Assembly (NCBI RefSeq): GCF_003858635.1
Contig: NZ_RQJO01000008.1
Span: 558,001 to 622,000 of the forward strand
Direction of reading: 5' to 3'
Source of the DNA: Larkinella rosea
GTDB lineage: Bacteria; Bacteroidota; Bacteroidia; Cytophagales; Spirosomataceae
Length of the DNA stretch: 64,000 nt
Shown here: piece by piece, positions 1-64,000 of the stretch
Numbering within the stretch: position 1 is the stretch's first letter
Layout of the letters: every line of letters starts with the position of its first letter
Position numbers and translations under genes: made by a program
The notes under the pieces: model-generated
What the model was told of the DNA's origin: nothing
The model's database searches: none
What the model saw: only the letters and a program-made list of their open reading frames with translations

Positions 1-49
1 TGTCATCATGAGCAGCCTGAACGTGATTGCGGGCGAATTGGATTCGTAA
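1..49 (+). CDS. nuoD: NADH-quinone oxidoreductase subunit D, C-terminal end only
   Basis: A reading frame enters from the left edge and stops with TAA at 47-49. Its last residues read VIMSSLNVIAGELDS, which resembles the usual NuoD (49 kDa subunit) ending of the type IIGSLDIVMGEVDR. NuoD belongs to the quinone-binding connecting arm of complex I. Position agrees: nuoE follows in the same direction, as in the A-B-C-D-E gene order. Only about 15 residues are visible, so the call rests on that tail plus context. Confidence 0.7.
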   Translation, partial: VIMSSLNVIAGELDS

Positions 50-64
50 AATCCCGATAGGGAG

Positions 65-73
65 AAAGGAGGG
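65..73 (+). promoter_or_regulatory. Strong Shine-Dalgarno sequence before the first DUF29 gene
   Basis: AAAGGAGGG lies 3 bases before the ATG at 77. Bacteroidota genes rarely carry such a full anti-SD match, and the neighbouring nuo genes do not. It fixes the start of the DUF29 gene and hints that the gene was acquired from elsewhere. Confidence 0.6.
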
Positions 74-76
74 CTT

Positions 77-517
77 ATGAAACCCGACTGGGAAGATTTA
101 GTCAGTAGTTCATACCCGGAAACCGTTGAAACTATTCGGAAACTTATCGAAGATAAGGAGTACGAAGAAGCGATGGAAGGGCTGGATGAACTTTATGAAA
201 ATATGTCAAATACTGACAAACGGGCGTTGGAAAGCCAACTGGTCCGGCTCATGGTCCACGTTTTGAAATGGCGTTATCAACCGCAAAAACGTTCGACCAG
301 TTGGGTAAGGACGGTTGTAAATGCCCGGCGAGAAATTCATAAACTCCAGAAATACGTGCCTTCTTTGAATAGAGAGTTTATTGAAAATAATTGGCAGGAA
401 AGTTTTGGAGACGCCGTTGAAGAAGCCAAAGCCGAAATGAACCTGTCGCGTAAAGATAAATTTGAACCTGCTCCATTAACGTGGCAGGAAGTATTTGAAG
501 ATGAATACCTGCTGTAA
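77..517 (+). CDS. DUF29 family protein (first copy, between nuoD and nuoE)
   Basis: 146 residues, soluble and charged, no signal peptide. The block around residues 45-85 (ESQLVRLMVHVLKW, then YQPQKRSTSW) and the tail (LTWQEVFEDEYLL) match the DUF29 pattern as I know it: a short helical protein, common in cyanobacteria and proteobacteria, with no established function. It starts 27 bases after the nuoD stop and ends 6 bases before nuoE, so it is very likely co-transcribed with complex I and may be coupled to nuoE. Its codons look more AT-rich than nuoE and nuoF, and its SD is unusually strong, which suggests transfer. A role in complex I is only an inference from position. Confidence 0.8.
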   Translation: MKPDWEDLVSSSYPETVETIRKLIEDKEYEEAMEGLDELYENMSNTDKRALESQLVRLMVHVLKWRYQPQKRSTSWVRTVVNARREIHKLQKYVPSLNREFIENNWQESFGDAVEEAKAEMNLSRKDKFEPAPLTWQEVFEDEYLL

Positions 518-523
518 AACGAT

Positions 524-1021
524 ATGACGGAAACGCCAACTACCGTAGAATTTACCCCTGAGCGACTAACAATAGCGCAGGAAATGATTGCCCGTTATCC
601 ACAGGGTCGGCAGAAGTCGGCGCTGTTGCCGCTGTTGCACCTGGCGCAGGAGCAATGGGGCTGGCTCAGCCCCGAAGTGATGGATTATGTGGGACGTATG
701 CTTGATATTCAGGCCATTGAGGTTTATGAAGTGGCGACGTTTTACACCATGTTCCACCTCGACCCGGTGGGTAAGCACGTCATCGAGTACTGTCGGACGG
801 GCCCTTGCTGCCTGATGGGGGGAGAAGAAGTTTACGATTACCTGAAACAGAAACTCGGCATTCAGGCCGGACAAACTACGCCCGATCAGCAGTTTACGCT
901 GAAAGAAGTGGAGTGTCTGGCCGCTTGCGGAATGGGACCGGTTTTTCAAATTCGCGAAAAATACTACATGCATCTGACCCGGGAACGCGTCGATGAAATC
1001 ATTGAAGAATTAAGCCGGTAA
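524..1021 (+). CDS. nuoE: NADH-quinone oxidoreductase subunit E (24 kDa, [2Fe-2S])
   Basis: 165 residues, the usual length for NuoE. This subunit of the peripheral N-module carries [2Fe-2S] cluster N1a next to the FMN of NuoF. The four cluster cysteines are visible as C90-x4-C95 (in YCRTGPC) and C131-x3-C135 (in ECLAACGMGP). The N-terminal helical part (residues 10-70, with ALLPLLHLAQEQWGWLSPE) is typical. An extra cysteine, C96, follows C95. The gene begins 6 bases after the DUF29 stop; in most operons nuoF would follow directly, but here a PhyH-type gene intervenes. Confidence 0.95.
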   Translation: MTETPTTVEFTPERLTIAQEMIARYPQGRQKSALLPLLHLAQEQWGWLSPEVMDYVGRMLDIQAIEVYEVATFYTMFHLDPVGKHVIEYCRTGPCCLMGGEEVYDYLKQKLGIQAGQTTPDQQFTLKEVECLAACGMGPVFQIREKYYMHLTRERVDEIIEELSR

Positions 1022-1029
1022 AACCGGCT
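1013..1029 (+). other. Small hairpin across the nuoE stop codon
   Basis: AGCCGGT, AAA, ACCGGCT form a perfect 7-bp stem with a 3-base loop, and the nuoE stop codon lies inside it. No T-run follows, so it is not a classical terminator. It could slow ribosomes or mark an mRNA 3' end, or be a by-product of the many CCGG-rich words in this genome. Confidence 0.4.
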
Positions 1030-1065
1030 ACCAGTCCAACCTCAAATCAACAGAGAAAGCACGTT

Positions 1066-2097
1066 ATGGAGAGTAGGTTAAAAGATAAACTTCGGCGGTT
1101 CTACCGGATGATTAAGTTCCGGATGAAGAACGCCCCGCTTGATTTTGAGGAAGATACATTGCCCTGGATTGATCGCTCAGATGCCGATATCGATGCTTTT
1201 GTCAAGAAATTTAAAACCCCGAAAGACTTTCCGTATGATTTAGGAAAATTGCTCCGCGACTGGCGTGATAAAGGCTACGTCATTCTGGAACAGGCCATCC
1301 CGACCGAATGGATCGACGGTTTATGGCAGGAAGTAGAAGAAGTGGTTGAAAACAACGAAAAATATTCGGTTAAATCGCTGGTTTATCAGTTTAATGACGG
1401 AAAGGAAACGCCCGTTAAAGACGTTCCCAAAGAAAAACTGAGAGGAATTGGATCGCGGTTGCTGGAATACCACAACAGTTCGGTGGGAGCCAAAAAAGTG
1501 ATGACACACCGCCACCTGGCCACGTTTCTGGATGCGGTTTTCAATGAAAAAACAACGGTTTTCCAAAGCCTGATTTTTAAATACGGAAGCCAGCAGGGAA
1601 CACACCAGGATTATCCGTGGGTACGTTCGAAAATTGCCAGCCACCTCGCGGCTGCCTGGATTCCGCTCGAAGACGTCAGCCCGGATTCGGGTCCGCTGCT
1701 GTATTATCCGGGATCTCACCGCCTGCCGAAGTTCAATTTTGGCACCGGAATCCTCTTCAGCGAGCAGGATTCGTACTATACGCCCGACGAATTTACCGAT
1801 TACCTGAATAAGATTTGCGCGAAAAATGGCATCAAGGGAACCGTGTTGCTCTTGAAAAAAGGCGATGTATTGTTCTGGCACGGCGCGCTGGCCCACGGCG
1901 GAAGTCGGATTAACAATCCGGGACTGACGCGTAAATCGTTTGTTTGTCACTATTCGACCTTACGCTCGTACCCAAAACACCGTTTTGAAGAAGGCGAAAA
2001 ATCAATCGCGCAACTGCATAACGGCATTACCATTTACGCCAATCCAACCAATTTGCCCGAAGAGGATATTATGACGGCCGGTAAAGATTGGAAGTGA
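1066..2097 (+). CDS. Phytanoyl-CoA dioxygenase (PhyH) family protein inside the nuo cluster
   Basis: 343 residues, cytoplasmic. The Fe(II)/2-oxoglutarate dioxygenase metal site can be read: H180-x-D182 (in GTHQDYPW) and a distal His near 277 (WHGALAHGGS), followed by R289 as a candidate 2-oxoglutarate ligand. GPLLYYPGSHRLPKF (209-223) is a hallmark of PhyH-like proteins. Family members hydroxylate lipids, amino acids or secondary metabolites; the substrate here cannot be told. The gene sits 44 bases after nuoE and 49 before nuoF in the same direction, an unusual place since it is not a complex I subunit. Codon use looks like the host's. Confidence 0.85.
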   Translation: MESRLKDKLRRFYRMIKFRMKNAPLDFEEDTLPWIDRSDADIDAFVKKFKTPKDFPYDLGKLLRDWRDKGYVILEQAIPTEWIDGLWQEVEEVVENNEKYSVKSLVYQFNDGKETPVKDVPKEKLRGIGSRLLEYHNSSVGAKKVMTHRHLATFLDAVFNEKTTVFQSLIFKYGSQQGTHQDYPWVRSKIASHLAAAWIPLEDVSPDSGPLLYYPGSHRLPKFNFGTGILFSEQDSYYTPDEFTDYLNKICAKNGIKGTVLLLKKGDVLFWHGALAHGGSRINNPGLTRKSFVCHYSTLRSYPKHRFEEGEKSIAQLHNGITIYANPTNLPEEDIMTAGKDWK

Positions 2098-2146
2098 TTA
2101 TTTTGTGATTAACGACTGGGGTAAAACCCGTTTTTGAACTATAGCT

Positions 2147-3487
2147 ATGGGCAAAAAGATTCTGCTCGAACATATTGATGTCCCCGGCATCGAAACCTAC
2201 GATGTGTACCGGAAACAGGGCGGCTACACGGCGGTTGAAAAAGCACTCAAAACCATGAGCCCCGACGGCGTGGTGGAGGAAGTAAAAAAAGCCGGTATGC
2301 GCGGCCGGGGCGGTGCGGGTTTCCCGATGGGAATGAAATGGAGCTTTCTGGCTAAACCGGAAGGTATTCCCCGCTACTTGGTGTGCAATGCTGATGAGTC
2401 GGAGCCGGGAACATTCAAGGATCATTACCTGATGAAGAACATTCCCCACCTGTTAATTGAGGGAATGATTATTTCGAGCTACGCACTGGGTGCCAACAAG
2501 TCGTTCATCTACGTGCGGGGCGAGTTGATGTACGTGATTCGCATTCTTGAAAAAGCCATTGCTGAAGCGAAAGCAGCCGGTTTTTTGGGCAAAAATATTC
2601 TGGGTTCGGGCTACGATCTGGAGCTGGTCGTTCATCCGGGCGGAGGAGCGTATATCTGTGGCGAAGAAACCGCCCTGCTTGAATCGCTGGAAGGTAAACG
2701 CGGCAATCCGCGGAATAAACCGCCTTTTCCGGCCGTCAAAGGACTTTATCAATGTCCAACGGTGGTCAATAACGTCGAATCGATTGCCACGGCGGGCTGG
2801 ATTGTCAACAACGGGGGCGATGCGTACGCAGCCATCGGAATCGGTCGGAGTTCGGGAACCAAGCTGATTTCGGCGTCGGGGCACATCAAAAAACCGGGTG
2901 TCTACGAAATCGAGCTGGGCGTTCCGGTCGAAGAGTTTATCTATTCGGACGAATGGTGTGGCGGTATTCGCGATGGGCATCACCTGAAAGCCCTGGTGGC
3001 CGGAGGTTCGTCCGTACCGATTCTGCCTGCCAACCTGATTACGAAACTGGCCAATGGCGAACCGCGTCTGATGACGTACGAATCGTTGTCAGACGGCGGT
3101 TTTCAAACCGGCACCATGCTGGGTTCGGGCGGTTTTATTGTTTTTGACGAAACCGCCTGTGTCGTTCGCAATACCTGGAATTTCTCCCGGTTTTACCACC
3201 ACGAGTCCTGCGGGCAGTGCAGCCCCTGCCGCGAAGGAACCGGCTGGATGGAAAAAGTACTGCACCGGATCGAATACGGTCACGGCAGCATGCACGACAT
3301 CGATCTGCTGGTCGATGTATCCAAGAAAATTGAAGGGAATACCATTTGTCCGCTCGGCGACGCAGCAGCCTGGCCGGTAGCCAGTGCGATCCGCCATTTC
3401 CGCGACGAGTTCGAGTGGCACATTACCAACCCCTCCGAAGCAACAAAACCGGGTGCGGTTTTTAAAGGGGATATGGCGTTGGTTTAA
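2147..3487 (+). CDS. nuoF: NADH-quinone oxidoreductase subunit F (51 kDa; FMN, NADH, [4Fe-4S])
   Basis: 446 residues, full length. NuoF oxidises NADH with FMN and passes electrons to cluster N3. The glycine-rich segment GRGGAGFPMGMKW (53-65) and YICGEETALLESLEGKRG (169-186) correspond to the FMN/NADH-binding regions. Cluster N3 ligands are C355, C358 and C361 (SCGQCSPCREG) with C401 (NTICPLGDAAAWP). It is followed closely by the second DUF29 gene and then nuoG, forming the NADH-oxidising module. Confidence 0.97.
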   Translation: MGKKILLEHIDVPGIETYDVYRKQGGYTAVEKALKTMSPDGVVEEVKKAGMRGRGGAGFPMGMKWSFLAKPEGIPRYLVCNADESEPGTFKDHYLMKNIPHLLIEGMIISSYALGANKSFIYVRGELMYVIRILEKAIAEAKAAGFLGKNILGSGYDLELVVHPGGGAYICGEETALLESLEGKRGNPRNKPPFPAVKGLYQCPTVVNNVESIATAGWIVNNGGDAYAAIGIGRSSGTKLISASGHIKKPGVYEIELGVPVEEFIYSDEWCGGIRDGHHLKALVAGGSSVPILPANLITKLANGEPRLMTYESLSDGGFQTGTMLGSGGFIVFDETACVVRNTWNFSRFYHHESCGQCSPCREGTGWMEKVLHRIEYGHGSMHDIDLLVDVSKKIEGNTICPLGDAAAWPVASAIRHFRDEFEWHITNPSEATKPGAVFKGDMALV

Positions 3488-3523
3488 TTACAAAGTAATT
3501 GTTTCGACACCTTGGAAGAGATA

Positions 3524-3943
3524 ATGCTATTGCGGAAATTGGTCGAAGAGCACGATTACAAAGGAGCCCTTGTGTTGATCGACCATATGGACGAAATGGC
3601 GAGAGACGATAAAATTAATAAAGTCGGAGCGTACGTTTTTGTGTTGTTGGTTCATTTGATTAAGCAGCAGGCCGAAAATAGGACTGTAAGGTCTTGGAAC
3701 CACTTAATTGAGAAAGCACTTGATGGTATTCATAGAGCTAATAAACGTCGTAAAACAGGAGGGCAATATTTATCGGCAATAGAACTAGGTGAAACAATTG
3801 ATGAACGCTTCAATCTGGCTATTAGCGAAGCCGCGAGCGAAGTATTCGAAGGAATGTATTCATCAAATAAAATTGCCAAAATGATTGATGTTGAACAGAT
3901 TAAAGGAAAAGCTTTAGAGCTGATCGTAACTTACGAGCTATAG
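3524..3943 (+). CDS. DUF29-like protein (second copy, between nuoF and nuoG)
   Basis: About 139 residues from ATG 3524; a TTG at 3512 would add four residues, but GGAAGAG stands just before the ATG. Segments such as VFVLLVHLIKQQAENRTVRSW and HRANKRRKTGGQYL resemble the DUF29-related proteins common in cyanobacteria. It is only distantly similar to the copy at 77-517, so it does not look like a recent local duplicate. It ends 4 bases before the nuoG ATG, which suggests translational coupling. Codons are AT-richer than in nuoF and nuoG. No catalytic motif is recognisable; function unknown. Confidence 0.7.
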   Translation: MLLRKLVEEHDYKGALVLIDHMDEMARDDKINKVGAYVFVLLVHLIKQQAENRTVRSWNHLIEKALDGIHRANKRRKTGGQYLSAIELGETIDERFNLAISEAASEVFEGMYSSNKIAKMIDVEQIKGKALELIVTYEL

Positions 3944-3947
3944 CTAA

Positions 3948-5033
3948 ATGGAAGATATAAAACCGCAGTTATTTAAAGTTACCATCGACGGCATTGAAGT
4001 CGAGGTAGAGCCGGGGACGACGATTTTACAGGCTGCCCGGAAAATTGGTGGCGATGTGGCTCCACCGGCCATGTGCTACTACCAACCCCTGAAAGGCAGT
4101 GGTGGAAAATGCCGGGCCTGTCTGGTGCGGGTAGCGGCCGGTTCCGGCAAGGACCCGCGTCCGATGCCGAAGCTGGTGGCTTCGTGCATTACGCCCGTGC
4201 AGGACGGTATGATTGTTGAAAACTCGACCAACGAGCAGGTTCTGACCACCCGCAAAGCCATTGTCGAGTTTCTGCTGATCAATCACCCGCTCGATTGCCC
4301 GGTTTGCGACCAGGCTGGTGAGTGCGATTTGCAGAACTTCGCGTTCAACCACGGCATGGCGACCACCCGCTACGAAGAAGAACGCCGGACGTTCGAGAAA
4401 CAGGACATCGGCCCGTACATTCAGTTGCACATGACGCGCTGCATTCTGTGCTACCGCTGTGTGTATACCGCTGATCAGATCACGCAAAAGCGGGTTCATG
4501 GCGTATTGGGCCGGGGAGATGCCTCCGAAATCAGTACGTACATCGAGAAAGCGATCGATAATGATTTTTCCGGGAACGTCATCGACGTTTGTCCGGTGGG
4601 TGCCTTGACGGATAAAACCTATCGGTTCAAAAACCGGGTCTGGTTTACCAAACCGGTCGATGCGCACCGCGATTGCCCGACCTGTTCCGGCAAAACGACG
4701 GTTTGGTACCGGGGCGACGAGGTGATTCGGGTAACGGCCCGCAAAAACGAATGGAACGAAGTCACTGAGTTCATTTGCAACACCTGCCGTTTCGAGAAAA
4801 AGAAAACCAGCGACTGGGTGATCGAGGGACCGACGAAAATATCGCGTAGTTCGGTGATTTCGGCCAATAAATACCGCGCTGATACGATCAAACCGGATTT
4901 CCAGAAAAAACTGGCTGCGGCTACGTACACGCACGTCGATGACGAACGCGATACGTCGCAACTGGGGATTCAGCAATTGCCGCCGGAGCGGTTTGCCCCG
5001 GTTTTGCCCCACGCCAACGATCCGGAACCTTAA
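3948..5033 (+). CDS. nuoG: NADH-quinone oxidoreductase subunit G, short form
   Basis: 361 residues against about 900 in E. coli NuoG; short forms are usual in Bacteroidota. Order: a plant-type [2Fe-2S] domain (C43, C55, C58, C80), the His/Cys site H113, C117, C120, C126 (LDCPVCDQAGECDLQNF), a [4Fe-4S] site C165, C168, C171 with C215 (in DVCPVGAL), then the beginning of a molybdopterin-oxidoreductase-like domain with C243, C246, C277, C280. The long non-catalytic C-terminal domain is absent. It relays electrons from NuoF toward NuoI. Its start is 4 bases after the DUF29 stop. Confidence 0.95.
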   Translation: MEDIKPQLFKVTIDGIEVEVEPGTTILQAARKIGGDVAPPAMCYYQPLKGSGGKCRACLVRVAAGSGKDPRPMPKLVASCITPVQDGMIVENSTNEQVLTTRKAIVEFLLINHPLDCPVCDQAGECDLQNFAFNHGMATTRYEEERRTFEKQDIGPYIQLHMTRCILCYRCVYTADQITQKRVHGVLGRGDASEISTYIEKAIDNDFSGNVIDVCPVGALTDKTYRFKNRVWFTKPVDAHRDCPTCSGKTTVWYRGDEVIRVTARKNEWNEVTEFICNTCRFEKKKTSDWVIEGPTKISRSSVISANKYRADTIKPDFQKKLAAATYTHVDDERDTSQLGIQQLPPERFAPVLPHANDPEP

Positions 5034-5043
5034 AATAGAGAAA

Positions 5044-5092
5044 AGATGTGAGACAAGAGAATAAAGACTGAGTGGTCGCTTGTCTCACATCT
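5044..5092. repeat. Intergenic inverted repeat between nuoG and nuoH (word GAGACAAG)
   Basis: A 14-bp perfect inverted repeat: left arm 5044-5057, right arm 5079-5092, loop 21 bases. Related words (TGTCTC, CTCATGTCTC) continue to about 5108. The arms use the same GAGACAAG word as the larger repeat at 16528-16604. It lies inside an operon, between two subunit genes in the same direction, and has no T-run, so it is not an obvious terminator. It may act in mRNA processing or differential stability. Confidence 0.85.
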
Positions 5093-5116
5093 CACTTCTC
5101 ATGTCTCGATAAAAAT

Positions 5117-6268
5117 ATGAACCTGACAGAACTCATCATTAAAGGCATTCTGATCCTCGTACTCTTCGGAGTGACGTTGCTGATTGCCATGTATTCGACC
5201 TGGGCAGAACGGAAAGTAGCCGGTTTTATCCAGATTCGTTTCGGACCCAACCGGGCGGGACCGGGCGGTATTTTCCAGCCGCTGGCCGATGCCGGTAAAA
5301 TGTTTTTTAAAGAAGATTTTATTCCGTCACAGGCCAACAAGTGGCTTTTCATTCTGGGTCCGTGTCTGGCGATTCTGACGGCTTTGATGTCGAGCGCGGT
5401 GATTCCGTTTGGCGAAAGCATCCGGTACGAAGATCTGGTGATTCCTGTTCAGGGCATCGAAATCAACATCGGCATTCTGTACGTTTTCGGCGTTGTGTCG
5501 CTGGGCGTTTACGGGCTGATGGTGGGTGGCTGGGCGTCGAACAACAAATTCTCGCTGCTGGGGGCCATTCGGGCGGCTTCGCAGAACATCAGTTACGAAA
5601 TCGGGTTTGGTCTGTCGATCATCGCCATTCTGATGATGACGGGTTCGCTGTCGATTCGGGCGATTGTGGAACAGCAACACGGTTTTGCCTGGAATCTCTT
5701 CAATCAGCCGCTGGGCTTCATTATTTTCCTGACCTGCGCCTTTGCCGAGTGTAACCGGACACCGTTCGACTTGCCGGAGTGCGAAACCGAACTCGTGGGC
5801 GGTTACCACACCGAATACAGTTCCATGAAACTGGGCTTTTACCTGTTCGCCGAATACATCAACATGTTCGTGTCGTCGGCGATTATTTCATCGCTGTATT
5901 TTGGCGGGTATAATTACCCCGGTATGGACTGGGTGCGCGAAACCCTGACCGGTTCGCTGGGAGCGGCAACCGGCCACAACCTGACGACGCTCATCGGAAC
6001 GCTGGTGCTGTTTGGCAAGATTTTCTTTTTCATTTTCTTCTTCATGTGGGTTCGCTGGACGTTGCCGCGTTTCCGCTACGACCAGTTGATGAATCTGGGC
6101 TGGAAAACCTTCATCCCACTCTCGATATTGAATGTAGTCGTAACCGGTTTTGGCCTTTTATACGATGTAAAATACGCCAGTTGGGCCATTGTAATCGTAA
6201 TGGTCATTCTGGCGATGGTATCGTCGGCCCGCGCCCCGAAACCCGCCGTTCAACCGCAGCGAAGCTGA
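5117..6268 (+). CDS. nuoH: NADH-quinone oxidoreductase subunit H (membrane arm, quinone site)
   Basis: 383 residues from ATG 5117. An in-frame GTG at 5072 would add 15 residues read through the right arm of the intergenic repeat, so I reject it. About eight hydrophobic segments. The conserved loop is clear: AECNRTPFDLPECETELVGG, followed by the EYSSMKLGFYLFAEY block, typical of NuoH/ND1, which lines the quinone-binding entrance. TWAERKVAGFIQIRFGPNR near the N-terminus is also diagnostic. nuoI follows 15 bases later. Confidence 0.96.
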   Translation: MNLTELIIKGILILVLFGVTLLIAMYSTWAERKVAGFIQIRFGPNRAGPGGIFQPLADAGKMFFKEDFIPSQANKWLFILGPCLAILTALMSSAVIPFGESIRYEDLVIPVQGIEINIGILYVFGVVSLGVYGLMVGGWASNNKFSLLGAIRAASQNISYEIGFGLSIIAILMMTGSLSIRAIVEQQHGFAWNLFNQPLGFIIFLTCAFAECNRTPFDLPECETELVGGYHTEYSSMKLGFYLFAEYINMFVSSAIISSLYFGGYNYPGMDWVRETLTGSLGAATGHNLTTLIGTLVLFGKIFFFIFFFMWVRWTLPRFRYDQLMNLGWKTFIPLSILNVVVTGFGLLYDVKYASWAIVIVMVILAMVSSARAPKPAVQPQRS

Positions 6269-6283
6269 TAACGCACTGATCCT

Positions 6284-6847
6284 ATGCAATTAACCAATCG
6301 ATCTAAAGAGGTCAGTAACAAGCAGATGACGCTGGCGGAGAAGATGTATCTCCCGTCTATTGCGCAGGGGCTGGCCATTACGATAAAGCACTTTTTCGGC
6401 AAGAAAGTAACGATTCCGTATCCGGAAGTGAAGCGGTATCTGGGACCGGTTTTTCGCGGACATCACATTCTGAAACGCGACGAAGAAGGCCGGGAGCGTT
6501 GTACGGCCTGCGGGTTGTGCGCCGTAGCCTGTCCGGCCGAAGCCATTTCGATGGTTGCTGCCGAACGCAAAAAGGGCGAGGAAAACCTGTATCGCGAAGA
6601 GAAATACGCAGCGGTATACGAAATCAACATGCTACGGTGCATTTTCTGCGGGTTATGCGAAGAGGCTTGTCCGAAGCAGGCGGTTTATCTGCGGCACGAT
6701 AAGCTGGTGCCGATTTTTACCGAACGTGACCAGGTTGTGTATGGCAAGGAGGAACTGGTCGAAAAAATGACCGACCGGTATATTCGCACCAATCCTGACG
6801 CGCAGGCCACCCCGACCGAACCGTCGTTTTCGCGATCAGCCACGTAA
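6284..6847 (+). CDS. nuoI: NADH-quinone oxidoreductase subunit I (two [4Fe-4S] clusters)
   Basis: 187 residues. Two ferredoxin-type motifs are plain: C73-x2-C76-x2-C79-x3-C83 (CTACGLCAVACPAEAI) and C119-x2-C122-x2-C125-x3-C129 (CIFCGLCEEACPKQAV), the N6a/N6b clusters that hand electrons to NuoB and quinone. The short amphipathic N-terminus fits its attachment to the membrane arm. It starts 15 bases after nuoH; an inverted repeat separates it from nuoJ. Confidence 0.96.
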   Translation: MQLTNRSKEVSNKQMTLAEKMYLPSIAQGLAITIKHFFGKKVTIPYPEVKRYLGPVFRGHHILKRDEEGRERCTACGLCAVACPAEAISMVAAERKKGEENLYREEKYAAVYEINMLRCIFCGLCEEACPKQAVYLRHDKLVPIFTERDQVVYGKEELVEKMTDRYIRTNPDAQATPTEPSFSRSAT

Positions 6848-6858
6848 TTTTCGTTTAT

Positions 6859-6909
6859 GGTTTGAGGTTTAACATGTAGGGCTTGCCGGATCACGTTAAA
6901 CTTCAAACC
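6859..6909. repeat. Intergenic inverted repeat between nuoI and nuoJ (word GGTTTGAGGTTTAAC)
   Basis: Left arm 6859-6873, right arm 6895-6909: 15 bp with one mismatch that can still form a G-U pair in RNA; loop 21 bases. A further TTTAAACG word follows at 6916-6923. Like the nuoG-nuoH repeat it sits inside the operon and lacks a T-run. Confidence 0.8.
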
Positions 6910-6930
6910 TTAGTCTTTAAACGCTAAAAA

Positions 6931-7449
6931 ATGAAGCCTACCGAAATACTTTTTTACGCCCTAACCGCCATCACCCTCCTGAGTGCATCGTTTGTGGTGA
7001 CGGCCCGAAACCCGATTCACAGCGTATTGGCGCTGATTATGACGTTTTTCTGCCTGTCGGGGCATTACATCTTGCTGAACGCCCAGTTTCTGGCGGCTGT
7101 CAACATCATTGTTTACGCCGGAGCCATCATGGTTTTGTTCCTGTTCGTGATCATGTTCCTGAACCTGAAAACCGATGATGAAGAATCGAAAACCACCATG
7201 ACCAAGCTTGCGGCTGTGGTCGTCGGTGGTGTATTGCTGGTCGTGATGGTCGCGGTGTTGCGGGTCGGAACGATGGCCACTTACAATCCGTCGTCGTACA
7301 GTGCGAAAGTGGGGTTGGTCGAAAATCTCGGTATCGTTTTATACAAAGATTATCTTTTACCGTTCGAGCTGGCGTCCATTCTGCTGTTGGTCGCTATGGT
7401 TGGGGCGGTGATGCTGGGCCGACGGGAACCCGGTGATCGGCATTATTAA
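6931..7449 (+). CDS. nuoJ: NADH-quinone oxidoreductase subunit J (membrane arm)
   Basis: 172 residues with about five hydrophobic helices. ALTAITLLSASFVVTARNPI and HSVLALIMTFFCLSGHYILL, then VNIIVYAGAIMVLFLFVIM, are typical of NuoJ/ND6, whose third helix carries the pi-bulge that helps couple quinone reduction to proton pumping. nuoK normally follows directly; here the next element is a terminator and an unrelated regulator gene, so the remaining membrane subunits must lie elsewhere. Confidence 0.94.
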   Translation: MKPTEILFYALTAITLLSASFVVTARNPIHSVLALIMTFFCLSGHYILLNAQFLAAVNIIVYAGAIMVLFLFVIMFLNLKTDDEESKTTMTKLAAVVVGGVLLVVMVAVLRVGTMATYNPSSYSAKVGLVENLGIVLYKDYLLPFELASILLLVAMVGAVMLGRREPGDRHY

Positions 7450-7470
7450 TAATCAGGTTATTTTAGATTG

Positions 7471-7508
7471 AAACGGGTTGTGCCAGCTGGTACAACCCGT
7501 TTTTGTTT
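7471..7508 (+). terminator. Intrinsic terminator closing the nuo operon
   Basis: An 11-bp perfect stem, AAACGGGTTGT at 7471-7481 and ACAACCCGTTT at 7492-7502, with a 10-base loop that can pair further (CCAG/CTGG), followed by a T-rich stretch. It lies 21 bases after the nuoJ stop and ends the transcript before the BlaI-type gene. Confidence 0.9.
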
Positions 7509-7560
7509 TACACCTGTCCTAAGCCCGAAGAAAAAAAAACTCGGAAAATTTATCTACCAT

Positions 7561-7590
7561 TTTGATCGTACGATTTTTATCGTACCTTTG
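7561..7590 (+). promoter_or_regulatory. Bacteroidota-type promoter of the BlaI-family gene
   Basis: TTTG at 7561-7564 (-33 box), an 18-base spacer, and TACCTTTG at 7583-7590, an exact match to the -7 consensus TAnnTTTG. The predicted start of transcription is about 7594, one base before the ATG at 7595, so the mRNA would be essentially leaderless. The spacer contains the operator-like palindrome described separately. Confidence 0.8.
7568..7585. promoter_or_regulatory. Candidate BlaI-family operator
   Basis: A perfect inverted repeat GTACGAT-TTTT-ATCGTAC, 7 bp per arm with a 4-base centre, lies between the -33 and -7 boxes and overlaps the first bases of the -7 box. BlaI/MecI repressors bind such dyads in their own promoters, so autorepression is the natural reading. 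It is also a template for finding other target genes. Confidence 0.7.
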
Positions 7591-7594
7591 AAAT

Positions 7595-8011
7595 ATGAAA
7601 TCAGAAAACCAATCGTCGCCGGAGCGAGCCGAACCGACCAAAGCAGAACTGGACATTCTCACGGTATTGTGGAAACACGGTCCATCTACCGTGCGGTTCG
7701 TCCATGAGCAGCTCAATACATTCAAGGAAGTGAATTATACGACGACCTTGAAACAGATGCAGCTGATGGCCGAAAAGGGGCTGTTGAGTCGGGACGAAAG
7801 CCAGATGAAGCACGTTTATGGCGTGGCCGAAGAGGAACAGAAAACCAAAAGCTATCTGCTAGACCGCTTCGTCAATCACCTCTATGAAGGTTCGGCTGGG
7901 AATCTGGTGATGCAATTGCTGGATTCCAAAAAAGCCTCGAAAGATGAAATAAAAGCCATTCGGGCGCTGCTGGATAAACTGGATGAAGAAGAACCAACTA
8001 CACAACAATGA
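7595..8011 (+). CDS. BlaI/MecI/CopY family transcriptional repressor
   Basis: 138 residues. A winged-helix domain spans about 15-80 (LDILTVLWKHGPSTVRFVHEQ, then NYTTTLKQMQLMAEKGLL), followed by a C-terminal dimerisation region. The family represses beta-lactamase or other stress genes until cleaved by a partner M56 protease. The protease gene overlaps its stop by four bases (ATGA at 8008-8011), a classical blaI-blaR1 arrangement. No beta-lactamase gene is nearby, so the signal and targets are unknown. There is no alternative in-frame start before the DNA-binding domain. Confidence 0.92.
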   Translation: MKSENQSSPERAEPTKAELDILTVLWKHGPSTVRFVHEQLNTFKEVNYTTTLKQMQLMAEKGLLSRDESQMKHVYGVAEEEQKTKSYLLDRFVNHLYEGSAGNLVMQLLDSKKASKDEIKAIRALLDKLDEEEPTTQQ

Positions 8012-9666
8012 ACGCCATGAAAATTCCCTTCGATCACCTGATGGCCCAGCCCTGGGTCCAAAAAATCGGACTGACCCTCCTGCATTCGCTCTGGCAGGGT
8101 TTGCTGCTTGCGGTTTTGGCCGGATTGATCCTGGCCCTGACCCGCAAGGCCGAATCCCGGTTGCGGTACTGGCTTTTCGTCGGCTTGTTAGGTTTGTTCG
8201 CGCTGGGCATCGGAGTTACGCTCTACCTCCAGTTTGATCAGAAAGCGGTTTTTCCGGTTACGGAGCGGCAGACTTTGCCAAATACCAGCTCTGCTACCTT
8301 TTCGGTTTCCGTCAGCGCAAAACCGCTTGAATCCTATGTCACAAACGGTTTTGCGTTGATTGCGCAGTATTCGTCTCCCCTGGTGTTGATCTGGCTGCTG
8401 GTTTTGTTCCTGAAAAGCGTTCAATTGGTCAGGAGTCTGTACCACCTGAATTACCTGCAACGAAAACAGACGGTTTCGATTGGTTCGCATTGGGAAAATC
8501 AGGTGAAAATTCTGGCCGGGCAACTGGGCATCCCGCGAACCATCCGCGTGATGCAATCGGCACTGGTAAAATCGCCGATGATTTTGGGGCATTTCAAGCC
8601 CGTCATTCTCGTTCCACTGGGCATCCTGACCGCCATTCCGCCGGAAGAAATCGAGCTGATGTTGCTGCACGAACTGGCGCACATCAAGCGGCTGGATTTT
8701 GTGGTCAATCTGCTGCAACACCTGCTGGAACTCCTGTTTTTCTTCAATCCGGCGATTTTATGGATCTCATCGCTGATCCGGGCCGAACGCGAAGCCTGCT
8801 GCGATGATCTGGTGGTTTCGTATGCCGGAAGCAAGCGAAACTACATCCGGGCGCTGTTGTCATTTCGTGAATATGAATTGGAAGAATCGGGTTATGCGCT
8901 GGCTTTCGCTAAAAAAAGAGGATTGCTCCAGCGGGTCGAACGGCTGGTTTCCCAAACGAATACGACGCTGGACCTCCCGGAAAAAGTCGTACTTTCCATC
9001 TCGGTTCTATTGGTTGCCACCATCGGTTTTCTGTACGCACAACCGGCTGAAAAATCCCCAAAACCGGCTGTTGGTACGGAGATGAAACAAAACGGATTCC
9101 GCCCGAACCGGGTTGAAGTTAACCCGCTGACCCGCAAAAAGGGGGATCAATCCATCAAAGAAATCGGACCGGATTTATCAAAAAATGAAACACTGAAAGC
9201 CGGTGATCGGCTCAAAACCGGTCAGCTTCCCAACGGTTTTAGCCCGAACCATAGCCAGCGATTTCAGGATGTGCGGGATCATTCCAACTCGTTGCAGCGG
9301 CCGGCGTATCGCCCGGATTCGCTCGCTGGATTGACTGGCCTGCAACCGTTGCAGACTGCCTTGCAGCCAACGCTTCGGGATTCTCTTCCGGAATTGTACC
9401 ACAAACCGGAGCTGAAACTCAACCGGCTTGCCTATTCACCAAAACCGCTCAGTGTAAAGAAGTCCGTTACCGATCAGATCATCGATGAGATTGTTAACGC
9501 CGGGCTGAGCCCCAAACGAGAAGGTTTGTCCTTTCACATTACGAATGATTTCCTGATCGTCAACGGCGTCAAACAGTCCGACGAAGTTCATCATCAGATT
9601 GTTTCCAGGTTCGTTAAAAAACCGGGCGACCTCGTCGACTTTACCTACCGGAACACGAATCCGTAA
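8008..9666 (+). CDS. M56 family (BlaR1/MecR1-like) membrane metalloprotease
   Basis: 552 residues. Hydrophobic segments near 22-45, 55-75 and 120-140; zinc motif HELAH at 221-225 (in LLHELAHIKRLDF), with the downstream REACCDDLV (261-269) supplying a third ligand; a further membrane segment near 330-345. It probably cleaves the BlaI-type repressor when a signal is sensed. The C-terminal 200 residues are not a penicillin-binding sensor: they are a low-complexity, P/L/K-rich stretch with recurring words (SPKP, NRL, GLQPLQTALQPTL), ending in a small domain (about 475-552). The sensed ligand is therefore unlikely to be a classical beta-lactam. Overlaps the repressor gene by 4 bases. Confidence 0.9.
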   Translation: MNAMKIPFDHLMAQPWVQKIGLTLLHSLWQGLLLAVLAGLILALTRKAESRLRYWLFVGLLGLFALGIGVTLYLQFDQKAVFPVTERQTLPNTSSATFSVSVSAKPLESYVTNGFALIAQYSSPLVLIWLLVLFLKSVQLVRSLYHLNYLQRKQTVSIGSHWENQVKILAGQLGIPRTIRVMQSALVKSPMILGHFKPVILVPLGILTAIPPEEIELMLLHELAHIKRLDFVVNLLQHLLELLFFFNPAILWISSLIRAEREACCDDLVVSYAGSKRNYIRALLSFREYELEESGYALAFAKKRGLLQRVERLVSQTNTTLDLPEKVVLSISVLLVATIGFLYAQPAEKSPKPAVGTEMKQNGFRPNRVEVNPLTRKKGDQSIKEIGPDLSKNETLKAGDRLKTGQLPNGFSPNHSQRFQDVRDHSNSLQRPAYRPDSLAGLTGLQPLQTALQPTLRDSLPELYHKPELKLNRLAYSPKPLSVKKSVTDQIIDEIVNAGLSPKREGLSFHITNDFLIVNGVKQSDEVHHQIVSRFVKKPGDLVDFTYRNTNP

Positions 9667-9759
9667 CCAACTTAACAGCTCCCTTTTACTCACTTACTTT
9701 TGGTAAGCAGGGATTGCTTTGCCTGCTGAAATTCGAAACAGACCTCCATCGCAGCTTTC

Positions 9760-12210
9760 ATGAAAACGAAAATTCGGGTGATTTTCACCCTATGGATAAC
9801 TAGTGCCCAACTAATCGGATGGGCTCAGTCGCCGGTCCAGTTGAGCGGGCAGGTGATCACCGCCGATCAAAAACCGGTTGATGCGGCAGCGGTTTCGGTG
9901 GTGCATGCGGCCGATTCCAGTCTGGTGAAAGCCGAGCTGACGGAGGTCGGCGGCACGTTCCGCTTCATGAATTTAAAAGCCGGGTCTTATTTCATCACCG
10001 TCAGCGCGCTGGGATTCGAACCGTATTGGAGTCAACGGATTGAACTAACGGATGCTGAAACCGTTCGGACACTGGAGCCTTTCCGGCTGCGCATTTCGGC
10101 CATCAAACTGAACGAAGTGGTCGTGACGGCCAAAAAAGAATTCGTGGAATACAAACTGGACCGAACCGTCGTGAATGTGGACGCACTTTTGTCGAATGCC
10201 GGAACCAACATTCTGGAGGTGTTGCAGAAAGCGCCCGGCGTGATGGTCGATCAGGATGGCAACATCAGTCTGAAAGGGCAATCCGGCGTTTTGGTGCTGA
10301 TCGATAACCGCCCGACTTACCTGTCGGCGACTGATTTGGCGGCTTATCTGAAATCGCTTCCGTCGGGCACGATCGACCAGATCGAACTGATGACTAATCC
10401 GCCCGCCCGGTATGATGCCGCCGGAAAGGCCGGAGTCATCAACATCAAGACCAAAAAGTCAAAAATTGAAGGCTTTAACGGAAGCCTATCGGCCAATCTG
10501 GGCCGGGCGTTTTATTGGCGGCACAGCGAAACCGTTAACCTGAATTACCGTAAAAACCGGTTCAATTTCTTTCTCAACGGCGGTTTTAATAGCCAGGATA
10601 CCTGGCGGAAACTCGCGATTGAACGGCGGTATTACGGAGAAAACCAGCGGCTGAACACCATTTTTTCCCAGACCTCGTATTTCTATCCGCACAACCGTAC
10701 CCCGACGTTCAAGGCGGGAATGGATTTTTACGTCAATCCGAAAACGACAGTTGGTTTCGTTTTTACAGGTTCCTATGCGTTCAACCACGAAACAAGATCG
10801 GTCAACAGTGCACTGCTTGATGCAGAAAGTCAGTCCGATTCGCTGATCGAAGCCGCTAATTCGCAGCGGAGCCAGTTTCGGCAGAACGGGATCAACCTGA
10901 ATTTTACGCATCAATACGACAGCACCGGACGTTCGATTTCCGTGGATCTGGATCATGTCGGCTACCGGATTTCGACACAGCAACAATTTCAGAACCGGTT
11001 TCTGGATGCCAGTTCCACCGAGAAAAACCGGGAGAATATCCGCGCCGACCTGCCCTCCAACGTCGCGATTTACACACTCCGGTCGGATTACAATCATCCA
11101 TTGAAGAACAAAGCCAGTCTGGCGGCTGGCGTTAAAAGCAGTTACGTCGCAACGGATAATGCCGCGAATTACTTCACGCAAACGGCTTCGACCGAAACGC
11201 CGGATCTCGACAAAACGAACCGGTTTCGATACACTGAAAACATCAATGCGGCTTACCTGAATGTCAACGGCGAGATGGGCCGCTTTTCGTTCCAAACCGG
11301 TTTACGACTCGAAAATACCAACGCGTACGGGCATCAGTTGGGGAATGCAATCAAACCGGATTCGACGTTCCGGCGAAATTACACCAATCTTTTTCCGACA
11401 GTTTATCTGTCTTACCGGCTCGACAGCAATCAGAACAACCTGATTTTTTCGTACGGGCGACGCATCGGGCGGCCTTATTACCAGGATCTGAATCCCTTCG
11501 TTTTTCTGCTCGACAAGTTTACCTATTTTGCCGGAAATCCCTTCCTGCGCCCCGAATTTGGCCATAAGTTTGAGTTGAAATTTACGCACAAAAACCGCTT
11601 CAATGTCGCACTGATGTACAATTACGTCACCAATATGAATAGCGAAACGATTGAGCAGCAGGGCGCTATTTTTATCAGCCGGACGGGGAATATTGGCTAC
11701 CTGCAATTTGGCGGTATTTCGGTCAATACCACCCTCAAAGCCGGGAATTGGTGGACGTGTAATCTTTACGCCGAAGTCATCAAAAACCGCTTTGCGGGCT
11801 TGCCGGGAACCGGCGGACTCGTCACGGGTTCGGTCTACGGTTACATCAATCCGAGCAGCCAGTTTCTGTTTAAAAACGGCTGGAGCGCCGAGTTAAGCTG
11901 GTTTTATATCACGAGAAGCCAGAGCGCCCAGTTTGATAAATCGGCGCTGTTTGCCATGAATACGGGCGTTCAGAAAAAAGTGCTGGCCAACAAAGGCTCG
12001 GTGCGGCTGACGCTGCGGGATGCGTTCCGGTCGCTGCAACCCCAGGGCAAGATTCTCAACATTCCGAACGCGACGGCCAGCTACCACAATCGGTTCGACA
12101 GCCGGTCGCTGACGGTTTCGTTTACCTATAATTTCAGCAAAGGAGCCGCCGGAAAGCAGAAACGAAACACCAGTGGAGCAGGCAGCGAACAGGATCGGGT
12201 TAAGAACTGA
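9760..12210 (+). CDS. TonB-dependent-receptor-like outer-membrane beta-barrel protein
   Basis: 816 residues. Signal peptide 1-22 (cleavage after GWAQ); carboxypeptidase-regulatory-like domain about 25-110; plug-like domain about 115-235 (DRTVVNVDALLSNAGTNILE and GVINIKTKK); then a long barrel of the outer-membrane beta-barrel family 3 type. Such proteins are common after BlaI/M56 pairs in Bacteroidota. It starts 93 bases after the protease gene; that gap holds a small dyad (AGCAGG 9706-9711, CCTGCT 9722-9727) but no convincing promoter, so co-transcription is possible. Ligand unknown. It converges with the wzi-like gene, stops 6 bases apart. Confidence 0.88.
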   Translation: MKTKIRVIFTLWITSAQLIGWAQSPVQLSGQVITADQKPVDAAAVSVVHAADSSLVKAELTEVGGTFRFMNLKAGSYFITVSALGFEPYWSQRIELTDAETVRTLEPFRLRISAIKLNEVVVTAKKEFVEYKLDRTVVNVDALLSNAGTNILEVLQKAPGVMVDQDGNISLKGQSGVLVLIDNRPTYLSATDLAAYLKSLPSGTIDQIELMTNPPARYDAAGKAGVINIKTKKSKIEGFNGSLSANLGRAFYWRHSETVNLNYRKNRFNFFLNGGFNSQDTWRKLAIERRYYGENQRLNTIFSQTSYFYPHNRTPTFKAGMDFYVNPKTTVGFVFTGSYAFNHETRSVNSALLDAESQSDSLIEAANSQRSQFRQNGINLNFTHQYDSTGRSISVDLDHVGYRISTQQQFQNRFLDASSTEKNRENIRADLPSNVAIYTLRSDYNHPLKNKASLAAGVKSSYVATDNAANYFTQTASTETPDLDKTNRFRYTENINAAYLNVNGEMGRFSFQTGLRLENTNAYGHQLGNAIKPDSTFRRNYTNLFPTVYLSYRLDSNQNNLIFSYGRRIGRPYYQDLNPFVFLLDKFTYFAGNPFLRPEFGHKFELKFTHKNRFNVALMYNYVTNMNSETIEQQGAIFISRTGNIGYLQFGGISVNTTLKAGNWWTCNLYAEVIKNRFAGLPGTGGLVTGSVYGYINPSSQFLFKNGWSAELSWFYITRSQSAQFDKSALFAMNTGVQKKVLANKGSVRLTLRDAFRSLQPQGKILNIPNATASYHNRFDSRSLTVSFTYNFSKGAAGKQKRNTSGAGSEQDRVKN

Positions 12211-12216
12211 AACCGC

Positions 12217-13704
12217 TTAGCGTGAGCTGATTATTTTCCGAATACCGAGGTAACCGCCAGTAGAATTGTAGAGCAATTGGCCGTAATCCGACGCAAACGA
12301 CGCATTGATCTGAAACTCGCCCAAACCGCCCAGATCGACGGGCGCCATGAGGCTAAATAACGACGACCATTGCGTGGGTTTGCTATAATACGGGTCGTTG
12401 TAGGTACCAATGTTGCTGCTGTACGACAGTTTGCCCAGCCATTCGACGCGGCCGATGACGCCGGATAATCCGAAATGCACTAGGCTAACCCGGTTATTGG
12501 CAATGGCCCCGTTGGGAAGACCGGCCCGGACGTCATTGCCCGGTGTCATAAACGGCGAGCCAATGGTGCGGCCGTTATAAACCCAGCCATCGACGTACTG
12601 CGAGTGGTTGAAGTAATTATCCCGACCCCGTTTCGCCGGATTGTCGATCAGGAAGATGGGGCCGCCCTGGTTTTTGGTATACAGAAATTCGAACAGCGCT
12701 TCGTTGATGGAAACAAACGACCGTTCTGATCGCTTGTTTTTCAACCGGATTCCGTTCAAACCGTCGCGGATATTGGTCAGGTAAAACAACGAACCGTCGT
12801 CGTAAATACTCTGGCGGTACATCAAAAGGTTGAAGGAGCCCAACTCTGCTTCGAGCGCTAAATCGATGGTTCCGAGGTGATTACCCACCCGGTTTTCTTC
12901 AAAGCTGGGAAGTGTCGTATCGATCTTGTTCGGATTCCGGTGCGACGTCACCACAAACCAGTAGCTTTTCCAACTGCTGGGTAAATAGCCATTGTTCGTA
13001 AAAGGCCCGTAGATTTTATCGGAATAACCGCCCCACTGCACCTGATGGTTGATACCGGCATACGCCTTGAATTTCGAACCCGGTTTTCCAAGTCGTCCGT
13101 AGAGCGCTTTCTGGTGCAGATAGGTATGGCGAACAATCCGGTCGTTGTCGAACCAGCCGTGGTTGTAAAAGGCGGAAATCGCCAGGAAATTATTGGTAAA
13201 CGGAACCGGAACAAAACCCTGCGTACCGATCTGAATCACCGGAATGGGCAGGGCATTGCCCGACCAGGCAAACGAGCCGGATGTCAATGTCGTGTCCACC
13301 AACCCGTAGGTGTTCCGGCGACGGCCCGCGTAGAATTCGATCCGGCCATAACGGGCCTTGACGTAAGCTTCGGGAAGGATAATTTTTGTACTTCCGGCTA
13401 CATTGGCAACCGCTTCGACGCCGTAACCCCAGTCAAATTTTTTCTGGCGGATGATGCCGCTGTCGATGACCGGTTTTCCATAATCGGATGAAATGCCCAA
13501 TCGGAACGTGGCCGCAGGGGTTGTCGTCGGAACAATTCCGAACTGATTCGCCCGTAGCCAGAAAGGGGTTCGGTCGCCCGACGAAACGTAGGCACCTGCC
13601 TGGATATCATACCGGGTTGTTTTGGGAAAATAAGCCCGCTGAGCAACAACCGGTTTTAGAAGACAGAGAGATAGGTAAAGCGCCAGTCCGGCTTTCAGTT
13701 TCAT
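12217..13704 (-). CDS. Wzi family capsule assembly protein
   Basis: 495 residues, signal peptide 1-21 (cleavage after PVVA or PVVAQ). The early block GDRTPFWLRANQFGIVP is characteristic of the Bacteroidota Wzi family, outer-membrane barrels that help attach or organise surface polysaccharide. The rest is beta-rich with many aromatic residues. It is the last gene of the polysaccharide cluster, 24 bases after the priming transferase gene in the same direction. Confidence 0.88.
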   Translation of the reverse strand: MKLKAGLALYLSLCLLKPVVAQRAYFPKTTRYDIQAGAYVSSGDRTPFWLRANQFGIVPTTTPAATFRLGISSDYGKPVIDSGIIRQKKFDWGYGVEAVANVAGSTKIILPEAYVKARYGRIEFYAGRRRNTYGLVDTTLTSGSFAWSGNALPIPVIQIGTQGFVPVPFTNNFLAISAFYNHGWFDNDRIVRHTYLHQKALYGRLGKPGSKFKAYAGINHQVQWGGYSDKIYGPFTNNGYLPSSWKSYWFVVTSHRNPNKIDTTLPSFEENRVGNHLGTIDLALEAELGSFNLLMYRQSIYDDGSLFYLTNIRDGLNGIRLKNKRSERSFVSINEALFEFLYTKNQGGPIFLIDNPAKRGRDNYFNHSQYVDGWVYNGRTIGSPFMTPGNDVRAGLPNGAIANNRVSLVHFGLSGVIGRVEWLGKLSYSSNIGTYNDPYYSKPTQWSSLFSLMAPVDLGGLGEFQINASFASDYGQLLYNSTGGYLGIRKIISSR

Positions 13705-13728
13705 AGATATGTATAGACCTCTACACGT

Positions 13729-15111
13729 TTATTTGCCTCTTCCCTGCATCATAACGCGAACCGTTTGGACAATGAGCCAGACGTCGGTTGAAAGAGAAAC
13801 GCTTTGCAGATATTCAAGGTCATACCACAGCCGCTGCACCATCTGCTCCACATTTTCGGCGTATCCGAATTTAATTTGCCCGATGGAAGTAATACCCGGT
13901 TTTACCATCAGCAAATACTTGTATTCCGGTGATTTTTCGACGATTTGATTGATAAAATACTGCCGTTCCGGGCGTGGGCCAACCACCGACATATCCCCTT
14001 TGAGGACGTTATAAAACTGCGGAAATTCGTCGATCCGGGTTTTTCGCATAAACTTTCCCCAGGGCGTAATCCGATCGTCGTTGTCGCCCGATGAAAGTGC
14101 CGGTCCGCCCTGTTCGGCATCGGGATACATGCTGCGGAACTTATGAATCCGGAAGGGTTTCCCCCATTTTCCGATTCGCTCCTGCGAATAAAAAGCCGGT
14201 CCTTTCGAGCTTAGTTTCGTGATCAGCGCAATAACCAGGAAAAAGGGCGCGCCAACCGCCAGCACACCCGCCGAAAAAGCAATATCGAATGCCCGCTTGA
14301 ACACATTGACCTGCAAATCGTCCAGGTAATGGGTCGAAAGACTGATAACAGGCTGAACGTCATGGTATTCGACCGTGACGCCTTTGGTCAGAAACCCTTT
14401 GAAATCAACGATCAGCTTGACCTGGTAGCTGGCTTCTTCCGAGAAATCCATGATCTCGCGGAGTTGCTCGGTTTCGATATACGGCAAACAGCAATACACA
14501 CAGTCGATTTCGTTCCGCGTAATGTATTCTTTCAGGTAACTGTAATCCCCCCGCAGCGCCGTGGCATTTTCCGGATTCATTTTGTCGAAATACCCGTAAA
14601 ACTTGAAACCAATTTCCGGGTACATCTGGTAAAACGTCTGAATACTTTTGGAAAGTGGTCCGTATCCGACCACCACAAACCGCCGGGTGTTGTAGCCCAT
14701 GGCCCGGTATACCTTCAGCAAAATCAAAACCGCTGATCGCCAGAGCGAACCGGCGCAGAGAAACAACACATAGGTCAGCGCCAGGTGTTCGCGCGAGTAA
14801 TAAAAACCGCCCTGCGTAAATACCCAGAAAACCGAAACCAAAGCAATGTGTAAACCGACCAGTTTGACCAGGCCCACCAGCAGATTCTGGATGGTAAAGG
14901 TTAACCGGGAAAAATTATAAGGCTTATTCAGCAACAGAATCAGCACCCAGGCCGCATTGATAAACCAGAACAACGTCACATACGGCACATCGAATAACGA
15001 CGCTGTTGTGCCAAATTTCAGCCGGTAGGCGAGTGCAAAACAGATATCGAGAAAGATGATATCCATCGTTGCGCTAAAAGGCCGCAGTAAAAATGAAAAC
15101 CGGTGTTTCAT
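13729..15111 (-). CDS. Undecaprenyl-phosphate sugar-1-phosphate transferase (WcaJ type)
   Basis: 460 residues. Four N-terminal membrane segments (about 14-130), a nucleotide-binding-like domain (144-265; VVVGYGPLSKSIQTF), then a membrane re-entrant helix near 280-300 and the catalytic domain: FYSQERIGKWGKPFRIHKFR (307-326), RKTRIDEFPQFYNVLKGD and SVVGPRPE (375-382). It transfers the first sugar phosphate to undecaprenyl phosphate, starting repeat-unit synthesis. Likely sugars are glucose or galactose; sequence alone does not decide. It is separated from the upstream glycosyltransferase by 273 bases and may have its own promoter. Confidence 0.93.
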   Translation of the reverse strand: MKHRFSFLLRPFSATMDIIFLDICFALAYRLKFGTTASLFDVPYVTLFWFINAAWVLILLLNKPYNFSRLTFTIQNLLVGLVKLVGLHIALVSVFWVFTQGGFYYSREHLALTYVLFLCAGSLWRSAVLILLKVYRAMGYNTRRFVVVGYGPLSKSIQTFYQMYPEIGFKFYGYFDKMNPENATALRGDYSYLKEYITRNEIDCVYCCLPYIETEQLREIMDFSEEASYQVKLIVDFKGFLTKGVTVEYHDVQPVISLSTHYLDDLQVNVFKRAFDIAFSAGVLAVGAPFFLVIALITKLSSKGPAFYSQERIGKWGKPFRIHKFRSMYPDAEQGGPALSSGDNDDRITPWGKFMRKTRIDEFPQFYNVLKGDMSVVGPRPERQYFINQIVEKSPEYKYLLMVKPGITSIGQIKFGYAENVEQMVQRLWYDLEYLQSVSLSTDVWLIVQTVRVMMQGRGK

Positions 15112-15384
15112 AAGCTATTCGTTCGAAACGGCTGCTGCACACGCAGATTGATAAGCTGCCGAACCGCTTCCTCGCTAAAAATCGTAACCAATGAAAGACA
15201 CTTAGTATAAAGAGTGACGCTGATGTTTCGACGCTCTTAATAACTCCAAGTTCACGTTAATTGTACGATTTACGGCAAAAAATTATTGAAAAATAAGCCA
15301 ATATTTATCCTAAGGGACTGTTAAATTTTCAATTCTTAAGATAGTTCTATTTAATAATCAGATAGTTAAAGGTGGTTGGCTGTC
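15112..15384. other. Intergenic region upstream of the priming transferase
   Basis: 273 bases, AT-rich in its middle (15240-15360), with no open frame of note. It probably holds the promoter of the WcaJ-type gene, but I found no exact TAnnTTTG box on the minus strand and no clear terminator for the gene that ends at 15385. Confidence 0.4.
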
Positions 15385-16503
15385 TTAAAACCAGTCCGCC
15401 ATTTTCTGATTCACATAGCGGTCAAATTCCTGCCGGAAATTCTCACGGCTAAACCGCTGAGCGTGTTGATGAATCACCGCCGGATCGAACCGGTCGGCGG
15501 TCTGGTCAAATCGCTGCACGCATTCTTTGAGCGAAGCCACGGTTTGCCGATCGAAAAACAGACCGGTTTTCTGATCGACAACCGACTCCAGCACCCCGCC
15601 TTTGCCGTAGGCCAGCACGGGCGTTCCGCAGGCCTGGGCTTCGACGGGGGTGATCCCGAAATCTTCTTCGGCGGCAAAAATAAACGCTTTTGCCTTTTGC
15701 ATATACGAAGCCAGCGCATCGTCGGATTGATAACCGACCAATTCGATGTTTGGCGTGGCCAGGCGCTTTATTTTTTCGTAATCCGGGCCGTCGCCCACCA
15801 CCACCAGCCGTTTGTCGGGCATGGTTGAAAATGCTTCTACAATCAAATTAATTTTCTTGTAGGGAACCATGCGCGAAGCGGTCAGGTAATACGCTTCTTT
15901 GTGTTGGCCTAACGCAAAATGCGCCGTATCAACCGGCGGATAGATAACATCCGCTTCGCGTCCGTAAACTTTCCGGATTCGCCGGGCAATGTAGCGCGAA
16001 TTTGCCACAAAATAATCAACCCGCTGCGCTGATTGGTAGTCCCAGAGCCGGATATAGTGCAAAATTAATTTAGCAATGGCTCCACTCAGACCGGTTTTCA
16101 GACCGCTTTCGTTCAGGTACTGGTGGTACAAATCCCAGGCGTAGCGCATGGGCGAGTGGCAGTAACAGATGTGCAGCTGATTGGGGCCGGTCAGCACGCC
16201 CTTCGCCACGGCGTGGCTGCTCGACAACACCACGTCGTAGGCACTCAGGTCGAACTGTTCGATGGCCAGCGGCATAAATGGAAGGTAAGAGCGGTATTTC
16301 TTCTTCGCCCAGGGTAGTTTCTGGATAAAGCTCGTCGTAACGGTTTTATGCTGGATCAGCGGCCGTTGCGATTCGGGCAAAAAATCGACCAGCGTAAACA
16401 GGTCACTTTGCGGATAAAGTGCCAGGATTTGCTCGACCACGCTTTCCGAACCGGCAAACGTAACCAGCCACTCGTGAACAACGGCAACTTTCTTCGTGAG
16501 CAT
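15385..16503 (-). CDS. Glycosyltransferase family 4 protein (capsule cluster)
   Basis: 372 residues from ATG 16503 (MLTKKVAVVHEWLV); ten further upstream residues are open but run toward the repeat and break the normal Rossmann start. GT-B fold: N-terminal acceptor domain, then RMVPYKKINLIVEAF (donor domain), VVVGDGPDYEKIKRLA and EEDFGITPVEAQACGTPVLA, which carries the conserved E-x7-E of GT4 retaining enzymes. It resembles mannosyltransferases of the WbaZ type, though the sugar is not certain. Downstream of another GT4, from which it is separated by a 29-bp-arm inverted repeat. Confidence 0.9.
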   Translation of the reverse strand: MLTKKVAVVHEWLVTFAGSESVVEQILALYPQSDLFTLVDFLPESQRPLIQHKTVTTSFIQKLPWAKKKYRSYLPFMPLAIEQFDLSAYDVVLSSSHAVAKGVLTGPNQLHICYCHSPMRYAWDLYHQYLNESGLKTGLSGAIAKLILHYIRLWDYQSAQRVDYFVANSRYIARRIRKVYGREADVIYPPVDTAHFALGQHKEAYYLTASRMVPYKKINLIVEAFSTMPDKRLVVVGDGPDYEKIKRLATPNIELVGYQSDDALASYMQKAKAFIFAAEEDFGITPVEAQACGTPVLAYGKGGVLESVVDQKTGLFFDRQTVASLKECVQRFDQTADRFDPAVIHQHAQRFSRENFRQEFDRYVNQKMADWF

Positions 16504-16527
16504 GATTTTGTTGAGAGGATAGAGATG

Positions 16528-16604
16528 AGACAAGAGACGTTAGACAAGAGAAAAAAACCGGAGACGGCGATCGTCTTTTTTCTCTTGTCTAACGTCTCTT
16601 GTCT
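16528..16604. repeat. Large perfect inverted repeat (words AGACAAGAG and GACGTTAG)
   Basis: Left arm 16528-16556 and right arm 16576-16604 are perfect reverse complements over 29 bp, with a 19-base loop that contains its own short dyad (GACG/CGTC). The right arm includes the stop codon (16589-16591) and last codons of the glycosyltransferase at 16589-17668. It shares the GAGACAAG word with the nuoG-nuoH repeat. It lies between two minus-strand glycosyltransferase genes. Confidence 0.95.
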
Positions 16605-17668
16605 AATTCCGTAATAATTCCGGCGAGTTTCTCGGCCGATTGCTGCCAGCTAAACCGTTCGACCCGGCTGCGGCCTTTCTCCACCAGGGTTTGGCGAAGT
16701 TTTTCGTCGCTATACAGTTTCTTCAGCCCGTCGCGGATGCTGCCGATGTTGTAGGGATCGACGTAAACGCTCGCATCGCCACAGACTTCGGGCAAACTTG
16801 TAGTGTCGGACACCAGCGTCGGGCAACCGCACGACATGGCTTCGAGGGGCGGAATGCCAAAGCCTTCAAAAAACGACGGATAAGCAAAAAAAAGCGCGTG
16901 CTGGTACAGATTGACCAGTTGCTCGTCGCTGAGGTAGCCGGTAAAAATGATAGAAGAATCGTTCTGAATCATTTCTTTCAGACCCGTATCGGCAAATACT
17001 TTATGGGCGGCTCCAACAATCACCAGCTTCGTATCCGGAAACTTCGCTTCCTGAAACGCCTGAATCAAGCCTTTGAAATTTTTACGCGGATCGAGCGACG
17101 AAACCGCCAGAATGTATTTTCCGTACGGGTTTTCGCCTTTCACCGCGGGCGGATACCGGAAAATATCCGAAATGCTGGGGTAGATAATGTCCAGCGACGA
17201 GCGGGGAATGTGGTAGCAGCGATGCAGGTCATTCAGGGAATATTCGCTGATGGTTAATACTTTATGGGCTGATTTGACGATTTTAGGGACCGTAAAGTTA
17301 TACAGCATCGAAAACTTCTTCGAGAACCATTCCGGGTGGAGGTGAAAGGATAAATCCAGCACGGTGACAATCTTGTTCCGGTAAAAGATCGGAGCGGTAT
17401 TACACAGATTCAGCAACAACGGACTTCCCTGACTGCGCAGATACGCGGGCATTTCAAGCTGTTCCCAGATGTATCCTTTGCTGCGGCCATAAACCGTGGC
17501 CCCCAACTCCTGCGCAATGTCCGGTTGTAAAATATTATGCGGGGTTAAAAACGTAATATCCGGCAACAACTCTTTTAATCGCATCCCGAGTTCAATGCCA
17601 ACCCGTTGCGTTCCGGTTATGGGTTGGGTCAGAAATCGGGCATTAACAACAACTGATTTATGGTTCAT
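16589..17668 (-). CDS. Glycosyltransferase family 4 protein (capsule cluster)
   Basis: 359 residues. GT-B fold with the GT4 signatures SLDPRKNFKGLIQAF in the donor domain, FTGYLSDEQLVNLYQHA and PSFFEGFGIPPLEAMSCGCP (conserved E-x7-E). TQPITGTQRVGIELGMRL at the N-terminus resembles mannosyl- or rhamnosyltransferases that extend polysaccharide repeat units. The last residues, DKRR and the stop, are encoded by the right arm of the adjoining inverted repeat, so the repeat apparently landed on, or trimmed, the end of this gene. Confidence 0.92.
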   Translation of the reverse strand: MNHKSVVVNARFLTQPITGTQRVGIELGMRLKELLPDITFLTPHNILQPDIAQELGATVYGRSKGYIWEQLEMPAYLRSQGSPLLLNLCNTAPIFYRNKIVTVLDLSFHLHPEWFSKKFSMLYNFTVPKIVKSAHKVLTISEYSLNDLHRCYHIPRSSLDIIYPSISDIFRYPPAVKGENPYGKYILAVSSLDPRKNFKGLIQAFQEAKFPDTKLVIVGAAHKVFADTGLKEMIQNDSSIIFTGYLSDEQLVNLYQHALFFAYPSFFEGFGIPPLEAMSCGCPTLVSDTTSLPEVCGDASVYVDPYNIGSIRDGLKKLYSDEKLRQTLVEKGRSRVERFSWQQSAEKLAGIITELDKRR

Positions 17669-17695
17669 ACAGGCTGTAAGTGAGTGCTCGTAAAA

Positions 17696-18991
17696 TTAGG
17701 AATTGCTTTCAACACTACTGATACTAACAACGGGGTTCCGATGTTTCGTGTCAAAATTCCGCTTGAGCATGTAGATACACAAGGCAATCACCAATGGCAG
17801 CGCGTTGGACGGCGATGTAATGCGGTGTTCGGTAAAACTCATGACGGAGAGGTTGAAAAACGAAACCAGTAAAAACTTCTGCACGATGCTGTCGCGTCCT
17901 TTTTTCAAAAACCGGTAGAGCGCGTGCCAGAAAAGCAGAAAAATGCCGAGCCCGATCAGCCCCTGTTCGCCGAGGAGGTGCAGGTAGGAATGGTGGGCGT
18001 GGGCGTCATTGAAAACTTTTTTAGGCTGATCGTTGAGGCTAATCACGTATGGAACCCCCTGGTACTTCAACGGCGTGTCATTGACGGAACCAAAACCGGT
18101 GCCGATCAGGGGCGAATGCAGAAAACAGTCGACGGCGCGCGGCCAGGTTTCGACGGCGCGAATGGCGATGTTGGCCGATTTGGTGCTGACTTCGCCAAAC
18201 AGCGGAGAAATGTAGGTACTGACGCCCGCTTCGCTCAGGTCGGCATCGCGGACATACTGGATGTATAATGGATAGGTATACGACAAAACCGCACACTGAA
18301 CGGCGACAATCCCAAAGAGGGCCAACCGGATCAAATACGCCCGGTTGGTGCGGTCGAAAAAGTAAAAAGCAAAACCGGCCACCAGGCCCAACAGCGAACC
18401 GCGCGAGGTCGTAGCGACCAGAAACACAAAATTGATCAGCATCAGCAGCACCCATTTCCGCTTTCGTTCCTGCAAAAACAGGACGATGTTGAGCGACAGC
18501 ACAATACTGATAAAACCACCCGCGCCGTTGGTGCTTTTGAAAAAACCGTGGAAGTAGGTTTCCGGATTTCCCCAGTCGGTAATGGCCATGCCTTTGGTCA
18601 GCACCAGATTTAACCCGAACGCAATGCCGTTGATAACCGTGGCAAAAATCAAAAACCGCTTGAACAGCGAATCGACGGCGACGTTGTAGGAAAAAAACGA
18701 AATGAGCAGCAGCGGCAGGTACGAAATGATGAAGTTGCCGTCGTAGCGGTAAAAGCCAAAACGGAGCAGCGACTGCGGATAATAAATCAGAATTCCCGCC
18801 AGCGAATAGAGAAAATAAAGGTAGAGGTAGTAAATAAATCGCGGAAGAACGATAACGGAATGGCGGAAGAACAGATACGGCAAAACCGCCAGCGCCAGAA
18901 TCGACGGCAACGGACTGATGAAGATCAGGTTGGTGACGGTTCCGAACAAACCGATCAGTAACGCGATATAGAACAGCGTTTTTAGCTTCAT
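17696..18991 (-). CDS. O-antigen ligase/polymerase (Wzy-like) membrane protein
   Basis: 431 residues with about ten to twelve hydrophobic helices. The large periplasmic loop around 260-330, with PLIGTGFGSVNDTP and AHAHHSYLHLLGEQGLIGLG, is the Wzy_C/O-antigen ligase signature. It would polymerise flipped repeat units in the periplasm; WaaL-type ligase activity is an alternative, but position among capsule genes favours polymerase. Its start overlaps the end of the upstream GT2 gene by four bases, so the two are coupled. Confidence 0.85.
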   Translation of the reverse strand: MKLKTLFYIALLIGLFGTVTNLIFISPLPSILALAVLPYLFFRHSVIVLPRFIYYLYLYFLYSLAGILIYYPQSLLRFGFYRYDGNFIISYLPLLLISFFSYNVAVDSLFKRFLIFATVINGIAFGLNLVLTKGMAITDWGNPETYFHGFFKSTNGAGGFISIVLSLNIVLFLQERKRKWVLLMLINFVFLVATTSRGSLLGLVAGFAFYFFDRTNRAYLIRLALFGIVAVQCAVLSYTYPLYIQYVRDADLSEAGVSTYISPLFGEVSTKSANIAIRAVETWPRAVDCFLHSPLIGTGFGSVNDTPLKYQGVPYVISLNDQPKKVFNDAHAHHSYLHLLGEQGLIGLGIFLLFWHALYRFLKKGRDSIVQKFLLVSFFNLSVMSFTEHRITSPSNALPLVIALCIYMLKRNFDTKHRNPVVSISSVESNS

Positions 18992-19728
18992 CGGTTGCGG
19001 CCCGTGAGCCGTTTGGTGTATACTTTCAGTTTGTCTTTATAAAGCCAGGTCAGGTACTGCTGGTGGGTTAAAATGCCTTTTTCGTGCCAGAGGTGCAGGT
19101 TTTCCCAGACGGCTTCGGGCCGGTGTGAGGCACCACCCTGCCGGAAATTACTCAGAATGGCGTTTAAAGGAATAAACGGCACCTGATTCCTGGCAAAACG
19201 CAGCATCAGTTCATAATCACTCACGTAGCGGTATTGCTCGCTGAACAAACCGTAGGTCTGGTAAAACGACGCCGGAACGAAGCAGGTTGGGTGTTCGATA
19301 TTTCCTTTGGGAAGCTGGCTGGCGTGCGTCTGAATCAGGAAGGCTTCCTGTTCGTCGAGAAATGTCCGTTGAATGCCGTGAAAAACCGCCGGTCCTGCCT
19401 GCTGATAAGCCTGCACAACCCGTTCGACGGCATCGGTTTCGTACCAGTCATCGCTGTTGATGATGCCGATCAGTTCGCCGGTGGCCAGCCGGACGCCCTT
19501 GTTCATGGCATTGTAAATACCGGTATCGGATTCGGAGATAAACCGGATTTTATCCGGAAACCGTTGGGCATACCGCTCGATGATCGTTACGGTCTGGTCG
19601 GTTGATTTACCATCGACCAGAATGTATTCGATGGACGCATAGGTTTGATTGACAACCGATTGAATGGTTTGTTCAATGTGTTTCTGGCTATTAAAACAGA
19701 CGGTTATAATGGAAACCAGTGGCGACAT
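18988..19728 (-). CDS. Glycosyltransferase family 2 protein
   Basis: 246 residues from ATG 19728 (MSPLVSIITVCFNSQ); 15 more upstream residues are open but are cysteine-rich and unlike the family start. GT-A fold: LVSIITVCFNSQKHIEQTIQ at the N-terminus, EYILVDGKSTDQT, and GIINSDDWYETDAVE holding the DxD-type metal site. It adds a sugar to the lipid-linked repeat unit at the inner membrane. Overlaps the polymerase gene by 4 bases. Confidence 0.92.
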   Translation of the reverse strand: MSPLVSIITVCFNSQKHIEQTIQSVVNQTYASIEYILVDGKSTDQTVTIIERYAQRFPDKIRFISESDTGIYNAMNKGVRLATGELIGIINSDDWYETDAVERVVQAYQQAGPAVFHGIQRTFLDEQEAFLIQTHASQLPKGNIEHPTCFVPASFYQTYGLFSEQYRYVSDYELMLRFARNQVPFIPLNAILSNFRQGGASHRPEAVWENLHLWHEKGILTHQQYLTWLYKDKLKVYTKRLTGRNR

Positions 19729-19839
19729 AAACAAGTCCGGCGAGTAACAACGTGAACAAAAGACAACCCGCAAAGATAAGCAATTGACGGGTGTCGGAAT
19801 CGGCCGTTTAGGAATTGGCCAACCGGTCGGGCAAAAAAC

Positions 19840-20943
19840 TTACTGTAGGTCCCGGTAAAGCGCCAGCGTTTCCCGAACGGTTTTTTCCCAGGAAAACTGC
19901 TGAAGACGTTCCCGCCCTCGCCGAATGAGATCCTGCCGCAGATCAGGGCTGTCCAAAATCCGGCCGACCGCTTCGCGGATCGAATCCGGATTTTCCGGAT
20001 CGAAATACAAAGCCGCCGAGCCCGCTACTTCGGGCAACGAACTGCGGTCGCTGAGCACACACGGACAATGGCAGGCAAAAGCTTCCAGAACCGGAATCCC
20101 GAACCCTTCGTACAGCGACGGGAACACAAAAGCCAGCGCCCGGCGATAGAGCTCGCGGAGCGAATCGTCGTTAATGGGTTGTTGCTCAATGAGGTTCGTG
20201 AGTTGAAGTTGCCGGAGAAGGGTAGTTTCGTCAGATGAAAAACCGCCACCGCCCGCACAAATCACCCGGATTTGGTGGCTACGCAGCAAGGGCGCAATCG
20301 CCTGAATGAAAGGCCGGAAATGTTTATACATCCCGCGATTGCCCACAAACAGCAGATACGGCGCCGTGGCAGACGGTTCCATCGCCTTATCGTCAACGGC
20401 GACCGACGAGCCGAGGTAAATGACCCGAACCCGCTCCGGCGGAATATTGTAATAGTCGACTAAATCCCGTTTGGTATTTTCCGAAATGGCGATAACCGCC
20501 GTTGCCCGTTCGATGATCTGTTTCTTCCACCTCATGACGAGGTGATCGGCCGCCAGTTCGGGAAAAACCGGATGGTATTTTTCGTGAATCATGTCCAGAA
20601 ACGTCACCACCACGGGGTGTTTCCCGATGCGGTCGAGAAAATACGGTTCGTAATACGTGGCATGAAAGACATCGTACGACCGGGTTTGCATTTCCAGCAG
20701 GTTGAACGCTTTGTTGAGTCGGTAGAGGTAAGGCTGTGTTCTGGAAAAAGGCTGGCCGGGGAAGAAAGGCCACGCCCGCAGGGATTTTTCTTTTAAATAG
20801 GCATTATTAGAAAACAGCAGTGACAGATGCGCCTGGTGTTCGCTGGAGGGCTGGTTGATACCGGCAATCAACTCGCAGAAGTATCGGGAAATGCCGCCGT
20901 AGTTTTGTTGGGAGAAGGTTTGATGATCAAAAAAAATCTTCAT
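19840..20943 (-). CDS. Glycosyltransferase family 4 protein
   Basis: 367 residues. Starts MKIFFDHQTFSQQNYGGISR, a common opening of GT4 enzymes in capsule clusters. The donor domain contains LLFVGNRGMYKHFRPFIQAI and PSLYEGFGIPVLEAFACHCP (E-x7-E), then SSLPEVAGSAALYFDP. Role: elongation of the repeat unit. It follows the HlpA-like transferase gene by 16 bases. Confidence 0.92.
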   Translation of the reverse strand: MKIFFDHQTFSQQNYGGISRYFCELIAGINQPSSEHQAHLSLLFSNNAYLKEKSLRAWPFFPGQPFSRTQPYLYRLNKAFNLLEMQTRSYDVFHATYYEPYFLDRIGKHPVVVTFLDMIHEKYHPVFPELAADHLVMRWKKQIIERATAVIAISENTKRDLVDYYNIPPERVRVIYLGSSVAVDDKAMEPSATAPYLLFVGNRGMYKHFRPFIQAIAPLLRSHQIRVICAGGGGFSSDETTLLRQLQLTNLIEQQPINDDSLRELYRRALAFVFPSLYEGFGIPVLEAFACHCPCVLSDRSSLPEVAGSAALYFDPENPDSIREAVGRILDSPDLRQDLIRRGRERLQQFSWEKTVRETLALYRDLQ

Positions 20944-20959
20944 GCAGAGCGGTTTTCCT

Positions 20960-21916
20960 TCAGGGCAGCAAATGCTTTTTGAAGGTTGATTTCATGGTTT
21001 TTAACCCGGTTTTGTTGGTAATATTCTCCATTCGCTCCTTCATTCCGGTTACTTTTCGAAAAAACTTATTCAGTGAATATTCCGTCGCCTGCCGGTTTTC
21101 GATCAAAAACCGGGGATGAACGATTTCGGTCAGCGGTTGCAGCGGACGGTTGGCCGTTAGCTCCGTGTCTTTTTTAGTGTGCGTGGCATCCTGATCAAAA
21201 CCGATGTTGGAAATCAGGTTCTGGTTGGGGCAGATGCACAGGCCGTAATTAATCCAGATGGCGTAACACCATTGGTAATCCCAGGTGTCGATCTGGCCGG
21301 AAAAAACGCCATCGAACGCTTCCGTCCAATATTGTTGTACTTTGGGGTCCGTAAATAACGATCTGACCAGGTTCAATTCCCGAAATTCCGGATACGTCGT
21401 CATGTTGACGTCGTATTTCTGCCAGGCCCGACTCCAGCTGGCCCAACCCCAGACGTGGCAGATTTTGGAGTAAAAATACGAGCCGTCGCCGTGCCACTGA
21501 CCGTGCTGAAAATTGACGCCGGTAATGTGCATCACGCTCGTATCGTGGGCGTGGCGCAGGAGGTTTTCGCGGCAGAACGTAAAGAAAGTCAGGTCGGGAA
21601 GGCAATCATCCTCAAGAATAATACCCATTTCGACCTGCCCAAAAAACCAGTCGATGGCTGTGCTAACGGCCCGTTTGCAACCCAGATTCTGAGTTTGTAC
21701 CAACTGATGGACTTCGCACGGCCAGTCTACTTCGTCGAGAAGGGCGATACACTGGGCGATTGCCTCCGAATCGGTCGGTCGGTCGGGCCGGGGGCCGTCA
21801 ATGGCTACGTAAAGTTGTTTCGGCTGCGCCAAACGAATCTGGTCAAGAACTTTACGGGCATGACGGGGCCGGTTGAACAGAATAAACAGAACCGGAATAT
21901 CTAATGGTATAGACAC
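20960..21916 (-). CDS. Nucleotide-diphospho-sugar transferase, HlpA-like (second of two)
   Basis: 318 residues from a GTG at 21916; an in-frame stop lies 12 codons upstream and there is no ATG, so GTG is forced. IPVLFILFNRPRHARKVL opens a GT-A-like fold; MGIILEDDCLPDLTFF carries the acidic metal site; ICHVWGWASWSRAWQKYD is a family block. It is clearly paralogous to the product at 22898-23827 through nearly its whole length; the two copies flank a methyltransferase gene. C-terminal 40 residues differ. Sugar unknown. Confidence 0.85.
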   Translation of the reverse strand: MSIPLDIPVLFILFNRPRHARKVLDQIRLAQPKQLYVAIDGPRPDRPTDSEAIAQCIALLDEVDWPCEVHQLVQTQNLGCKRAVSTAIDWFFGQVEMGIILEDDCLPDLTFFTFCRENLLRHAHDTSVMHITGVNFQHGQWHGDGSYFYSKICHVWGWASWSRAWQKYDVNMTTYPEFRELNLVRSLFTDPKVQQYWTEAFDGVFSGQIDTWDYQWCYAIWINYGLCICPNQNLISNIGFDQDATHTKKDTELTANRPLQPLTEIVHPRFLIENRQATEYSLNKFFRKVTGMKERMENITNKTGLKTMKSTFKKHLLP

Positions 21917-21991
21917 TGGAACAGAGATGGCCTGATATGTAATGCTTAACTGCTAATTTCGCAATGAAGTTACGGAATAAAGACGGTGGGA

Positions 21992-22804
21992 TCAAATAAG
22001 GTCTTTAAGCGGCTGTTTTCTCACGGAATCGTATACTTTTTGAAAGTCATCATCCAACAGGGAACGGGTCGGATAGCGGTGGAAATAGTTGTAGAGACTG
22101 GCTTTGCGGGAATCCGTAAACCAGCGGAACCAGGTCGGGTTGACGGTGTGGGTCGTCATCAGGTGCAAATCCTGCCCATCACTATGCAGTTGCAAACCAA
22201 ACTGCCGGGCGAGCCGGTGTAATGATTCCAGGCTGTAGAGGGCAACGTGCTGGCCGGTTTCGGGAATGAAATACCACCAGGTTTCCGGGGTTACGTTCGG
22301 ATTGGGGAGAATCTTGGTCGTAAACAAAATACTTTTGCCAGCTTTTAGCATCTGTTCAACGGCGGCAACCGGATCGGGGAGGTGTTCAAACACTTCAAAC
22401 GCGGTGACTAATTCGTAGGTGGTGTCGGCAGGTTGATCCGTGGCGTCGAAGTGTTTGGCAAACAGATTCTCACAGTACTGATCCAGGCGGATGAATGGAA
22501 AACCCCGATCGCGCATCATCCGGACAAACAAACCGTACCCTCCGCCATAATCCAGAAAAGGCCCCTGGGGCCGGAACCACTTCCGGATGATGGCTTCGAC
22601 GGTGGGCGCCCAATGCAGGTTCCGGGAAACCAGCCCAATGTCCAGCGAAGTAATCGCCGATTCATATGCTTCCGAAAGCCAGTAAGGCGGTTCGGTCTGG
22701 ATAAAACCGCATTCGTGACACCGGTAATAGGTAACATCATATTTGAACAATACTTTCACCTGGAAAGACTCGTTCGAAGGAGTATTGCAAATACGACAGG
22801 TCAT
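21992..22804 (-). CDS. Class I SAM-dependent methyltransferase with N-terminal zinc ribbon
   Basis: 270 residues. Cysteines C3, C6 (CRIC) and C31, C34 (CHEC) suggest a small zinc ribbon, as in the methyltransferases of sugar biosynthesis clusters. SAM motif I is FLDYGGGYGLFVRMM, and TAFEVFEHLPDPVAAVEQML is a conserved later block. It probably methylates a sugar or a glycan end; end-methylation can cap chain growth. It lies between two paralogous glycosyltransferase genes. Confidence 0.88.
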   Translation of the reverse strand: MTCRICNTPSNESFQVKVLFKYDVTYYRCHECGFIQTEPPYWLSEAYESAITSLDIGLVSRNLHWAPTVEAIIRKWFRPQGPFLDYGGGYGLFVRMMRDRGFPFIRLDQYCENLFAKHFDATDQPADTTYELVTAFEVFEHLPDPVAAVEQMLKAGKSILFTTKILPNPNVTPETWWYFIPETGQHVALYSLESLHRLARQFGLQLHSDGQDLHLMTTHTVNPTWFRWFTDSRKASLYNYFHRYPTRSLLDDDFQKVYDSVRKQPLKDLI

Positions 22805-22826
22805 AAAACGGTTTTTTGGTTTAACA

Positions 22827-22889
22827 TTTATCGTTTCTGGTTTCGGCTACAACGGCTGTTCGGGCTACTTATCAACCAGAGACGTTAAA
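22827..22889. repeat. Intergenic inverted repeat upstream of the methyltransferase gene
   Basis: Left arm 22827-22842, right arm 22874-22889, 14 of 16 pairs match, loop 31 bases. The words GGTTTAAC and GTTAAAC nearby recall the nuoI-nuoJ repeat. It lies between two minus-strand genes of the cluster. Confidence 0.65.
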
Positions 22890-22897
22890 CAATAAAC

Positions 22898-23827
22898 TCA
22901 AAAATAGAGTAAATTCTTCAGACCAAGCCGTCTTTTCAGGCTTTCCGCTTTGATGGTCACCCAACCCGGTTTTTTGAAATAGTGGTTGGCCGAGTATTCG
23001 GTGGCCAGAATGTTTTCGATGATGAACGTCGGATGTTTGATTTCGAGCAGGGGTTCCAGGGGTAAATTGGCCAGCGATTCACTGTCTTCCCGGGTGTGCG
23101 TGGCGTCACCGCCAAAACCGATGTTGGAAATCAGGTTCTGGTTGGGGCAAATGCACAGGCCGTTGTTGATCCAGATCGTATAAACCCACGGATAGGCCCA
23201 GCTGTTGACCTGGCCGCTGGCGACGCTGTCGAAGGCATCAATCCAGTATTGCTGCACCTGGGGGTCGGCGAAAAGATCCGCAATCCGGTTTTGCTCGCGG
23301 AAGATCGGGTACGACGCCATCGAAACGTCGTATTTCTCCCAGGCCCGTCGCCAGCTGGCCCAGCCCCAGACGTGACAGATTTTACTGTAAAAATACGAGC
23401 CTTCGCCGTGCCACTGACCGTGCTGAAAATTGACGCCGGCAACGTGCATGATCGTGGCGTTGTCGCGGTGGTGTCGGAGATTTTCCCGGCAGAAAGAAAA
23501 GAAACTGAGGTCGGGGAGGCAGTCGTCTTCCAGAATAATTCCCATCTCGACCTGCTGAAAAAACCAGCTGATGGCCGTACTGACGGCCTTTCTACACCCC
23601 AGATTTTGCTCCTGAATCAGCCGGTGAACCGAACAGGGCCAGTCAATTTCGTCCAGCAACGCCAGGCATTCCGCTACCTGAGCCCGATCGGTCGGGTGGT
23701 CGGGGCGGGGGCCGTCGATGGAGACAAAAAGCTCCCGGGGTTGAACCTGGCGAATGCGGTCAAGTACTTCGCGGGCGTGGTCGGGGCGATTAAATAAGAT
23801 AAAGAGGATGGGAACATCAAACTGCAT
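22898..23827 (-). CDS. Nucleotide-diphospho-sugar transferase, HlpA-like (first of two)
   Basis: 309 residues from ATG 23827; a GTG two codons upstream is possible. Same architecture as the product at 20960-21916: VPILFILFNRPDHAREVLDR, MGIILEDDCLPDLSFF, GVNFQHGQWHGEGSYFYSK and ICHVWGWASWRRAWEKYD. The near-identity of these blocks shows a local duplication. Differences in the central loop may give different acceptor or donor choice. Confidence 0.85.
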   Translation of the reverse strand: MQFDVPILFILFNRPDHAREVLDRIRQVQPRELFVSIDGPRPDHPTDRAQVAECLALLDEIDWPCSVHRLIQEQNLGCRKAVSTAISWFFQQVEMGIILEDDCLPDLSFFSFCRENLRHHRDNATIMHVAGVNFQHGQWHGEGSYFYSKICHVWGWASWRRAWEKYDVSMASYPIFREQNRIADLFADPQVQQYWIDAFDSVASGQVNSWAYPWVYTIWINNGLCICPNQNLISNIGFGGDATHTREDSESLANLPLEPLLEIKHPTFIIENILATEYSANHYFKKPGWVTIKAESLKRRLGLKNLLYF

Positions 23828-23833
23828 CAGCAC

Positions 23834-24159
23834 ATCAATTTATTGAGTTTGTGAGATTTGGAACCCGGATTGCTATTCGAAATAGCCGTTCCAAACGACC
23901 TGGCCGATAAAAACGTAGCCTTTGTCGGTCTGTTACGGGTATATAACGTTACTGCTATACGATTTTATCTGAAAAACATCCGTTTCAATCATAATTCGTC
24001 CAGAAGATGATCGAATGGGACCCCCTGAATCCGGTGGGTCCATCGATGAAGATACCATCAGGTGTTATCGATATGAGACAGATTTTACGGGAAAAAGGTT
24101 GTCAGTAAACGGTACGGCTCGCGGGTTCTTTTCGTTGCAGTTGGTGCGGCAGAATCCGT
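23834..24159. other. 326-base non-coding gap inside the capsule cluster
   Basis: No convincing gene. It contains a short dyad, GGACCC at 24018-24023 and GGGTCC at 24036-24041, extended by TCGA on both sides (24011-24014 and 24044-24047). It splits the cluster into an export/flippase part and a glycosyltransferase part, and may hold a promoter for the latter, although no exact TAnnTTTG box was found on the minus strand. Confidence 0.4.
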
Positions 24160-25503
24160 TCATTCGTCGCGTTTCAGCAGACTGCGGATGAAATTTATTT
24201 TGAACGCATCGACGAACGCGACCGACTGAGCGAAGAAGACGGGTCGGGCTTCTTTTACAAAATAATTCATCAGGTAAGAGGACATCATGTAGGCCAGCAA
24301 CGTGGCTATGGAGGCTCCAACGGCTCCATAATCAGGAACCAGCACCAGATTCAGAACAATATTTAAAACCGCTCCGGCCACCGTTTTGAGCAGGAGAATG
24401 CGTTGCTTGTTGTGAAGAATGAACCAGTAACTGCTGCCGACGCCCGTAAACACAAAAACCGCCGACCAGATGTGAATGATCAGGATGCGATCGGCCCCGC
24501 TGTATTGTTGTCCGTAGAGGAGTTGTGTCAGGAATGGAGCCGTAAAAGAAATGAAAACCGCAATCAGAATGCTGATGAAACTCAGCAATGCCAGCAGTTT
24601 GCGGAAAGCCCGCTGAAAAGCCGCTTCGTCCTGGTTTTTTAACTTGACAATCGACGGATAGAAAGACGAGGTGATGGCCGTGGCAATAAAATACCAGACT
24701 TCCGACAACCGCAGGGCGGCCGTGTATTTTCCTAACTCCAGGTCGCTGGCCAGTTCTTTCAGCAGGAACTGGTCGGAGCGCATGTAGAGAAAAATAAAAA
24801 AATCGGAGATCATAATCGGCCAGGCCATCTGCAGCAGCCGGATGGCGAGCGGTTTGCTAAATCGCCATTGCCGAATGTGCTGCCCGTCTTCCCGGTTGTA
24901 AATCACGATCAGAATCAACGCCGAGAGCGTGGCTTCGACGAAAACAATCGACGAAAAAGCCAGCAAACTGAACTGATTGGCCAGGAAATAAACCCGCAGC
25001 CCTGTCGACAAAACAAACGCAATGGATTTGGCAATGACTGACAGCCGGGATTTAACGCGTGACTGAAAATGGAGGTCGATGACGTCTACGCTCTGGCACA
25101 CCAGCACCGAACTGGTAAACAGAATCATGGCCTGCAAAACCGGCTGATCGGAGTAGAGAATCCGAACCGAAACCGTAATGATCAAGAGCGAAACGACACC
25201 GGCGACGAGCCGGAGAATAAAACCCGTCCCGAGTAGTTGCTCTTCGGAAAAGGTGTCTTTTCGAACGATTTCCGTAATCAGAATATTTGCCAGACCCAGC
25301 CCCGCCAGGGACGTCAGAACGGTTGGAAACACATTCGCAAAGTTGAGCAAACCGAACTGGGCGGGCCCCAGATACCGCGCCGACCAAACGCCGACCAGCA
25401 AAGCCGTGGCCATGCGGAAGATGCGGTCGAAGAAAACCCATCCGGCATTGGCAAACGCTTTTCGGGCGGTTGTACTCAGATTTTGGGGACTTAGTCCAAT
25501 CAT
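24160..25503 (-). CDS. Polysaccharide flippase (Wzx-like, MOP superfamily)
   Basis: 447 residues with about twelve to fourteen hydrophobic helices. AGWVFFDRIFRMATALLVGV and WSARYLGPAQFGLLNFANVF are typical of the polysaccharide-synthesis family that flips undecaprenyl-linked repeat units across the inner membrane. GSSYWFILHNKQRILLLKTV and the following VGAVGASIATLL-type block support this. It follows gmd by 13 bases in the same direction. Confidence 0.9.
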   Translation of the reverse strand: MIGLSPQNLSTTARKAFANAGWVFFDRIFRMATALLVGVWSARYLGPAQFGLLNFANVFPTVLTSLAGLGLANILITEIVRKDTFSEEQLLGTGFILRLVAGVVSLLIITVSVRILYSDQPVLQAMILFTSSVLVCQSVDVIDLHFQSRVKSRLSVIAKSIAFVLSTGLRVYFLANQFSLLAFSSIVFVEATLSALILIVIYNREDGQHIRQWRFSKPLAIRLLQMAWPIMISDFFIFLYMRSDQFLLKELASDLELGKYTAALRLSEVWYFIATAITSSFYPSIVKLKNQDEAAFQRAFRKLLALLSFISILIAVFISFTAPFLTQLLYGQQYSGADRILIIHIWSAVFVFTGVGSSYWFILHNKQRILLLKTVAGAVLNIVLNLVLVPDYGAVGASIATLLAYMMSSYLMNYFVKEARPVFFAQSVAFVDAFKINFIRSLLKRDE

Positions 25504-25516
25504 GGGAAGTTATTGA

Positions 25517-26494
25517 TCAGGCGACTTTCGGATGAAAGTTGCCGTTGAGCTGGGCGTCGACCATTAGCCGGGCTACGTCCTCCATTTTGTGTTTAGCCTT
25601 CCAGCCAAATTGCCAGAAGGCCTTGGCCGGGTTGGCGTTCCCTTCGGCCAGATCAGTCGGTCTGAAAAAAGAAGCGTCGATCTGAACGTGGTCCTCCCAG
25701 TTGAGATTGACCCGTTCGAATACGATCCGGATGAAATCTTTCAGTTTGCGGGTATGTCCCGTTGCAATCACGTAATCGTCGGGCTGCGGTTGCTGGAGCA
25801 TGAGCCACATGGCCTCCACGTAGTCGGGCGCCCAGCCCCAGTCGCGGGCGATGTCGATATTGCCGAGCGTTAGTTTTTCGGTACTGCCCTGCGCAATGCG
25901 GCAGGCGGCTGCCACGATTTTCCGGGTAACAAACCGCTCGGGCCGCAGGGGTGATTCGTGGTTGAACAAAATACCGGTGCTGGCAAAAAGCTGGTAGGCT
26001 TCGCGGTAATTGGCCACCTGCCAGAAAGCCGCGGCCTTGGCGACGCCGTACGGGCTGCGCGGCCGGAATGGGGTGGATTCGTCGGCAGCCAGTTGCCCGG
26101 TATCGCCAAACGACTCGCTCGAACCGGCGTTGTATAACTTGATCGGCAATTCGCTAAACCGGATGGCTTCCAGCAGGTTCAGGGTTCCGACACTGATGCT
26201 TTCCAGCGTTTCGACGGGTTGTTCGAACGACAAACCCACCGAACTCTGCCCGGCCAGGTTATAAACCTCGTCGGGCCGAATTTTCAATAAGGTCTGTAAA
26301 ACACTACGGAAGTCGTTGATATTCACCGAAACCACCGATACCTGCGACCGGATATCCAGCCGGGTCAGATTCTGGAACGACGACATCTGCGCATCGCGCG
26401 AACCGCCGTAAACTTCATATCCTTTGGTAAGCAGCAAGTGCGCCAGATAGGCCCCATCTTGTCCCGAAACACCACAAATCAATGCTTTCTTCAT
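25517..26494 (-). CDS. gmd: GDP-mannose 4,6-dehydratase
   Basis: 325 residues, extended SDR fold. Nucleotide site GVSGQDGAYLAHLL (8-21); catalytic residues S125-S126-E127 (GSSESFG) with Y149 and K153 (SPYGVAKAAA); DIARDWGWAPDYVEAMWLML is the typical GMD block. It makes GDP-4-keto-6-deoxymannose, precursor of fucose, rhamnose or perosamine. No GDP-fucose synthase gene is in the window, so the final sugar cannot be fixed. It is a little shorter than E. coli Gmd (373). Confidence 0.9.
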   Translation of the reverse strand: MKKALICGVSGQDGAYLAHLLLTKGYEVYGGSRDAQMSSFQNLTRLDIRSQVSVVSVNINDFRSVLQTLLKIRPDEVYNLAGQSSVGLSFEQPVETLESISVGTLNLLEAIRFSELPIKLYNAGSSESFGDTGQLAADESTPFRPRSPYGVAKAAAFWQVANYREAYQLFASTGILFNHESPLRPERFVTRKIVAAACRIAQGSTEKLTLGNIDIARDWGWAPDYVEAMWLMLQQPQPDDYVIATGHTRKLKDFIRIVFERVNLNWEDHVQIDASFFRPTDLAEGNANPAKAFWQFGWKAKHKMEDVARLMVDAQLNGNFHPKVA

Positions 26495-26512
26495 ACAAGT
26501 TCATCGGTTTAT

Positions 26513-26623
26513 GGTTTACGGTATTCGGTTTACGGTATTCGGTTTACGGTTTACGGTCGCTGACGCATTCATGAACGCGCTGGCAACTAAATACCGAATA
26601 CCGTAAACCGAATACCGTAAACC
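26513..26623. repeat. Large inverted repeat between wzz-like and gmd genes (words TTTACGG, TATTCGG)
   Basis: Arms 26513-26543 and 26593-26623 are perfect reverse complements over 31 bp; loop 49 bases. Within each arm, GGTTTACGG and GGTATTCGG alternate as tandem words, and further copies (26544-26556 and 26624-26630) extend it. It ends 5 bases before the stop codon of the wzz-like gene. The word set recurs in altered form at 56475-56539. Confidence 0.95.
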
Positions 26624-26634
26624 GTAAACCGCTT

Positions 26635-27744
26635 TTACGCCTGACGCCGGAATCTGCTCCAGACCGTTGTTAGTAGCGTCCAGCCCAAACCAGCCACCAC
26701 GCCAGCCGCCAGGGCAGCAAAAATAAACAGGGTACGCCGGGGGCCGTTCGGCCGGAGTGGTATTCTCGGCGGTTCCAGCATCTTAAAAACCGGTGTTTCC
26801 TCCTGGACCCGGATTTTGGCCTGCTCCAGTTGCCGGGATAAGTCATTGTAAACGTTTTGGGCCAACAGAAATTCGGCCTGAAGCCGCTGTTCGCTGATGC
26901 GGGCCAGGCCGCTGTATAAACTCCGGTTGCGGTCGCGGTAACTTTCCAGTTCCAGCTCAGCCGCCTGATACCGACGCCGGGATTGTTCGACCTGCTGAAT
27001 CAAAAACCGCTCCTGATTCCGGACTTTCTGCGTCCGGTAGCTGGTGATGTAATTTGTCAGGTATTCGAGCGACAAGCGGGCGACCGTAGCGGCCACGACG
27101 GGATCGGGCATGCGGGCTTCGATGGTTACAATACCAGTTCGCCGTTCGTAGGTGGTTGTAATCCGGTTCGTTAAAGTAGCCGCCAGCCCTTCCTGTTCGG
27201 GCGAAATCTGTAAGGCTTTGCTGTAATTTTTGGGATCCGAGAGGTTGTCGGGCGCGGGTTGGGGGTTAACGGGCGCGTTGTCGGTATTGCCAGTCAGTCG
27301 TTGAAAAGCCGTTTCCTGCCTCTGTCGTTGCAGATACGCCTGCAGCGGGAGTACGGTTTTATAGTTTTTGGAATAAACCGGCTGCTTCAGCATATGTAAG
27401 GCAAACGGAATACTCTGCAACACATCGGGGTATAAATCGGGCCGAATGACGTCACTGGCCGCGTTGTCGATGCTGAGGCCCGCCAGACCCGCCAGCGATC
27501 CCAGATTGCCCATGCCGGGAGCACTGCCCGCCGAGGCTTCCGGCATGACGGTCACTTCCGCCTTGTAGTCGTCCGGTTTCGAAAAGGCGTAGTAAACACC
27601 AATCAGGGTGCCCAGTACGGCAAAAACCAGCACGGCCCGCAGGCTGCGCTGGATAAATTTCAGGATGTCGCCCGGTCGGATCTGGATCAGATCATCGTCG
27701 TCCATTTCGGAACCGATTGAGGGATTTTTCGTTGGTAGTGACAT
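26635..27744 (-). CDS. Wzz-type polysaccharide chain-length / co-polymerase protein
   Basis: 369 residues. A first membrane helix near 37-55, a large periplasmic part with a coiled-coil-like region (about 235-310), and a second helix near 342-362. KPDDYKAEVTVMPEASAG after helix 1 is the Wzz signature, and a P-rich segment precedes helix 2. It controls chain length with the polymerase. No tyrosine-kinase (Wzc) domain follows helix 2, and no separate kinase gene is seen. Confidence 0.87.
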   Translation of the reverse strand: MSLPTKNPSIGSEMDDDDLIQIRPGDILKFIQRSLRAVLVFAVLGTLIGVYYAFSKPDDYKAEVTVMPEASAGSAPGMGNLGSLAGLAGLSIDNAASDVIRPDLYPDVLQSIPFALHMLKQPVYSKNYKTVLPLQAYLQRQRQETAFQRLTGNTDNAPVNPQPAPDNLSDPKNYSKALQISPEQEGLAATLTNRITTTYERRTGIVTIEARMPDPVVAATVARLSLEYLTNYITSYRTQKVRNQERFLIQQVEQSRRRYQAAELELESYRDRNRSLYSGLARISEQRLQAEFLLAQNVYNDLSRQLEQAKIRVQEETPVFKMLEPPRIPLRPNGPRRTLFIFAALAAGVVAGLGWTLLTTVWSRFRRQA

Positions 27745-27775
27745 GAAGCGACGTACTAAACGTTGCGCTGATGGT

Positions 27776-30196
27776 TTAAAATAACCGAACCAGATTGATA
27801 ATAACGGTCGTTAGGGTCACGGTCATTGTGCCAATGACCGAAATAAGGCCAATTCGTTCGCCCGGGCTGAGTCGTCGGTCGTCGGTCAACGGACCAAATG
27901 GTACGATCACTTTTGAGCCGGGTTCGATTTTTGGATAATGTCTGAAAAACAAAAACCGCTTCGTTCGGTCTTTTAATCCGTTGGCATATACCACGTACGA
28001 CCGTTTTTGCCGGGCATTGTCGGTATATCCACCGGCCTGCGTCACGTAATCTCTGAAATGGAACCCGGAGGTGAAACTGACGGTGGACGGATTCAGGACC
28101 GCGCCCTGAATGCTAACGGTTTCGGGTAATTTCGGAATGTAAAGAGAATCACCGACTTCGAGCAGCAAATTGCCCGACATCCTCGGATTGTCCAGGATGG
28201 CGCCCAGGTCGGTGGCAATCACGGTTCCGCGCCGGGAAAACCGGGCACCCGGCAGAAAAGCACCGGTTTTTAAACCGCCTACCCGTTTGAGTATGTCCGA
28301 AATGCGTTCGCCCCGCGACTCAATGGCGTAATTGCCGGGGTGCTGCACTTCGCCATAAACCGACACATTCTGCTGAAGCTCGTACCGGGGCGACGTTCGG
28401 ACGTAAACCACATCGAACGGCTTTAGCAAAAACCGGGCGTCGGCTGGCAGCAAATGCAATTCGCGATCGATCGAAAACTGAAAAATCTGTACGGTTTCGC
28501 TGCCGGTCATTTTGGTGGTATCTTCCCGAATCCGCCGGGCCACTTCGATGCGCGTCGGCGTAGCTCCTTCCTGAAAGCCGCCCGACAATGCAATCAAGTC
28601 GGTGACAGTCAGGTTGGTGACGTACGGGATGGTGTCGGGCCGGTTCACCGCGCCTTCGATGCTAACGTAATACGGTTCGCGCAGATCGCGGACGGAATAA
28701 ATATGCACACTGTCCTGCCGAAGCAGCGGAATGTCTTCCGTTTCGTTCCGCATCAGCCGACCGACATCGAACGGAATTGCTTCCAGATCCGTGTTGTCGC
28801 GCTCCCGGTAGAGCGTTGCCCGGTTCAGAAAGGCATCTTTCCGGAGCCCTTCGGCCCGGTTGATGAGCGAGCGAACGGAGGTAATTTCATCGCCCAGTGC
28901 GTAGTCGCCGGGGCGCATCACGGCACCCGTCACCTGCACCCGGTTTTCGTAGCGGTTTAGGATTTCGCCAATCGTGTATTTATCGCCGGACTGCGGAACA
29001 AAAGTCGCCAGCTGCTCCTGGGCGATGGTCGAAATCCGTAATTCGCGGGGCGTATTCCGGCGCAATGTGAGCGAAAATGTATAAGCCCGGTCGGTAAAAC
29101 CACCCGCAAAACTCAGGACATTTTTGAGGGTTTCACCGGTTTTGACTTCGTAGATCGCCGGGCGTTTGACCTGCCCAACGATTTCGACGCGAACGCCGTA
29201 ATCGTTGACCCGAATCACGTCCTGGTCCAGCAGCCGGATGTCGTCTTTCTTATCCGCCCGCAACAAATAATCGTATAAATCAATGGTTCGGATGATGCGG
29301 TTATTACGAATTACCTGAATATCACGGAACGAACCGGTTTCGGGATTGGGACCACCCGCCAGATACAACGCGTTAAAAGCCGTTGATAAGGAGGAAAGTG
29401 TATAGGTTCCGGGCATGACCACTTCGCCCACCATCGTGACGCGAATGCTGCGAATATTGCCCAGCGTTACCGACGCGTAGGTGCCGCTGTTGGGGCGGTT
29501 TAGTCCCTGATACGCCTGCCGCAACCGCCCGACGATCCGTTGTTCGGCCTGCTCGATGGTGATTCCGCTGACGAAAATAGGAGCCAGGTTCAGCATCCGA
29601 ACCGAGCCTTCGGGACTGACCCGCAACCGGAAACTCTCGGTCGAATTGCCGTAGATTTCCACCATCAGTTCGTCGTCCGGCCCGACGACGTAGTTGCGGG
29701 GTGTGGCAATCCGGAGGTTGGGTTCGAACGTCAGTGAGGTGCCTTTAAACAACGAAGCACCAAAGATATTGGGCCGCCGGACGGTATCGCGTCGCAGCAG
29801 GTTCAGGCTGTCGTAGGACGAAAGAGGCCGTTGGGAAAGAGTTCCCTGTTGGGAGCGACTGCTGAGCGTATCGGTCGAAAGCTGCCCGGTGCGGTTCGAT
29901 TGCTGCTTGATTTTTGCCATGCGCTGCCGCATTTTGGCAATGTCGGTCAGCGTATAGCCCTGCGACATGGCAGCTTGTTCAATCTGCATTTCGGTCAAGC
30001 CGCTTCCCTGCGCACGTTGGTAAAATTCAATGATCTGCTCATCGTTCAACTGATCGGCCCGCGAAGGTTGCTGGCAAAAACCGGTCGTTATGGCGATTGC
30101 TACCAACAAAAAAGACAGCGCAAACCGCTGCCGGAACAGCAAAAACGAAGAGTTGCGATAGGAGGACAAATGAGATTGTATGCTGCTACGGTTCAT
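27776..30196 (-). CDS. Polysaccharide export outer-membrane protein (Wza-like, multi-SLBB)
   Basis: 806 residues; N-terminal signal about 25-42 (LSFLLVAIAITTGFCQQ). A poly_export domain near 165-255 (VVGPDDELMVEIYGNS) is followed by several SLBB-type beta-grasp repeats (VTMVGEVVMPGTYTL, VEIVGQVKRPAIYEV, VQVTGAVMRPGDYAL, VSIEGAVNRPDTIPY, VSVYGEVQHPGNYAI, VSIQGAVLNPSTVSF). A hydrophobic helix ends it. It should form the export channel of the outer membrane. E. coli Wza has about 380 residues; long forms are usual in Bacteroidota. First gene of the cluster. Confidence 0.92.
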   Translation of the reverse strand: MNRSSIQSHLSSYRNSSFLLFRQRFALSFLLVAIAITTGFCQQPSRADQLNDEQIIEFYQRAQGSGLTEMQIEQAAMSQGYTLTDIAKMRQRMAKIKQQSNRTGQLSTDTLSSRSQQGTLSQRPLSSYDSLNLLRRDTVRRPNIFGASLFKGTSLTFEPNLRIATPRNYVVGPDDELMVEIYGNSTESFRLRVSPEGSVRMLNLAPIFVSGITIEQAEQRIVGRLRQAYQGLNRPNSGTYASVTLGNIRSIRVTMVGEVVMPGTYTLSSLSTAFNALYLAGGPNPETGSFRDIQVIRNNRIIRTIDLYDYLLRADKKDDIRLLDQDVIRVNDYGVRVEIVGQVKRPAIYEVKTGETLKNVLSFAGGFTDRAYTFSLTLRRNTPRELRISTIAQEQLATFVPQSGDKYTIGEILNRYENRVQVTGAVMRPGDYALGDEITSVRSLINRAEGLRKDAFLNRATLYRERDNTDLEAIPFDVGRLMRNETEDIPLLRQDSVHIYSVRDLREPYYVSIEGAVNRPDTIPYVTNLTVTDLIALSGGFQEGATPTRIEVARRIREDTTKMTGSETVQIFQFSIDRELHLLPADARFLLKPFDVVYVRTSPRYELQQNVSVYGEVQHPGNYAIESRGERISDILKRVGGLKTGAFLPGARFSRRGTVIATDLGAILDNPRMSGNLLLEVGDSLYIPKLPETVSIQGAVLNPSTVSFTSGFHFRDYVTQAGGYTDNARQKRSYVVYANGLKDRTKRFLFFRHYPKIEPGSKVIVPFGPLTDDRRLSPGERIGLISVIGTMTVTLTTVIINLVRLF

Positions 30197-30218
30197 GCCG
30201 TGAAAATAAGCTGACCCA

Positions 30219-30226
30219 CAAAGTTA
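30219..30226 (-). promoter_or_regulatory. -7 promoter box of the capsule export operon
   Basis: On the minus strand TAACTTTG matches TAnnTTTG exactly, 22 bases before the Wza-like start codon. No clear TTTG was found at the right distance for a -33 box, so this is a partial match. Confidence 0.5.
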
Positions 30227-30350
30227 CGAATTGATTGATTTTCTGCCGCTTTTTATAGTCAATGGTCCAAAAGTGGCTTTTTATTTGAAAATACCGCTAT
30301 TTAGCCGGATTGTTTTCAGGATTTAATTTTAAAAATAGAACTTAACCAAG

Positions 30351-30860
30351 ATGGCATTGATAAAACCGGTTCACGGCATCCATCCTCAAACTGGCGACGA
30401 GTGCTGGTTTGCCGATAATGCGACGATCGTAGGGGAAGTGGTCATGGGCCGAAATTGCACGGTCTGGTTCAACGCCGTGGTGCGGGGGGATGTCAATTCG
30501 ATCACAATGGGCGATTATTGCAACGTTCAGGATGGCGCTGTAATTCATTGTACGTATCAGAAATTCAAAACCACCATCGGCAATTATGTGTCGATTGCCC
30601 ACAATGCGATTGTCCACGGCTGTACGATTGAAGATAAAGTACTGATTGGAATGGGCGCGATTGTGATGGACGGCGCCGTCATCGGAACCGGTTCGATCAT
30701 TGCTGCCGGAGCCATCGTGACGCAAAATACCGTGGTGCCACCGGGCTCGATTTACGCCGGAAATCCCGCCCGGTTTTTGAAAGCCGTTACCCCCGAATTA
30801 GGCGAAGTTTTTATGCGAACGGCGAACAACTATGTGATGTACGCGGGCTGGTATCAGTGA
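30351..30860 (+). CDS. Gamma-carbonic anhydrase family protein
   Basis: 169 residues forming a left-handed parallel beta-helix of hexapeptide repeats. The three zinc-ligand histidines are H66 (VIHC), H84 and H89 (IAHNAIVHGC), with GDVNSI around residue 47 typical of the family. Members are carbonic anhydrases or acyl/isoleucine-patch-like enzymes; many bacterial ones are of unproven activity. Single gene, divergent from the capsule operon, with a 154-base intergenic spacer. Confidence 0.9.
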   Translation: MALIKPVHGIHPQTGDECWFADNATIVGEVVMGRNCTVWFNAVVRGDVNSITMGDYCNVQDGAVIHCTYQKFKTTIGNYVSIAHNAIVHGCTIEDKVLIGMGAIVMDGAVIGTGSIIAAGAIVTQNTVVPPGSIYAGNPARFLKAVTPELGEVFMRTANNYVMYAGWYQ

Positions 30861-30883
30861 TTGCTAAAAGTCATGCCCAAATT

Positions 30884-30915
30884 TTTGCATCGAATGAACA
30901 GACTGAGTATATTTG
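30884..30915 (+). promoter_or_regulatory. Promoter of the Fur-family gene
   Basis: TTTG at 30884-30887, a 20-base spacer, and TATATTTG at 30908-30915, which fits the Bacteroidota consensus. Predicted transcription start near 30919, leaving a leader of about 100 bases. A dyad-like site AATTAGTCTAAATT (30921-30934) lies just downstream and could be an autoregulatory box. Confidence 0.75.
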
Positions 30916-31019
30916 TTTGAAATTAGTCTAAATTAAATACTTAAGATTCGTTTCATGTACTTAGTCAGCAGTCGTTTCCCCAGTGTCTGCTCTGTGATTT
31001 CAAAAGCAGTCACGCCACT

Positions 31020-31526
31020 ATGCTTATGCTGAATTCAACGTCATTAATCGCGGAAGCCCGAACAAAACTCGAAGGATATTTACTAAAGAAAGGACTGCGC
31101 CGGTCGTCGGAGCGGTTTGCCATTCTGGAAGAAGTCTATTCCCGCGATGATCATTTCGACGCGGAGGAGCTGTATCAGGCCATGCATCAGCGGTCGTTTG
31201 CCGTTAGCCGGGCCACGGTTTACAATACGCTTGAAGTCCTGGTCGATTGCCACCTGGTTCGAAAAAACCAGTTTGGGGATGAGGACAATACGAAAAGCCG
31301 GTTTGAAAAATCGCTCGGACGGCAGCAGCACGCCCACCTGATTTGTGTCAATTGTCACCGGGTCATGGAATTTTGCGATCCCCGTTTGCAGCTGATCAAA
31401 ACCACCGTAGGAAATACGCTACAATTCCACGTTGAATCGCATTCACTGGTTTTCTACGGCGAATGCAGCGACGAAGCGTGCGTGGCCCGCACCAAAGCCG
31501 CTGCGGAAAATGCAGCAATGCAGTAA
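31020..31526 (+). CDS. Fur family metal-dependent regulator
   Basis: 168 residues; a second ATG at 31026 is possible. Winged-helix DNA-binding domain about 15-90 (LRRSSERFAILEEVY and SRATVYNTLEVLVD), then a dimerisation domain with C109-x2-C112 (CVNCHRV) and C149-x4-C154 (ECSDEAC), the structural zinc site. It may sense iron, zinc or peroxide; residues do not settle which. Closely convergent with the dedA gene. Confidence 0.9.
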   Translation: MLMLNSTSLIAEARTKLEGYLLKKGLRRSSERFAILEEVYSRDDHFDAEELYQAMHQRSFAVSRATVYNTLEVLVDCHLVRKNQFGDEDNTKSRFEKSLGRQQHAHLICVNCHRVMEFCDPRLQLIKTTVGNTLQFHVESHSLVFYGECSDEACVARTKAAAENAAMQ

Positions 31527-31531
31527 CAAAA

Positions 31532-31550
31532 CCGGTTATTCGCTAACCGG
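31532..31550. terminator. Bidirectional hairpin between the fur-type and dedA genes
   Basis: CCGGTTA at 31532-31538 and TAACCGG at 31544-31550, perfect 7-bp stem with a TTCGC loop. On the plus strand a pyrimidine-rich, moderately T-rich tract follows. The dedA stop codon lies within the hairpin (31536-31538), so coding ends and terminator overlap. Confidence 0.6.
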
Positions 31551-32189
31551 CTCTTTCTCCTTTTTCATGTCTTTCCGGGCGTTGATATACCCCCGGATGA
31601 CCGTGAACGTCGTGATGCCCAGGAAGAAGATGATGATGTATTGCACGTAATCGACAATACCGGGGAATTTTTCTCCAAAATAGTATCCGCCCCCAACCAG
31701 CGACAACACCCAAACCGCTCCGCCAATTACATTATAGAGCATAAAATACCGCATATCCATCCGAATCAACCCGGACAGGATGGGAGCGAAGGTGCGCACA
31801 ACCGGTAGAAACCGGGCCACGATCAGCGTCCGGCTACCGTATTTCAGAAAGTATTCGCGGGTCGTTTCAATGTATTTTTTCTTGAAAAACAGCGAATCCG
31901 GGCGGTTTTGTAGCCGATCCCCGAAATACAGCCCCGTCAGGTAGCCCGTCAACGAACCCAGTACGGCGGCTCCGAAAATGCAGACGAGCAACAACCACAG
32001 GGGAACCGCCAGAATTTTGGTTCCGGCAAAAACGCCCGACAGAAACAGCAGGTAATCACCCGGCAGAAAAAAGCCGAAGAACAAGCCGTTTTCGATAAAA
32101 ATAATCAGCGTGATCAATACCAGCCCGCCCGTCCGAATGATTTCCTCGGAATTGAGTAAGTATTGGAAAAATTCGGAAATAGTGTTCAT
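31536..32189 (-). CDS. DedA family membrane protein
   Basis: 217 residues, four to five hydrophobic segments. ENGLFFGFFLPGDYLLFLSG, then the conserved ARFLPVVRTFAPILSG block (the G-x3-V/I-P-x2-R-like motif) and NVIGGAVWVLSLVGGGYYFG. DedA proteins are thought to act as lipid scramblases/undecaprenyl-phosphate transporters and in membrane homeostasis. Ends 9 bases from the fur-type gene, in opposite direction. Confidence 0.92.
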   Translation of the reverse strand: MNTISEFFQYLLNSEEIIRTGGLVLITLIIFIENGLFFGFFLPGDYLLFLSGVFAGTKILAVPLWLLLVCIFGAAVLGSLTGYLTGLYFGDRLQNRPDSLFFKKKYIETTREYFLKYGSRTLIVARFLPVVRTFAPILSGLIRMDMRYFMLYNVIGGAVWVLSLVGGGYYFGEKFPGIVDYVQYIIIFFLGITTFTVIRGYINARKDMKKEKEPVSE

Positions 32190-32196
32190 TAGTAAA

Positions 32197-32247
32197 GATG
32201 GTTGGATGGTTCAATGGCTGAGTGGTTGTTTTAACCATCAATCCATC
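32197..32247. repeat. Inverted repeat between dedA and the ABC-F gene (word GATGGTTGGATGG)
   Basis: Arms 32197-32211 and 32233-32247 pair at 13 of 15 positions, loop 21 bases. Words such as GATGGTT and ATCAATCC recur. It lies between two minus-strand genes. It is weaker than the other repeats of the window but similar in build. Confidence 0.65.
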
Positions 32248-32261
32248 CCGCCACCCTCTAA

Positions 32262-34145
32262 TTAAATGTATTCCGCCAGTTCCAGCCAGCGGTCGGATTT
32301 TTCGGAAATTTGCTGGTCAATTTGTTCGATTTGCCGGGCCCACGAGGTTAATTCTTCGTGGTTTGCGGAACCGGCATTCAACTGACCCAATAAACCGCTT
32401 TTTCGTTGTTCGAGTTCCTCAATTTCTTTTTCCAGCGTTTCATATTCCCGTTGCTCCTTGAACGACAGTTTTCGCTTGCTTTCGGAGGTTGACGAAACCG
32501 GCTTCGGTTCTGGAACAGAGACCGTTGGAGCGGTTTTGGTTTTTTCGGCCGGTTTCCGTTCGGCGGCCTGGCTGGCTTTCCGTTCGCGGTAATCGGTGTA
32601 GTTACCCGGAAAATCGCTGATCTTGCCACCGCCTTCAAATATGAAGGCATGTTCGACTAAGCGATCCATGAAATAACGGTCGTGGGAGACGAGCAGTATG
32701 CAGCCCGGAAAATTCAGCAAAAATTCTTCCAGCACATTGAGCGTCGTGATGTCCAGGTCGTTCGTGGGTTCGTCAAGAATCAGAAAATTAGGATTTTGCA
32801 CCAGCACCAGCAGCAATTGCAGCCGTCGTTTTTCCCCGCCCGACAGCTTGTGGACGTAATCGTACTGCTTGTTGCGGTCGAACAGAAAATGCTGCAGAAA
32901 TTGCGAAATCGTGACGGTTTCGCCCGTTCCGAGTTTAATGACTTCGGCCACCTCCTGTACCACGTCGATCACCCGCTGATTGTCCGGAATCACCAAATCC
33001 GACTGCGTGTAGTACCCGATTTTGACTGTTCCGCCGGTACTGATAATCCCCGAGTCGGGGCGCAATTCACCGGTAATCATGTTCAGCAGGGTGGTTTTGC
33101 CCATCCCGTTTTTGCCGATGATCCCGATGCGGTCGTTGCGCCGGAACGTATACGTGAAATGATCGAGCAACACGTTTTCACCAAACCGCTTGCTGACGTT
33201 TTCGAGTTCGATGATTTTGCTGCCCAGCCGCGCCGTGCGGATGTTGAGTTCCAGTTGGTCGTTGCCCAGTTTGGTGTGGGCCTTATCTTTCACGTCGTCG
33301 AACGCGTCGACCCGGTATTGGGCTTTGGTGCCGCGGGCCTTGGGTTGTCGGCGCATCCAGTCGAGTTCGCGCCGGAACAGGTTTTTCGCCTTATCGACCT
33401 CGGCGGCCAGAATCGCCTGCCGCTCGGCTTTCTTTTCCAGAAAATAGGCGTAATTGCCTTTGTAACTAAACAGGGTCTGCTGGTCGAGTTCGACAATCTG
33501 GTTACAAACCCGGTCCAGAAAATACCGGTCGTGCGACACCAGCAGCAAGGTCGAGTTGTTGGTCGACAGGAAATTTTCGAGCCATTCGATGGTTTCCAGA
33601 TCGAGGTGGTTGGTCGGTTCATCCATGATCAGCAAATCCGGATTTTCGATCAGGACCTGCGCCATCGCCACCCGTTTGCGTTGCCCGCCCGACAGCGTTG
33701 CCACTTTCTGCGTTACATCGTGAATGCCCAACTGCCCCAGAATCTGCTTCATTTGCGTTTCGTAATCCCAGGCTTGCAGCGTATCCATTTGCTGCATGGC
33801 GCGGTCGAGCACGTCATGATTGTCGGAAAGCAGCGCTTTTTCGTACTGGCGAATGGCGGTCAGAGCCGGATTGTCGCCGGTCAGAACCACTTCAATGACG
33901 GTCAGGTTGTCGTCCAACTGGGGTTGCTGTTCCAGAAATCCGACGGTAATGTCTTTCCGGATGCTGACCAGGCCGTCGTCGGGGGGCATTCCGCTGGCCA
34001 GAATCGATAATAGAGTGGACTTGCCCGTACCATTGGCACCGACGATGGCAACTTTATCACCCCGGCTCATTCCGAACGTCACGTTCCGAAACAACCACTT
34101 GTCGCCGAAGGATTTGGAGAGATTTTCTGCGGATAAATAATTCAT
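32262..34145 (-). CDS. uup: ABC-F family ATPase (Uup-like)
   Basis: 627 residues from ATG 34145; 24 further upstream residues are open but lack family likeness, and the promoter box lies in that region. Two ABC domains: Walker A GANGTGKSTLL and GKNGMGKTTLL, signatures LSGGQRKRVAMAQ and LSGGEKRRLQLLL, Walker B plus MDEPTNHLD and LDEPTNDLD. No membrane segments. The linker and the C-terminal coiled-coil (about 550-620; EQREYETLEKEIEELEQRK) resemble Uup. ABC-F proteins act on ribosomes; Uup also affects DNA metabolism. Confidence 0.93.
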   Translation of the reverse strand: MNYLSAENLSKSFGDKWLFRNVTFGMSRGDKVAIVGANGTGKSTLLSILASGMPPDDGLVSIRKDITVGFLEQQPQLDDNLTVIEVVLTGDNPALTAIRQYEKALLSDNHDVLDRAMQQMDTLQAWDYETQMKQILGQLGIHDVTQKVATLSGGQRKRVAMAQVLIENPDLLIMDEPTNHLDLETIEWLENFLSTNNSTLLLVSHDRYFLDRVCNQIVELDQQTLFSYKGNYAYFLEKKAERQAILAAEVDKAKNLFRRELDWMRRQPKARGTKAQYRVDAFDDVKDKAHTKLGNDQLELNIRTARLGSKIIELENVSKRFGENVLLDHFTYTFRRNDRIGIIGKNGMGKTTLLNMITGELRPDSGIISTGGTVKIGYYTQSDLVIPDNQRVIDVVQEVAEVIKLGTGETVTISQFLQHFLFDRNKQYDYVHKLSGGEKRRLQLLLVLVQNPNFLILDEPTNDLDITTLNVLEEFLLNFPGCILLVSHDRYFMDRLVEHAFIFEGGGKISDFPGNYTDYRERKASQAAERKPAEKTKTAPTVSVPEPKPVSSTSESKRKLSFKEQREYETLEKEIEELEQRKSGLLGQLNAGSANHEELTSWARQIEQIDQQISEKSDRWLELAEYI

Positions 34146-34152
34146 TGTACGG

Positions 34153-34160
34153 CAAAGATA
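34153..34160 (-). promoter_or_regulatory. -7 box of the ABC-F gene
   Basis: TATCTTTG on the minus strand is an exact TAnnTTTG match, with TTCG (one mismatch to TTTG) 20 bases upstream at 34181-34184. Its end lies 7 bases before the ATG, so the leader would be only a few bases. Confidence 0.65.
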
Positions 34161-34327
34161 CACAGACAGAACCGGATCGCCGAAGGCCCCGGACCCGGTT
34201 CGCAACGAAAACATCATCGGGAAGACTGCTACCGTACCAAAGGTGGTAGAATTTTCGGACGAAATATGGTAACTTTCCGGTCGAATTTCCTTTAACTTAT
34301 TTAGAGCTTAATCCATTAACCCCATTC

Positions 34328-35323
34328 ATGCGAAAAATTATTGCTTTGGTTGGCGTAGCGTGTTTCCTTGCAACGAGTGGTCGGGCGCAGGTGTCCGACG
34401 ATGTAAAAAAGTCGTATACACAACCCATTCCCGGCAGCACCATGACGTATGACATGGTGGCCATTCCGGGCGGAACATTCACGATGGGCAGTCCGGCCAA
34501 CGAAAAAGGCCGCAAACCCGACGAAGGACCACAGCATAAAGTAACCATTGAGCCGTTCTGGATGGGGAAACTGGAAGTAACCTGGGATCTGTTCGATCTG
34601 TTTGCGTTCAAGAACATGGAAAAGGAAATGGCCAACCGGACGCCCGGTTTTGATCTGACCAAGACCGATGCCGCCACGCGCCCCAGTCCGCCGTACGTGG
34701 ATATGTCGTTTGGCATGGGTCGGGCCGGTTATCCCGCCATCAACATGACGCAATATTCGGCCATTCATTTCTGTGCGTGGCTGTACGCCAAAACCGGTAT
34801 TTTCTACCGGTTACCGACCGAAGCCGAATGGGAATACGCCTGCCGCGCCGGTACAACAACGCCGTATTCGTTCGGAGCTGATGCCAAACAACTGGGTGAA
34901 TTTGCCTGGTTTAGCGGCAACAGCGACGGTTCGTACAAACAGGTTGGTAAAAAGAAACCGAATCCGTGGGGGCTGCACGACATGCACGGCAACGTGATGG
35001 AATGGACCCTGGATCAGTATTATCCGGATTATTATGCCAAAAAGGCGAAAGGCGAAGTAAAAGAACCGTTTGCCAAGGTGACGCAGTTGTACCCGAATTC
35101 GGTGCGGGGCGGTTCCTGGGATGACGACCCGGCGGTGTTGCGCTCGGCAGCCCGCACGCCGTCGGCTCCGGCCTGGAAAATGCTCGATCCTCAGGCTCCC
35201 AAAAGCGAGTGGTGGCTGACGAGTGCATCGTTTGTTGGTTTTCGGGTCGTTCGGCCAGCCAAAAAACCGTCGGAAGAAGAAATCAAGGCGTATTATAACC
35301 CGCCTTTGATTGAGGAATATTGA
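34328..35323 (+). CDS. SUMF1/formylglycine-generating-enzyme-like protein, exported
   Basis: 331 residues with a signal peptide 1-20 (MRKIIALVGVACFLATSGRA). The FGE-sulfatase domain spans about 42-315: MVAIPGGTFTMGSPANE, RLPTEAEWEYACRAGTTTPY, WGLHDMHGNVMEWTLDQYY and SVRGGSWDDDPAVLRSA. True formylglycine enzymes need a pair of active-site cysteines near the C-terminus; here that stretch has none (SSADDPA-like region), so this is more likely an FGE-fold protein of other function. No sulfatase gene is adjacent. Confidence 0.87.
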   Translation: MRKIIALVGVACFLATSGRAQVSDDVKKSYTQPIPGSTMTYDMVAIPGGTFTMGSPANEKGRKPDEGPQHKVTIEPFWMGKLEVTWDLFDLFAFKNMEKEMANRTPGFDLTKTDAATRPSPPYVDMSFGMGRAGYPAINMTQYSAIHFCAWLYAKTGIFYRLPTEAEWEYACRAGTTTPYSFGADAKQLGEFAWFSGNSDGSYKQVGKKKPNPWGLHDMHGNVMEWTLDQYYPDYYAKKAKGEVKEPFAKVTQLYPNSVRGGSWDDDPAVLRSAARTPSAPAWKMLDPQAPKSEWWLTSASFVGFRVVRPAKKPSEEEIKAYYNPPLIEEY

Positions 35324-35328
35324 GGACA

Positions 35329-35360
35329 ATTGAGTTGAAACGATATTTATGTTAGCTTTG
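35329..35360 (+). promoter_or_regulatory. Promoter of the higBA operon
   Basis: ATTG (3 of 4 to TTTG) at 35329-35332, 20-base spacer, then TAGCTTTG at 35353-35360, an exact -7 box. Predicted start near 35364, inside the operator described next. Confidence 0.7.
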
Positions 35361-35376
35361 TTTACTAATAGTAAAC
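35360..35376. promoter_or_regulatory. Operator-like palindrome of higBA
   Basis: GTTTACTA-A-TAGTAAAC: a perfect 8-bp dyad around a central A, overlapping the last base of the -7 box and the predicted start, 6 bases before the toxin ATG. HigA antitoxins bind such dyads to repress their own operon. Confidence 0.8.
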
Positions 35377-35382
35377 TTTGCG

Positions 35383-35685
35383 ATGTTCAATATCATCAAC
35401 ACAAGAACGTTAAATTCTTGGTGTGAGCAGTATCCAGAAGCAGCAGGAGCCTTACGGAAGTGGTATTTTGATCTGAAAAGGACCTCTTTTGCCAATGCCA
35501 ATGAATTGAAGGCAGTTTACGGCAATGCCAGTATTGTTACCGATAACCGAGTCGTTTTTAACATTGGTGGAAATCATTATCGCTTGGTAGTACGGATTAA
35601 TTATCAATACAAAGCGATCCAGCTCAAGTGGTTTGGCAGCCATGCCGAGTATGACCGCATCGATGTGACGACTGTACAGCCATGA
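35383..35685 (+). CDS. higB: HigB-type toxin (type II, mRNA interferase)
   Basis: 100 residues. MFNIINTRTLNSWCEQYPEA, LRKWYFDLKRTSFANANELK and RVVFNIGGNHYRLVVRINYQ match the HigB RelE-superfamily, ribosome-dependent mRNA interferases. Toxin precedes antitoxin, the usual order for higBA. The next gene overlaps its end by 4 bases (ATGA). Confidence 0.93.
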   Translation: MFNIINTRTLNSWCEQYPEAAGALRKWYFDLKRTSFANANELKAVYGNASIVTDNRVVFNIGGNHYRLVVRINYQYKAIQLKWFGSHAEYDRIDVTTVQP

Positions 35686-36032
35686 ACTGGAAGATAATAA
35701 AGAACGAAGAGCAGTACGAAGAAGCTTTGCAGCGAGCCGATGAAATTTTCGATGCAAAGTCGGAAACCGCCGAGGGCGACGAGCTGGAACTGCTGGTGAT
35801 GCTGATTAAAGAATACGAAAACCGTATTCACCCGGTTTTACCGCCTGATCCGGTCGAAGCAATTAAGTTGACAATGGCGGAACAGGGTTTGCAGGCTAAA
35901 GACCTTGTATCTATGATTGGCTCAAAAGGCTATATTTCTCAATTATTGAATCGAAAAAAACCGTTAACAGCGGAAATCTTGCGAACGCTTCATAAACAAT
36001 TGGGCATTCCCGCTGAAATCCTGCTGTCCTAA
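35682..36032 (+). CDS. higA: HigA-type antitoxin
   Basis: 116 residues. The N-terminal half (EEALQRADEIFDAKSETAEG and LIKEYENRIHPVLPPDPVEA) likely contacts the toxin; the C-terminal half (MAEQGLQAKDLVSMIGSKGY and LRTLHKQLGIPAEILL) is a helix-turn-helix of the XRE type. It neutralises HigB and probably represses the operon by the palindrome upstream. Overlaps higB by 4 bases. Confidence 0.93.
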   Translation: MNWKIIKNEEQYEEALQRADEIFDAKSETAEGDELELLVMLIKEYENRIHPVLPPDPVEAIKLTMAEQGLQAKDLVSMIGSKGYISQLLNRKKPLTAEILRTLHKQLGIPAEILLS

Positions 36033-36078
36033 TTTTTAAGATAATCGCTAAATCCCAAGTTTTTAACCCCTTTTCCTT

Positions 36079-37404
36079 ATGTCAAACGAATCCAACCGCC
36101 GGGAGTTTCTGAAACAATCCGGCTTGCTCACGGGCGGTGCCCTGTTGACAACCCTGCCTTCATTTGCTTCCTCCTACGGTTTTAACAGTTCGGCGGATGA
36201 TACGATTAAAATTGCCCTCATTGGCTGCGGTGGCCGGGGAAGAGGGGCCGCGCTGCAGGCCCTGAAGACCAAGCAGAATGTGAAGATTGTGGCAATTGCC
36301 GATGCGTTCCGCGATCAGTTGGACGACGCGTATAAAATTTTGAATCAAAATCCAGAGTTGGCCAAGCGGGTCGATGTTCCGGAAGAACGCAAGTTTGTCG
36401 GGTTCGACGCTTATCAGAAAGCCATTCCACTGGCGGATGTCGTGATTCTGGCAACTCCGCCGGGTTTCCGGCCGATGATGTTTGAAGAAGCCGTGAAACA
36501 GGGCAAACACATCTTCATGGAAAAACCGGTAGCCACCGACGCGCCGGGTGTTCGGCGGGTGCTGGCGGCTGCGGAAGAAGCCAAGAAGAAAAAACTGAAC
36601 GTGGTCGTTGGTTTGCAACGCCATTACCAGCCCAACTACCGCGAGATGATCAAACGCATCCACGACGGTGCGCTGGGCGACATCATCGGGGGCTCTGTCT
36701 ATTGGGTCAGCGGTGGCGTTTGGGTGAAACCGCGTCAGCCGAACCAGACCGAAATGGAGCACCAGATGCGGAACTGGTATTATTTCAACTGGCTCTGCGG
36801 GGATCACATCAACGAGCAGCATATTCACAACATCGACGTCGCCAACTGGGTGAAGCGCGGTTATCCGGTTTCAGCGCAGGGAACGGGTGGTCGTCAGGTG
36901 CGCACCGGCAAGGAATACGGCGAAATCTTCGATCACCACATTGTCGATTACGTTTACGAAGACGGAACACTGATCAACAGCCAGTGCCGTCACTATGAAG
37001 GAACCTACAGCAAAGTGGACGAGCAGTTCCTCGGCACGAAAGGCCGGGTTGATTCCTTCGGGCGACAAAGCATCCTCAAAGACCACAAAGGCGGTGCGAT
37101 TTATACCCACAACGGTAAAGGCGACGGCGATCCGTACCAGATCGAACACGACGAATTATTTGCGGCAATTGCCAAACATGAATACAAATTCTGGGACGCG
37201 GAAAACGGCGCGAAAAGCACTATGACGGCTCTTATGGGCCGGATGGCGACCTATTCGGGCAAAGTGGTGAAATGGGATGAGGCACTGAACTCGAACATCA
37301 ACCTGTTCCCCGATAAGCTGGCCTGGGATGCAACGCCCAAACTGGTGCCGAACTCGGATGGATTTTATCCAGTGGCCGTGCCGGGTAAAACAGTGGCGGT
37401 TTAA
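36079..37404 (+). CDS. Gfo/Idh/MocA family oxidoreductase, Tat-exported
   Basis: 441 residues. Twin-arginine signal NRREFLKQSGLLTGG at 6-20; then a Rossmann NAD(P) domain with IALIGCGGRGRGAALQAL (44-61) and MEKPVATDAPGVRRVL (the EKP motif); C-terminal beta-sheet domain follows. These exported oxidoreductases of Bacteroidota act on sugars or sugar derivatives, often in glycan degradation. Its substrate is unknown. Single gene after higBA (46-base gap). Confidence 0.93.
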   Translation: MSNESNRREFLKQSGLLTGGALLTTLPSFASSYGFNSSADDTIKIALIGCGGRGRGAALQALKTKQNVKIVAIADAFRDQLDDAYKILNQNPELAKRVDVPEERKFVGFDAYQKAIPLADVVILATPPGFRPMMFEEAVKQGKHIFMEKPVATDAPGVRRVLAAAEEAKKKKLNVVVGLQRHYQPNYREMIKRIHDGALGDIIGGSVYWVSGGVWVKPRQPNQTEMEHQMRNWYYFNWLCGDHINEQHIHNIDVANWVKRGYPVSAQGTGGRQVRTGKEYGEIFDHHIVDYVYEDGTLINSQCRHYEGTYSKVDEQFLGTKGRVDSFGRQSILKDHKGGAIYTHNGKGDGDPYQIEHDELFAAIAKHEYKFWDAENGAKSTMTALMGRMATYSGKVVKWDEALNSNINLFPDKLAWDATPKLVPNSDGFYPVAVPGKTVAV

Positions 37405-37420
37405 TTAGTGTCTTGAACTT

Positions 37421-37549
37421 GGATTACGCAGATTTAAGGATTAACAGGATTTGCTACCGCAATCTTTTATATCCTGTTAATCCTTAAATCTGCGTAATCC
37501 CGGTTCAGACCTCCTCGTTAATCTTTGAATCTGCGTAATCCGGGTTCAA
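37421..37549. repeat. Inverted repeat with three copies of a GGATTACGCAGATTTAAGG word
   Basis: Arms 37421-37450 and 37471-37500 are perfect reverse complements over 30 bp, loop 20 bases. A third, diverged copy of the right arm lies at 37517-37549 and pairs with the extended left arm 37411-37445. The third copy is inside the reading frame of the MscS-type gene and encodes its last residues. I recall similar ATCCTTAAATCTGCGTAATCC-type words as common intergenic repeats in other Bacteroidota; this should be checked. Confidence 0.95.
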
Positions 37550-38635
37550 GACGCTTAACCGGGTTTTAGGTAGACTTTCGGGATACTCATCCCGCAGAAA
37601 GGCAATAATATTTTCCCGAATAAAACACCGCAGATCGAAGCTTTCCGGGGCGTTGCGCGAGGAAGTTAAAATGCGAATGACCACGCAATTCGGCTGCGTA
37701 TCCGTCACCTGGACCACGCAGACTTCTTTATCCCAAAGCGGATTATTTTCCACCAGTTCTTTCGATTTCTCCCGAATCCGGTCAACCGGCACGTTGTAAT
37801 CCAGATACAGCATCACCGTGCCCAACACCGAGGCATTCGACCGGGTCCAGTTCTGGAACGGTTTTTCGATGAAATACGTGATAGGCAGAATCAGTCGGCG
37901 TCGATCCCACACCCGCACCACCACATTGGTCAGGTTAATTTCCTCAATCCGGCCCCACTCGCTTTCCACCACCACGGCATCATCGACGCGGATTTGCTGC
38001 GTAAACGCAATCTGAATCCCCGCCAGCAGGTTGGCAATCGTACGCTGAGCTGCAAAACCGATGACCACCGATGCGATCCCGGCCGAGGTCAGAAAGCTCA
38101 AACCGATTTTACGCCCGCCGTTAAACGACAGCAATAAAACCGAAAAGCCCACAACGATGACCATAATCGAAACGAGTTGCCGGACAAAGACAATCTGGGT
38201 AACGAACTTTCGCAGGTGCAGATTGACATCGTTGGTCGTGTCATACCGCCGAATAATGAGCCGTTCCAGGACTTTCAGTGCCTGCACCACCAGCCAGGTC
38301 GTAGCAATGGTAAAAGCTACCTCGGCGGCTTTCGACGCGTACGGAAACCGCTGAAACGAGCGCTCCTGAATGTTGGTGATGATCAGAAAAAACAGCGAAG
38401 GAACGAAGAAATAAAACGCCGTTCGGACGTAATGGCGCAACAATTCGAGCACCTGAACGTGCCGTCGGCGGAGAACCATGCGGACGATTTGTGCCACGAT
38501 CATGTTGACCAACAGCCCAGCGGCCACGGCCACGGCCAACAGCAACCAGCCGGAAATTTTTCGATTGTGTCGCAGCCAGCGGTCAATTTCGGTGCCAATC
38601 TGGCTGAAATTGTCCCAAAAGTCCGTCCAGTTCAT
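37505..38635 (-). CDS. Mechanosensitive ion channel, MscS family
   Basis: 376 residues. Hydrophobic helices near 28-50, 70-90, 105-125 and 145-175, then the pore helix and beta domain with VIGFAAQRTIANLLAGIQIA, VESEWGRIEEINLTNVVVRV and RRRLILPITYFIEKPFQNWT. The channel opens on osmotic down-shock. The last 14 residues (LNPDYADSKINEEV) are encoded by a copy of the adjoining inverted repeat, so the natural C-terminus has been replaced or extended. Confidence 0.92.
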   Translation of the reverse strand: MNWTDFWDNFSQIGTEIDRWLRHNRKISGWLLLAVAVAAGLLVNMIVAQIVRMVLRRRHVQVLELLRHYVRTAFYFFVPSLFFLIITNIQERSFQRFPYASKAAEVAFTIATTWLVVQALKVLERLIIRRYDTTNDVNLHLRKFVTQIVFVRQLVSIMVIVVGFSVLLLSFNGGRKIGLSFLTSAGIASVVIGFAAQRTIANLLAGIQIAFTQQIRVDDAVVVESEWGRIEEINLTNVVVRVWDRRRLILPITYFIEKPFQNWTRSNASVLGTVMLYLDYNVPVDRIREKSKELVENNPLWDKEVCVVQVTDTQPNCVVIRILTSSRNAPESFDLRCFIRENIIAFLRDEYPESLPKTRLSVLNPDYADSKINEEV

Positions 38636-38726
38636 GGTTTTATAGAGAGGAGTTCCCTATAAAAACGCAGACGATCGAAATTGTTCTCCCGAAGCCGGAA
38701 AGTTTTTTCCAGACGGCGCCATCCGC

Positions 38727-39326
38727 TTAGGGTTGCAACGCCCGCATCCAGTAGACCATTGGTTTCGGTGTGGAAACAACTTCGCCCAAATCCGGCCATT
38801 CCAGCGTACTGCGCAGCGCCGGTTCTTTTTTATAGCCTCTTTTGATCCAGAAAACGTCGTTCGGCCGGTAATCGACCGGTTTAGCCGGATGGTTTTCCGG
38901 GCGTTCGACGGCGCAGAAACAAGTCGTTTTGTAGGTGCCAAATCTGCGGGCGTGGGCTTCCCGTTCATCGAAAAACCGGTGGCCTAAACCCAGCCCGCGA
39001 AATGCCGGAAGCAGGATGCTTTCGCCCAAATAGAAAATGGTATCGATCTCAAAATCAGAGCCTTCGAAAGGTTGGCGAATGTCGGCAGTTTCGTCACGAA
39101 GCGGAATGCAGGTCGTCGCGCCAACCATCGTTTGTTCGTGATAAACCGCAAACAGAAAGGAGCGTTCCGACTGCGCGTAGGTCTTTAAATACTCTTTCTC
39201 GTAGTTGATTGTGCCTTCGTAGAGATACGGATAATCGCGAAAAACCGCAATCCGCAAAGCCGCCAGATCGTCGAAAACTGCTTCGATTTCAGATCCTCTT
39301 TGCGTTTGGAAATGCAGTGAAGCCAT
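38727..39326 (-). CDS. GNAT family N-acetyltransferase
   Basis: 199 residues. The GNAT core includes FLFAVYHEQTMVGATTCIPL and ILLPAFRGLGLGHRFFDERE (acetyl-CoA loop R-G-x-G-L/G-x-G/A region). Substrate unknown; the C-terminal half (EWPDLGEVVSTPKPMVYWMR) is family-specific. It follows the NTF2-like gene by 11 bases on the same strand, so the pair forms an operon. Confidence 0.85.
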   Translation of the reverse strand: MASLHFQTQRGSEIEAVFDDLAALRIAVFRDYPYLYEGTINYEKEYLKTYAQSERSFLFAVYHEQTMVGATTCIPLRDETADIRQPFEGSDFEIDTIFYLGESILLPAFRGLGLGHRFFDEREAHARRFGTYKTTCFCAVERPENHPAKPVDYRPNDVFWIKRGYKKEPALRSTLEWPDLGEVVSTPKPMVYWMRALQP

Positions 39327-39337
39327 GGATACCGGTT

Positions 39338-39739
39338 TTATTCCGAAACCGCTTTGATCCAGCGTGGCAGGTTGTAATAGGTCGTTACACGGGTGATTTT
39401 TTCGCCGGAAACTTCCAGAAAGGCCGCAGCGGGTACGACATACGTCTGGTTATTGGCCGCAGGCAAACCGTCTTCCGCCTTTTTATAAATACCATTGACA
39501 ACAAATTCCACGGCGACACGCTGGTCCGATGGCTCCGTCAAAAACACCATATCCGTCAGTGTTTCGTCGTACGATTCGTCCATGTGGTGAACAAAATCCG
39601 TAAACTTCTCAAGGCCGATCCGGGCATCACCCTGGTTGGGTTCGTGCCGGATGTCGGGGCTTACCAACGCCAGCATGCCATTCCAGTCTTTTTGGTTGAA
39701 GGACTCGTAATAATTTTTTACAACGTCGAGGGCAGTCAT
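39338..39739 (-). CDS. SnoaL/NTF2-like fold protein
   Basis: 133 residues. ALDVVKNYYESFNQKDWNGM, then ITRVTTYYNLPRWIKAVS at the end, are typical of the nuclear-transport-factor-2-like alpha+beta fold used by ketosteroid isomerases and SnoaL cyclases. Activity and substrate are unknown. First gene of a pair with the GNAT gene. Confidence 0.85.
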   Translation of the reverse strand: MTALDVVKNYYESFNQKDWNGMLALVSPDIRHEPNQGDARIGLEKFTDFVHHMDESYDETLTDMVFLTEPSDQRVAVEFVVNGIYKKAEDGLPAANNQTYVVPAAAFLEVSGEKITRVTTYYNLPRWIKAVSE

Positions 39740-39780
39740 TAAACGAAGCGGTTTGATGTAGGGATAACTAACAATTTTTG

Positions 39781-39788
39781 CAAAGATA
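39781..39788 (-). promoter_or_regulatory. -7 box of the NTF2-like / GNAT operon
   Basis: TATCTTTG on the minus strand, an exact TAnnTTTG match, about 41 bases before the start codon. No clear -33 box was seen. Confidence 0.55.
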
Positions 39789-39826
39789 GGGTTGTTCCTA
39801 TATCACAGGTGACGCCAGGTTCAAAA

Positions 39827-39945
39827 TAATAGCCCACGGTTTTAATCGTGGGCTTGGGAGTAAAATAGGGGATTAAAAACCGTTAAAACGGTTGGAATAT
39901 ACTCGCTCGTTTTCGTATTCCCACGGTTCAAACCGTGGGCTATTA
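39827..39945. repeat. Compound inverted repeat (word AGCCCACGGTTT)
   Basis: Outer arms 39827-39842 and 39930-39945 are perfect over 16 bp. Each also forms its own local hairpin: AGCCCACG/CGTGGGCT at 39831-39854 and CCCACGGTT/AACCGTGGG at 39920-39939. The right arm carries the stop codon of the small frame at 39943-40083. The word also recalls common ACCCACGG-type repeats of Bacteroidota. Confidence 0.9.
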
Positions 39946-40083
39946 ATAAGGAGGTTTCGGCTCAGGTTTCTTCAGCCATTTTTTTAGTCGCTTTTCGACT
40001 TCTTTATGTGTTAAAGATCGGCCATCTCGGTATTGCAGTTGACCTAGTTCAAAACTTTGAAGTAAAGTGAGCGACTTCTTCAT
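39943..40083 (-). CDS. Small protein or antitoxin remnant (46 residues)
   Basis: An ATG at 40083, 4 bases after the stop of the DUF1501 gene, opens a frame of 46 residues. It reads MKKSLTLLQSFELGQLQYRD, then GRSLTHKEVEKRLKKWL and a short basic tail. The GRSLTHKEVEKRLKKWL block resembles the C-terminal part of many small type II antitoxins (consensus like G-x-x-x-T/S-H-E/K-E-V). Its stop codon lies in the inverted repeat. It may be a real small gene or a truncated antitoxin; coding potential is uncertain. Confidence 0.5.
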   Translation of the reverse strand: MKKSLTLLQSFELGQLQYRDGRSLTHKEVEKRLKKWLKKPEPKPPY

Positions 40084-40087
40084 GGTT

Positions 40088-41536
40088 TTACGCCAAAACC
40101 GGTTTTACCACTTTTCCGTGCACGTCCGTCAGGCGATATCGCCGACCCTGGTGTTTGAATACCAGTTTTTCGTGATCGACGCCCATCAGGTGCAGAATCG
40201 TGGCCTGAAAGTCGTGAACATGAACGGGATCTTTCAGGACGTTGTACCCAAACTCGTCGGTTTCGCCGTACACCATCGCTTTTTTGACGCCCGCACCCGC
40301 CATCCAGACCGTAAAGCAACGGGGATGGTGATCGCGACCGTAGTTTTCTTTCGACAGTTTTCCCTGCGAATAATTGGTCCGACCAAACTCGCCACCCCAG
40401 ATTACCAGCGTATCGTCGAGCAAACCGCGTTGTTTCAAATCCATGATCAAAGCGGCCGAAGGTTGATCGACGCTCTTCGTTTGAATCTTGATGTCGTTGG
40501 GTAAATTGCCGTGCTGATCCCAGCCCTGGTGGTATAACTGCACAAACTTGACATCTTTCTCGATCAGTTTTCGAGCCAGCAGACAATTGGCGGCAAATGT
40601 CCCCGGCTGACGGGAGTCGGGGCCGTACATATCAAAAATATAATCCGGTTCTTTCGAAATATCGAGCGTTTCGGGCACCGACGCCTGCATCCGGTACGCC
40701 ATCTCATACTGCGCCATCCGGTTATTGATTTCCGGGTCCAGCACTTGTTTAAATTGCTCCTGATGCAGTTTGCCGAGGTAATCGAGCATCCGCCGACGGC
40801 TGGGCTTGTCGATGCCCGGCGGGTTGTTCAGGTAATAAACCGGGTCGGGGCCGGACCGAAAAACCACACCCTGATGAACCGACGGCAGAAAACCGTTGCT
40901 CCACAATTTGGCATACAACGGCTGATCGCCATTGCGGCCTTTCGAAAGCAGGACGACAAAAGCCGGTAAATTCTGATTATCAGAACCTAAGCCGTAGCTT
41001 GCCCAGGAGCCAAACGAAGGACGTCCGGCCTGCTGCGAACCGGTCTGGAAGAACGTCACCGCTGGGTCATGGTTAATGGCTTCGGTATTCATTGACCGGA
41101 TGAAACATAAATCATCCGTAATCCGCGAGGTATAGGGCAGCAACTCGCTGACCCACATCTGGCTATTGCCGTGCTTAGCGAACTTGAATTTGGAAGCCGC
41201 CAGCGGAAATTTGCTTTGTCCGGCGGTCATGCCCGTCAGGCGCTGGCCTTTCCGAACTGACTCGGGCAACTCCTGCCCCCACATCGTTTCCAGTTTTGGT
41301 TTGTAATCGAACAAATCCAACTGCGAGGGCGCACCGCTCTGGAACAGGTAGATGACCCGCTTCACTTTGGGCGAGAAGTGCGGTTTTCCCGGCGGGCGGT
41401 TTTCTTCGCTACCCGCTACCAATTTTGTTGGATTGAGCAACGACGCGAGGGCAATGGCACCCAAACCAGCACTGGTTTTGCCCAGAAAGGTCCGGCGGCT
41501 CAACTGATCGTGTAATTCGTCTTCCAGATGGTTCAT
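40088..41536 (-). CDS. DUF1501 family protein, Tat-exported (first module)
   Basis: 482 residues. Tat signal SRRTFLGKTSAGLGAIAL (14-31) followed by the DUF1501 domain: KRVIYLFQSGAPSQLDLFDY, NHDPAVTFFQTGSQQAGRPS, LYHQGWDQHGNLP and WGGEFGRTNYSQGKLSKENY. DUF1501 has an alkaline-phosphatase/sulfatase-like fold; catalytic activity has not been firmly shown. It is the usual partner of PSD1/planctomycete-cytochrome proteins in Planctomycetes, Verrucomicrobia and Bacteroidota. The PSD1 gene lies directly upstream, and a second pair is at 58355-63110. Confidence 0.92.
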   Translation of the reverse strand: MNHLEDELHDQLSRRTFLGKTSAGLGAIALASLLNPTKLVAGSEENRPPGKPHFSPKVKRVIYLFQSGAPSQLDLFDYKPKLETMWGQELPESVRKGQRLTGMTAGQSKFPLAASKFKFAKHGNSQMWVSELLPYTSRITDDLCFIRSMNTEAINHDPAVTFFQTGSQQAGRPSFGSWASYGLGSDNQNLPAFVVLLSKGRNGDQPLYAKLWSNGFLPSVHQGVVFRSGPDPVYYLNNPPGIDKPSRRRMLDYLGKLHQEQFKQVLDPEINNRMAQYEMAYRMQASVPETLDISKEPDYIFDMYGPDSRQPGTFAANCLLARKLIEKDVKFVQLYHQGWDQHGNLPNDIKIQTKSVDQPSAALIMDLKQRGLLDDTLVIWGGEFGRTNYSQGKLSKENYGRDHHPRCFTVWMAGAGVKKAMVYGETDEFGYNVLKDPVHVHDFQATILHLMGVDHEKLVFKHQGRRYRLTDVHGKVVKPVLA

Positions 41537-41549
41537 AGCCTTCTCATTT

Positions 41550-41617
41550 TCCCTGATAACCTCTGATGTTCTCTGATTAACCCTGTGTAATAACTACAAA
41601 TCAGAGGTTATCAGGGA
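41550..41617. repeat. Inverted repeat between PSD1 and DUF1501 genes (word CCTGATAACCTCTGAT)
   Basis: Arms 41550-41567 and 41600-41617 are perfect over 18 bp, loop 32 bases. CTCTGAT-type words repeat tandemly inside and around (41568-41585, 41618-41636). It lies between two co-directional genes of the first module. Confidence 0.9.
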
Positions 41618-41638
41618 ACATCAGAAGTTATCGGAGTT

Positions 41639-44600
41639 TTATCGTTTGATAATCGCTTCGTCAACGTTCATAATCGTGCTGGTAACCACCGTCCAGGCCG
41701 CTAGTTCGGAGGCTGGAATGGCTTTATCAACCGGAAATTCACCCACACTCAGCAGTTCAGTAGCCCGCTTGGGATTGTTTTTGAAATCCGCCAGTTCCTC
41801 CGCATACAGTTGCTTCATCAACGTCACCTCCGCCGGACGAACCGGGCGACTGGTGACGGATTTAAAGACGTAACCGATCAGGGCGTCATCCTTGAGCCCC
41901 ATGCCCAAAGCCCGCTGCCCCAACACCCGGGCGGCTTCCACAAACTGCGGATCGTTCAGCGTCACCAAAGCCTGCAAGGGTGTCGATGTTTTCTGTCGTT
42001 TGACGATGCAGGTGTGCCGTTCGGATGCATCGAAATTGAGCATCATCGGCGGGGGCGACGACCGTTTCCAGATCGTATACAAACTCCGGCGGTACAGACT
42101 ATCACCGTGGCTTTGTTCGTAATTGATGGCATTCCGGGTGGCCAACGCTTCCCAAATACCGGATGGCTGGTAAGGCAGCACACTCGAACCGCCAATTTTC
42201 TGCGACAGTAAACCGCTGGCTGCCAGAACATTGTCGCGAACCTGCTCGGCCGACATCCGGTAGCTGGGCCCGCGCGAAAGCAGAGAGTTATCCAGATCGG
42301 CTTCCAGTTTTTTAGCATCGGCTACGGAAGACTGACGATAGGTTGCCGACATCACAATCATTTTTTGCAAGGCTTTGGCATTCCAGATTCCGGATCGTTC
42401 GGTGCCATCCCGGAAACGAACGGCAAGATAATCCAGCAGTTCCGGATGGGAAGGAAGATTCCCCTGATTCCCGAAATCGTCGCTGGTTTTCACCAATCCC
42501 TGACCGAAATACTGCTGCCAAAACCGGTTGACCATCACCCGGCTGAACAGCGAATTGTCAGGATTGAGCAGCCACATCGCCAGTCCCAGGCGGTTTTTCG
42601 GGTATTCTTCCGGGAATGGCATCAACTGGCCGGGCGTTGCGGGCGTCACTTCCTCGCCGTGTGCATCGTAAGCGCCCCGTTTCAGCAGGTATGTTTTCCG
42701 GGGATATTTTCGCTCTTTCATCACCATCACCTGATCGGAATTGTTGTAGAGCATCAATTCCTCCGCCCGGTCGGCCTGAAATTCTTCAAAGGCTTTCCGA
42801 TACGTCGAATCCTGAGCGATAACGTAATACGAGTACAAACCGGCCCGTTGCGCTGCCGTCCGTTTGGCCGAAGGCGTAGACAGGGCCGCCGTCAACGCAT
42901 CCGCTTGGCCCGCCAGAACGGGAATTTCGAGCGGAGTCAGGCTGCGGTTATAAATCCGCAGTTCGTCAATCGCGTAATCCTTGATGTAGTGATCGTGTAT
43001 CCGGCCAATCAGGAACGGCGAACCAGACCAGTTCTTGCCATTTTTACCCCGATCGATGCTGTGAACGAGGTGGTCGGTAACAATTTCAAGCTTAGTCGGT
43101 TGGCCATTTAAATACAGCTTGATACCAGCCGCCCGACCCGATCCGTCGTAGGTCATCGTCAGATGAAACCATTGTTTATAGCGGATTTTGGCGACGGTTT
43201 CCACGTCGAGGCTATTGTCTGGCCAGACGTGATTCATCGTGATTTTAAAACGACCGTCTTCCAGCAAACCAATCTCATACCCCCGGTTTCCGTCAAAAGG
43301 TCCGTTCGATTTGCCCATCAGCATGCCTTCCAGACCCGGTTTGGCCACATTGAACCACGCACTGACCGTAAACGGCTGGTTCTGTTCATAAAAACCGACT
43401 TTCCGGGGCAGTTCGATGTTGCTGTCGCCTTTCAGGTACCGTGCCATGCCGACTTTGCCCTTGATCTGGTACGGGAAACTTTCAGGATCTCCGGCCAGAC
43501 GCGCGGGCAGCGTGTCGTTCACCTGATTCCAGAAGGCATTGCGGGGGTCCTTTTCGAGTTCTTCGCGGGTTTTCGGAACCGCCGGTTTTTTCACTTCGGG
43601 CAAGCCCAGCTTCTTCCGTCGTTCTTCCTCTTTCTTCTTGAGTTCGTCTTCTTTTTTCCGTTCGGCATCTTTCAATTTCTTTTCCTCCGAATTTTCGTAG
43701 GCTTTAAAATCCCGCCGATCGGCTTCATCGAAGGTGTAATGCGCTACCAGACCCACATTGATCGAAGACGCCGGATTTCGTTCGGCCTGACTCAGCCACG
43801 GCCCGAATGCTCGTTGATATTCCGGGCGGTTCGGGTTTAAGCGTTGCTGTACCGGTTTGATTTTCTGATGAATAAATTTCAGTTTGGCCGCTACATCTAA
43901 CGACGTGAGCGTAATTGTCGGGGCGGGTTCGCCGTTGTACGGGATTTGACCACGCTCGTTGTTGTTGTTGAAAAACGCAAACAGCGAATAGTAATCTTTC
44001 TGGCTGATCGGGTCGTATTTGTGGTCGTGGCAGCGGGCGCACTCCACGGTCAGGCCCAGCATTGCTTTCCCAAACGTATTGACGCGGTCGGCAACGTATT
44101 CGACCCGGTATTCTTCATCGACAATCCCGCCTTCCTGACTCTGCTGGTGATTTCGGTTGAATGCCGTCGCCAGCAGCATGTTTTGGGTCGGATTAGGAAG
44201 CATATCGCCCGCCAGTTGCCAGCTAATGAACTTATCGAACCGCAGGTTTTTGTTAAACGCCGTGATGACCCAATTGCGGTACGGCCACATCGTGCGCAAA
44301 CCGTCGTCCTGATACCCGTGCGTATCGGCATACCGGGCCGCATCGAGCCACTCGACGGCTTGCCGCTCGCCATAATGCGGACTGCTGAATAACCGGTTGA
44401 CTACTTTCTCGTACGCATTCGGACTGGTGTCGGCCAGAAAAGCATCCACTTCAGCCACTGTCGGCGGCAAACCAGTCAAGTCCAGCGTAACCCGACGCAA
44501 CAAAGTAGCTTTATCGGCTTCCGGATTAGGTGTCAGACCTTTGTCTTCAAGTTTTTTGAGAACAAAATTGTCGATCTCGTTTTTGACCCACTTCTCGTTC

Positions 44601-45100
44601 TTAACCTTCGGAACGTCTGCCAACTGGGGTGTAATCAGCGACCAGTGCGGTTTGTATTCAGCGCCCTGCTCAATCCAGCGAACCAGCAGTGCTTTTTCTT
44701 CCGTCGTCAGAATCAGATTGGATTCCGGCGTGGGCATCCGGTATTCCGGATCGTCGGAAATGATGCGGTGATAGGCTTCACTTTTCGCCAGATTGCCGGG
44801 GACGATAGCGGTTTTCCCACTTTTCGATAAGGCTTCGTAGGCACTTTCGGCAATATCGAGCCGTAAACCGGCTTTTTGCTTGGCTTTATCCGGGCCGTGG
44901 CAGGCAAAACAGCGATCCGACAAGATCGGTTTGATATGCAGGTTGTAATCGACTTTTTCGGGTAATTTGCTTTCTAAAGCGACCAATTCTGCCGGTTTTT
45001 CAACGCTATTGCCACAGGAACTCCAGACGGTCACCGAAAACAGGGCGATGGCCGAGCTGAAAAGCAGCGATTGGAATCGTATGTCGGATAAATGACACAT
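41639..45100 (-). CDS. PSD1/planctomycete cytochrome-c domain lipoprotein with LamG (first module)
   Basis: 1153 residues. Lipoprotein-type signal ending near C29 (WSSC). Heme-binding CFACH (64-68) in the PSCyt1 domain, then a DUF1549 region (about 155-370), a LamG/concanavalin-like region (about 455-735) and a DUF1553 region (about 820-1090). The LamG region carries an insert of about 85 residues (about 460-545) rich in K and E (EEKKLKDAERKKEDELKKKE) that the paralog lacks. The function is unknown; such proteins are tied to oxidative handling of polysaccharides in marine and soil bacteria. Upstream of its DUF1501 partner. Confidence 0.9.
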   Translation of the reverse strand: MCHLSDIRFQSLLFSSAIALFSVTVWSSCGNSVEKPAELVALESKLPEKVDYNLHIKPILSDRCFACHGPDKAKQKAGLRLDIAESAYEALSKSGKTAIVPGNLAKSEAYHRIISDDPEYRMPTPESNLILTTEEKALLVRWIEQGAEYKPHWSLITPQLADVPKVKNEKWVKNEIDNFVLKKLEDKGLTPNPEADKATLLRRVTLDLTGLPPTVAEVDAFLADTSPNAYEKVVNRLFSSPHYGERQAVEWLDAARYADTHGYQDDGLRTMWPYRNWVITAFNKNLRFDKFISWQLAGDMLPNPTQNMLLATAFNRNHQQSQEGGIVDEEYRVEYVADRVNTFGKAMLGLTVECARCHDHKYDPISQKDYYSLFAFFNNNNERGQIPYNGEPAPTITLTSLDVAAKLKFIHQKIKPVQQRLNPNRPEYQRAFGPWLSQAERNPASSINVGLVAHYTFDEADRRDFKAYENSEEKKLKDAERKKEDELKKKEEERRKKLGLPEVKKPAVPKTREELEKDPRNAFWNQVNDTLPARLAGDPESFPYQIKGKVGMARYLKGDSNIELPRKVGFYEQNQPFTVSAWFNVAKPGLEGMLMGKSNGPFDGNRGYEIGLLEDGRFKITMNHVWPDNSLDVETVAKIRYKQWFHLTMTYDGSGRAAGIKLYLNGQPTKLEIVTDHLVHSIDRGKNGKNWSGSPFLIGRIHDHYIKDYAIDELRIYNRSLTPLEIPVLAGQADALTAALSTPSAKRTAAQRAGLYSYYVIAQDSTYRKAFEEFQADRAEELMLYNNSDQVMVMKERKYPRKTYLLKRGAYDAHGEEVTPATPGQLMPFPEEYPKNRLGLAMWLLNPDNSLFSRVMVNRFWQQYFGQGLVKTSDDFGNQGNLPSHPELLDYLAVRFRDGTERSGIWNAKALQKMIVMSATYRQSSVADAKKLEADLDNSLLSRGPSYRMSAEQVRDNVLAASGLLSQKIGGSSVLPYQPSGIWEALATRNAINYEQSHGDSLYRRSLYTIWKRSSPPPMMLNFDASERHTCIVKRQKTSTPLQALVTLNDPQFVEAARVLGQRALGMGLKDDALIGYVFKSVTSRPVRPAEVTLMKQLYAEELADFKNNPKRATELLSVGEFPVDKAIPASELAAWTVVTSTIMNVDEAIIKR

Positions 45101-45139
45101 ACGAATGGGAATGTTTAAGAAAAAAGTACAACGAATCTA

Positions 45140-45147
45140 CAAAATTA
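45140..45147 (-). promoter_or_regulatory. -7 box upstream of the first PSD1 gene
   Basis: TAATTTTG on the minus strand is an exact TAnnTTTG match, about 39 bases before the start codon, inside a 114-base AT-rich gap. A TTTG at normal -33 distance is not clear. It suggests that PSD1/DUF1501 can be transcribed apart from the genes upstream. Confidence 0.5.
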
Positions 45148-45214
45148 TAGTAAATATTTGAGAAATAAATCAATTTGGATGCCAAAAAGTATACTATTTT
45201 GACATCTTCACGGA

Positions 45215-46738
45215 TTACTTCGCTTTCGGTTTTTCCGTGGCTGCCGAATCCGCCTTGGTAAAGGCAGCAATCGAACTTTCGCCTAATCCCATATTAATTT
45301 CCAGATTCGGTAAGGCTTTTTTCAACTCGGCAACGCCCGCTTCGGTCACTTTCGTTTGCCAGAGGTAGACGGTTTTCAGGTTTTTGATCCCCGCCAGTTC
45401 CTTCAATCCGGCGTCGGTGACTTCCGTGCCGTAGAGGTTCAGGTACTCAAGATACGGCAGATTTTTCAGATTTTTCAGCCCGGCGTCCGTCACTTTGGTT
45501 TGTTCCAGATGCAGTTTTTGCAGGTTCTTCAACTGGGCTACCTGCGCCAGCGTCGCGTCGGAAACTTCCGTATCGCCGAGTTTTAACCAAACAATCTGCT
45601 GACTTAATTTGGGCAGCGAAACCGCCTGGCCGTCGTTGAAAGCCCGCGCATTGACTGCACTGACTTCCAGTTGATTCTGCTCTTTCGATAACGGCAACAC
45701 CAGCAAACCGGCTTTTTTCAGTTCATCGATGGCTTTTGGATCGGCCGCCGGAAGTTTCATGGTCAAAACCGGTGATTCCGGTGCGGGACCGGTTGCCACC
45801 TGCCCACCGCCAACGGCAGCACCCGTTCCGAGCGAAGCCAATGCCGGTTTGACGTCTTCCGGTACTTTCAGTTCGGCCACTTTTTTGTCGAACGGCGCAC
45901 CCTGATTGATCCACCAGGTTAGTAACGCAACCTGATTTTCAGTTAGTTGTGTTTTGCCTTTGGGCGGCATGTGGTGATCATCTTCTTCAGGCAGCAAACA
46001 GACCTTGATCATTTTGCTCTCAGCACCTTTTCCGGCCACGAGGATCGGGCCGTCTTCGCTGCCTTTTTTGATCATTTCGGGCGAATCAAGCCGCAAATCG
46101 GCTTTCGATTTTTCCGGATTGTGGCACTGAATACAGCGACTTTTCAGAATCGGATGCACGATTTGTTGATACACCATCGCCTGATTGACGTCCTCGATCG
46201 GTTTCATGGCTTCTTCCTTGTCCTCGCGGGGCGGAATGCCCGCCATCGACCGCAGTGGCTCCGGCGTATACTGAGTTAGAAAATCGGAACCGTGCGTGAG
46301 CGAGCCACCTTTGTGACCAGCCGCCAGCAACAGTAACACGCCGATCCCCAGCGCCGGGAAGTAGAGCAGCGGGCCGAACCGAATCCGGGGGCCAATCCGC
46401 TCGTGTTTGATGGCCCAGGCGATCCAGGCAAAAACCGCTACGCCGATGCCTTCCCACATGTGGTCGCTCAGGGTTTCTTCGTCGTACCCCCCGCCGAGCG
46501 AGAGCAAATACCCGAAAATACAGGCCATCGTGGCGCTCACGGCCGACCAGAACAGAATCAGGGTAATGGTATGCGAACTGACGGTTTGCCGGCGCGTGAC
46601 CCGGTCGAGTTCCAGCAACCCGGCAATCAGCAGAAAACCGATCGGCAAGTGGACAATCAAGGGGTGAAAGCGACCGAAAAACATCGCCCATTCGGAAGGT
46701 TGCGGAGAGGTAGCTTGTAGGAGAATGAAACTATTCAT
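45215..46738 (-). CDS. DUF2231-like membrane protein fused to cytochrome c and LRR domains
   Basis: 507 residues from ATG 46738, 4 bases after the upstream gene's stop; an ATG at 46771 would overlap that gene. N-terminal membrane domain with four to five helices, starting FFGRFHPLIVHLPIGFLLIA (DUF2231-like). Then a PSCyt1-type domain with CIQCH (about 205-209) and HHMPPKGKTQLTENQVALL. The C-terminus has leucine-rich repeats (LKNLQKLHLEQTKVTDAGLK, YLEYLNLYGTEVTDAGLK). It looks like a membrane electron-transfer scaffold for the neighbouring PSD1 cytochrome protein. An unusual combination of known parts. Confidence 0.87.
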   Translation of the reverse strand: MNSFILLQATSPQPSEWAMFFGRFHPLIVHLPIGFLLIAGLLELDRVTRRQTVSSHTITLILFWSAVSATMACIFGYLLSLGGGYDEETLSDHMWEGIGVAVFAWIAWAIKHERIGPRIRFGPLLYFPALGIGVLLLLAAGHKGGSLTHGSDFLTQYTPEPLRSMAGIPPREDKEEAMKPIEDVNQAMVYQQIVHPILKSRCIQCHNPEKSKADLRLDSPEMIKKGSEDGPILVAGKGAESKMIKVCLLPEEDDHHMPPKGKTQLTENQVALLTWWINQGAPFDKKVAELKVPEDVKPALASLGTGAAVGGGQVATGPAPESPVLTMKLPAADPKAIDELKKAGLLVLPLSKEQNQLEVSAVNARAFNDGQAVSLPKLSQQIVWLKLGDTEVSDATLAQVAQLKNLQKLHLEQTKVTDAGLKNLKNLPYLEYLNLYGTEVTDAGLKELAGIKNLKTVYLWQTKVTEAGVAELKKALPNLEINMGLGESSIAAFTKADSAATEKPKAK

Positions 46739-46742
46739 TGAA

Positions 46743-47147
46743 TCAATTGGGTTCAGGTAAATTTTGTTCAAAGTAGAGGGTCACTTCTGTCAGGAATACT
46801 CTTGCGCGCTTCACTAAATCGCGGGCATCGTCTTCGGAAATTTCAACCTCTAAATCATAATCTGCTTTTTGACGGAGGATGTAGGCATTGGATACTAATT
46901 GGGCCGCTTCTTTATTAAATAATCCGCTTTTGACGAACAATTCGTTGAATTTAGTAATCGTCCCTTTATGGGTTTTTGCATATTCATTCTCCGATAGTAA
47001 AAGCGCAGTCATGGCATAATAAACCGTATACTAGGCTCGATTCACTGCTGCCAGCGTGTGCTCTTCAGCTAAAATGGCTTCAGTATCATCCATAGTCGCT
47101 TTAGCTCGTTCAAATGCTTTCAATGCAATGGATGATGCCTTCTTCAT
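46743..47147 (-). pseudogene. HEPN-domain toxin gene with in-frame amber stop
   Basis: ATG 47147 overlaps the MNT stop by four bases. It reads 38 residues to TAG at 47031-47033 (codon 39), and the same frame goes on to 46743, giving 134 residues, the normal size of HEPN proteins. The stop sits where the family has the first Tyr of the RAYYA-type motif: residues before are TLAAVNRA, residues after YTVYYAMTALLLSENEYAKT, then KADYDLEVEISEDDARDLVK. A single base change from a Tyr codon would explain it. A 89-residue product from the internal Met 47012 would lack the first helices. The catalytic His of HEPN ribonucleases also appears replaced by Tyr. Confidence 0.85.
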
Positions 47148-47470
47148 ACAAGAATTCCGTCTCGTTTTATTTCCTGAAAAATAGGTATTTGGGATTTCTG
47201 ATACCTTATTTCCGTGTCTGGTAAGACAGAAAGCAAAATATTATAGGTGAGATTGATGTCAGTAATAAGGGATGACATCCGTCTCATTTCCTGATAGAAA
47301 GAGATCGTTTCGTCCTTTAACAATATTAAAAGGTCGATATCCGAATCGTCGTGAGAATCTCCCCGTGCGTGCGAACCGAACAAAATCATTTGAGCCAGCC
47401 GGTCACCGTACAAATTCCTGAGTTCTGTCTTTAATTCGTGCAAAATCGGTTCAATGTCTAAAGCTATCAT
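47144..47470 (-). CDS. MNT-type nucleotidyltransferase antitoxin (type VII)
   Basis: 108 residues. The minimal nucleotidyltransferase motif GSHARGDSHDDSDIDLL (32-48) shows G-S, then the S-D-x-D metal pair (S43, D44, D46). MntA-type antitoxins inactivate HEPN toxins by AMP transfer onto a Tyr. It is followed, with a 4-base overlap, by the HEPN gene. It also overlaps the upstream glycosidase-like gene by 4 bases (ATGA at 47467-47470), so it is embedded in that operon. Confidence 0.9.
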   Translation of the reverse strand: MIALDIEPILHELKTELRNLYGDRLAQMILFGSHARGDSHDDSDIDLLILLKDETISFYQEMRRMSSLITDINLTYNILLSVLPDTEIRYQKSQIPIFQEIKRDGILV

Positions 47471-49461
47471 TCGATTACCGCAACTAAGTGGATATCTAAT
47501 TTCGGGATAATAAATGAAACTTCGTCATTTTTATAATGAAACGAAACTGGCTGATTGCCGGGCTGTAACGTCACTTGCTTCGGTTTTTGCAACCGCCGAA
47601 CGCTTACCGTCAGCGGCCCTATCGGCACAATATCGTCGGAGGTATGAACCGCTTTATTGGCGTGTGAACCCGTCATATTGATGACATTAACCAGCAGCTT
47701 TTTATCTTTTTGATTGACGGCCAGTTGGACTTTTTTAGATCCATGCACTTGGACCGCCGGTTTTGGTAAAACCTCTTGCACCACGGCAGCCAGAAAATCC
47801 CGGCATTGAACGGTTTGACGCTGTTGATTCTGTGAACCAATGTTTAAGTAAATGGCGGCAATTTTACCTTTTCCCAGAGCCGACACCGAAGCCGCCGGAC
47901 CAAAATAATCCCGCATATCACTGCTTTTGTACATTCCGCCAACGGTTTTCGTACCGGCCAAAGGCGTAAAAATCCGATTCAATGCCGCAGTTCCGGTAAT
48001 GTGATTGGGTAAACCGAAAAACGCATTTTTGATGGTATCCGCCAGCGTTACGCCCAAAACCTCCCGAAAATTCAAAACCGCATCGCTGCCAATCACCAGC
48101 AGGTTCCCGCCGTTGCGGGCATACTGGATTAATTCGTCCCGAAAAACCGGGTCCAGCGCCGACCATTCCGGAATGACGATGAGCGGGTATTGCTGCATCT
48201 TCCCGCGCAGGTGGTGCTCCATCAGGATTTCGGTCGGTAACTGATTGTATAACAACAGGTCCAGTATACCACGCATGGCGTTGTGTTCGCCGTTCCAGGG
48301 TCGGTAAATGTTGGACGAAATGTGTTTGTAGCCAGTCGTGGAATACAGCAAAGCCACCTGCGGAACGGCTTCGGTTTTATAACAATAAGCCTGTCGTTCG
48401 CGGCAAAACCGGGCCAATTCTTCCATCACCGGCATTTCCCAGAGTTTGATACTGGCGTCGCGGTTCTGCGTAAAATACGCCTGAAAACCGCCCCCCATGG
48501 CCAACACCTGCGCGGCTTCCTGACACAGTTGCCGGGCCGGTTTGGGCGCATGAATGCCATCGTAATTCGACGCAAAACTCCAGGCCATCAAATCCCAGGG
48601 TTTTCCCTGTGGCGCGATGCAACGGGCTTCAAATGCTGCACTGTTGGCGGCATTCGTTGAACTCAGGTCGCCCGAAATAAAATCGACGTTGGTGTTAACC
48701 GGCTCGGGCATGAACGACGAATAGGCCCAGTTGCTGGCAATCTGAAACGACGGTTTATACTTGTGAACCTCATCGACATAATGCCCGACGTACTTCAGAA
48801 AGGCCTTCCGGTTAAACTCCACAAAATCATCGAAATGCGGCTCTCCTTTCTTTTTCGGCACGTCCTGAATCCCGGTTGCCTGCCGGAAAGCGGCCAGTGC
48901 CGTTGGGCCATAGTCCAGTTCGGTACCCCAGCATTCGCCATCGGTCCAGACACCATCGACGCCGTAATCGGCAATTTCTTTCAATTGCGGAATCAGCAGG
49001 CTATCGGCATAGGCCCCAAAAACCGACGTTTTCTCGGTATCCAGTTTGCCATCCGGCCGGTGCCTGGCCCAGCCGGGATGATGCAAAACGGCTTCGTTGT
49101 CCCAAACTCCCGAATGATGCACATACAGCGCCACGCCGTGCCGGTTGGTTACGTCGCGAAACCGCTTCAGCGGATCAAAGGTGAACTGACTGAACGCATA
49201 ACCCACTTTGGTCGGATAACTCGTCACGCCCACGTGCCCCTTGGTGTCGACCTGAATGAAATCCGGTTTGACGCGGTTCAGCAAGGTGTCGATCATGCCT
49301 TCTGTCAACGTCTGACCAATGGTCAAATCGCTCCGGGTGGCGTGAAAATCGAAGTGCAGGCCGAAAAATCGATCGGCCCGACGCAACGGTTTTTGGGGAG
49401 GCTGGGCAATCGCGACGCTATTTATCAGCACCAGGGCCGTAAATAACCAACGTTGCTTCAT
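47467..49461 (-). CDS. Glycoside-hydrolase-like exported protein
   Basis: 664 residues, signal peptide 1-19 (cleavage after VAIA). TIM-barrel-like first part with RFFGLHFDFHATRSD, VGVTSYPTKVGYAFSQF, GVALYVHHSGVWDNEAV and IADYGVDGVWTDGECWGTEL, reminiscent of alpha-L-fucosidase/hypothetical-glycosidase families. An acidic nucleophile near the DG-WTDGE block is likely. The middle part (LLYSTTGYKH to IVIPEWSALDP) looks like the beta-galactosidase trimerisation-like fold; the end is beta-rich. Exact family and substrate uncertain. Start overlaps the beta-propeller gene's stop (TAATG). Confidence 0.75.
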   Translation of the reverse strand: MKQRWLFTALVLINSVAIAQPPQKPLRRADRFFGLHFDFHATRSDLTIGQTLTEGMIDTLLNRVKPDFIQVDTKGHVGVTSYPTKVGYAFSQFTFDPLKRFRDVTNRHGVALYVHHSGVWDNEAVLHHPGWARHRPDGKLDTEKTSVFGAYADSLLIPQLKEIADYGVDGVWTDGECWGTELDYGPTALAAFRQATGIQDVPKKKGEPHFDDFVEFNRKAFLKYVGHYVDEVHKYKPSFQIASNWAYSSFMPEPVNTNVDFISGDLSSTNAANSAAFEARCIAPQGKPWDLMAWSFASNYDGIHAPKPARQLCQEAAQVLAMGGGFQAYFTQNRDASIKLWEMPVMEELARFCRERQAYCYKTEAVPQVALLYSTTGYKHISSNIYRPWNGEHNAMRGILDLLLYNQLPTEILMEHHLRGKMQQYPLIVIPEWSALDPVFRDELIQYARNGGNLLVIGSDAVLNFREVLGVTLADTIKNAFFGLPNHITGTAALNRIFTPLAGTKTVGGMYKSSDMRDYFGPAASVSALGKGKIAAIYLNIGSQNQQRQTVQCRDFLAAVVQEVLPKPAVQVHGSKKVQLAVNQKDKKLLVNVINMTGSHANKAVHTSDDIVPIGPLTVSVRRLQKPKQVTLQPGNQPVSFHYKNDEVSFIIPKLDIHLVAVIE

Positions 49462-50570
49462 TAACTAACGCGTTGAAGCTTAACCGGATAGGTTTTTTGG
49501 GAAGCCCACTGCGGTACATAAACGTTCTCGTCGCTGTCGACCAGTACATCGTGCGGATGCATGAAGGTATTCGCGGTCATGTCCTTGCGCTGTTCTTCGA
49601 GTTTGCCGTCTTTGTAAACCGGTGCCGAACCGCCCGGCGTCGAAACCACTTTATCGTTTTTGTCCAGAATCTGAATGTAACCCGAGTTGGGGTAGGCGTC
49701 GGACGTGCTGCGGAAAACCGCCCCGTAAATCATGTCGCCGTGCAAAACCGGGCGGCAGATGTAGGAACCGGGCAACGCAATGGTCGAAAGGTATTTGCCG
49801 TCTAACGTAAACCGTTTCAGGCAATTATGCCGCCGGTCGGTAATCAGCAAGGTTGGATTTGCTTTGTTCCGGGTGTCGACCAGAATGCCGTGGCAGCAAT
49901 CGAACTGGCCATTTTCCTGACCTTTTCCGCCCCAGTGCCGGATGTATTTGCCTTTGGCGTCGTACTGCGTGATGTAGTTCAGCCCATAGCCGTCGGCCAC
50001 GTAAATATCGCCGTTGACGGGGTTGATGGTGGTTTCGGTGGGTGTAAACTGCGTCGGGTAATCGTATTTGCCGGTTTCTTTCGGATAATCGATTTTCAGC
50101 AGTTCTTTGCCTTTCAAATCGGTTTTGATGACCTGATGACGGTTATTGTCGCAGATAAACAGAAATTGCTCTCCCCCTTCGTTCGACAGTGTCAGGCCGT
50201 GGGCGCCGGGGTAGGTGGTGCCCCAGGTTTCGAGCAGTTTGCCCGATTTATCGTAGATGATGACGTTGTTTTTGGTTTCGTTGGTCAGCAGAATCAACCG
50301 GCCTTTGGCATCTTCCACCATTTCGTGGCAATCGTTGACCGGATTTTTGCCCGCATCCAGCACGCCCCAGTTCGGTACAACTTTGTAGCGGTGCGAACCG
50401 TGGCCAATCACCTGATCAGCGGCTTTGGGTTGGGCACCGAAATTAATATTGGGAATTGTTAATCCGACAGCGGTTGCGGCTGTAGCCTGGGTAAGAAATG
50501 TGCGTCGGTTTACTGATTGAGAAGCCATACGATTAATTACAAAAGGTTTAAGGGAATTAGATGATAGCAT
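49461..50570 (-). CDS. NHL/six-bladed beta-propeller protein, Tat-exported
   Basis: 369 residues from ATG 50570, which overlaps the upstream stop as TAATG; a second ATG at 50528 (355 residues) gives a more usual signal length. Tat motif NRRTFLTQATAATAVG. The rest is beta-propeller repeats of the NHL type: GAHGLTLSNEGGEQFLFICD, GDIYVADGYGLNYITQYDAK, PTLLITDRRHNCLKRFTLDG and HPHDVLVDSDENVYVPQWA. Such proteins bind ligands or act as peptidyl-amidating-lyase-like folds. The substrate is unknown. Confidence 0.87.
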   Translation of the reverse strand: MLSSNSLKPFVINRMASQSVNRRTFLTQATAATAVGLTIPNINFGAQPKAADQVIGHGSHRYKVVPNWGVLDAGKNPVNDCHEMVEDAKGRLILLTNETKNNVIIYDKSGKLLETWGTTYPGAHGLTLSNEGGEQFLFICDNNRHQVIKTDLKGKELLKIDYPKETGKYDYPTQFTPTETTINPVNGDIYVADGYGLNYITQYDAKGKYIRHWGGKGQENGQFDCCHGILVDTRNKANPTLLITDRRHNCLKRFTLDGKYLSTIALPGSYICRPVLHGDMIYGAVFRSTSDAYPNSGYIQILDKNDKVVSTPGGSAPVYKDGKLEEQRKDMTANTFMHPHDVLVDSDENVYVPQWASQKTYPVKLQRVS

Positions 50571-50962
50571 TACGACAATTCGAGAAACCGTTCCGGATCG
50601 ATGCCCCGGTCTTCCAGTTCAAACGAATTGTTTATAATAAGTTGGTGAATATACTGCCAAAACGGGCGATTTGTCAACCAAAAATTCACATCTACGTTCA
50701 GAACACTCTGTAAAAGGTCGCCGGGGTAGAAATCTCCTTCGGCAAACGGGTTTTTATTGAGCTTCTCCACCGCCAGCGGAATCAGATACGCCAGCGAAAT
50801 ACCTTGTCCAACCAGCCACCGAATGTCTTCCGTCCGGAACTGGTTCAGGGGCGTTTGGCGGAGTGCCTGAATTTTCTGGCTCCGGTCATCCCCAAAATCC
50901 GGTTCTGCCCAGCGGTTGTTTTCCAGCTCTTCCAGGGTTTTTTGCTGCCAATTTTCCTCCAT
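50570..50962 (-). CDS. CDI-type immunity protein (CdiI_2-like)
   Basis: 130 residues. KTLEELENNRWAEPDFGDD, LIPLAVEKLNKNPFAEGDFY and PGDLLQSVLNVDVNFWLTNR correspond to the known contact-dependent growth inhibition immunity family. It is usually next to a toxin-bearing gene, but no CdiA-like toxin is in the window, so it is an orphan. It is the first gene of a minus-strand operon, overlapping the beta-propeller gene as TAATG. Confidence 0.87.
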   Translation of the reverse strand: MEENWQQKTLEELENNRWAEPDFGDDRSQKIQALRQTPLNQFRTEDIRWLVGQGISLAYLIPLAVEKLNKNPFAEGDFYPGDLLQSVLNVDVNFWLTNRPFWQYIHQLIINNSFELEDRGIDPERFLELS

Positions 50963-51091
50963 TTACATACGATAACTTTCCAACATCAGGCTAGTGTAAC
51001 GACAGTATCAGTACGGCTAAAACCGCTTCTGTACGTGTAAAGGTATCTCTTTTATTGGCGGAAAATGGTTCATCGAAGTGAAAAATCCGAC

Positions 51092-51107
51092 AAAAAAATA
51101 TTTTTTT
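51092..51107. other. 16-bp AT palindrome in the divergent intergenic region
   Basis: AAAAAAA, TA, TTTTTTT form a perfect palindrome (A7-T-A-T7) between the CDI-immunity gene and the sigma gene. Such tracts curve DNA or act as a weak bidirectional terminator. No exact TAnnTTTG box is visible for the sigma gene. Confidence 0.35.
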
Positions 51108-51176
51108 CATCCCATGTGAGGTAATAAAATACAAACTTGTCTATGTTAAATACCACCAGAATAAGCGCACGTTGGC

Positions 51177-51848
51177 ATGCAGCAGTTTTCGCTAAATGAT
51201 CCTGAAAATTCGGAAGACCACTCGCACGGTCTTTCGATCAACCGCCCGCCGATTCCACCCGGAAAAGTGACGGACGACGAACTGATTTTCCGGCAACTCT
51301 TTGCCCAGGACCCCAAGCGAGGTTGTGAACTGCTGTTCCGGCGGTATTATACCAATCTGGTTAATCACGCCGTCCGGTTTGTTTATTCCAAAGAAGTGGC
51401 CGAAGATCTGGTGGCTGAGGTGTACACGGCTTTCTGGCAGGACCGGATTTTTGAGCGGATTACGACTTCGTATCGGGCTTACCTCTACCAAACCGTTCGG
51501 CACCGGGCCTACAATTACCTGAAATGGGAACTACACCCCGCCGATCCGCTGGATTCACTAAATGCGCAGGGGATATCGCCCGCACTCCAGCCCGACGAAG
51601 TACTGCATTACAGCGAGTTACACCAGAAAATCGAAGACGCCATTCAGGGGCTTTCTCCGCAGTGCAAGCGGGCCTTCCTGCTGAGCCGGATCGAGGGAAA
51701 GAAGTACCTGGAAATTGCGAAGGAAATGCAGATCAGCAACAGTGCGGTCGAAAAACTGATGATCAGGGCGCTCAGCCAGTTGCGCCAGGAATTGAAAGGA
51801 GAATGGTTTATCAGCTTGTTACTGGGGCTGGCAACCTATTCACTTTGA
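51177..51848 (+). CDS. ECF RNA polymerase sigma factor (Bacteroidota SusC-linked type)
   Basis: 223 residues. Sigma region 2 around 40-110 (ELLFRRYYTNLVNHAVRFVY and EDLVAEVYTAFWQDRIFERI); region 4 around 145-205 (LSPQCKRAFLLSRIEGKKYL and EIAKEMQISNSAVEKLMIRA). It should direct transcription of the FecR-SusC-SusD genes on receiving an outer-membrane signal. The N-terminal 40 residues are an unusual extension. fecR follows 43 bases later. Confidence 0.93.
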   Translation: MQQFSLNDPENSEDHSHGLSINRPPIPPGKVTDDELIFRQLFAQDPKRGCELLFRRYYTNLVNHAVRFVYSKEVAEDLVAEVYTAFWQDRIFERITTSYRAYLYQTVRHRAYNYLKWELHPADPLDSLNAQGISPALQPDEVLHYSELHQKIEDAIQGLSPQCKRAFLLSRIEGKKYLEIAKEMQISNSAVEKLMIRALSQLRQELKGEWFISLLLGLATYSL

Positions 51849-51891
51849 AGCCTTTGCTTCGCTTGACTAACTGGCAAAAACCGAATAGGCT

Positions 51892-52893
51892 ATGGAATCA
51901 CTACTCATAAAACGGATTGTATTCGACTTTTTTGATGGAAAAGCGACGGCAATCCAGCGAAAATACCTCGAAGAATGGCTGACTGACGACGCCAACCAGG
52001 AGGCTTATTATCAATACCTGGACGAATGGGAGAGCCAGCGCCCCCAGTTTGCGGTGGATGCCGACAAAGCGCTGGCGGCTTACCAACTGATTTTAGACGA
52101 CGAAAATCAATCCATTGCGTTCACAAAACCGCTGCCGGTTTCGCCATCCAATGTGTTCAGAAAAGGACTGAACTGGGGCATCGCAGCTTCGGTGGCGCTG
52201 GTGGCCTTGCTGGGTACTTACCGGTTTCGATCGGAGTTACTGTATGAAACCCATCGGACGACTTTTGGTCAAACCAGTGTATGTCAACTGGCTGACGGAA
52301 CGGAAGTTACGCTGAACGCCAATTCGGTTCTGCGCGTTCCCCGCTTTGGCTTTGGTTCCGATACCCGCGAAGTGTTTCTGGAAGGCGAAGGCGAATTTAA
52401 AGTGACACATACGCCTTCAAATCAGCGATTCATCGTCCGGACAGCGGATCGTTTTCAGGTTGAAGTGCTGGGAACCGAATTTGTGGTTTATTCCCGGAAA
52501 CGGGGCAAACGGGTGTTTCTCAGCAAAGGGAAAGTGAAGCTGGATTTGCCGCAGGGCCAGCAGCTTTACATGCGGCCGGGTAATGTAGTAACGGTTGCCA
52601 ACTCCGGGCAATACCGACTCACTCAGACCAAAACCGCCCGGCGGTATGTGGCCTGGAAAGACCACTGGTTTTATTTCGATAATACCTCCCTGACTGAAAT
52701 TGCCACTCAGATTCAGGAACAGTTTGGAATCAGGGTGGTGGTTCCCGATCCGAAACTGGCCCAACGGCGGATTGCCGGGAATTTCAGGGCCGAACAGGCC
52801 GACGATCTGTTCCAGATTCTAGCCGAATTGCTCAACATCAGCGTCGTAAAAAAAGACCACCATATCGAATTGCGTATTCCTAAACAATCCTAA
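51892..52893 (+). CDS. FecR family anti-sigma factor
   Basis: 333 residues. N-terminal cytoplasmic sigma-binding helices (residues 1-75), one membrane helix near 85-108 (GIAASVALVALLGTY), a FecR domain about 120-215 (TTFGQTSVCQLADGTEVTLN and GEGEFKVTHTPSNQRFIV) and a C-terminal STN-like/DUF4974 region (WFYFDNTSLTEIATQIQEQF). It holds the sigma factor until the SusC-type receptor signals through the periplasm. Confidence 0.93.
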   Translation: MESLLIKRIVFDFFDGKATAIQRKYLEEWLTDDANQEAYYQYLDEWESQRPQFAVDADKALAAYQLILDDENQSIAFTKPLPVSPSNVFRKGLNWGIAASVALVALLGTYRFRSELLYETHRTTFGQTSVCQLADGTEVTLNANSVLRVPRFGFGSDTREVFLEGEGEFKVTHTPSNQRFIVRTADRFQVEVLGTEFVVYSRKRGKRVFLSKGKVKLDLPQGQQLYMRPGNVVTVANSGQYRLTQTKTARRYVAWKDHWFYFDNTSLTEIATQIQEQFGIRVVVPDPKLAQRRIAGNFRAEQADDLFQILAELLNISVVKKDHHIELRIPKQS

Positions 52894-52914
52894 CCCTTAA
52901 CAAACCTACCAAAT

Positions 52915-55900
52915 ATGTTAATCCCATGTTTACAAAAAACCGCACTGGTTTCGCTGGTTGTGCTGAGTCATCAACTGACGCAGGCTCAATCGGTTGTGCT
53001 GGCCAGGCAGCAAACCTACGCGCCGGTTCAGGTCCAAACCGCTCCGTCGGCGGGCCAGAAAATGAAGGAAGTACTGACGGAATTGAGCCGTCAGCATCAG
53101 GTGAGCATTCTGTTTGAAGAAACGACCGTCAACGGAATTGTGGTTCCGGCCACCGTGCGACTGCGTTCGGGTAAACTGGAAAAACAACTGGAAACGTTGC
53201 TGAAACCGTACGACCTGGTGTTTAAAAAAGTCGGCAATCAGGCGTATTATATCATCAAAAATCCGGTGAAAACGACTAGTGAGAGCATTTCGGTACCGGA
53301 ATCGGTCAATACACCGATTTCGCAAAGACCTTTGATGGGCTCGACTGGCACGGCGTTTCCGGCAACGTCGCCGGTAGTGGCGGTGGCTGATTTCACGGTG
53401 AGTGGAAAAGTAACCAGTGAAAATGGCGAAGGGCTACCCGGTGTCAGTGTGGTCATTAAGGGAACGACGCGGGGAACCGTGACCAACAACGAAGGCAGTT
53501 ATACCCTTTCGGTTCCGGAAGCCAACAACGGAGCGACGCTGGTTTTTAGTTTTGTGGGTTATCTATCGCAGGAGATGAACGTACGTTCGGCGACCACCAT
53601 CAATGTGTCGCTGAAACCGGACGATAAAGTGTTGGAAGAAATCGTCGTTATTGGTTACGGTACAGCCAAGAAAAGTGACTTGACAGGTGCGGTCGGAACG
53701 GTCAAAGAAGCCGAACTGAAAGAACGGCCGACGGCGTCGCTGCAACAGGCGCTGTCGGGTCGGATGCCGGGTGTGCAGGTCAACACCAACTCGGGTCGCC
53801 CCGGTGGCCGGACCACCATCCGCGTACGCGGTTTCAGCTCGATCAACTCCTCGAACAACCCGCTCTATGTGGTCGATGGGGTGATGTTGCCGCAGGGAAC
53901 GCAAAACCAGTTTAGCTCGGCCATCGACTACATCAATCCCAACGACATCGTTTCAGTTGAAGTGCTGAAAGATGCCTCTTCGACGGCCATTTACGGGGCG
54001 CGGGGTGCCAACGGCGTGGTGCTGGTGACGACCAAAAAAGGCAAATCCGGTCAGGGCCAGGTGACCTACAACGTTGATTTCAGCGTGAACACGATCGGAC
54101 CCAACCGCCCGCGTGTATTGAATTCCGCACAATACGTTGCAACGGAGGATCTGGCGTGGGCGAACATGGCCAAATACGATCCGGCGGGTTGGGCGGCTGG
54201 CAAATGGGCGTACCTGAACCCGAAACTCCGCCGGATCGACCCCCGGGTGTGGAACTCCGACGGCAGCCCGAAATACGACACCGACTGGTTCAAGGAAACG
54301 ACCCAGAACAAATTGTCACAAAACCACCAGTTGGGCTTCAGCGGTGGTAACGACCGCACCCAATACTCGATCTCATTGGGTTACCGCGACGACGAAGGTT
54401 TGCTAAAAACCTCGTACATGAAACGGTATTCGGGCCGCTTTACGATCGACGATCAGGTAAAACCGTGGTTGAAAATCGGGGGTACGCTGAGCTACAACAA
54501 CCAGTCGGAAAACATTGTGGATCAGGGTGATGCGGTGGCTCGTCAGATTGTGGAAGACTTCCCGTTTTTGCCGACAAAATACGATGACGGAACGTTTGCC
54601 AACAACCGGGATTTTCCGTTTGCTGAGGGGACCATGAGTTCTTACCATCGATTGATGGACACCCGATACATCCTGAATACCCAAACGACCATCGGAAGTC
54701 TGTATTCGAACATCACCTTCGCCAAAGGGCTGGAAATGCGCACCATTCTGGGAGCCAACATTCAAACCCAGGAAAATAACATTTCGGTGACCCGGACGCT
54801 GAACATCGGCGGGAACGGTAACGCATCGACTTCAAACCGCAAAGATTCGTTCTGGTCGCTGGAAAACTATTTGACCTACAACAAGCAGATCAACGAAAAA
54901 CACGCCATCAATGCCCTGTTGGGGATTTCCTGGCAGGAGACCAACAGCTTTGCCATGAGTGCGGCAGTAAGCGGTTTTGCGACGGACTACTTCGGGTTCA
55001 ACAACCTGGGTGCGGGTGCCACCAACCCAAGCGTTACCTCGGGCGCATCGCGGTTTGCGTTTAACTCGTACTTCGGCCGGATCAACTACAACCTGATGGA
55101 GAAATACCTGTTGACGGTGACGGGCCGGGCGGATGGCTCCTCAAAATTCGGGGAAAACCACAAGTTTGCTTTCTTCCCCTCGGCGGCTCTGGCCTGGCGG
55201 GCATCGGAAGAACAGTTTTTGAAGGGCAACTCTTTGATTTCCAACCTGAAGGTGCGGACCAGCTTTGGTCTGACGGGTAACTCTGAAATTCCACCCTATT
55301 CGTCCCTGTCGCTACTGAGTTCGAACTACGCCACTATTTATGGTGATGCTCGTGTATCAGGAACGGGGATCAGCCGGTTGGCCAACCCGGATTTGCGCTG
55401 GGAAAAAACCGCTCAGACCGACGTGGGCGTTGAACTGGGCCTGTTGAAAGGTCGCATCAACATCGAAGCGGACTATTATTACCGCAAGACGACGGACATG
55501 CTGCTGGATGCGCCGGTGCCGCGTACGAGCGGTTACGCCACCATCCGCCGGAACGTGGGTTCGATGCAGAACAAGGGGGTTGAACTGGGCATCAATACGG
55601 TGAACATCGACGCGGGCGGTTTTCAGTGGAACACGACCTTCAACATTTCATTCAACCGCAACAAAGTGTTGTCGCTGGCAACGCCTTCGGATATTTTCAA
55701 CGTCGGTGGACCGAACTTTACCAACCCGACCAACGTCATCAGCGTTGGCCAGCCGGTCGGTTCGTTCTGGGGTCTGACCCGCGTGGGTGTCTGGAGCGAA
55801 GCCGAGCGCGAAGAAGCCGCCAAATTTGTCAGTTACCGGAACGGGTTGACGATTCTGCCAGGTGACATCAAGTACCTGGATGTCAATGGGGACAAAGCCA

Positions 55901-56454
55901 TCACGGATGCCGACCGGAGCATCATCGGCAACGGTAGCCCGAAAGCCTGGGGCGCTTTTTCCAACACGTTCCGGTATAAAAACTTCGACTTGACGCTGGA
56001 ATTACAATATTCCTACGGCAATGACGTCATGGACCTGAATATTTCGACCAGTGAAGACCGTCAGGCTTTGGCCAACAGCTACACCTCGGTGTTGAATGCC
56101 TGGACGCCGACCAACCAGAACAGTATGATCGCCGAGATTCGCGACACGCGGGCCGGCTACGTCCTGAACGTGGACAGTTACTGGATCAAAGACGGTTCGT
56201 TTTTACGTGGCAGAAACCTGCTGTTGGGGTATACGTTCCCGGCTAACCTGACCAATAAACTGAAACTAAACCGGTTGCGGGCCTACGCTACCGTGCAGAA
56301 TTTCTTCCTGTTGGTGAAAGACAAGATCATCGGTGATCCCGAAGTAACGCCAACCAATCAGGGCGATAGCAATAGCGCGTTCTCACAAGGGATGATCTGG
56401 CACAACTACCCCAAACCGACCACGTTCATGTTCGGTTTGCAAATTGGTTTATAG
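52915..56454 (+). CDS. SusC/RagA family TonB-linked outer-membrane protein with STN domain
   Basis: 1179 residues. Signal peptide 1-24; an STN domain about 45-120 (MKEVLTELSRQHQVSILFEE) that would talk to FecR; carboxypeptidase-like domain about 160-230 (GLPGVSVVIKGTTRGTVTNN); plug with VVIGYGTAKKSDLTGAVGTV, PLYVVDGVMLPQG and VEVLKDASSTAIYGARGANG; then a long barrel. SusC proteins import glycans or peptides, paired with SusD. The STN domain is a mark of transducing receptors. Spacing 21 bases from fecR. Confidence 0.96.
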   Translation: MLIPCLQKTALVSLVVLSHQLTQAQSVVLARQQTYAPVQVQTAPSAGQKMKEVLTELSRQHQVSILFEETTVNGIVVPATVRLRSGKLEKQLETLLKPYDLVFKKVGNQAYYIIKNPVKTTSESISVPESVNTPISQRPLMGSTGTAFPATSPVVAVADFTVSGKVTSENGEGLPGVSVVIKGTTRGTVTNNEGSYTLSVPEANNGATLVFSFVGYLSQEMNVRSATTINVSLKPDDKVLEEIVVIGYGTAKKSDLTGAVGTVKEAELKERPTASLQQALSGRMPGVQVNTNSGRPGGRTTIRVRGFSSINSSNNPLYVVDGVMLPQGTQNQFSSAIDYINPNDIVSVEVLKDASSTAIYGARGANGVVLVTTKKGKSGQGQVTYNVDFSVNTIGPNRPRVLNSAQYVATEDLAWANMAKYDPAGWAAGKWAYLNPKLRRIDPRVWNSDGSPKYDTDWFKETTQNKLSQNHQLGFSGGNDRTQYSISLGYRDDEGLLKTSYMKRYSGRFTIDDQVKPWLKIGGTLSYNNQSENIVDQGDAVARQIVEDFPFLPTKYDDGTFANNRDFPFAEGTMSSYHRLMDTRYILNTQTTIGSLYSNITFAKGLEMRTILGANIQTQENNISVTRTLNIGGNGNASTSNRKDSFWSLENYLTYNKQINEKHAINALLGISWQETNSFAMSAAVSGFATDYFGFNNLGAGATNPSVTSGASRFAFNSYFGRINYNLMEKYLLTVTGRADGSSKFGENHKFAFFPSAALAWRASEEQFLKGNSLISNLKVRTSFGLTGNSEIPPYSSLSLLSSNYATIYGDARVSGTGISRLANPDLRWEKTAQTDVGVELGLLKGRINIEADYYYRKTTDMLLDAPVPRTSGYATIRRNVGSMQNKGVELGINTVNIDAGGFQWNTTFNISFNRNKVLSLATPSDIFNVGGPNFTNPTNVISVGQPVGSFWGLTRVGVWSEAEREEAAKFVSYRNGLTILPGDIKYLDVNGDKAITDADRSIIGNGSPKAWGAFSNTFRYKNFDLTLELQYSYGNDVMDLNISTSEDRQALANSYTSVLNAWTPTNQNSMIAEIRDTRAGYVLNVDSYWIKDGSFLRGRNLLLGYTFPANLTNKLKLNRLRAYATVQNFFLLVKDKIIGDPEVTPTNQGDSNSAFSQGMIWHNYPKPTTFMFGLQIGL

Positions 56455-56474
56455 GTATTCGGTGTATGGTTTTT

Positions 56475-56539
56475 CGTATACGGTTTTCGGATACAGGCGT
56501 GTACTAATGAATGCGTCAGCCTACCATAAACCGTATACG
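56475..56539. repeat. Inverted repeat between susC and susD genes (word CGTATACGGTTT)
   Basis: Core arms CGTATACGGTTT at 56475-56486 and its reverse complement at 56528-56539 match over 12 bp; flanking TTTT/CGG words extend them imperfectly. The right arm and what follows were open as an upstream extension of the susD frame. Word set akin to the repeat at 26513-26623. Confidence 0.75.
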
Positions 56540-56588
56540 GAAAATCGTAAACCCAGCTTTCAAGTATTCAAAAAACGATTTCACAGGA

Positions 56589-58145
56589 ATGAAATACATA
56601 GTTAGCAAAGTAAGTAAAGCGGTTTTGCTGGGAGCGGTTCTGCTGGGTCCGGTTGGTTGCAAGGATTTTCTCGATGAGCAGGCACCGTCCAATTTGACGC
56701 CTGACAATTTTTATACCATCCCCGACCACGCCGAAGCCGCCCTGGCTTCGGTCTATGCCGACATGCGGTTTATGGGCGATGGGGCCGGGATTTTCTCGTC
56801 GAACTGGCAATTGCTGGAAGCTCTGACCGGAACGTCCACGACGGAAACTGCCCAGAACTCCGATTTGAACAACCTGTACGGGTTGGTGCACGACGGAAAC
56901 ACGATTCACGTGGTCAACTACTGGAACGGACTTTACAAAGTGATTGCGCAGGCCAACCAGGTGCTCGACCGCGTGCCAGGCATCACGCCGATGGATGCGG
57001 CTCAAAAAACCAAAATCCTGGGGGAAGCCCGGTTTTTGCGAGCCAATGCCTACTTTATGGCGGTTCGGCTTTGGGGCGATATTCCGCTCATTCTCAAACC
57101 GCAAACCGCTTCTTCGGAAGACTTCCAACCTTCGCGCACTCCGCAGGATGCGATTTACAAGCAAATCGTGGATGATCTGGTGGCGGCTGAAGCGGCCGGT
57201 TTGGCCTGGACGGATGTGTCGGGCCGCGTGAATCTGGCGGCAGTGAAAACGCTGCTGTCGAAAGTGTACCTGACGATGGCCGGTTTTCCGCTGAGCAAAG
57301 GGGCCACGCACTACAAACTGGCGGCTGACAAAGCGTTGGAAGTCATCACCTACGCCAATGCGAATCCCACCGCGATTGGCCTGTTCACAAGTTACGAAGA
57401 CGTGCACAAAGAGAGTACGGAAAACCGCCTGGAGCATTTATTCATGCTGCAATACAACACGCTGGTGGCCGGAAATCCGATGGACAACATGTATCCCAAC
57501 TTCAAACCGGTAACGTATAACGGTCCATCCGGAACGGGTAGTACGGTGCCAACACCCTCATTCTACGCTTCCTACGAAACCGGTGACTTGCGGGCGAAAG
57601 ATCAGGGCTATTTCTACTCGACCTACTTCACCAACGGAAACGGCGCACCGTTCGCGTTGGGAGCGAACTACATCTTCAAGCATTTCAACCGGACGGCCAA
57701 CGGAACCTCGGGGGTAGCCGGAACGCGTCAGAACAACCTGAACGTACCGCAAATCCGGTATGCCGAAACGCTGCTGATCTATGCCGAAGCGCAGAACGAA
57801 GTGGGGGCACCGACGCAGGCGGCTTACGATGCGCTGAAAAAAGTTCGGGATCGGGCGGGTCTGACGACGCCGGCTCTGGGAACTTATACGCAGGCAACAT
57901 TCCGCGAAGCTGTCTGGCGGGAGCGGTGGCACGAACTGTGCTACGAGCAGATCACCTGGTTCGACATGGTGCGGCTGCGGAAAGTGTACAACGAGAAGAC
58001 GAACGGGTTCGACAACTTTGTGGGTCACGTCAACCTGAGTTCGAACCAGCCGTTGCAGGAAAAACATTTGCTGCTGCCGTTGGGCAAGCAGGAAATGCTG
58101 AATAATCCGAACCTGAAACCGCAGAATCCGGGTTATCCGAACTAA
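56589..58145 (+). CDS. SusD/RagB family nutrient-binding lipoprotein
   Basis: 518 residues from ATG 56589; 26 residues upstream are open but come from the repeat. Lipoprotein signal with LLGPVGCKDFLDE (lipobox cysteine at about residue 24). TPR-like helical SusD fold: LTPDNFYTIPDHAEAALASV, ILGEARFLRANAYFMAVRLW, and LRKVYNEKTNGFDNFVGHVN toward the end. It binds the substrate at the cell surface and hands it to SusC. Substrate not predictable. Confidence 0.94.
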   Translation: MKYIVSKVSKAVLLGAVLLGPVGCKDFLDEQAPSNLTPDNFYTIPDHAEAALASVYADMRFMGDGAGIFSSNWQLLEALTGTSTTETAQNSDLNNLYGLVHDGNTIHVVNYWNGLYKVIAQANQVLDRVPGITPMDAAQKTKILGEARFLRANAYFMAVRLWGDIPLILKPQTASSEDFQPSRTPQDAIYKQIVDDLVAAEAAGLAWTDVSGRVNLAAVKTLLSKVYLTMAGFPLSKGATHYKLAADKALEVITYANANPTAIGLFTSYEDVHKESTENRLEHLFMLQYNTLVAGNPMDNMYPNFKPVTYNGPSGTGSTVPTPSFYASYETGDLRAKDQGYFYSTYFTNGNGAPFALGANYIFKHFNRTANGTSGVAGTRQNNLNVPQIRYAETLLIYAEAQNEVGAPTQAAYDALKKVRDRAGLTTPALGTYTQATFREAVWRERWHELCYEQITWFDMVRLRKVYNEKTNGFDNFVGHVNLSSNQPLQEKHLLLPLGKQEMLNNPNLKPQNPGYPN

Positions 58146-58354
58146 AAGGGGGTAAATTCTTGTATTGTAATGAAATAGTACAAACTGGTAAGCCTTCGCT
58201 TTACGTAGAAACAGTAAAATAGGAAAGTGTTTGCAATCGTTTAAAGTAAAGCGAGGGTTTGCTGGAAAGTTGCTAAATTTAGGGGAAAGTCAGTATTATA
58301 AGTGGAGTGAAAAGTTTGTTTCGTACAGCGTCGATGGTAAGCATAAAGCATAGA

Positions 58355-61300
58355 ATGACGAGCCGAATGGGGGTGTTGATGATTGGGTTGGCAAGTCTGC
58401 TGATTCAGAGTTGTGGGGTGGACAAACCGGCCGAAATTGAGCAGCTGGCGGACCAGCTTCCGGATGAGGTGGATTACAACCTGCACGTGAAGCCGATTCT
58501 GTCGGACAAATGCTTTTTCTGTCACGGTCCCGACAAGGCCAGTCAGAAAGGCGGTTTGGAACTGGCGACCCGCGAAGGCGCGATGGCGGCTTTGAAAAAA
58601 GCGAAAAACAAAAAACACGCCATCGTTCCCGGCGATCTGGCCGAAAGTGAGGTCTATTACCGGCTGGTGACGAAGGACGAGGACGAGATGATGCCGCCCA
58701 AATCGTCGAACCGGGTGCTGACAAATTACGAAAAAGCCGTCCTGCTGAAATGGATTGAACAGGGAGCGGAATACAAACCGCACTGGGCGCTGATCAAACC
58801 GGAAAAACCGGAGCTGCCGAAGGTGAAAGACACACGCTGGCCCAAAAATCCGATCGACTATTTTGTATTGGCTAAAATGGAGGAAAAAGGGCTGAAACCC
58901 GCCCCCGAAGCCGATAAAGAAAACCTGTTGCGCCGGGTAACGCTGGATCTGACCGGTTTACCACCGACGGTGGCCGAAGAAGACGCTTTCCTGGCCGACC
59001 ATTCGCCAAATGCGTACGAAAAAGTAGTAGACCGCCTGTTGAAATCGCCCCATTATGGCGAGAAAATGGCAATCGACTGGCTGGATGTGTCGCGGTATGC
59101 CGACACGCATGGCTACACCGTCGACCGCTACCGCCCGATGTGGCCCTGGCGCGACTGGGTCATTCAGTCGTTCAATAAAAATCAGCCCTTTAATCAGTTC
59201 ATTACCTGGCAATTGGCGGGCGATCTGTTGCCCAAAGCCAATCGCGAGCAACGGCTGGCGACGGCCTTTAACCGCAACCATTCCCAGAACATGGAAGGCG
59301 GTATTATCAACGAAGAGTTTCGGGTGGAATACGTCGCCGACCGCGCCAATACCGTCGGTACGGCGTTGATGGGCCTGACGATGGAGTGTGCGCGGTGCCA
59401 CGACCACAAGTTCGACCCGATTTCGCAGAAAGATTACTACAGTTTGTTCGCGTTTTTCAATAACGTCGACGAAGCCGGTCAAATTTCCTGGGACGATGCG
59501 ATGCCGGTGCCAACGATGTTGCTGACTCAGCCGAAACACGACAGCCTGCTGACGTTTCTGGATACGAAAATAAAGGCGGCTGAAAGCGCGATCAATCAAA
59601 CCGTTCAGGCGGAACAACCGGCTTTTGTCAACTGGCAAAAAACCGCCACCGCCATTCCGTTCGATTACCGGAAAGGATTGCAGGCCCATTTTACGTTCGA
59701 TAAACTGGTAAACGGCAAGTTCCTGAACGAAGTCAGTAAAAAAGATACTGGCAAAGTACTCGACCCGGTTTTGGTGCCGGGCAAACGCGGAAATGCGTTC
59801 CAGTCCAATGGCGACGATATTCTGACGCTGGGTCAGGTTGGTATTTTCAATCGCTCGCAGCCGTTTACGGTGGGCGTGTGGGTCAATATTCCCAAAGACG
59901 TTTCCAAAGCCGCGCTTGTCCACAAGGGCAATGGTGACATTCTGTACAATTTCCGGGGCTATTTCCTGAACCTGCGCGACGGCAAAGCGGAATTGCTGAT
60001 GGCGCACACCTGGCCGTACAACGCCATTATCCGGCTCAGCAATCAGGTATTGCCGAAAGAAAAATGGATTCAGCTGACGATGACCTACGACGGTTCGAGC
60101 AAAGCCAACGGCCTGCGGTTATTCGTCGATGGGCGGGAAGCCGCGATGACGACCGAAAAGGATAATTTGTACAAAGACATTCTGTTCCGGGGGAAACAAA
60201 CCGGTTTGATGGTCGGCGCCGATATGCGCGGACCGGGTTTTAAAAAAGGATCGGTAGACGATCTGGTGGTTTACAACCGGGCGTTGACTGCGCCGGAAGT
60301 ATTCGCGCTGGCGCAATCCGGGCAGCAATTGAACGCTGCCAACGGCGATGCGCTGAAGAATTATTACCTCCATGCGGTTTCAACGGCGTATCAGCAACGG
60401 CGGGATACGTTGCAGAAACTCCGGGCGGAACGAAACCGGGTGGCCGAGGAAATTCCGGAAATCATGGTGATGGAAGACATGAAGAAGCCCCGGCCGACTT
60501 TTATTCTGAAGCGGGGGGGTTACGACGCGCCCGGCGATCCCGTTCGCCCCGATGTGCCGGCGAGTGTGTTGCCATTTCCAAAGGAATACCCCAGAAACCG
60601 CCTGGGTCTGGCGCAATGGCTGCTGCACCCCGATAATCCGCTGACGGCGCGGGTGACCGTAAACCGCTACTGGCAAACCTATTTCGGAACCGGGCTGGTA
60701 AAATCCGCCAATAATTTCGGCAATCAGGGCAATTTGCCGACGCACCCCGAACTGCTCGACTGGCTGGCCGTTCAGTTTCGGGAGGGGGCCGGAGGGGCGT
60801 CACCCTGGAATGTAAAAGCCATGCAGAAGCTGCTGGTGATGTCGGCGACGTACCGGCAATCGTCGCGCGGAACCCCGGAATTGCTGCAAAAGGACCCGGA
60901 AAATACGTGGCTGGCCCGTGGCCCGATGTTCCGGCTGACGGCGGAAATGATTCGGGATAATGCGCTGGCGTCGAGCGGCTTGTTGTCGACGCGTTTGGGT
61001 GGTGAAAGTGTAAAACCGTACCAGCCGGAAGGATTGTGGACCGTCAACAGCGCGACGTATGACCAGGCAACCGGTGAGGGTTTATACCGCCGGAGTTTGT
61101 ACACATTCTGGCGCCGGACCAATCCACCCCCATCGATGAACACCTTCGATGCGCCGTCGCGGAGTTATTGCGTGGTGCAGCGACAGAAAACCAGCACGCC
61201 TTTGCAAGCGCTGATTTTGCTCAATGATCCGCAGTTTGTCGAAGCCGCCAAGGTAGTGGCTGCCCGCTCGTTTACCGGAAATAAACCGTTACCAGAACAA

Positions 61301-61543
61301 CTGACGCAGGTATTCCGGTTATTGACGAGTCGCAAACCGACGAACAAGGAGCTGGCTATTTTGACGAAATTGTACCAGCAGGAATACCAGAAATTCCGGA
61401 AAACTCCCGCCAAAATGGAGGGCTGGATTCAGGCCGGTGAATACAAATTGACGCAAGCAAGTGCCGAGATGCCCGCCCTAGCGGCCGGTGCGGTCGTTGC
61501 CAGTACGGTGATGAATTCGGAAGCGTTTATTACAAAGCATTAG
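58355..61543 (+). CDS. PSD1/planctomycete cytochrome-c domain lipoprotein with LamG (second module)
   Basis: 1062 residues from ATG 58355 (MTSRMGVLMIGLASLLIQSC, lipobox LIQSC); GTG 58307 and other ATGs upstream are possible. Heme motif CFFCH at 53-57; DUF1549, LamG-like and DUF1553 regions in the order seen in the copy at 41639-45100. The LamG insert rich in K/E is missing here. It probably belongs to the SusCD locus that precedes it, in the same direction, 209 bases away. Function unknown. Confidence 0.9.
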   Translation: MTSRMGVLMIGLASLLIQSCGVDKPAEIEQLADQLPDEVDYNLHVKPILSDKCFFCHGPDKASQKGGLELATREGAMAALKKAKNKKHAIVPGDLAESEVYYRLVTKDEDEMMPPKSSNRVLTNYEKAVLLKWIEQGAEYKPHWALIKPEKPELPKVKDTRWPKNPIDYFVLAKMEEKGLKPAPEADKENLLRRVTLDLTGLPPTVAEEDAFLADHSPNAYEKVVDRLLKSPHYGEKMAIDWLDVSRYADTHGYTVDRYRPMWPWRDWVIQSFNKNQPFNQFITWQLAGDLLPKANREQRLATAFNRNHSQNMEGGIINEEFRVEYVADRANTVGTALMGLTMECARCHDHKFDPISQKDYYSLFAFFNNVDEAGQISWDDAMPVPTMLLTQPKHDSLLTFLDTKIKAAESAINQTVQAEQPAFVNWQKTATAIPFDYRKGLQAHFTFDKLVNGKFLNEVSKKDTGKVLDPVLVPGKRGNAFQSNGDDILTLGQVGIFNRSQPFTVGVWVNIPKDVSKAALVHKGNGDILYNFRGYFLNLRDGKAELLMAHTWPYNAIIRLSNQVLPKEKWIQLTMTYDGSSKANGLRLFVDGREAAMTTEKDNLYKDILFRGKQTGLMVGADMRGPGFKKGSVDDLVVYNRALTAPEVFALAQSGQQLNAANGDALKNYYLHAVSTAYQQRRDTLQKLRAERNRVAEEIPEIMVMEDMKKPRPTFILKRGGYDAPGDPVRPDVPASVLPFPKEYPRNRLGLAQWLLHPDNPLTARVTVNRYWQTYFGTGLVKSANNFGNQGNLPTHPELLDWLAVQFREGAGGASPWNVKAMQKLLVMSATYRQSSRGTPELLQKDPENTWLARGPMFRLTAEMIRDNALASSGLLSTRLGGESVKPYQPEGLWTVNSATYDQATGEGLYRRSLYTFWRRTNPPPSMNTFDAPSRSYCVVQRQKTSTPLQALILLNDPQFVEAAKVVAARSFTGNKPLPEQLTQVFRLLTSRKPTNKELAILTKLYQQEYQKFRKTPAKMEGWIQAGEYKLTQASAEMPALAAGAVVASTVMNSEAFITKH

Positions 61544-61544
61544 A

Positions 61545-61649
61545 ACGTACCCACGGACTAAAGTCCGTGAGACCTTGAATACTAGTTAGAATCTGGAATT
61601 ATTACATCTCACGGACTAAACGGGGCCGCCCGGCGGGCCGTGGGTACGT
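61545..61649. repeat. Compound inverted repeat between second PSD1 and DUF1501 genes
   Basis: Outer arms 61545-61556 and 61638-61649 match over 12 bp (ACGTACCCACGG). Inside is CACGGACT/AGTCCGTG at 61552-61569, a third copy of the CACGGACT word at 61610-61617, and a GC-rich stem near 61624-61639. It occupies the same position as the repeat 41550-41617 in the first module, but is of different sequence. Confidence 0.85.
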
Positions 61650-61664
61650 GAAACCGGTAAACTT

Positions 61665-63110
61665 ATGAAAGACAAACTGGCGCAAAGTCTGGCCGATACC
61701 TTCAACCGGCGGTCTTTTTTGAATAAAGCTTCGTGGGGGCTGGGGACGCTGGCGTTGGGATCGTTGTTGCCTTCGCAGCTTTTCTCTAATCCGAACGAGA
61801 AGATCGTAACCGTGCCGAACCGCGCGCCGAAAGCCAAGCGGGTCGTGTATCTGTTCCAGAGCGGGGGGCCATCGCAGCTGGAAATGTTCGATTACAAACC
61901 GTATCTGGAAAAAATGCACGGCAAAGACCTGCCCGAATCCGTACGGAAAGGCCAGCGGCTGACGAGCATGAGCGCCCAGCAGTCGGCGTTGCCGCTGGTG
62001 AAATCACCGTATAAATTTACGCAGCACGGCAAAAGTGGGGCGTGGGCGAGCGAGTTGATGCCGTATACCGGCAAAGTAGCCGACGATCTGTGCTTTATCA
62101 AATCGATGTATACCGAGCAGATCAACCACGACCCGGCGCTGACGTTTTTCCAGACCGGCAATCAGTTGGCGGGTCGGCCGAGCATCGGGGCCTGGGTAAG
62201 TTACGGTCTGGGATCGGCCAACGAAAATCTGCCCGCCTTCATTGTCATGGTGTCGAAAGATGCCCCGCGCGACCAGCCGCTGTATGCCCGCTTGTGGGGC
62301 AACGGTTTTTTGCCTTCCAAACACCAGGGCGTCCAGTTTCGCTCGGGCAGCGACCCGGTTTTGTATCTGAATAACCCCAACGGCTATAGTTCGGCGGATC
62401 GGCGGTCGATGCTCGATGCGCTGAAGGATCTGAATCAGGTGCAGGAAGAAATCTACGGCGACCCGGAAGTGTCGAACCACATTGCGCAGTATGAAATGGC
62501 GTTCCGGATGCAGACCTCCGTGCCGGAAGTCAACGATCTGTCGGACGAACCGGACTGGGTGTTCGATCTCTACGGCGAAGAAGCCCGCAATCCGGGAACT
62601 TATGCCGCCAACTGCCTGATGGCCAGGCGTTTACTGGAGCGCGATGTGAAATTTGTTCAATTGTATCATCAGGGCTGGGACCTGCACGGCAACTTGCCCA
62701 AAGGCATCACCAGGCAGTGCAAAGCGACCGATCAGGCGTCGGCGGCTCTGGTGCAGGACCTCAAGCAACGCGGTTTGCTCGACGATACGCTCGTGGTCTG
62801 GGGCGGTGAATTTGGTCGGACGAACTATTCACAGGGCAAACTGACCGCCGACAATTACGGCCGCGATCATCACCCGCGCTGCTTCACGATGTGGATGGCC
62901 GGTGGCGGGGTTAAACGCGGGATTACCTACGGCGAAACGGATGAATTTGGGTATAACATCGCCAAAAATCCGGTCCACGTCCACGATTTTCAAGCCACGC
63001 TGCTGCACTTGCTGGGCGTCGATCACGAAAAACTGACCTACGAATTTCAGGGCCGCCGGTTCCGGCTGACGGACGTGGAAGGGAAGCTGGTGAAAGGGAT
63101 TCTGGCGTGA
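61665..63110 (+). CDS. DUF1501 family protein, Tat-exported (second module)
   Basis: 481 residues. Tat signal FNRRSFLNKASWGLGTLALG (13-32). Same domain as the copy at 40088-41536, with long near-identical blocks: YLFQSGGPSQLEMFDYKPYL, NHDPALTFFQTGNQLAGRPS, QLYHQGWDLHGNLPKG and WGGEFGRTNYSQGKL. It pairs with the PSD1 protein encoded just before it. Terminator follows. Confidence 0.92.
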   Translation: MKDKLAQSLADTFNRRSFLNKASWGLGTLALGSLLPSQLFSNPNEKIVTVPNRAPKAKRVVYLFQSGGPSQLEMFDYKPYLEKMHGKDLPESVRKGQRLTSMSAQQSALPLVKSPYKFTQHGKSGAWASELMPYTGKVADDLCFIKSMYTEQINHDPALTFFQTGNQLAGRPSIGAWVSYGLGSANENLPAFIVMVSKDAPRDQPLYARLWGNGFLPSKHQGVQFRSGSDPVLYLNNPNGYSSADRRSMLDALKDLNQVQEEIYGDPEVSNHIAQYEMAFRMQTSVPEVNDLSDEPDWVFDLYGEEARNPGTYAANCLMARRLLERDVKFVQLYHQGWDLHGNLPKGITRQCKATDQASAALVQDLKQRGLLDDTLVVWGGEFGRTNYSQGKLTADNYGRDHHPRCFTMWMAGGGVKRGITYGETDEFGYNIAKNPVHVHDFQATLLHLLGVDHEKLTYEFQGRRFRLTDVEGKLVKGILA

Positions 63111-63133
63111 AAACCGGTTTTATCTCAAATTCC

Positions 63134-63160
63134 AAGGTCTGTTAGACACAGACCTTTTTT
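63134..63160 (+). terminator. Intrinsic terminator after the second DUF1501 gene
   Basis: AAGGTCTGT at 63134-63142 and ACAGACCTT at 63148-63156, a perfect 9-bp stem with loop TAGAC, followed by T's. It ends the sigma-SusCD-PSD1-DUF1501 run. Confidence 0.92.
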
Positions 63161-63245
63161 CTTGCTCTTACTTGTAGAATATGCATAGACCTCGGATTAG
63201 GGTTATAAGCCGATTGGACATGCGGCAACAAAACCAGAACGGTCT

Positions 63246-64000
63246 TCATTTATCGTTTGTCAATGCTTGCAAAATTTTCCGGCCCGGCACATTACCTGGG
63301 AACATCTGAACGGATTGACGATACATGGTTATCGCATCTTTTCGCCGACCACTTTGCAGGAGGGCTTTTCCGTAGCTATCATAGGTATTCCAACTCTGTG
63401 GATACAGCAAGGTCGCTAGCTTGAGCACCTCCAGCGCAGCCGAGTCATGATGGTCCGTCAACAGTTCTAAGCCCAATTCGTTCAATTCACGCTCCTCGGT
63501 AAAATAATGAGCGGTGTCGGCTTTAAGTTGGTTAAACAAGGTCGCAGCAGCATCGGGGCCATCTTTTAGCAGGGTTCTCACAAAAGGCAGGAAGAGCGAC
63601 CGCTTGCCGGGTTCGTCCGCCGGAAAAAAGGGCGTTTGGTAGGCCAGATTAACCGTTTGCTTACAAGCTGTACCAAAACCGGGGCTCTCCGCATTATCCA
63701 GTAAGATGATGGTCCGGTGGTGGGTTTGATCATGCCAGAAGAAGGTGAAGAAACCCGGTTCGCGGCCGGTGTGCATCACGATTCGCCCCAATTGAGTGGC
63801 AGTCGGCAAAAACCAACCTAGCCCATAGTTGGCCGCACCAAACTCACCACCCGGGGCGGCTAACGTACCATCCGTAAGTTGATAAGGAGTAAAAGCCAGA
63901 TCCTGCATGCCCTTACTGAGTAACTTGTGCTGATCTAAAGCAACCGCATAGTTAGCTAAATCGCCGGTTGTGCTAACAATATTGGTGGGGCCATAAAGTC
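63246..64000 (-). CDS. Serine hydrolase (beta-lactamase-like) with TPR repeats, 5' end missing
   Basis: The frame stays open to the right edge, so the N-terminus lies outside. Visible part is about 250 residues: GPTNIVSTTGDLANYAVALD and YGLGWFLPTATQLGRIVMHT belong to the class C beta-lactamase/transpeptidase-like fold, with HTGREPGFF near the K-T-G-like box. The C-terminal 110 residues are TPR-like (ALEVLKLATLLYPQSWNTYD and ITMYRQSVQMFPGNVPGRKI). The active-site S-x-x-K lies beyond the window. It converges on the DUF1501 gene. Confidence 0.8.
   Translation of the reverse strand, partial: LYGPTNIVSTTGDLANYAVALDQHKLLSKGMQDLAFTPYQLTDGTLAAPGGEFGAANYGLGWFLPTATQLGRIVMHTGREPGFFTFFWHDQTHHRTIILLDNAESPGFGTACKQTVNLAYQTPFFPADEPGKRSLFLPFVRTLLKDGPDAAATLFNQLKADTAHYFTEERELNELGLELLTDHHDSAALEVLKLATLLYPQSWNTYDSYGKALLQSGRRKDAITMYRQSVQMFPGNVPGRKILQALTNDK

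Follow-up and report, generated by a model that had tools for sequence, protein, structure and literature searches.

Intergenic regions of the 64,000-nucleotide stretch of Larkinella rosea DNA analysed here (the window) carry long inverted repeats that are real, fall into several families and are dispersed. These repeats sit in the 3′ flanks of genes and are rare between divergent genes, and the two arms of one copy change together more often than chance would allow, strongly at some sites and not at others. We think it probable that they are dispersed DNA palindromes of several families, tolerated behind genes, whose arms would be homogenised at the DNA level.

Inverted repeats were called with gapless arms at a score threshold of 12 points, with dinucleotide-preserving shuffles as controls; genes were called with a home-made codon-score caller that trims starts, so that distances to starts are approximate. 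The 400 kb surrounding the window yielded 63 gapless inverted repeats, versus 4, 0, 4, 4 and 6 in five shuffles, and 60 of the 63 were intergenic (1.16 per kb of intergenic versus 0.009 per kb of coding DNA). Regions of nine same-genus genomes held 248 intergenic and 19 coding repeats, against 10-14 per replicate in three shuffled replicates, and nine of the eleven sites listed in the earlier note fold more stably than all of 200 shuffles. Shuffle counts, shuffled folds and the nine-genome regions rule out a chance origin. The eleven-site class proposed in that note is therefore real, and its caution that random sequence might give as many repeats did not hold. The class is also genome-wide, as copies of the same hairpin families are present in other parts of the genome, including another contig. 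The hairpins measure about 50-140 bp, and those at the eleven sites are as follows (window coordinates, with z-scores).

5044..5092, no strand: tandem-word hairpin with GAGAC/AAGAGA words in the gap before nuoH (PF00146); z -4.1.
6859..6909, no strand: tandem-word hairpin with GTTTA/GGTTT words between a 4Fe-4S gene (6284-6847) and ORF 6931-7449; z -4.2.
16525..16607, no strand: tandem-word hairpin with AGACAAGAGACGTTAGACAAGAGA arms that lies between two genes for glycosyltransferases and overlaps the 3′ end of 16589-17668; z -8.2.
22819..22897, no strand: weak imperfect hairpin; MFE z -2.6, 2 of 200 shuffles as stable.
26505..26631, no strand: tandem-word hairpin with GGTTTACGGTATTCGG words, 39-bp arms and an inner TGACGC-type core; z -12.6.
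32196..32259, no strand: weak ATGGTT-word hairpin; MFE z -1.9, 8 of 200 shuffles as stable.
37414..37555, no strand: hairpin GGATTACGCAGATTTAAGGATTAACAGGAT between convergent genes; z -13.3.
39827..39945, no strand: REPIN-like element with CCCACGGTTT-type arms; z -9.0.
41540..41627, no strand: tandem-word hairpin with CTCTGAT words between DUF1549-type and DUF1501 genes; z -8.6.
56461..56553, no strand: tandem-word hairpin of the GTTTACGG family between SusC-type and SusD genes; z -5.7.
61545..61649, no strand: REPIN-like element GTACCCACGGACTAAAGTCCGTG with a GC-rich palindromic block (61621-61637); z -5.5.

Eight of these places reach the gapless 12-point threshold (5044, 16528, 26505, 37421, 39827, 41540, 56470 and 61545), while 6859, with a score of 11 from 15-bp arms and one mismatch, lies slightly under it, and the hairpins at 22827 and 32197 fold weakly in this genome. 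The design described earlier, inverted arms around a loop, was recovered, but arms in the window reach 39 bp, beyond the 12-31 bp quoted, and loop lengths run from 15 to 81. Site 37421 carries a third, partial arm copy (37517-37555) within the 3′ end of ORF 37505-38635, and its word GGATTAACAGG is common to distant phyla. In relatives, rewritten arms occur at the place of site 6859 in four genomes, none in three and an unrelated hairpin in one; at the 22827 junction, the gap in G008 is longer and holds a strong hairpin; and the 32197 junction holds GAATGA-type words in the seven relatives compared, with a gapless hairpin in six of the seven. CTCTGAT, GCGGAG or CTGTCAGCGG words occupy the same place in relatives at the 41540 junction, and the 61545 junction of G008 and G004 holds a GTTTACGG hairpin.

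Each site had been described as built from its own short words. Short words do occur in the arms, but the claim is partly wrong because the words are found again at other sites, in other species and, in the case of one family, in other phyla: an arm 10-mer is common to another site in 46 of 89 sites, compared with 4-12 for shuffled arms and 2 of 89 for control segments. Tandem words are a feature of many arms but not of all: of the 67 arms at least 16 bp long, 23 show significant internal repetition.

Among the nine same-genus genomes, a hairpin is often kept at the orthologous junction with both arms rewritten, often together. Forty-three of the relatives' 57 foldable junctions fold at z < -3, at a fourfold-degenerate identity to G000 of just 0.48-0.64; the remaining 14 miss this value, and 13 further junctions lack the spacer (13 of 72 comparisons). 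Left/right chimaeras were weaker on average than the natural pairs in 36 of the 43 junctions folding at z < -3, and 19 of 57 comparisons qualified under the strict criterion that the stronger chimaera be weaker than both natural folds. At 13 chosen junctions, the partner arm matched a base changed in one arm at a rate of 0.345 when both came from the same genome (1845 cases) and of 0.196 when they came from different genomes (9056 cases); by site, this concertedness ranged from 0.08 to 0.67 and was near or below the control at several sites, and the GAGAC sites 5044 and 16528 resemble ordinary decay. Between G000 and G008, 34 both-arm changes stand beside 84 one-arm changes, where independent change would give about 2 by an arithmetic estimate. 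In each of the five pairs compared, changes in a single arm are more numerous than changes in both, the counted hairpins having been found by pairing. Own-arm identity was measured on arms chosen for complementarity and is not used as evidence. In addition, families are swapped with their flanks kept at the junctions at 41536 and 61543, which conversion or re-insertion could explain. Among orthologous junctions, some are filled and others empty, with divergence hiding the exact ends.

Repeat density per kb of gap was 3.20 between convergent, 1.35 between co-directional and 0.27 between divergent genes (nine-genome regions), and the median distance behind the stop codon was 14 nt in co-directional gaps. 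The earlier placement of the sites between co-directional genes does not extend to site 37421, whose flanking genes are convergent. A 3′ location, together with a bidirectional symmetry that suits convergent genes, would be expected of intrinsic transcription terminators of unusual form, but runs of T5+ accompany just 13 of 176 co-directional inverted repeats, in keeping with the remark that T-runs are seldom seen, and 137 terminator-like stems with T-tails coexist with the repeats. Sense-strand mismatches in 159 co-directional hairpins comprised 48 G.U versus 72 A.C (15:25 for G000 hairpins alone), compared with 88:13 in the 137 terminator-like stems, where the two kinds of mismatch were scored in the same way, in a test that pools related copies and in which selection on DNA structure or protein binding would not register. 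There is no G.U excess over A.C, and sense-RNA pairing is therefore probably not what is maintained. On the rarity of T-runs and the wobble counts we reject intrinsic terminators, as the first description also did, and regard them as very unlikely. Selected RNA elements, that is, intercistronic or 3′-end hairpins that stabilise or process mRNA or set differing expression within operons, would account for the location behind stop codons, for the strong folds and for pairing that is intact and retained at many junctions across the genus. However, the same mismatch counts tell against them, as do the relatives without a spacer, and operons of the same types usually have no hairpin: at paralogous SusC-SusD and DUF1549-DUF1501 junctions such elements are sporadic and of differing families, and 19 of 29 SusC-SusD gaps are 32 nt or shorter. 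We consider this explanation unlikely. The negative wobble test and the sporadic paralogous junctions speak against mRNA end formation or differential operon expression, both suggested earlier, as the reason for keeping the repeats, and if the repeats affect mRNA ends at all, they probably do so only incidentally.

Several kinds of mobile or exchanged DNA have also to be weighed. REPINs mobilised by RAYT throughout would fit the presence of Y1_Tnp genes in all nine genus genomes (28 matches by profile, RAYT and IS200 types unsorted) and the CCCACGGTTT-type palindromes, resembling site 39827, that flank 4 of 20 Y1_Tnp loci looked at (L264, L269, L270 and L271). Nevertheless, the tandem-word families are absent from the inverted repeats listed at 20 genus Y1_Tnp loci (of the 28 matches), no Y1_Tnp match came from 4 of the 11 genomes with the GGATTAACAGG family that were searched, and in GGATTAACAGG-holding genomes the words occur at 1 of 30 Y1_Tnp loci. 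That locus, L336, was rejected as a transposase with the words as its ends and gives no support, because its gene is IS200-like, has its own palindromes and merely lies inside a hairpin loop. By eye, the arm is itself palindromic at 39827 and 61545, and not in the GAGAC, GTTTACGG, CTCTGAT, GCGGAG or GGATTA arms. The suggested REPIN-like mobile elements are thus borne out by site 39827 but show no such link for the tandem-word families at the Y1_Tnp loci examined, and for these families we reject a RAYT. Judged from sequence, the REPIN-like minority (39827; perhaps 61545) probably owes its spread to RAYT transposition, and an origin of all the repeats in this way is improbable. As far as the portions of PMC3116915 and PMC3733652 drawn on here go, REPIN/REP sequences with RAYTs are likewise short intergenic hairpins in many copies and inverted pairs, and compensatory changes are reported for REPIN stems too. 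The tandem-word hairpins differ from these in arms that are not self-palindromic by eye, in family copies that differ by whole words, in showing no linkage to Y1_Tnp at the loci examined, and in the rewriting of arms and not of the spacer alone.

Some other, unrecognised mobile system (MITE-like, or with another transposase or a reverse transcriptase) might instead spread the tandem-word families, also across phyla. Termini of MITE type are shared within families: among 80 loci of the GGATTAACAGG family, GACA precedes the word at 43, TGTC follows it at 40 and both are present at 26, and the listed copies of the GCGGAG family have common, TTTCGCGGAG-type ends by eye. Copies can be several per genome, as for the cross-phylum family in Thiobaca trueperi, and words occur on Spirosoma oryzicola plasmids. 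Against this, no partner transposase with matching ends was found among the Y1_Tnp loci examined in the genus and elsewhere; neither target duplication nor clean insertion was seen in three aligned junctions, where divergence hides exact ends; and just one stretch of a viral collection holds the family, with no match in a phage search with 37405-37560 (site 37421). No plasmid matched 41540-41627, 61530-61670, 26500-26635 or 37405-37560 within the E-value limits of the searches. A mobile system of this kind is possible, if somewhat doubtful. MITEs and TIRYT families likewise have long terminal inverted repeats around a short centre in the part of PMC3733652 used here, whereas the present repeats have shown neither an end-matching transposase, among the Y1_Tnp loci examined, nor target duplications. 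The TAACTGA heptamers of Beggiatoaceae, Cyanobacteria and some Bacteroidetes, as presented in part of PMC4679880, are also intergenic short words, scattered patchily across phyla without an evident vector, but they are direct repeats, mostly just upstream of start codons, and not inverted arms behind genes. Bacterial stem-loop sequence families are dispersed as well, and the structured ones lie mostly between genes, in a 40-genome survey whose main text holds no words beginning Bacteroid, Porphyromonas or Cytophaga (PMC2267715). Pairs of uptake words form hairpin families elsewhere, according to a portion of that survey, and DNA-uptake-type words paired in inverted orientation were considered here. 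The words are many and not one, however, and 10-mers common to at least three hairpins reach 61.6 per kb in hairpins versus 0.42 in coding, 1.12 in other intergenic and 0.32 in shuffled DNA; because of this negative word count, uptake sequences are rejected and seem scarcely credible.

In the reading that we favour, of palindromes homogenised as DNA, the arms would be kept complementary by template switching between them during replication. Slippage of short words may add to the rewriting, and a copy may occasionally be replaced by another of the same or a sister family. If palindromes are kept up at the DNA level, the 3′-flank bias would result mostly from purifying selection that removes copies lying in genes or promoters. 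Covarying stems are routinely taken as proof of functional RNA. The present repeats offer a large natural sample with covarying arms at many sites, but the sense-strand wobble statistics speak against RNA pairing being kept. Should copying between arms at the DNA level be the cause, covariation by itself can mislead the search for functional RNAs, and the repeats would be a natural laboratory for template-switch mutation in bacteria. The template-switch origin and upkeep of hairpins set out in PMC8794818 predicts multi-base changes that are matched in the other arm, and stems that are re-perfected; both-arm change beyond chance is seen here too, unevenly among sites, but that work concerns RNA genes, whereas the present families are dispersed and have no RNA-pairing footprint.

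Hairpins of one word family turned up in at least 119 stretches which, going by their record titles, come from roughly ten phyla and include archaea. No vector was found here, and this recurrence raises the question of how tiny non-coding DNA travels. As a speculation to which we give low credence, tandem-word palindromes may be a cross-domain class, selfish or neutral and without a dedicated transposase, that replication builds, re-perfects and re-words; hairpin-primed template switching with slippage might then derive new families from old in place (CAGAG versus CGGAG words on the same scaffold), and some, such as GACAGGATTAACAGG, would cross phyla or domains. A TGACGC...GCGTCA core was rejected as the mobile unit of all families, 10 of 257 hairpins having passed, with one GCGGAG element a chance match. 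The pattern AACTCCGC-gap-GCGGAGTT proved ill-chosen, its matches being mostly unrelated, and the exact words of the families matched, in the literature, only papers unrelated by title and start of abstract. The GGTTTACGG family looks local, since its hairpin patterns matched in only 2 of 296 genomes of the phylum and 5 of 61 same-family genomes.

The hairpins considered here are real and form a variant among dispersed palindromic repeats, for which no earlier description was recognised in the open-access full-text literature, as judged mostly by titles and the opening of abstracts; the nearest element families are REPINs (PMC3116915) and tagged REPs/TIRYTs (PMC3733652). The strongest new points are the rewriting of arms at fixed gene junctions, which is concerted at many sites, a wobble test that came out negative, its positive control having worked, and a word family that crosses domains.

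The window (contig C11, 558001-622000; 51.6% GC), which belongs to the 8.17-Mb Larkinella rosea genome (G000; 18 contigs), contains nuoH, SusC/SusD-type and DUF1549/DUF1501 genes. When inverted repeats were called with gapless arms and a 12-point threshold, eight of the eleven sites proposed in the earlier note reached it; site 6859 scored 11, and 22827 and 32197 were weak in G000. A random-sequence origin, one of the two refuting outcomes named in the earlier note, is not borne out: 400 kb round the window contained 63 inverted repeats, 60 of them intergenic, whereas five dinucleotide-shuffled controls yielded 4, 0, 4, 4 and 6. Across regions of nine same-genus genomes totalling 1.6 Mb, 248 intergenic and 19 coding inverted repeats were found, and three shuffle replicates gave 14, 10 and 13. 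Gene orientation could be assigned for 244 of the 248 (57 convergent, 176 co-directional, 11 divergent), corresponding to 3.20, 1.35 and 0.27 per kb of gap, respectively. Within co-directional gaps, the repeats lie at a median of 14 nt downstream of the preceding stop and 58 nt ahead of the following start. Loops of at most 8 nt occurred in 61 of the 244, ordinary terminators among them, and the class under study comprises the longer-loop hairpins apart from this set.

The idea that each hairpin is made from its own words proved partly wrong. In two 400-kb samples, 46 of 89 long-loop sites had an arm 10-mer in common with another site, vs 4–12 with shuffled arms and 2/89 for matched intergenic segments, and about 14 recurring word sets were counted by eye in the hairpin listing. 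The repeats do extend to other parts of the genome, as 21 of 39 long-loop hairpins on a second G000 contig and 34 of 50 in the first sample matched word lists, both counts, which may include chance matches, resting on lists compiled mainly from the first sample and the orthologous junctions. Shared words reached 61.6 per kb in hairpins vs 0.42 in coding DNA, and significant tandem words were present inside 23 of 67 arms. Hairpins of the GTTTACGG type have a common inner GGCTGACGC...GCGTCAGCC-like core (window 26505-26631; positions 633207 and 655223 of the same contig, C11; loci L316-L319), which is also found in hairpins built on a few different arm words. Several word hairpins contain or adjoin a short palindromic block rich in GC, CGGGGCCGCCCGGCGG, that resembles an even smaller inserted repeat:
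window 61621-61637, CGGGGCCGCCCGGCGG block
G000 contig C11, ~660796 and ~736132, CGGGGCCGCCCGGCGG block
regions of the relatives G005 and G001, CGGGGCCGCCCGGCGG block

Comparison with the same-genus relatives (G001-G008), in which 57 junctions were comparable across at least three genomes, revealed different arms at the same positions. At junction 6847 (labelled nuoI-nuoJ here), GTTTA/GTTTG-type word hairpins, each re-paired, occupy G000, G008, G002, G003 and G001, with gaps of 9-10 nt in G004, G005 and G007 and an unrelated hairpin in G006. Junction 41536 bears CTCTGAT, GCGGAG or CTGTCAGCGG word hairpins at the same spot with the same flanks, imperfect or mixed in G007 and G003, and junction 61543 has the GTACCCACGG type in G000, the GTTTACGG type in G008 and G004, and is empty in G003 and G001. 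Fourfold-site identity, computed on 25 of 49 shared genes, was 0.48-0.64 between G000 and its relatives (0.80-0.85 within G002/G005/G007), so that independently changing arms would be expected to lose much of their pairing. At 11 junctions picked by the G000 hairpin alone, one of which (junction 64) resembles a conserved terminator, 72 comparisons with relatives comprised 57 foldable ones, 13 without a spacer and 2 too long. Folds at z < -3 were obtained in 43 of the 57, and in 36 of these 43 chimaeras of one genome's left arm and another's right arm were on average weaker than the natural pairs; under the strict criterion, with the stronger chimaera below both natural folds, 19 of 57 qualified. 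At the base level, own-arm match at 13 chosen junctions was 0.345 (n=1845) vs 0.196 across genomes (n=9056), ranging by junction from 0.08 (16503) and 0.09 (5033) to 0.62-0.67 (-19488, 37404). Columns changed in both arms vs one arm numbered 8:26, 19:103, 14:64, 34:84 and 4:40 in five genome pairs (at most nine junctions), counts that are biased toward paired columns because the hairpins had been detected by pairing. Where words are reshuffled, the alignments are uncertain. Taken together, these three lines indicate that concerted arm change exceeds the independent-arm expectation, though it is uneven rather than universal, and one-arm change is commoner. Arm-to-arm copying is the probable mechanism, and hairpins made and mended by template switching, as described in PMC8794818, offer a precedent. 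At the junction before nuoH in G001, G003 and G004, the match to the nuoH ORF listed from 5072 crosses one stop; a 5072 start inside the hairpin would explain it, the true start probably being near 5117.

If a transcript fold were selected, sense-strand G.U would be tolerated and A.C would not. The 159 co-directional hairpins showed 48 G.U vs 72 A.C, with 20:13 in 47 convergent and 4:4 in 14 divergent hairpins; G000 alone gave 15:25 (51 hairpins), or 78:96 in a laxer scan (166 hairpins). The test has power, since 137 terminator-like stems of the same genomes, both mismatches scored alike, yielded 88:13. On this evidence, the hairpins act as palindromes at the DNA level. The arms are also polar, independently of transcription, the 5' arm being rich in G toward the loop: G exceeded C there in 97 of 135 co-directional hairpins (reverse in 31) and 27 of 40 convergent ones (reverse in 10), descriptive counts from nine genus regions and the second G000 sample, in which copies are related.

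Paralogous junctions look like sites of sporadic lodging and not of an operon-specific device. SusD-like searches (87 matches, 30 loci) gave 29 SusC-SusD-type junctions, 19 with gaps of at most 32 nt and 2 passing as hairpins; two more, L291 and L301, have word arms by eye. Among eight DUF1501 junctions, three have gaps of 4, 5 and 20 nt; L277 and L279, both of them window sites, pass as hairpins, and three further ones show words or palindromes by eye. The paralogous DUF1549/DUF1501 pairs at window 40088-45100 and 58307-63110 each have a junction hairpin of a different family.

A mobile origin through a RAYT-type transposase, also raised earlier, probably holds in part. Searches, which covered Y1_Tnp only, found 28 matches in 9/9 genus genomes (RAYT and IS200 types pooled); CCCACGGTTT-type palindromes, the repeat of the REPIN-like site 39827, flank 4 of 20 such loci, and the inverted repeats of these 20 include no tandem-word family, the remaining flanks being other palindromes. 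Of 11 genomes searched that carry the GGATTAACAGG family, seven have Y1_Tnp and four have none, and GGATTAACAGG words occur at 1 of 30 Y1_Tnp loci from such genomes. At this locus, L336 (1320-2018; same genome as locus L126, titled Thiobaca trueperi), a GGATTAACAGG hairpin encloses in its loop an IS200-like gene that comes with CCCCCGGCT palindromes of its own.

The GGATTAACAGG-gap-CCTGTTAATCC pattern was found in at least 119 stretches vs about one or fewer expected by calculation. Phyla were counted from record titles. Among these are strains from Thioalkalivibrio, Thiobaca, Geothrix and Siphonobacter, together with MAGs titled Chloroflexota, Verrucomicrobia, Brocadiaceae, Neomarinimicrobiota, Calditrichia and Methanoperedens, although MAG titles may be wrong. 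Among the 80 loci listed, on which the locus statistics rest, GACA precedes the left word in 43, TGTC follows the right word in 40, and both occur in 26; several others have an extra word copy there. Of 73 usable for gene calling, 15 lay at edges; the other 58 could be assigned a position, 37 between co-directional, 17 between convergent and 4 between divergent genes, with none in coding sequence. As gaps of at least 20 nt in the same loci number 207, 61 and 41, respectively, avoidance of divergent gaps is weak. In other Bacteroidota (20 stretches, 17 long enough), four stretches of the same-family genome G257, three picked around matches from a separate hairpin-pattern scan, had 1-5 long-loop intergenic repeats apiece, L325 (same order) had five, and the other twelve 0-2. 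Viral contigs provided one GGATTAACAGG-type stretch, and Spirosoma oryzicola plasmids also carry such hairpins. A further type on these plasmids starts TTTTTGTCAT(C/G)C(C/T)GACG (L365 28386-28471, L366 35818-35893), and a TGTCATCCTGAGCC type occurs in L324, from another Bacteroidota genome.
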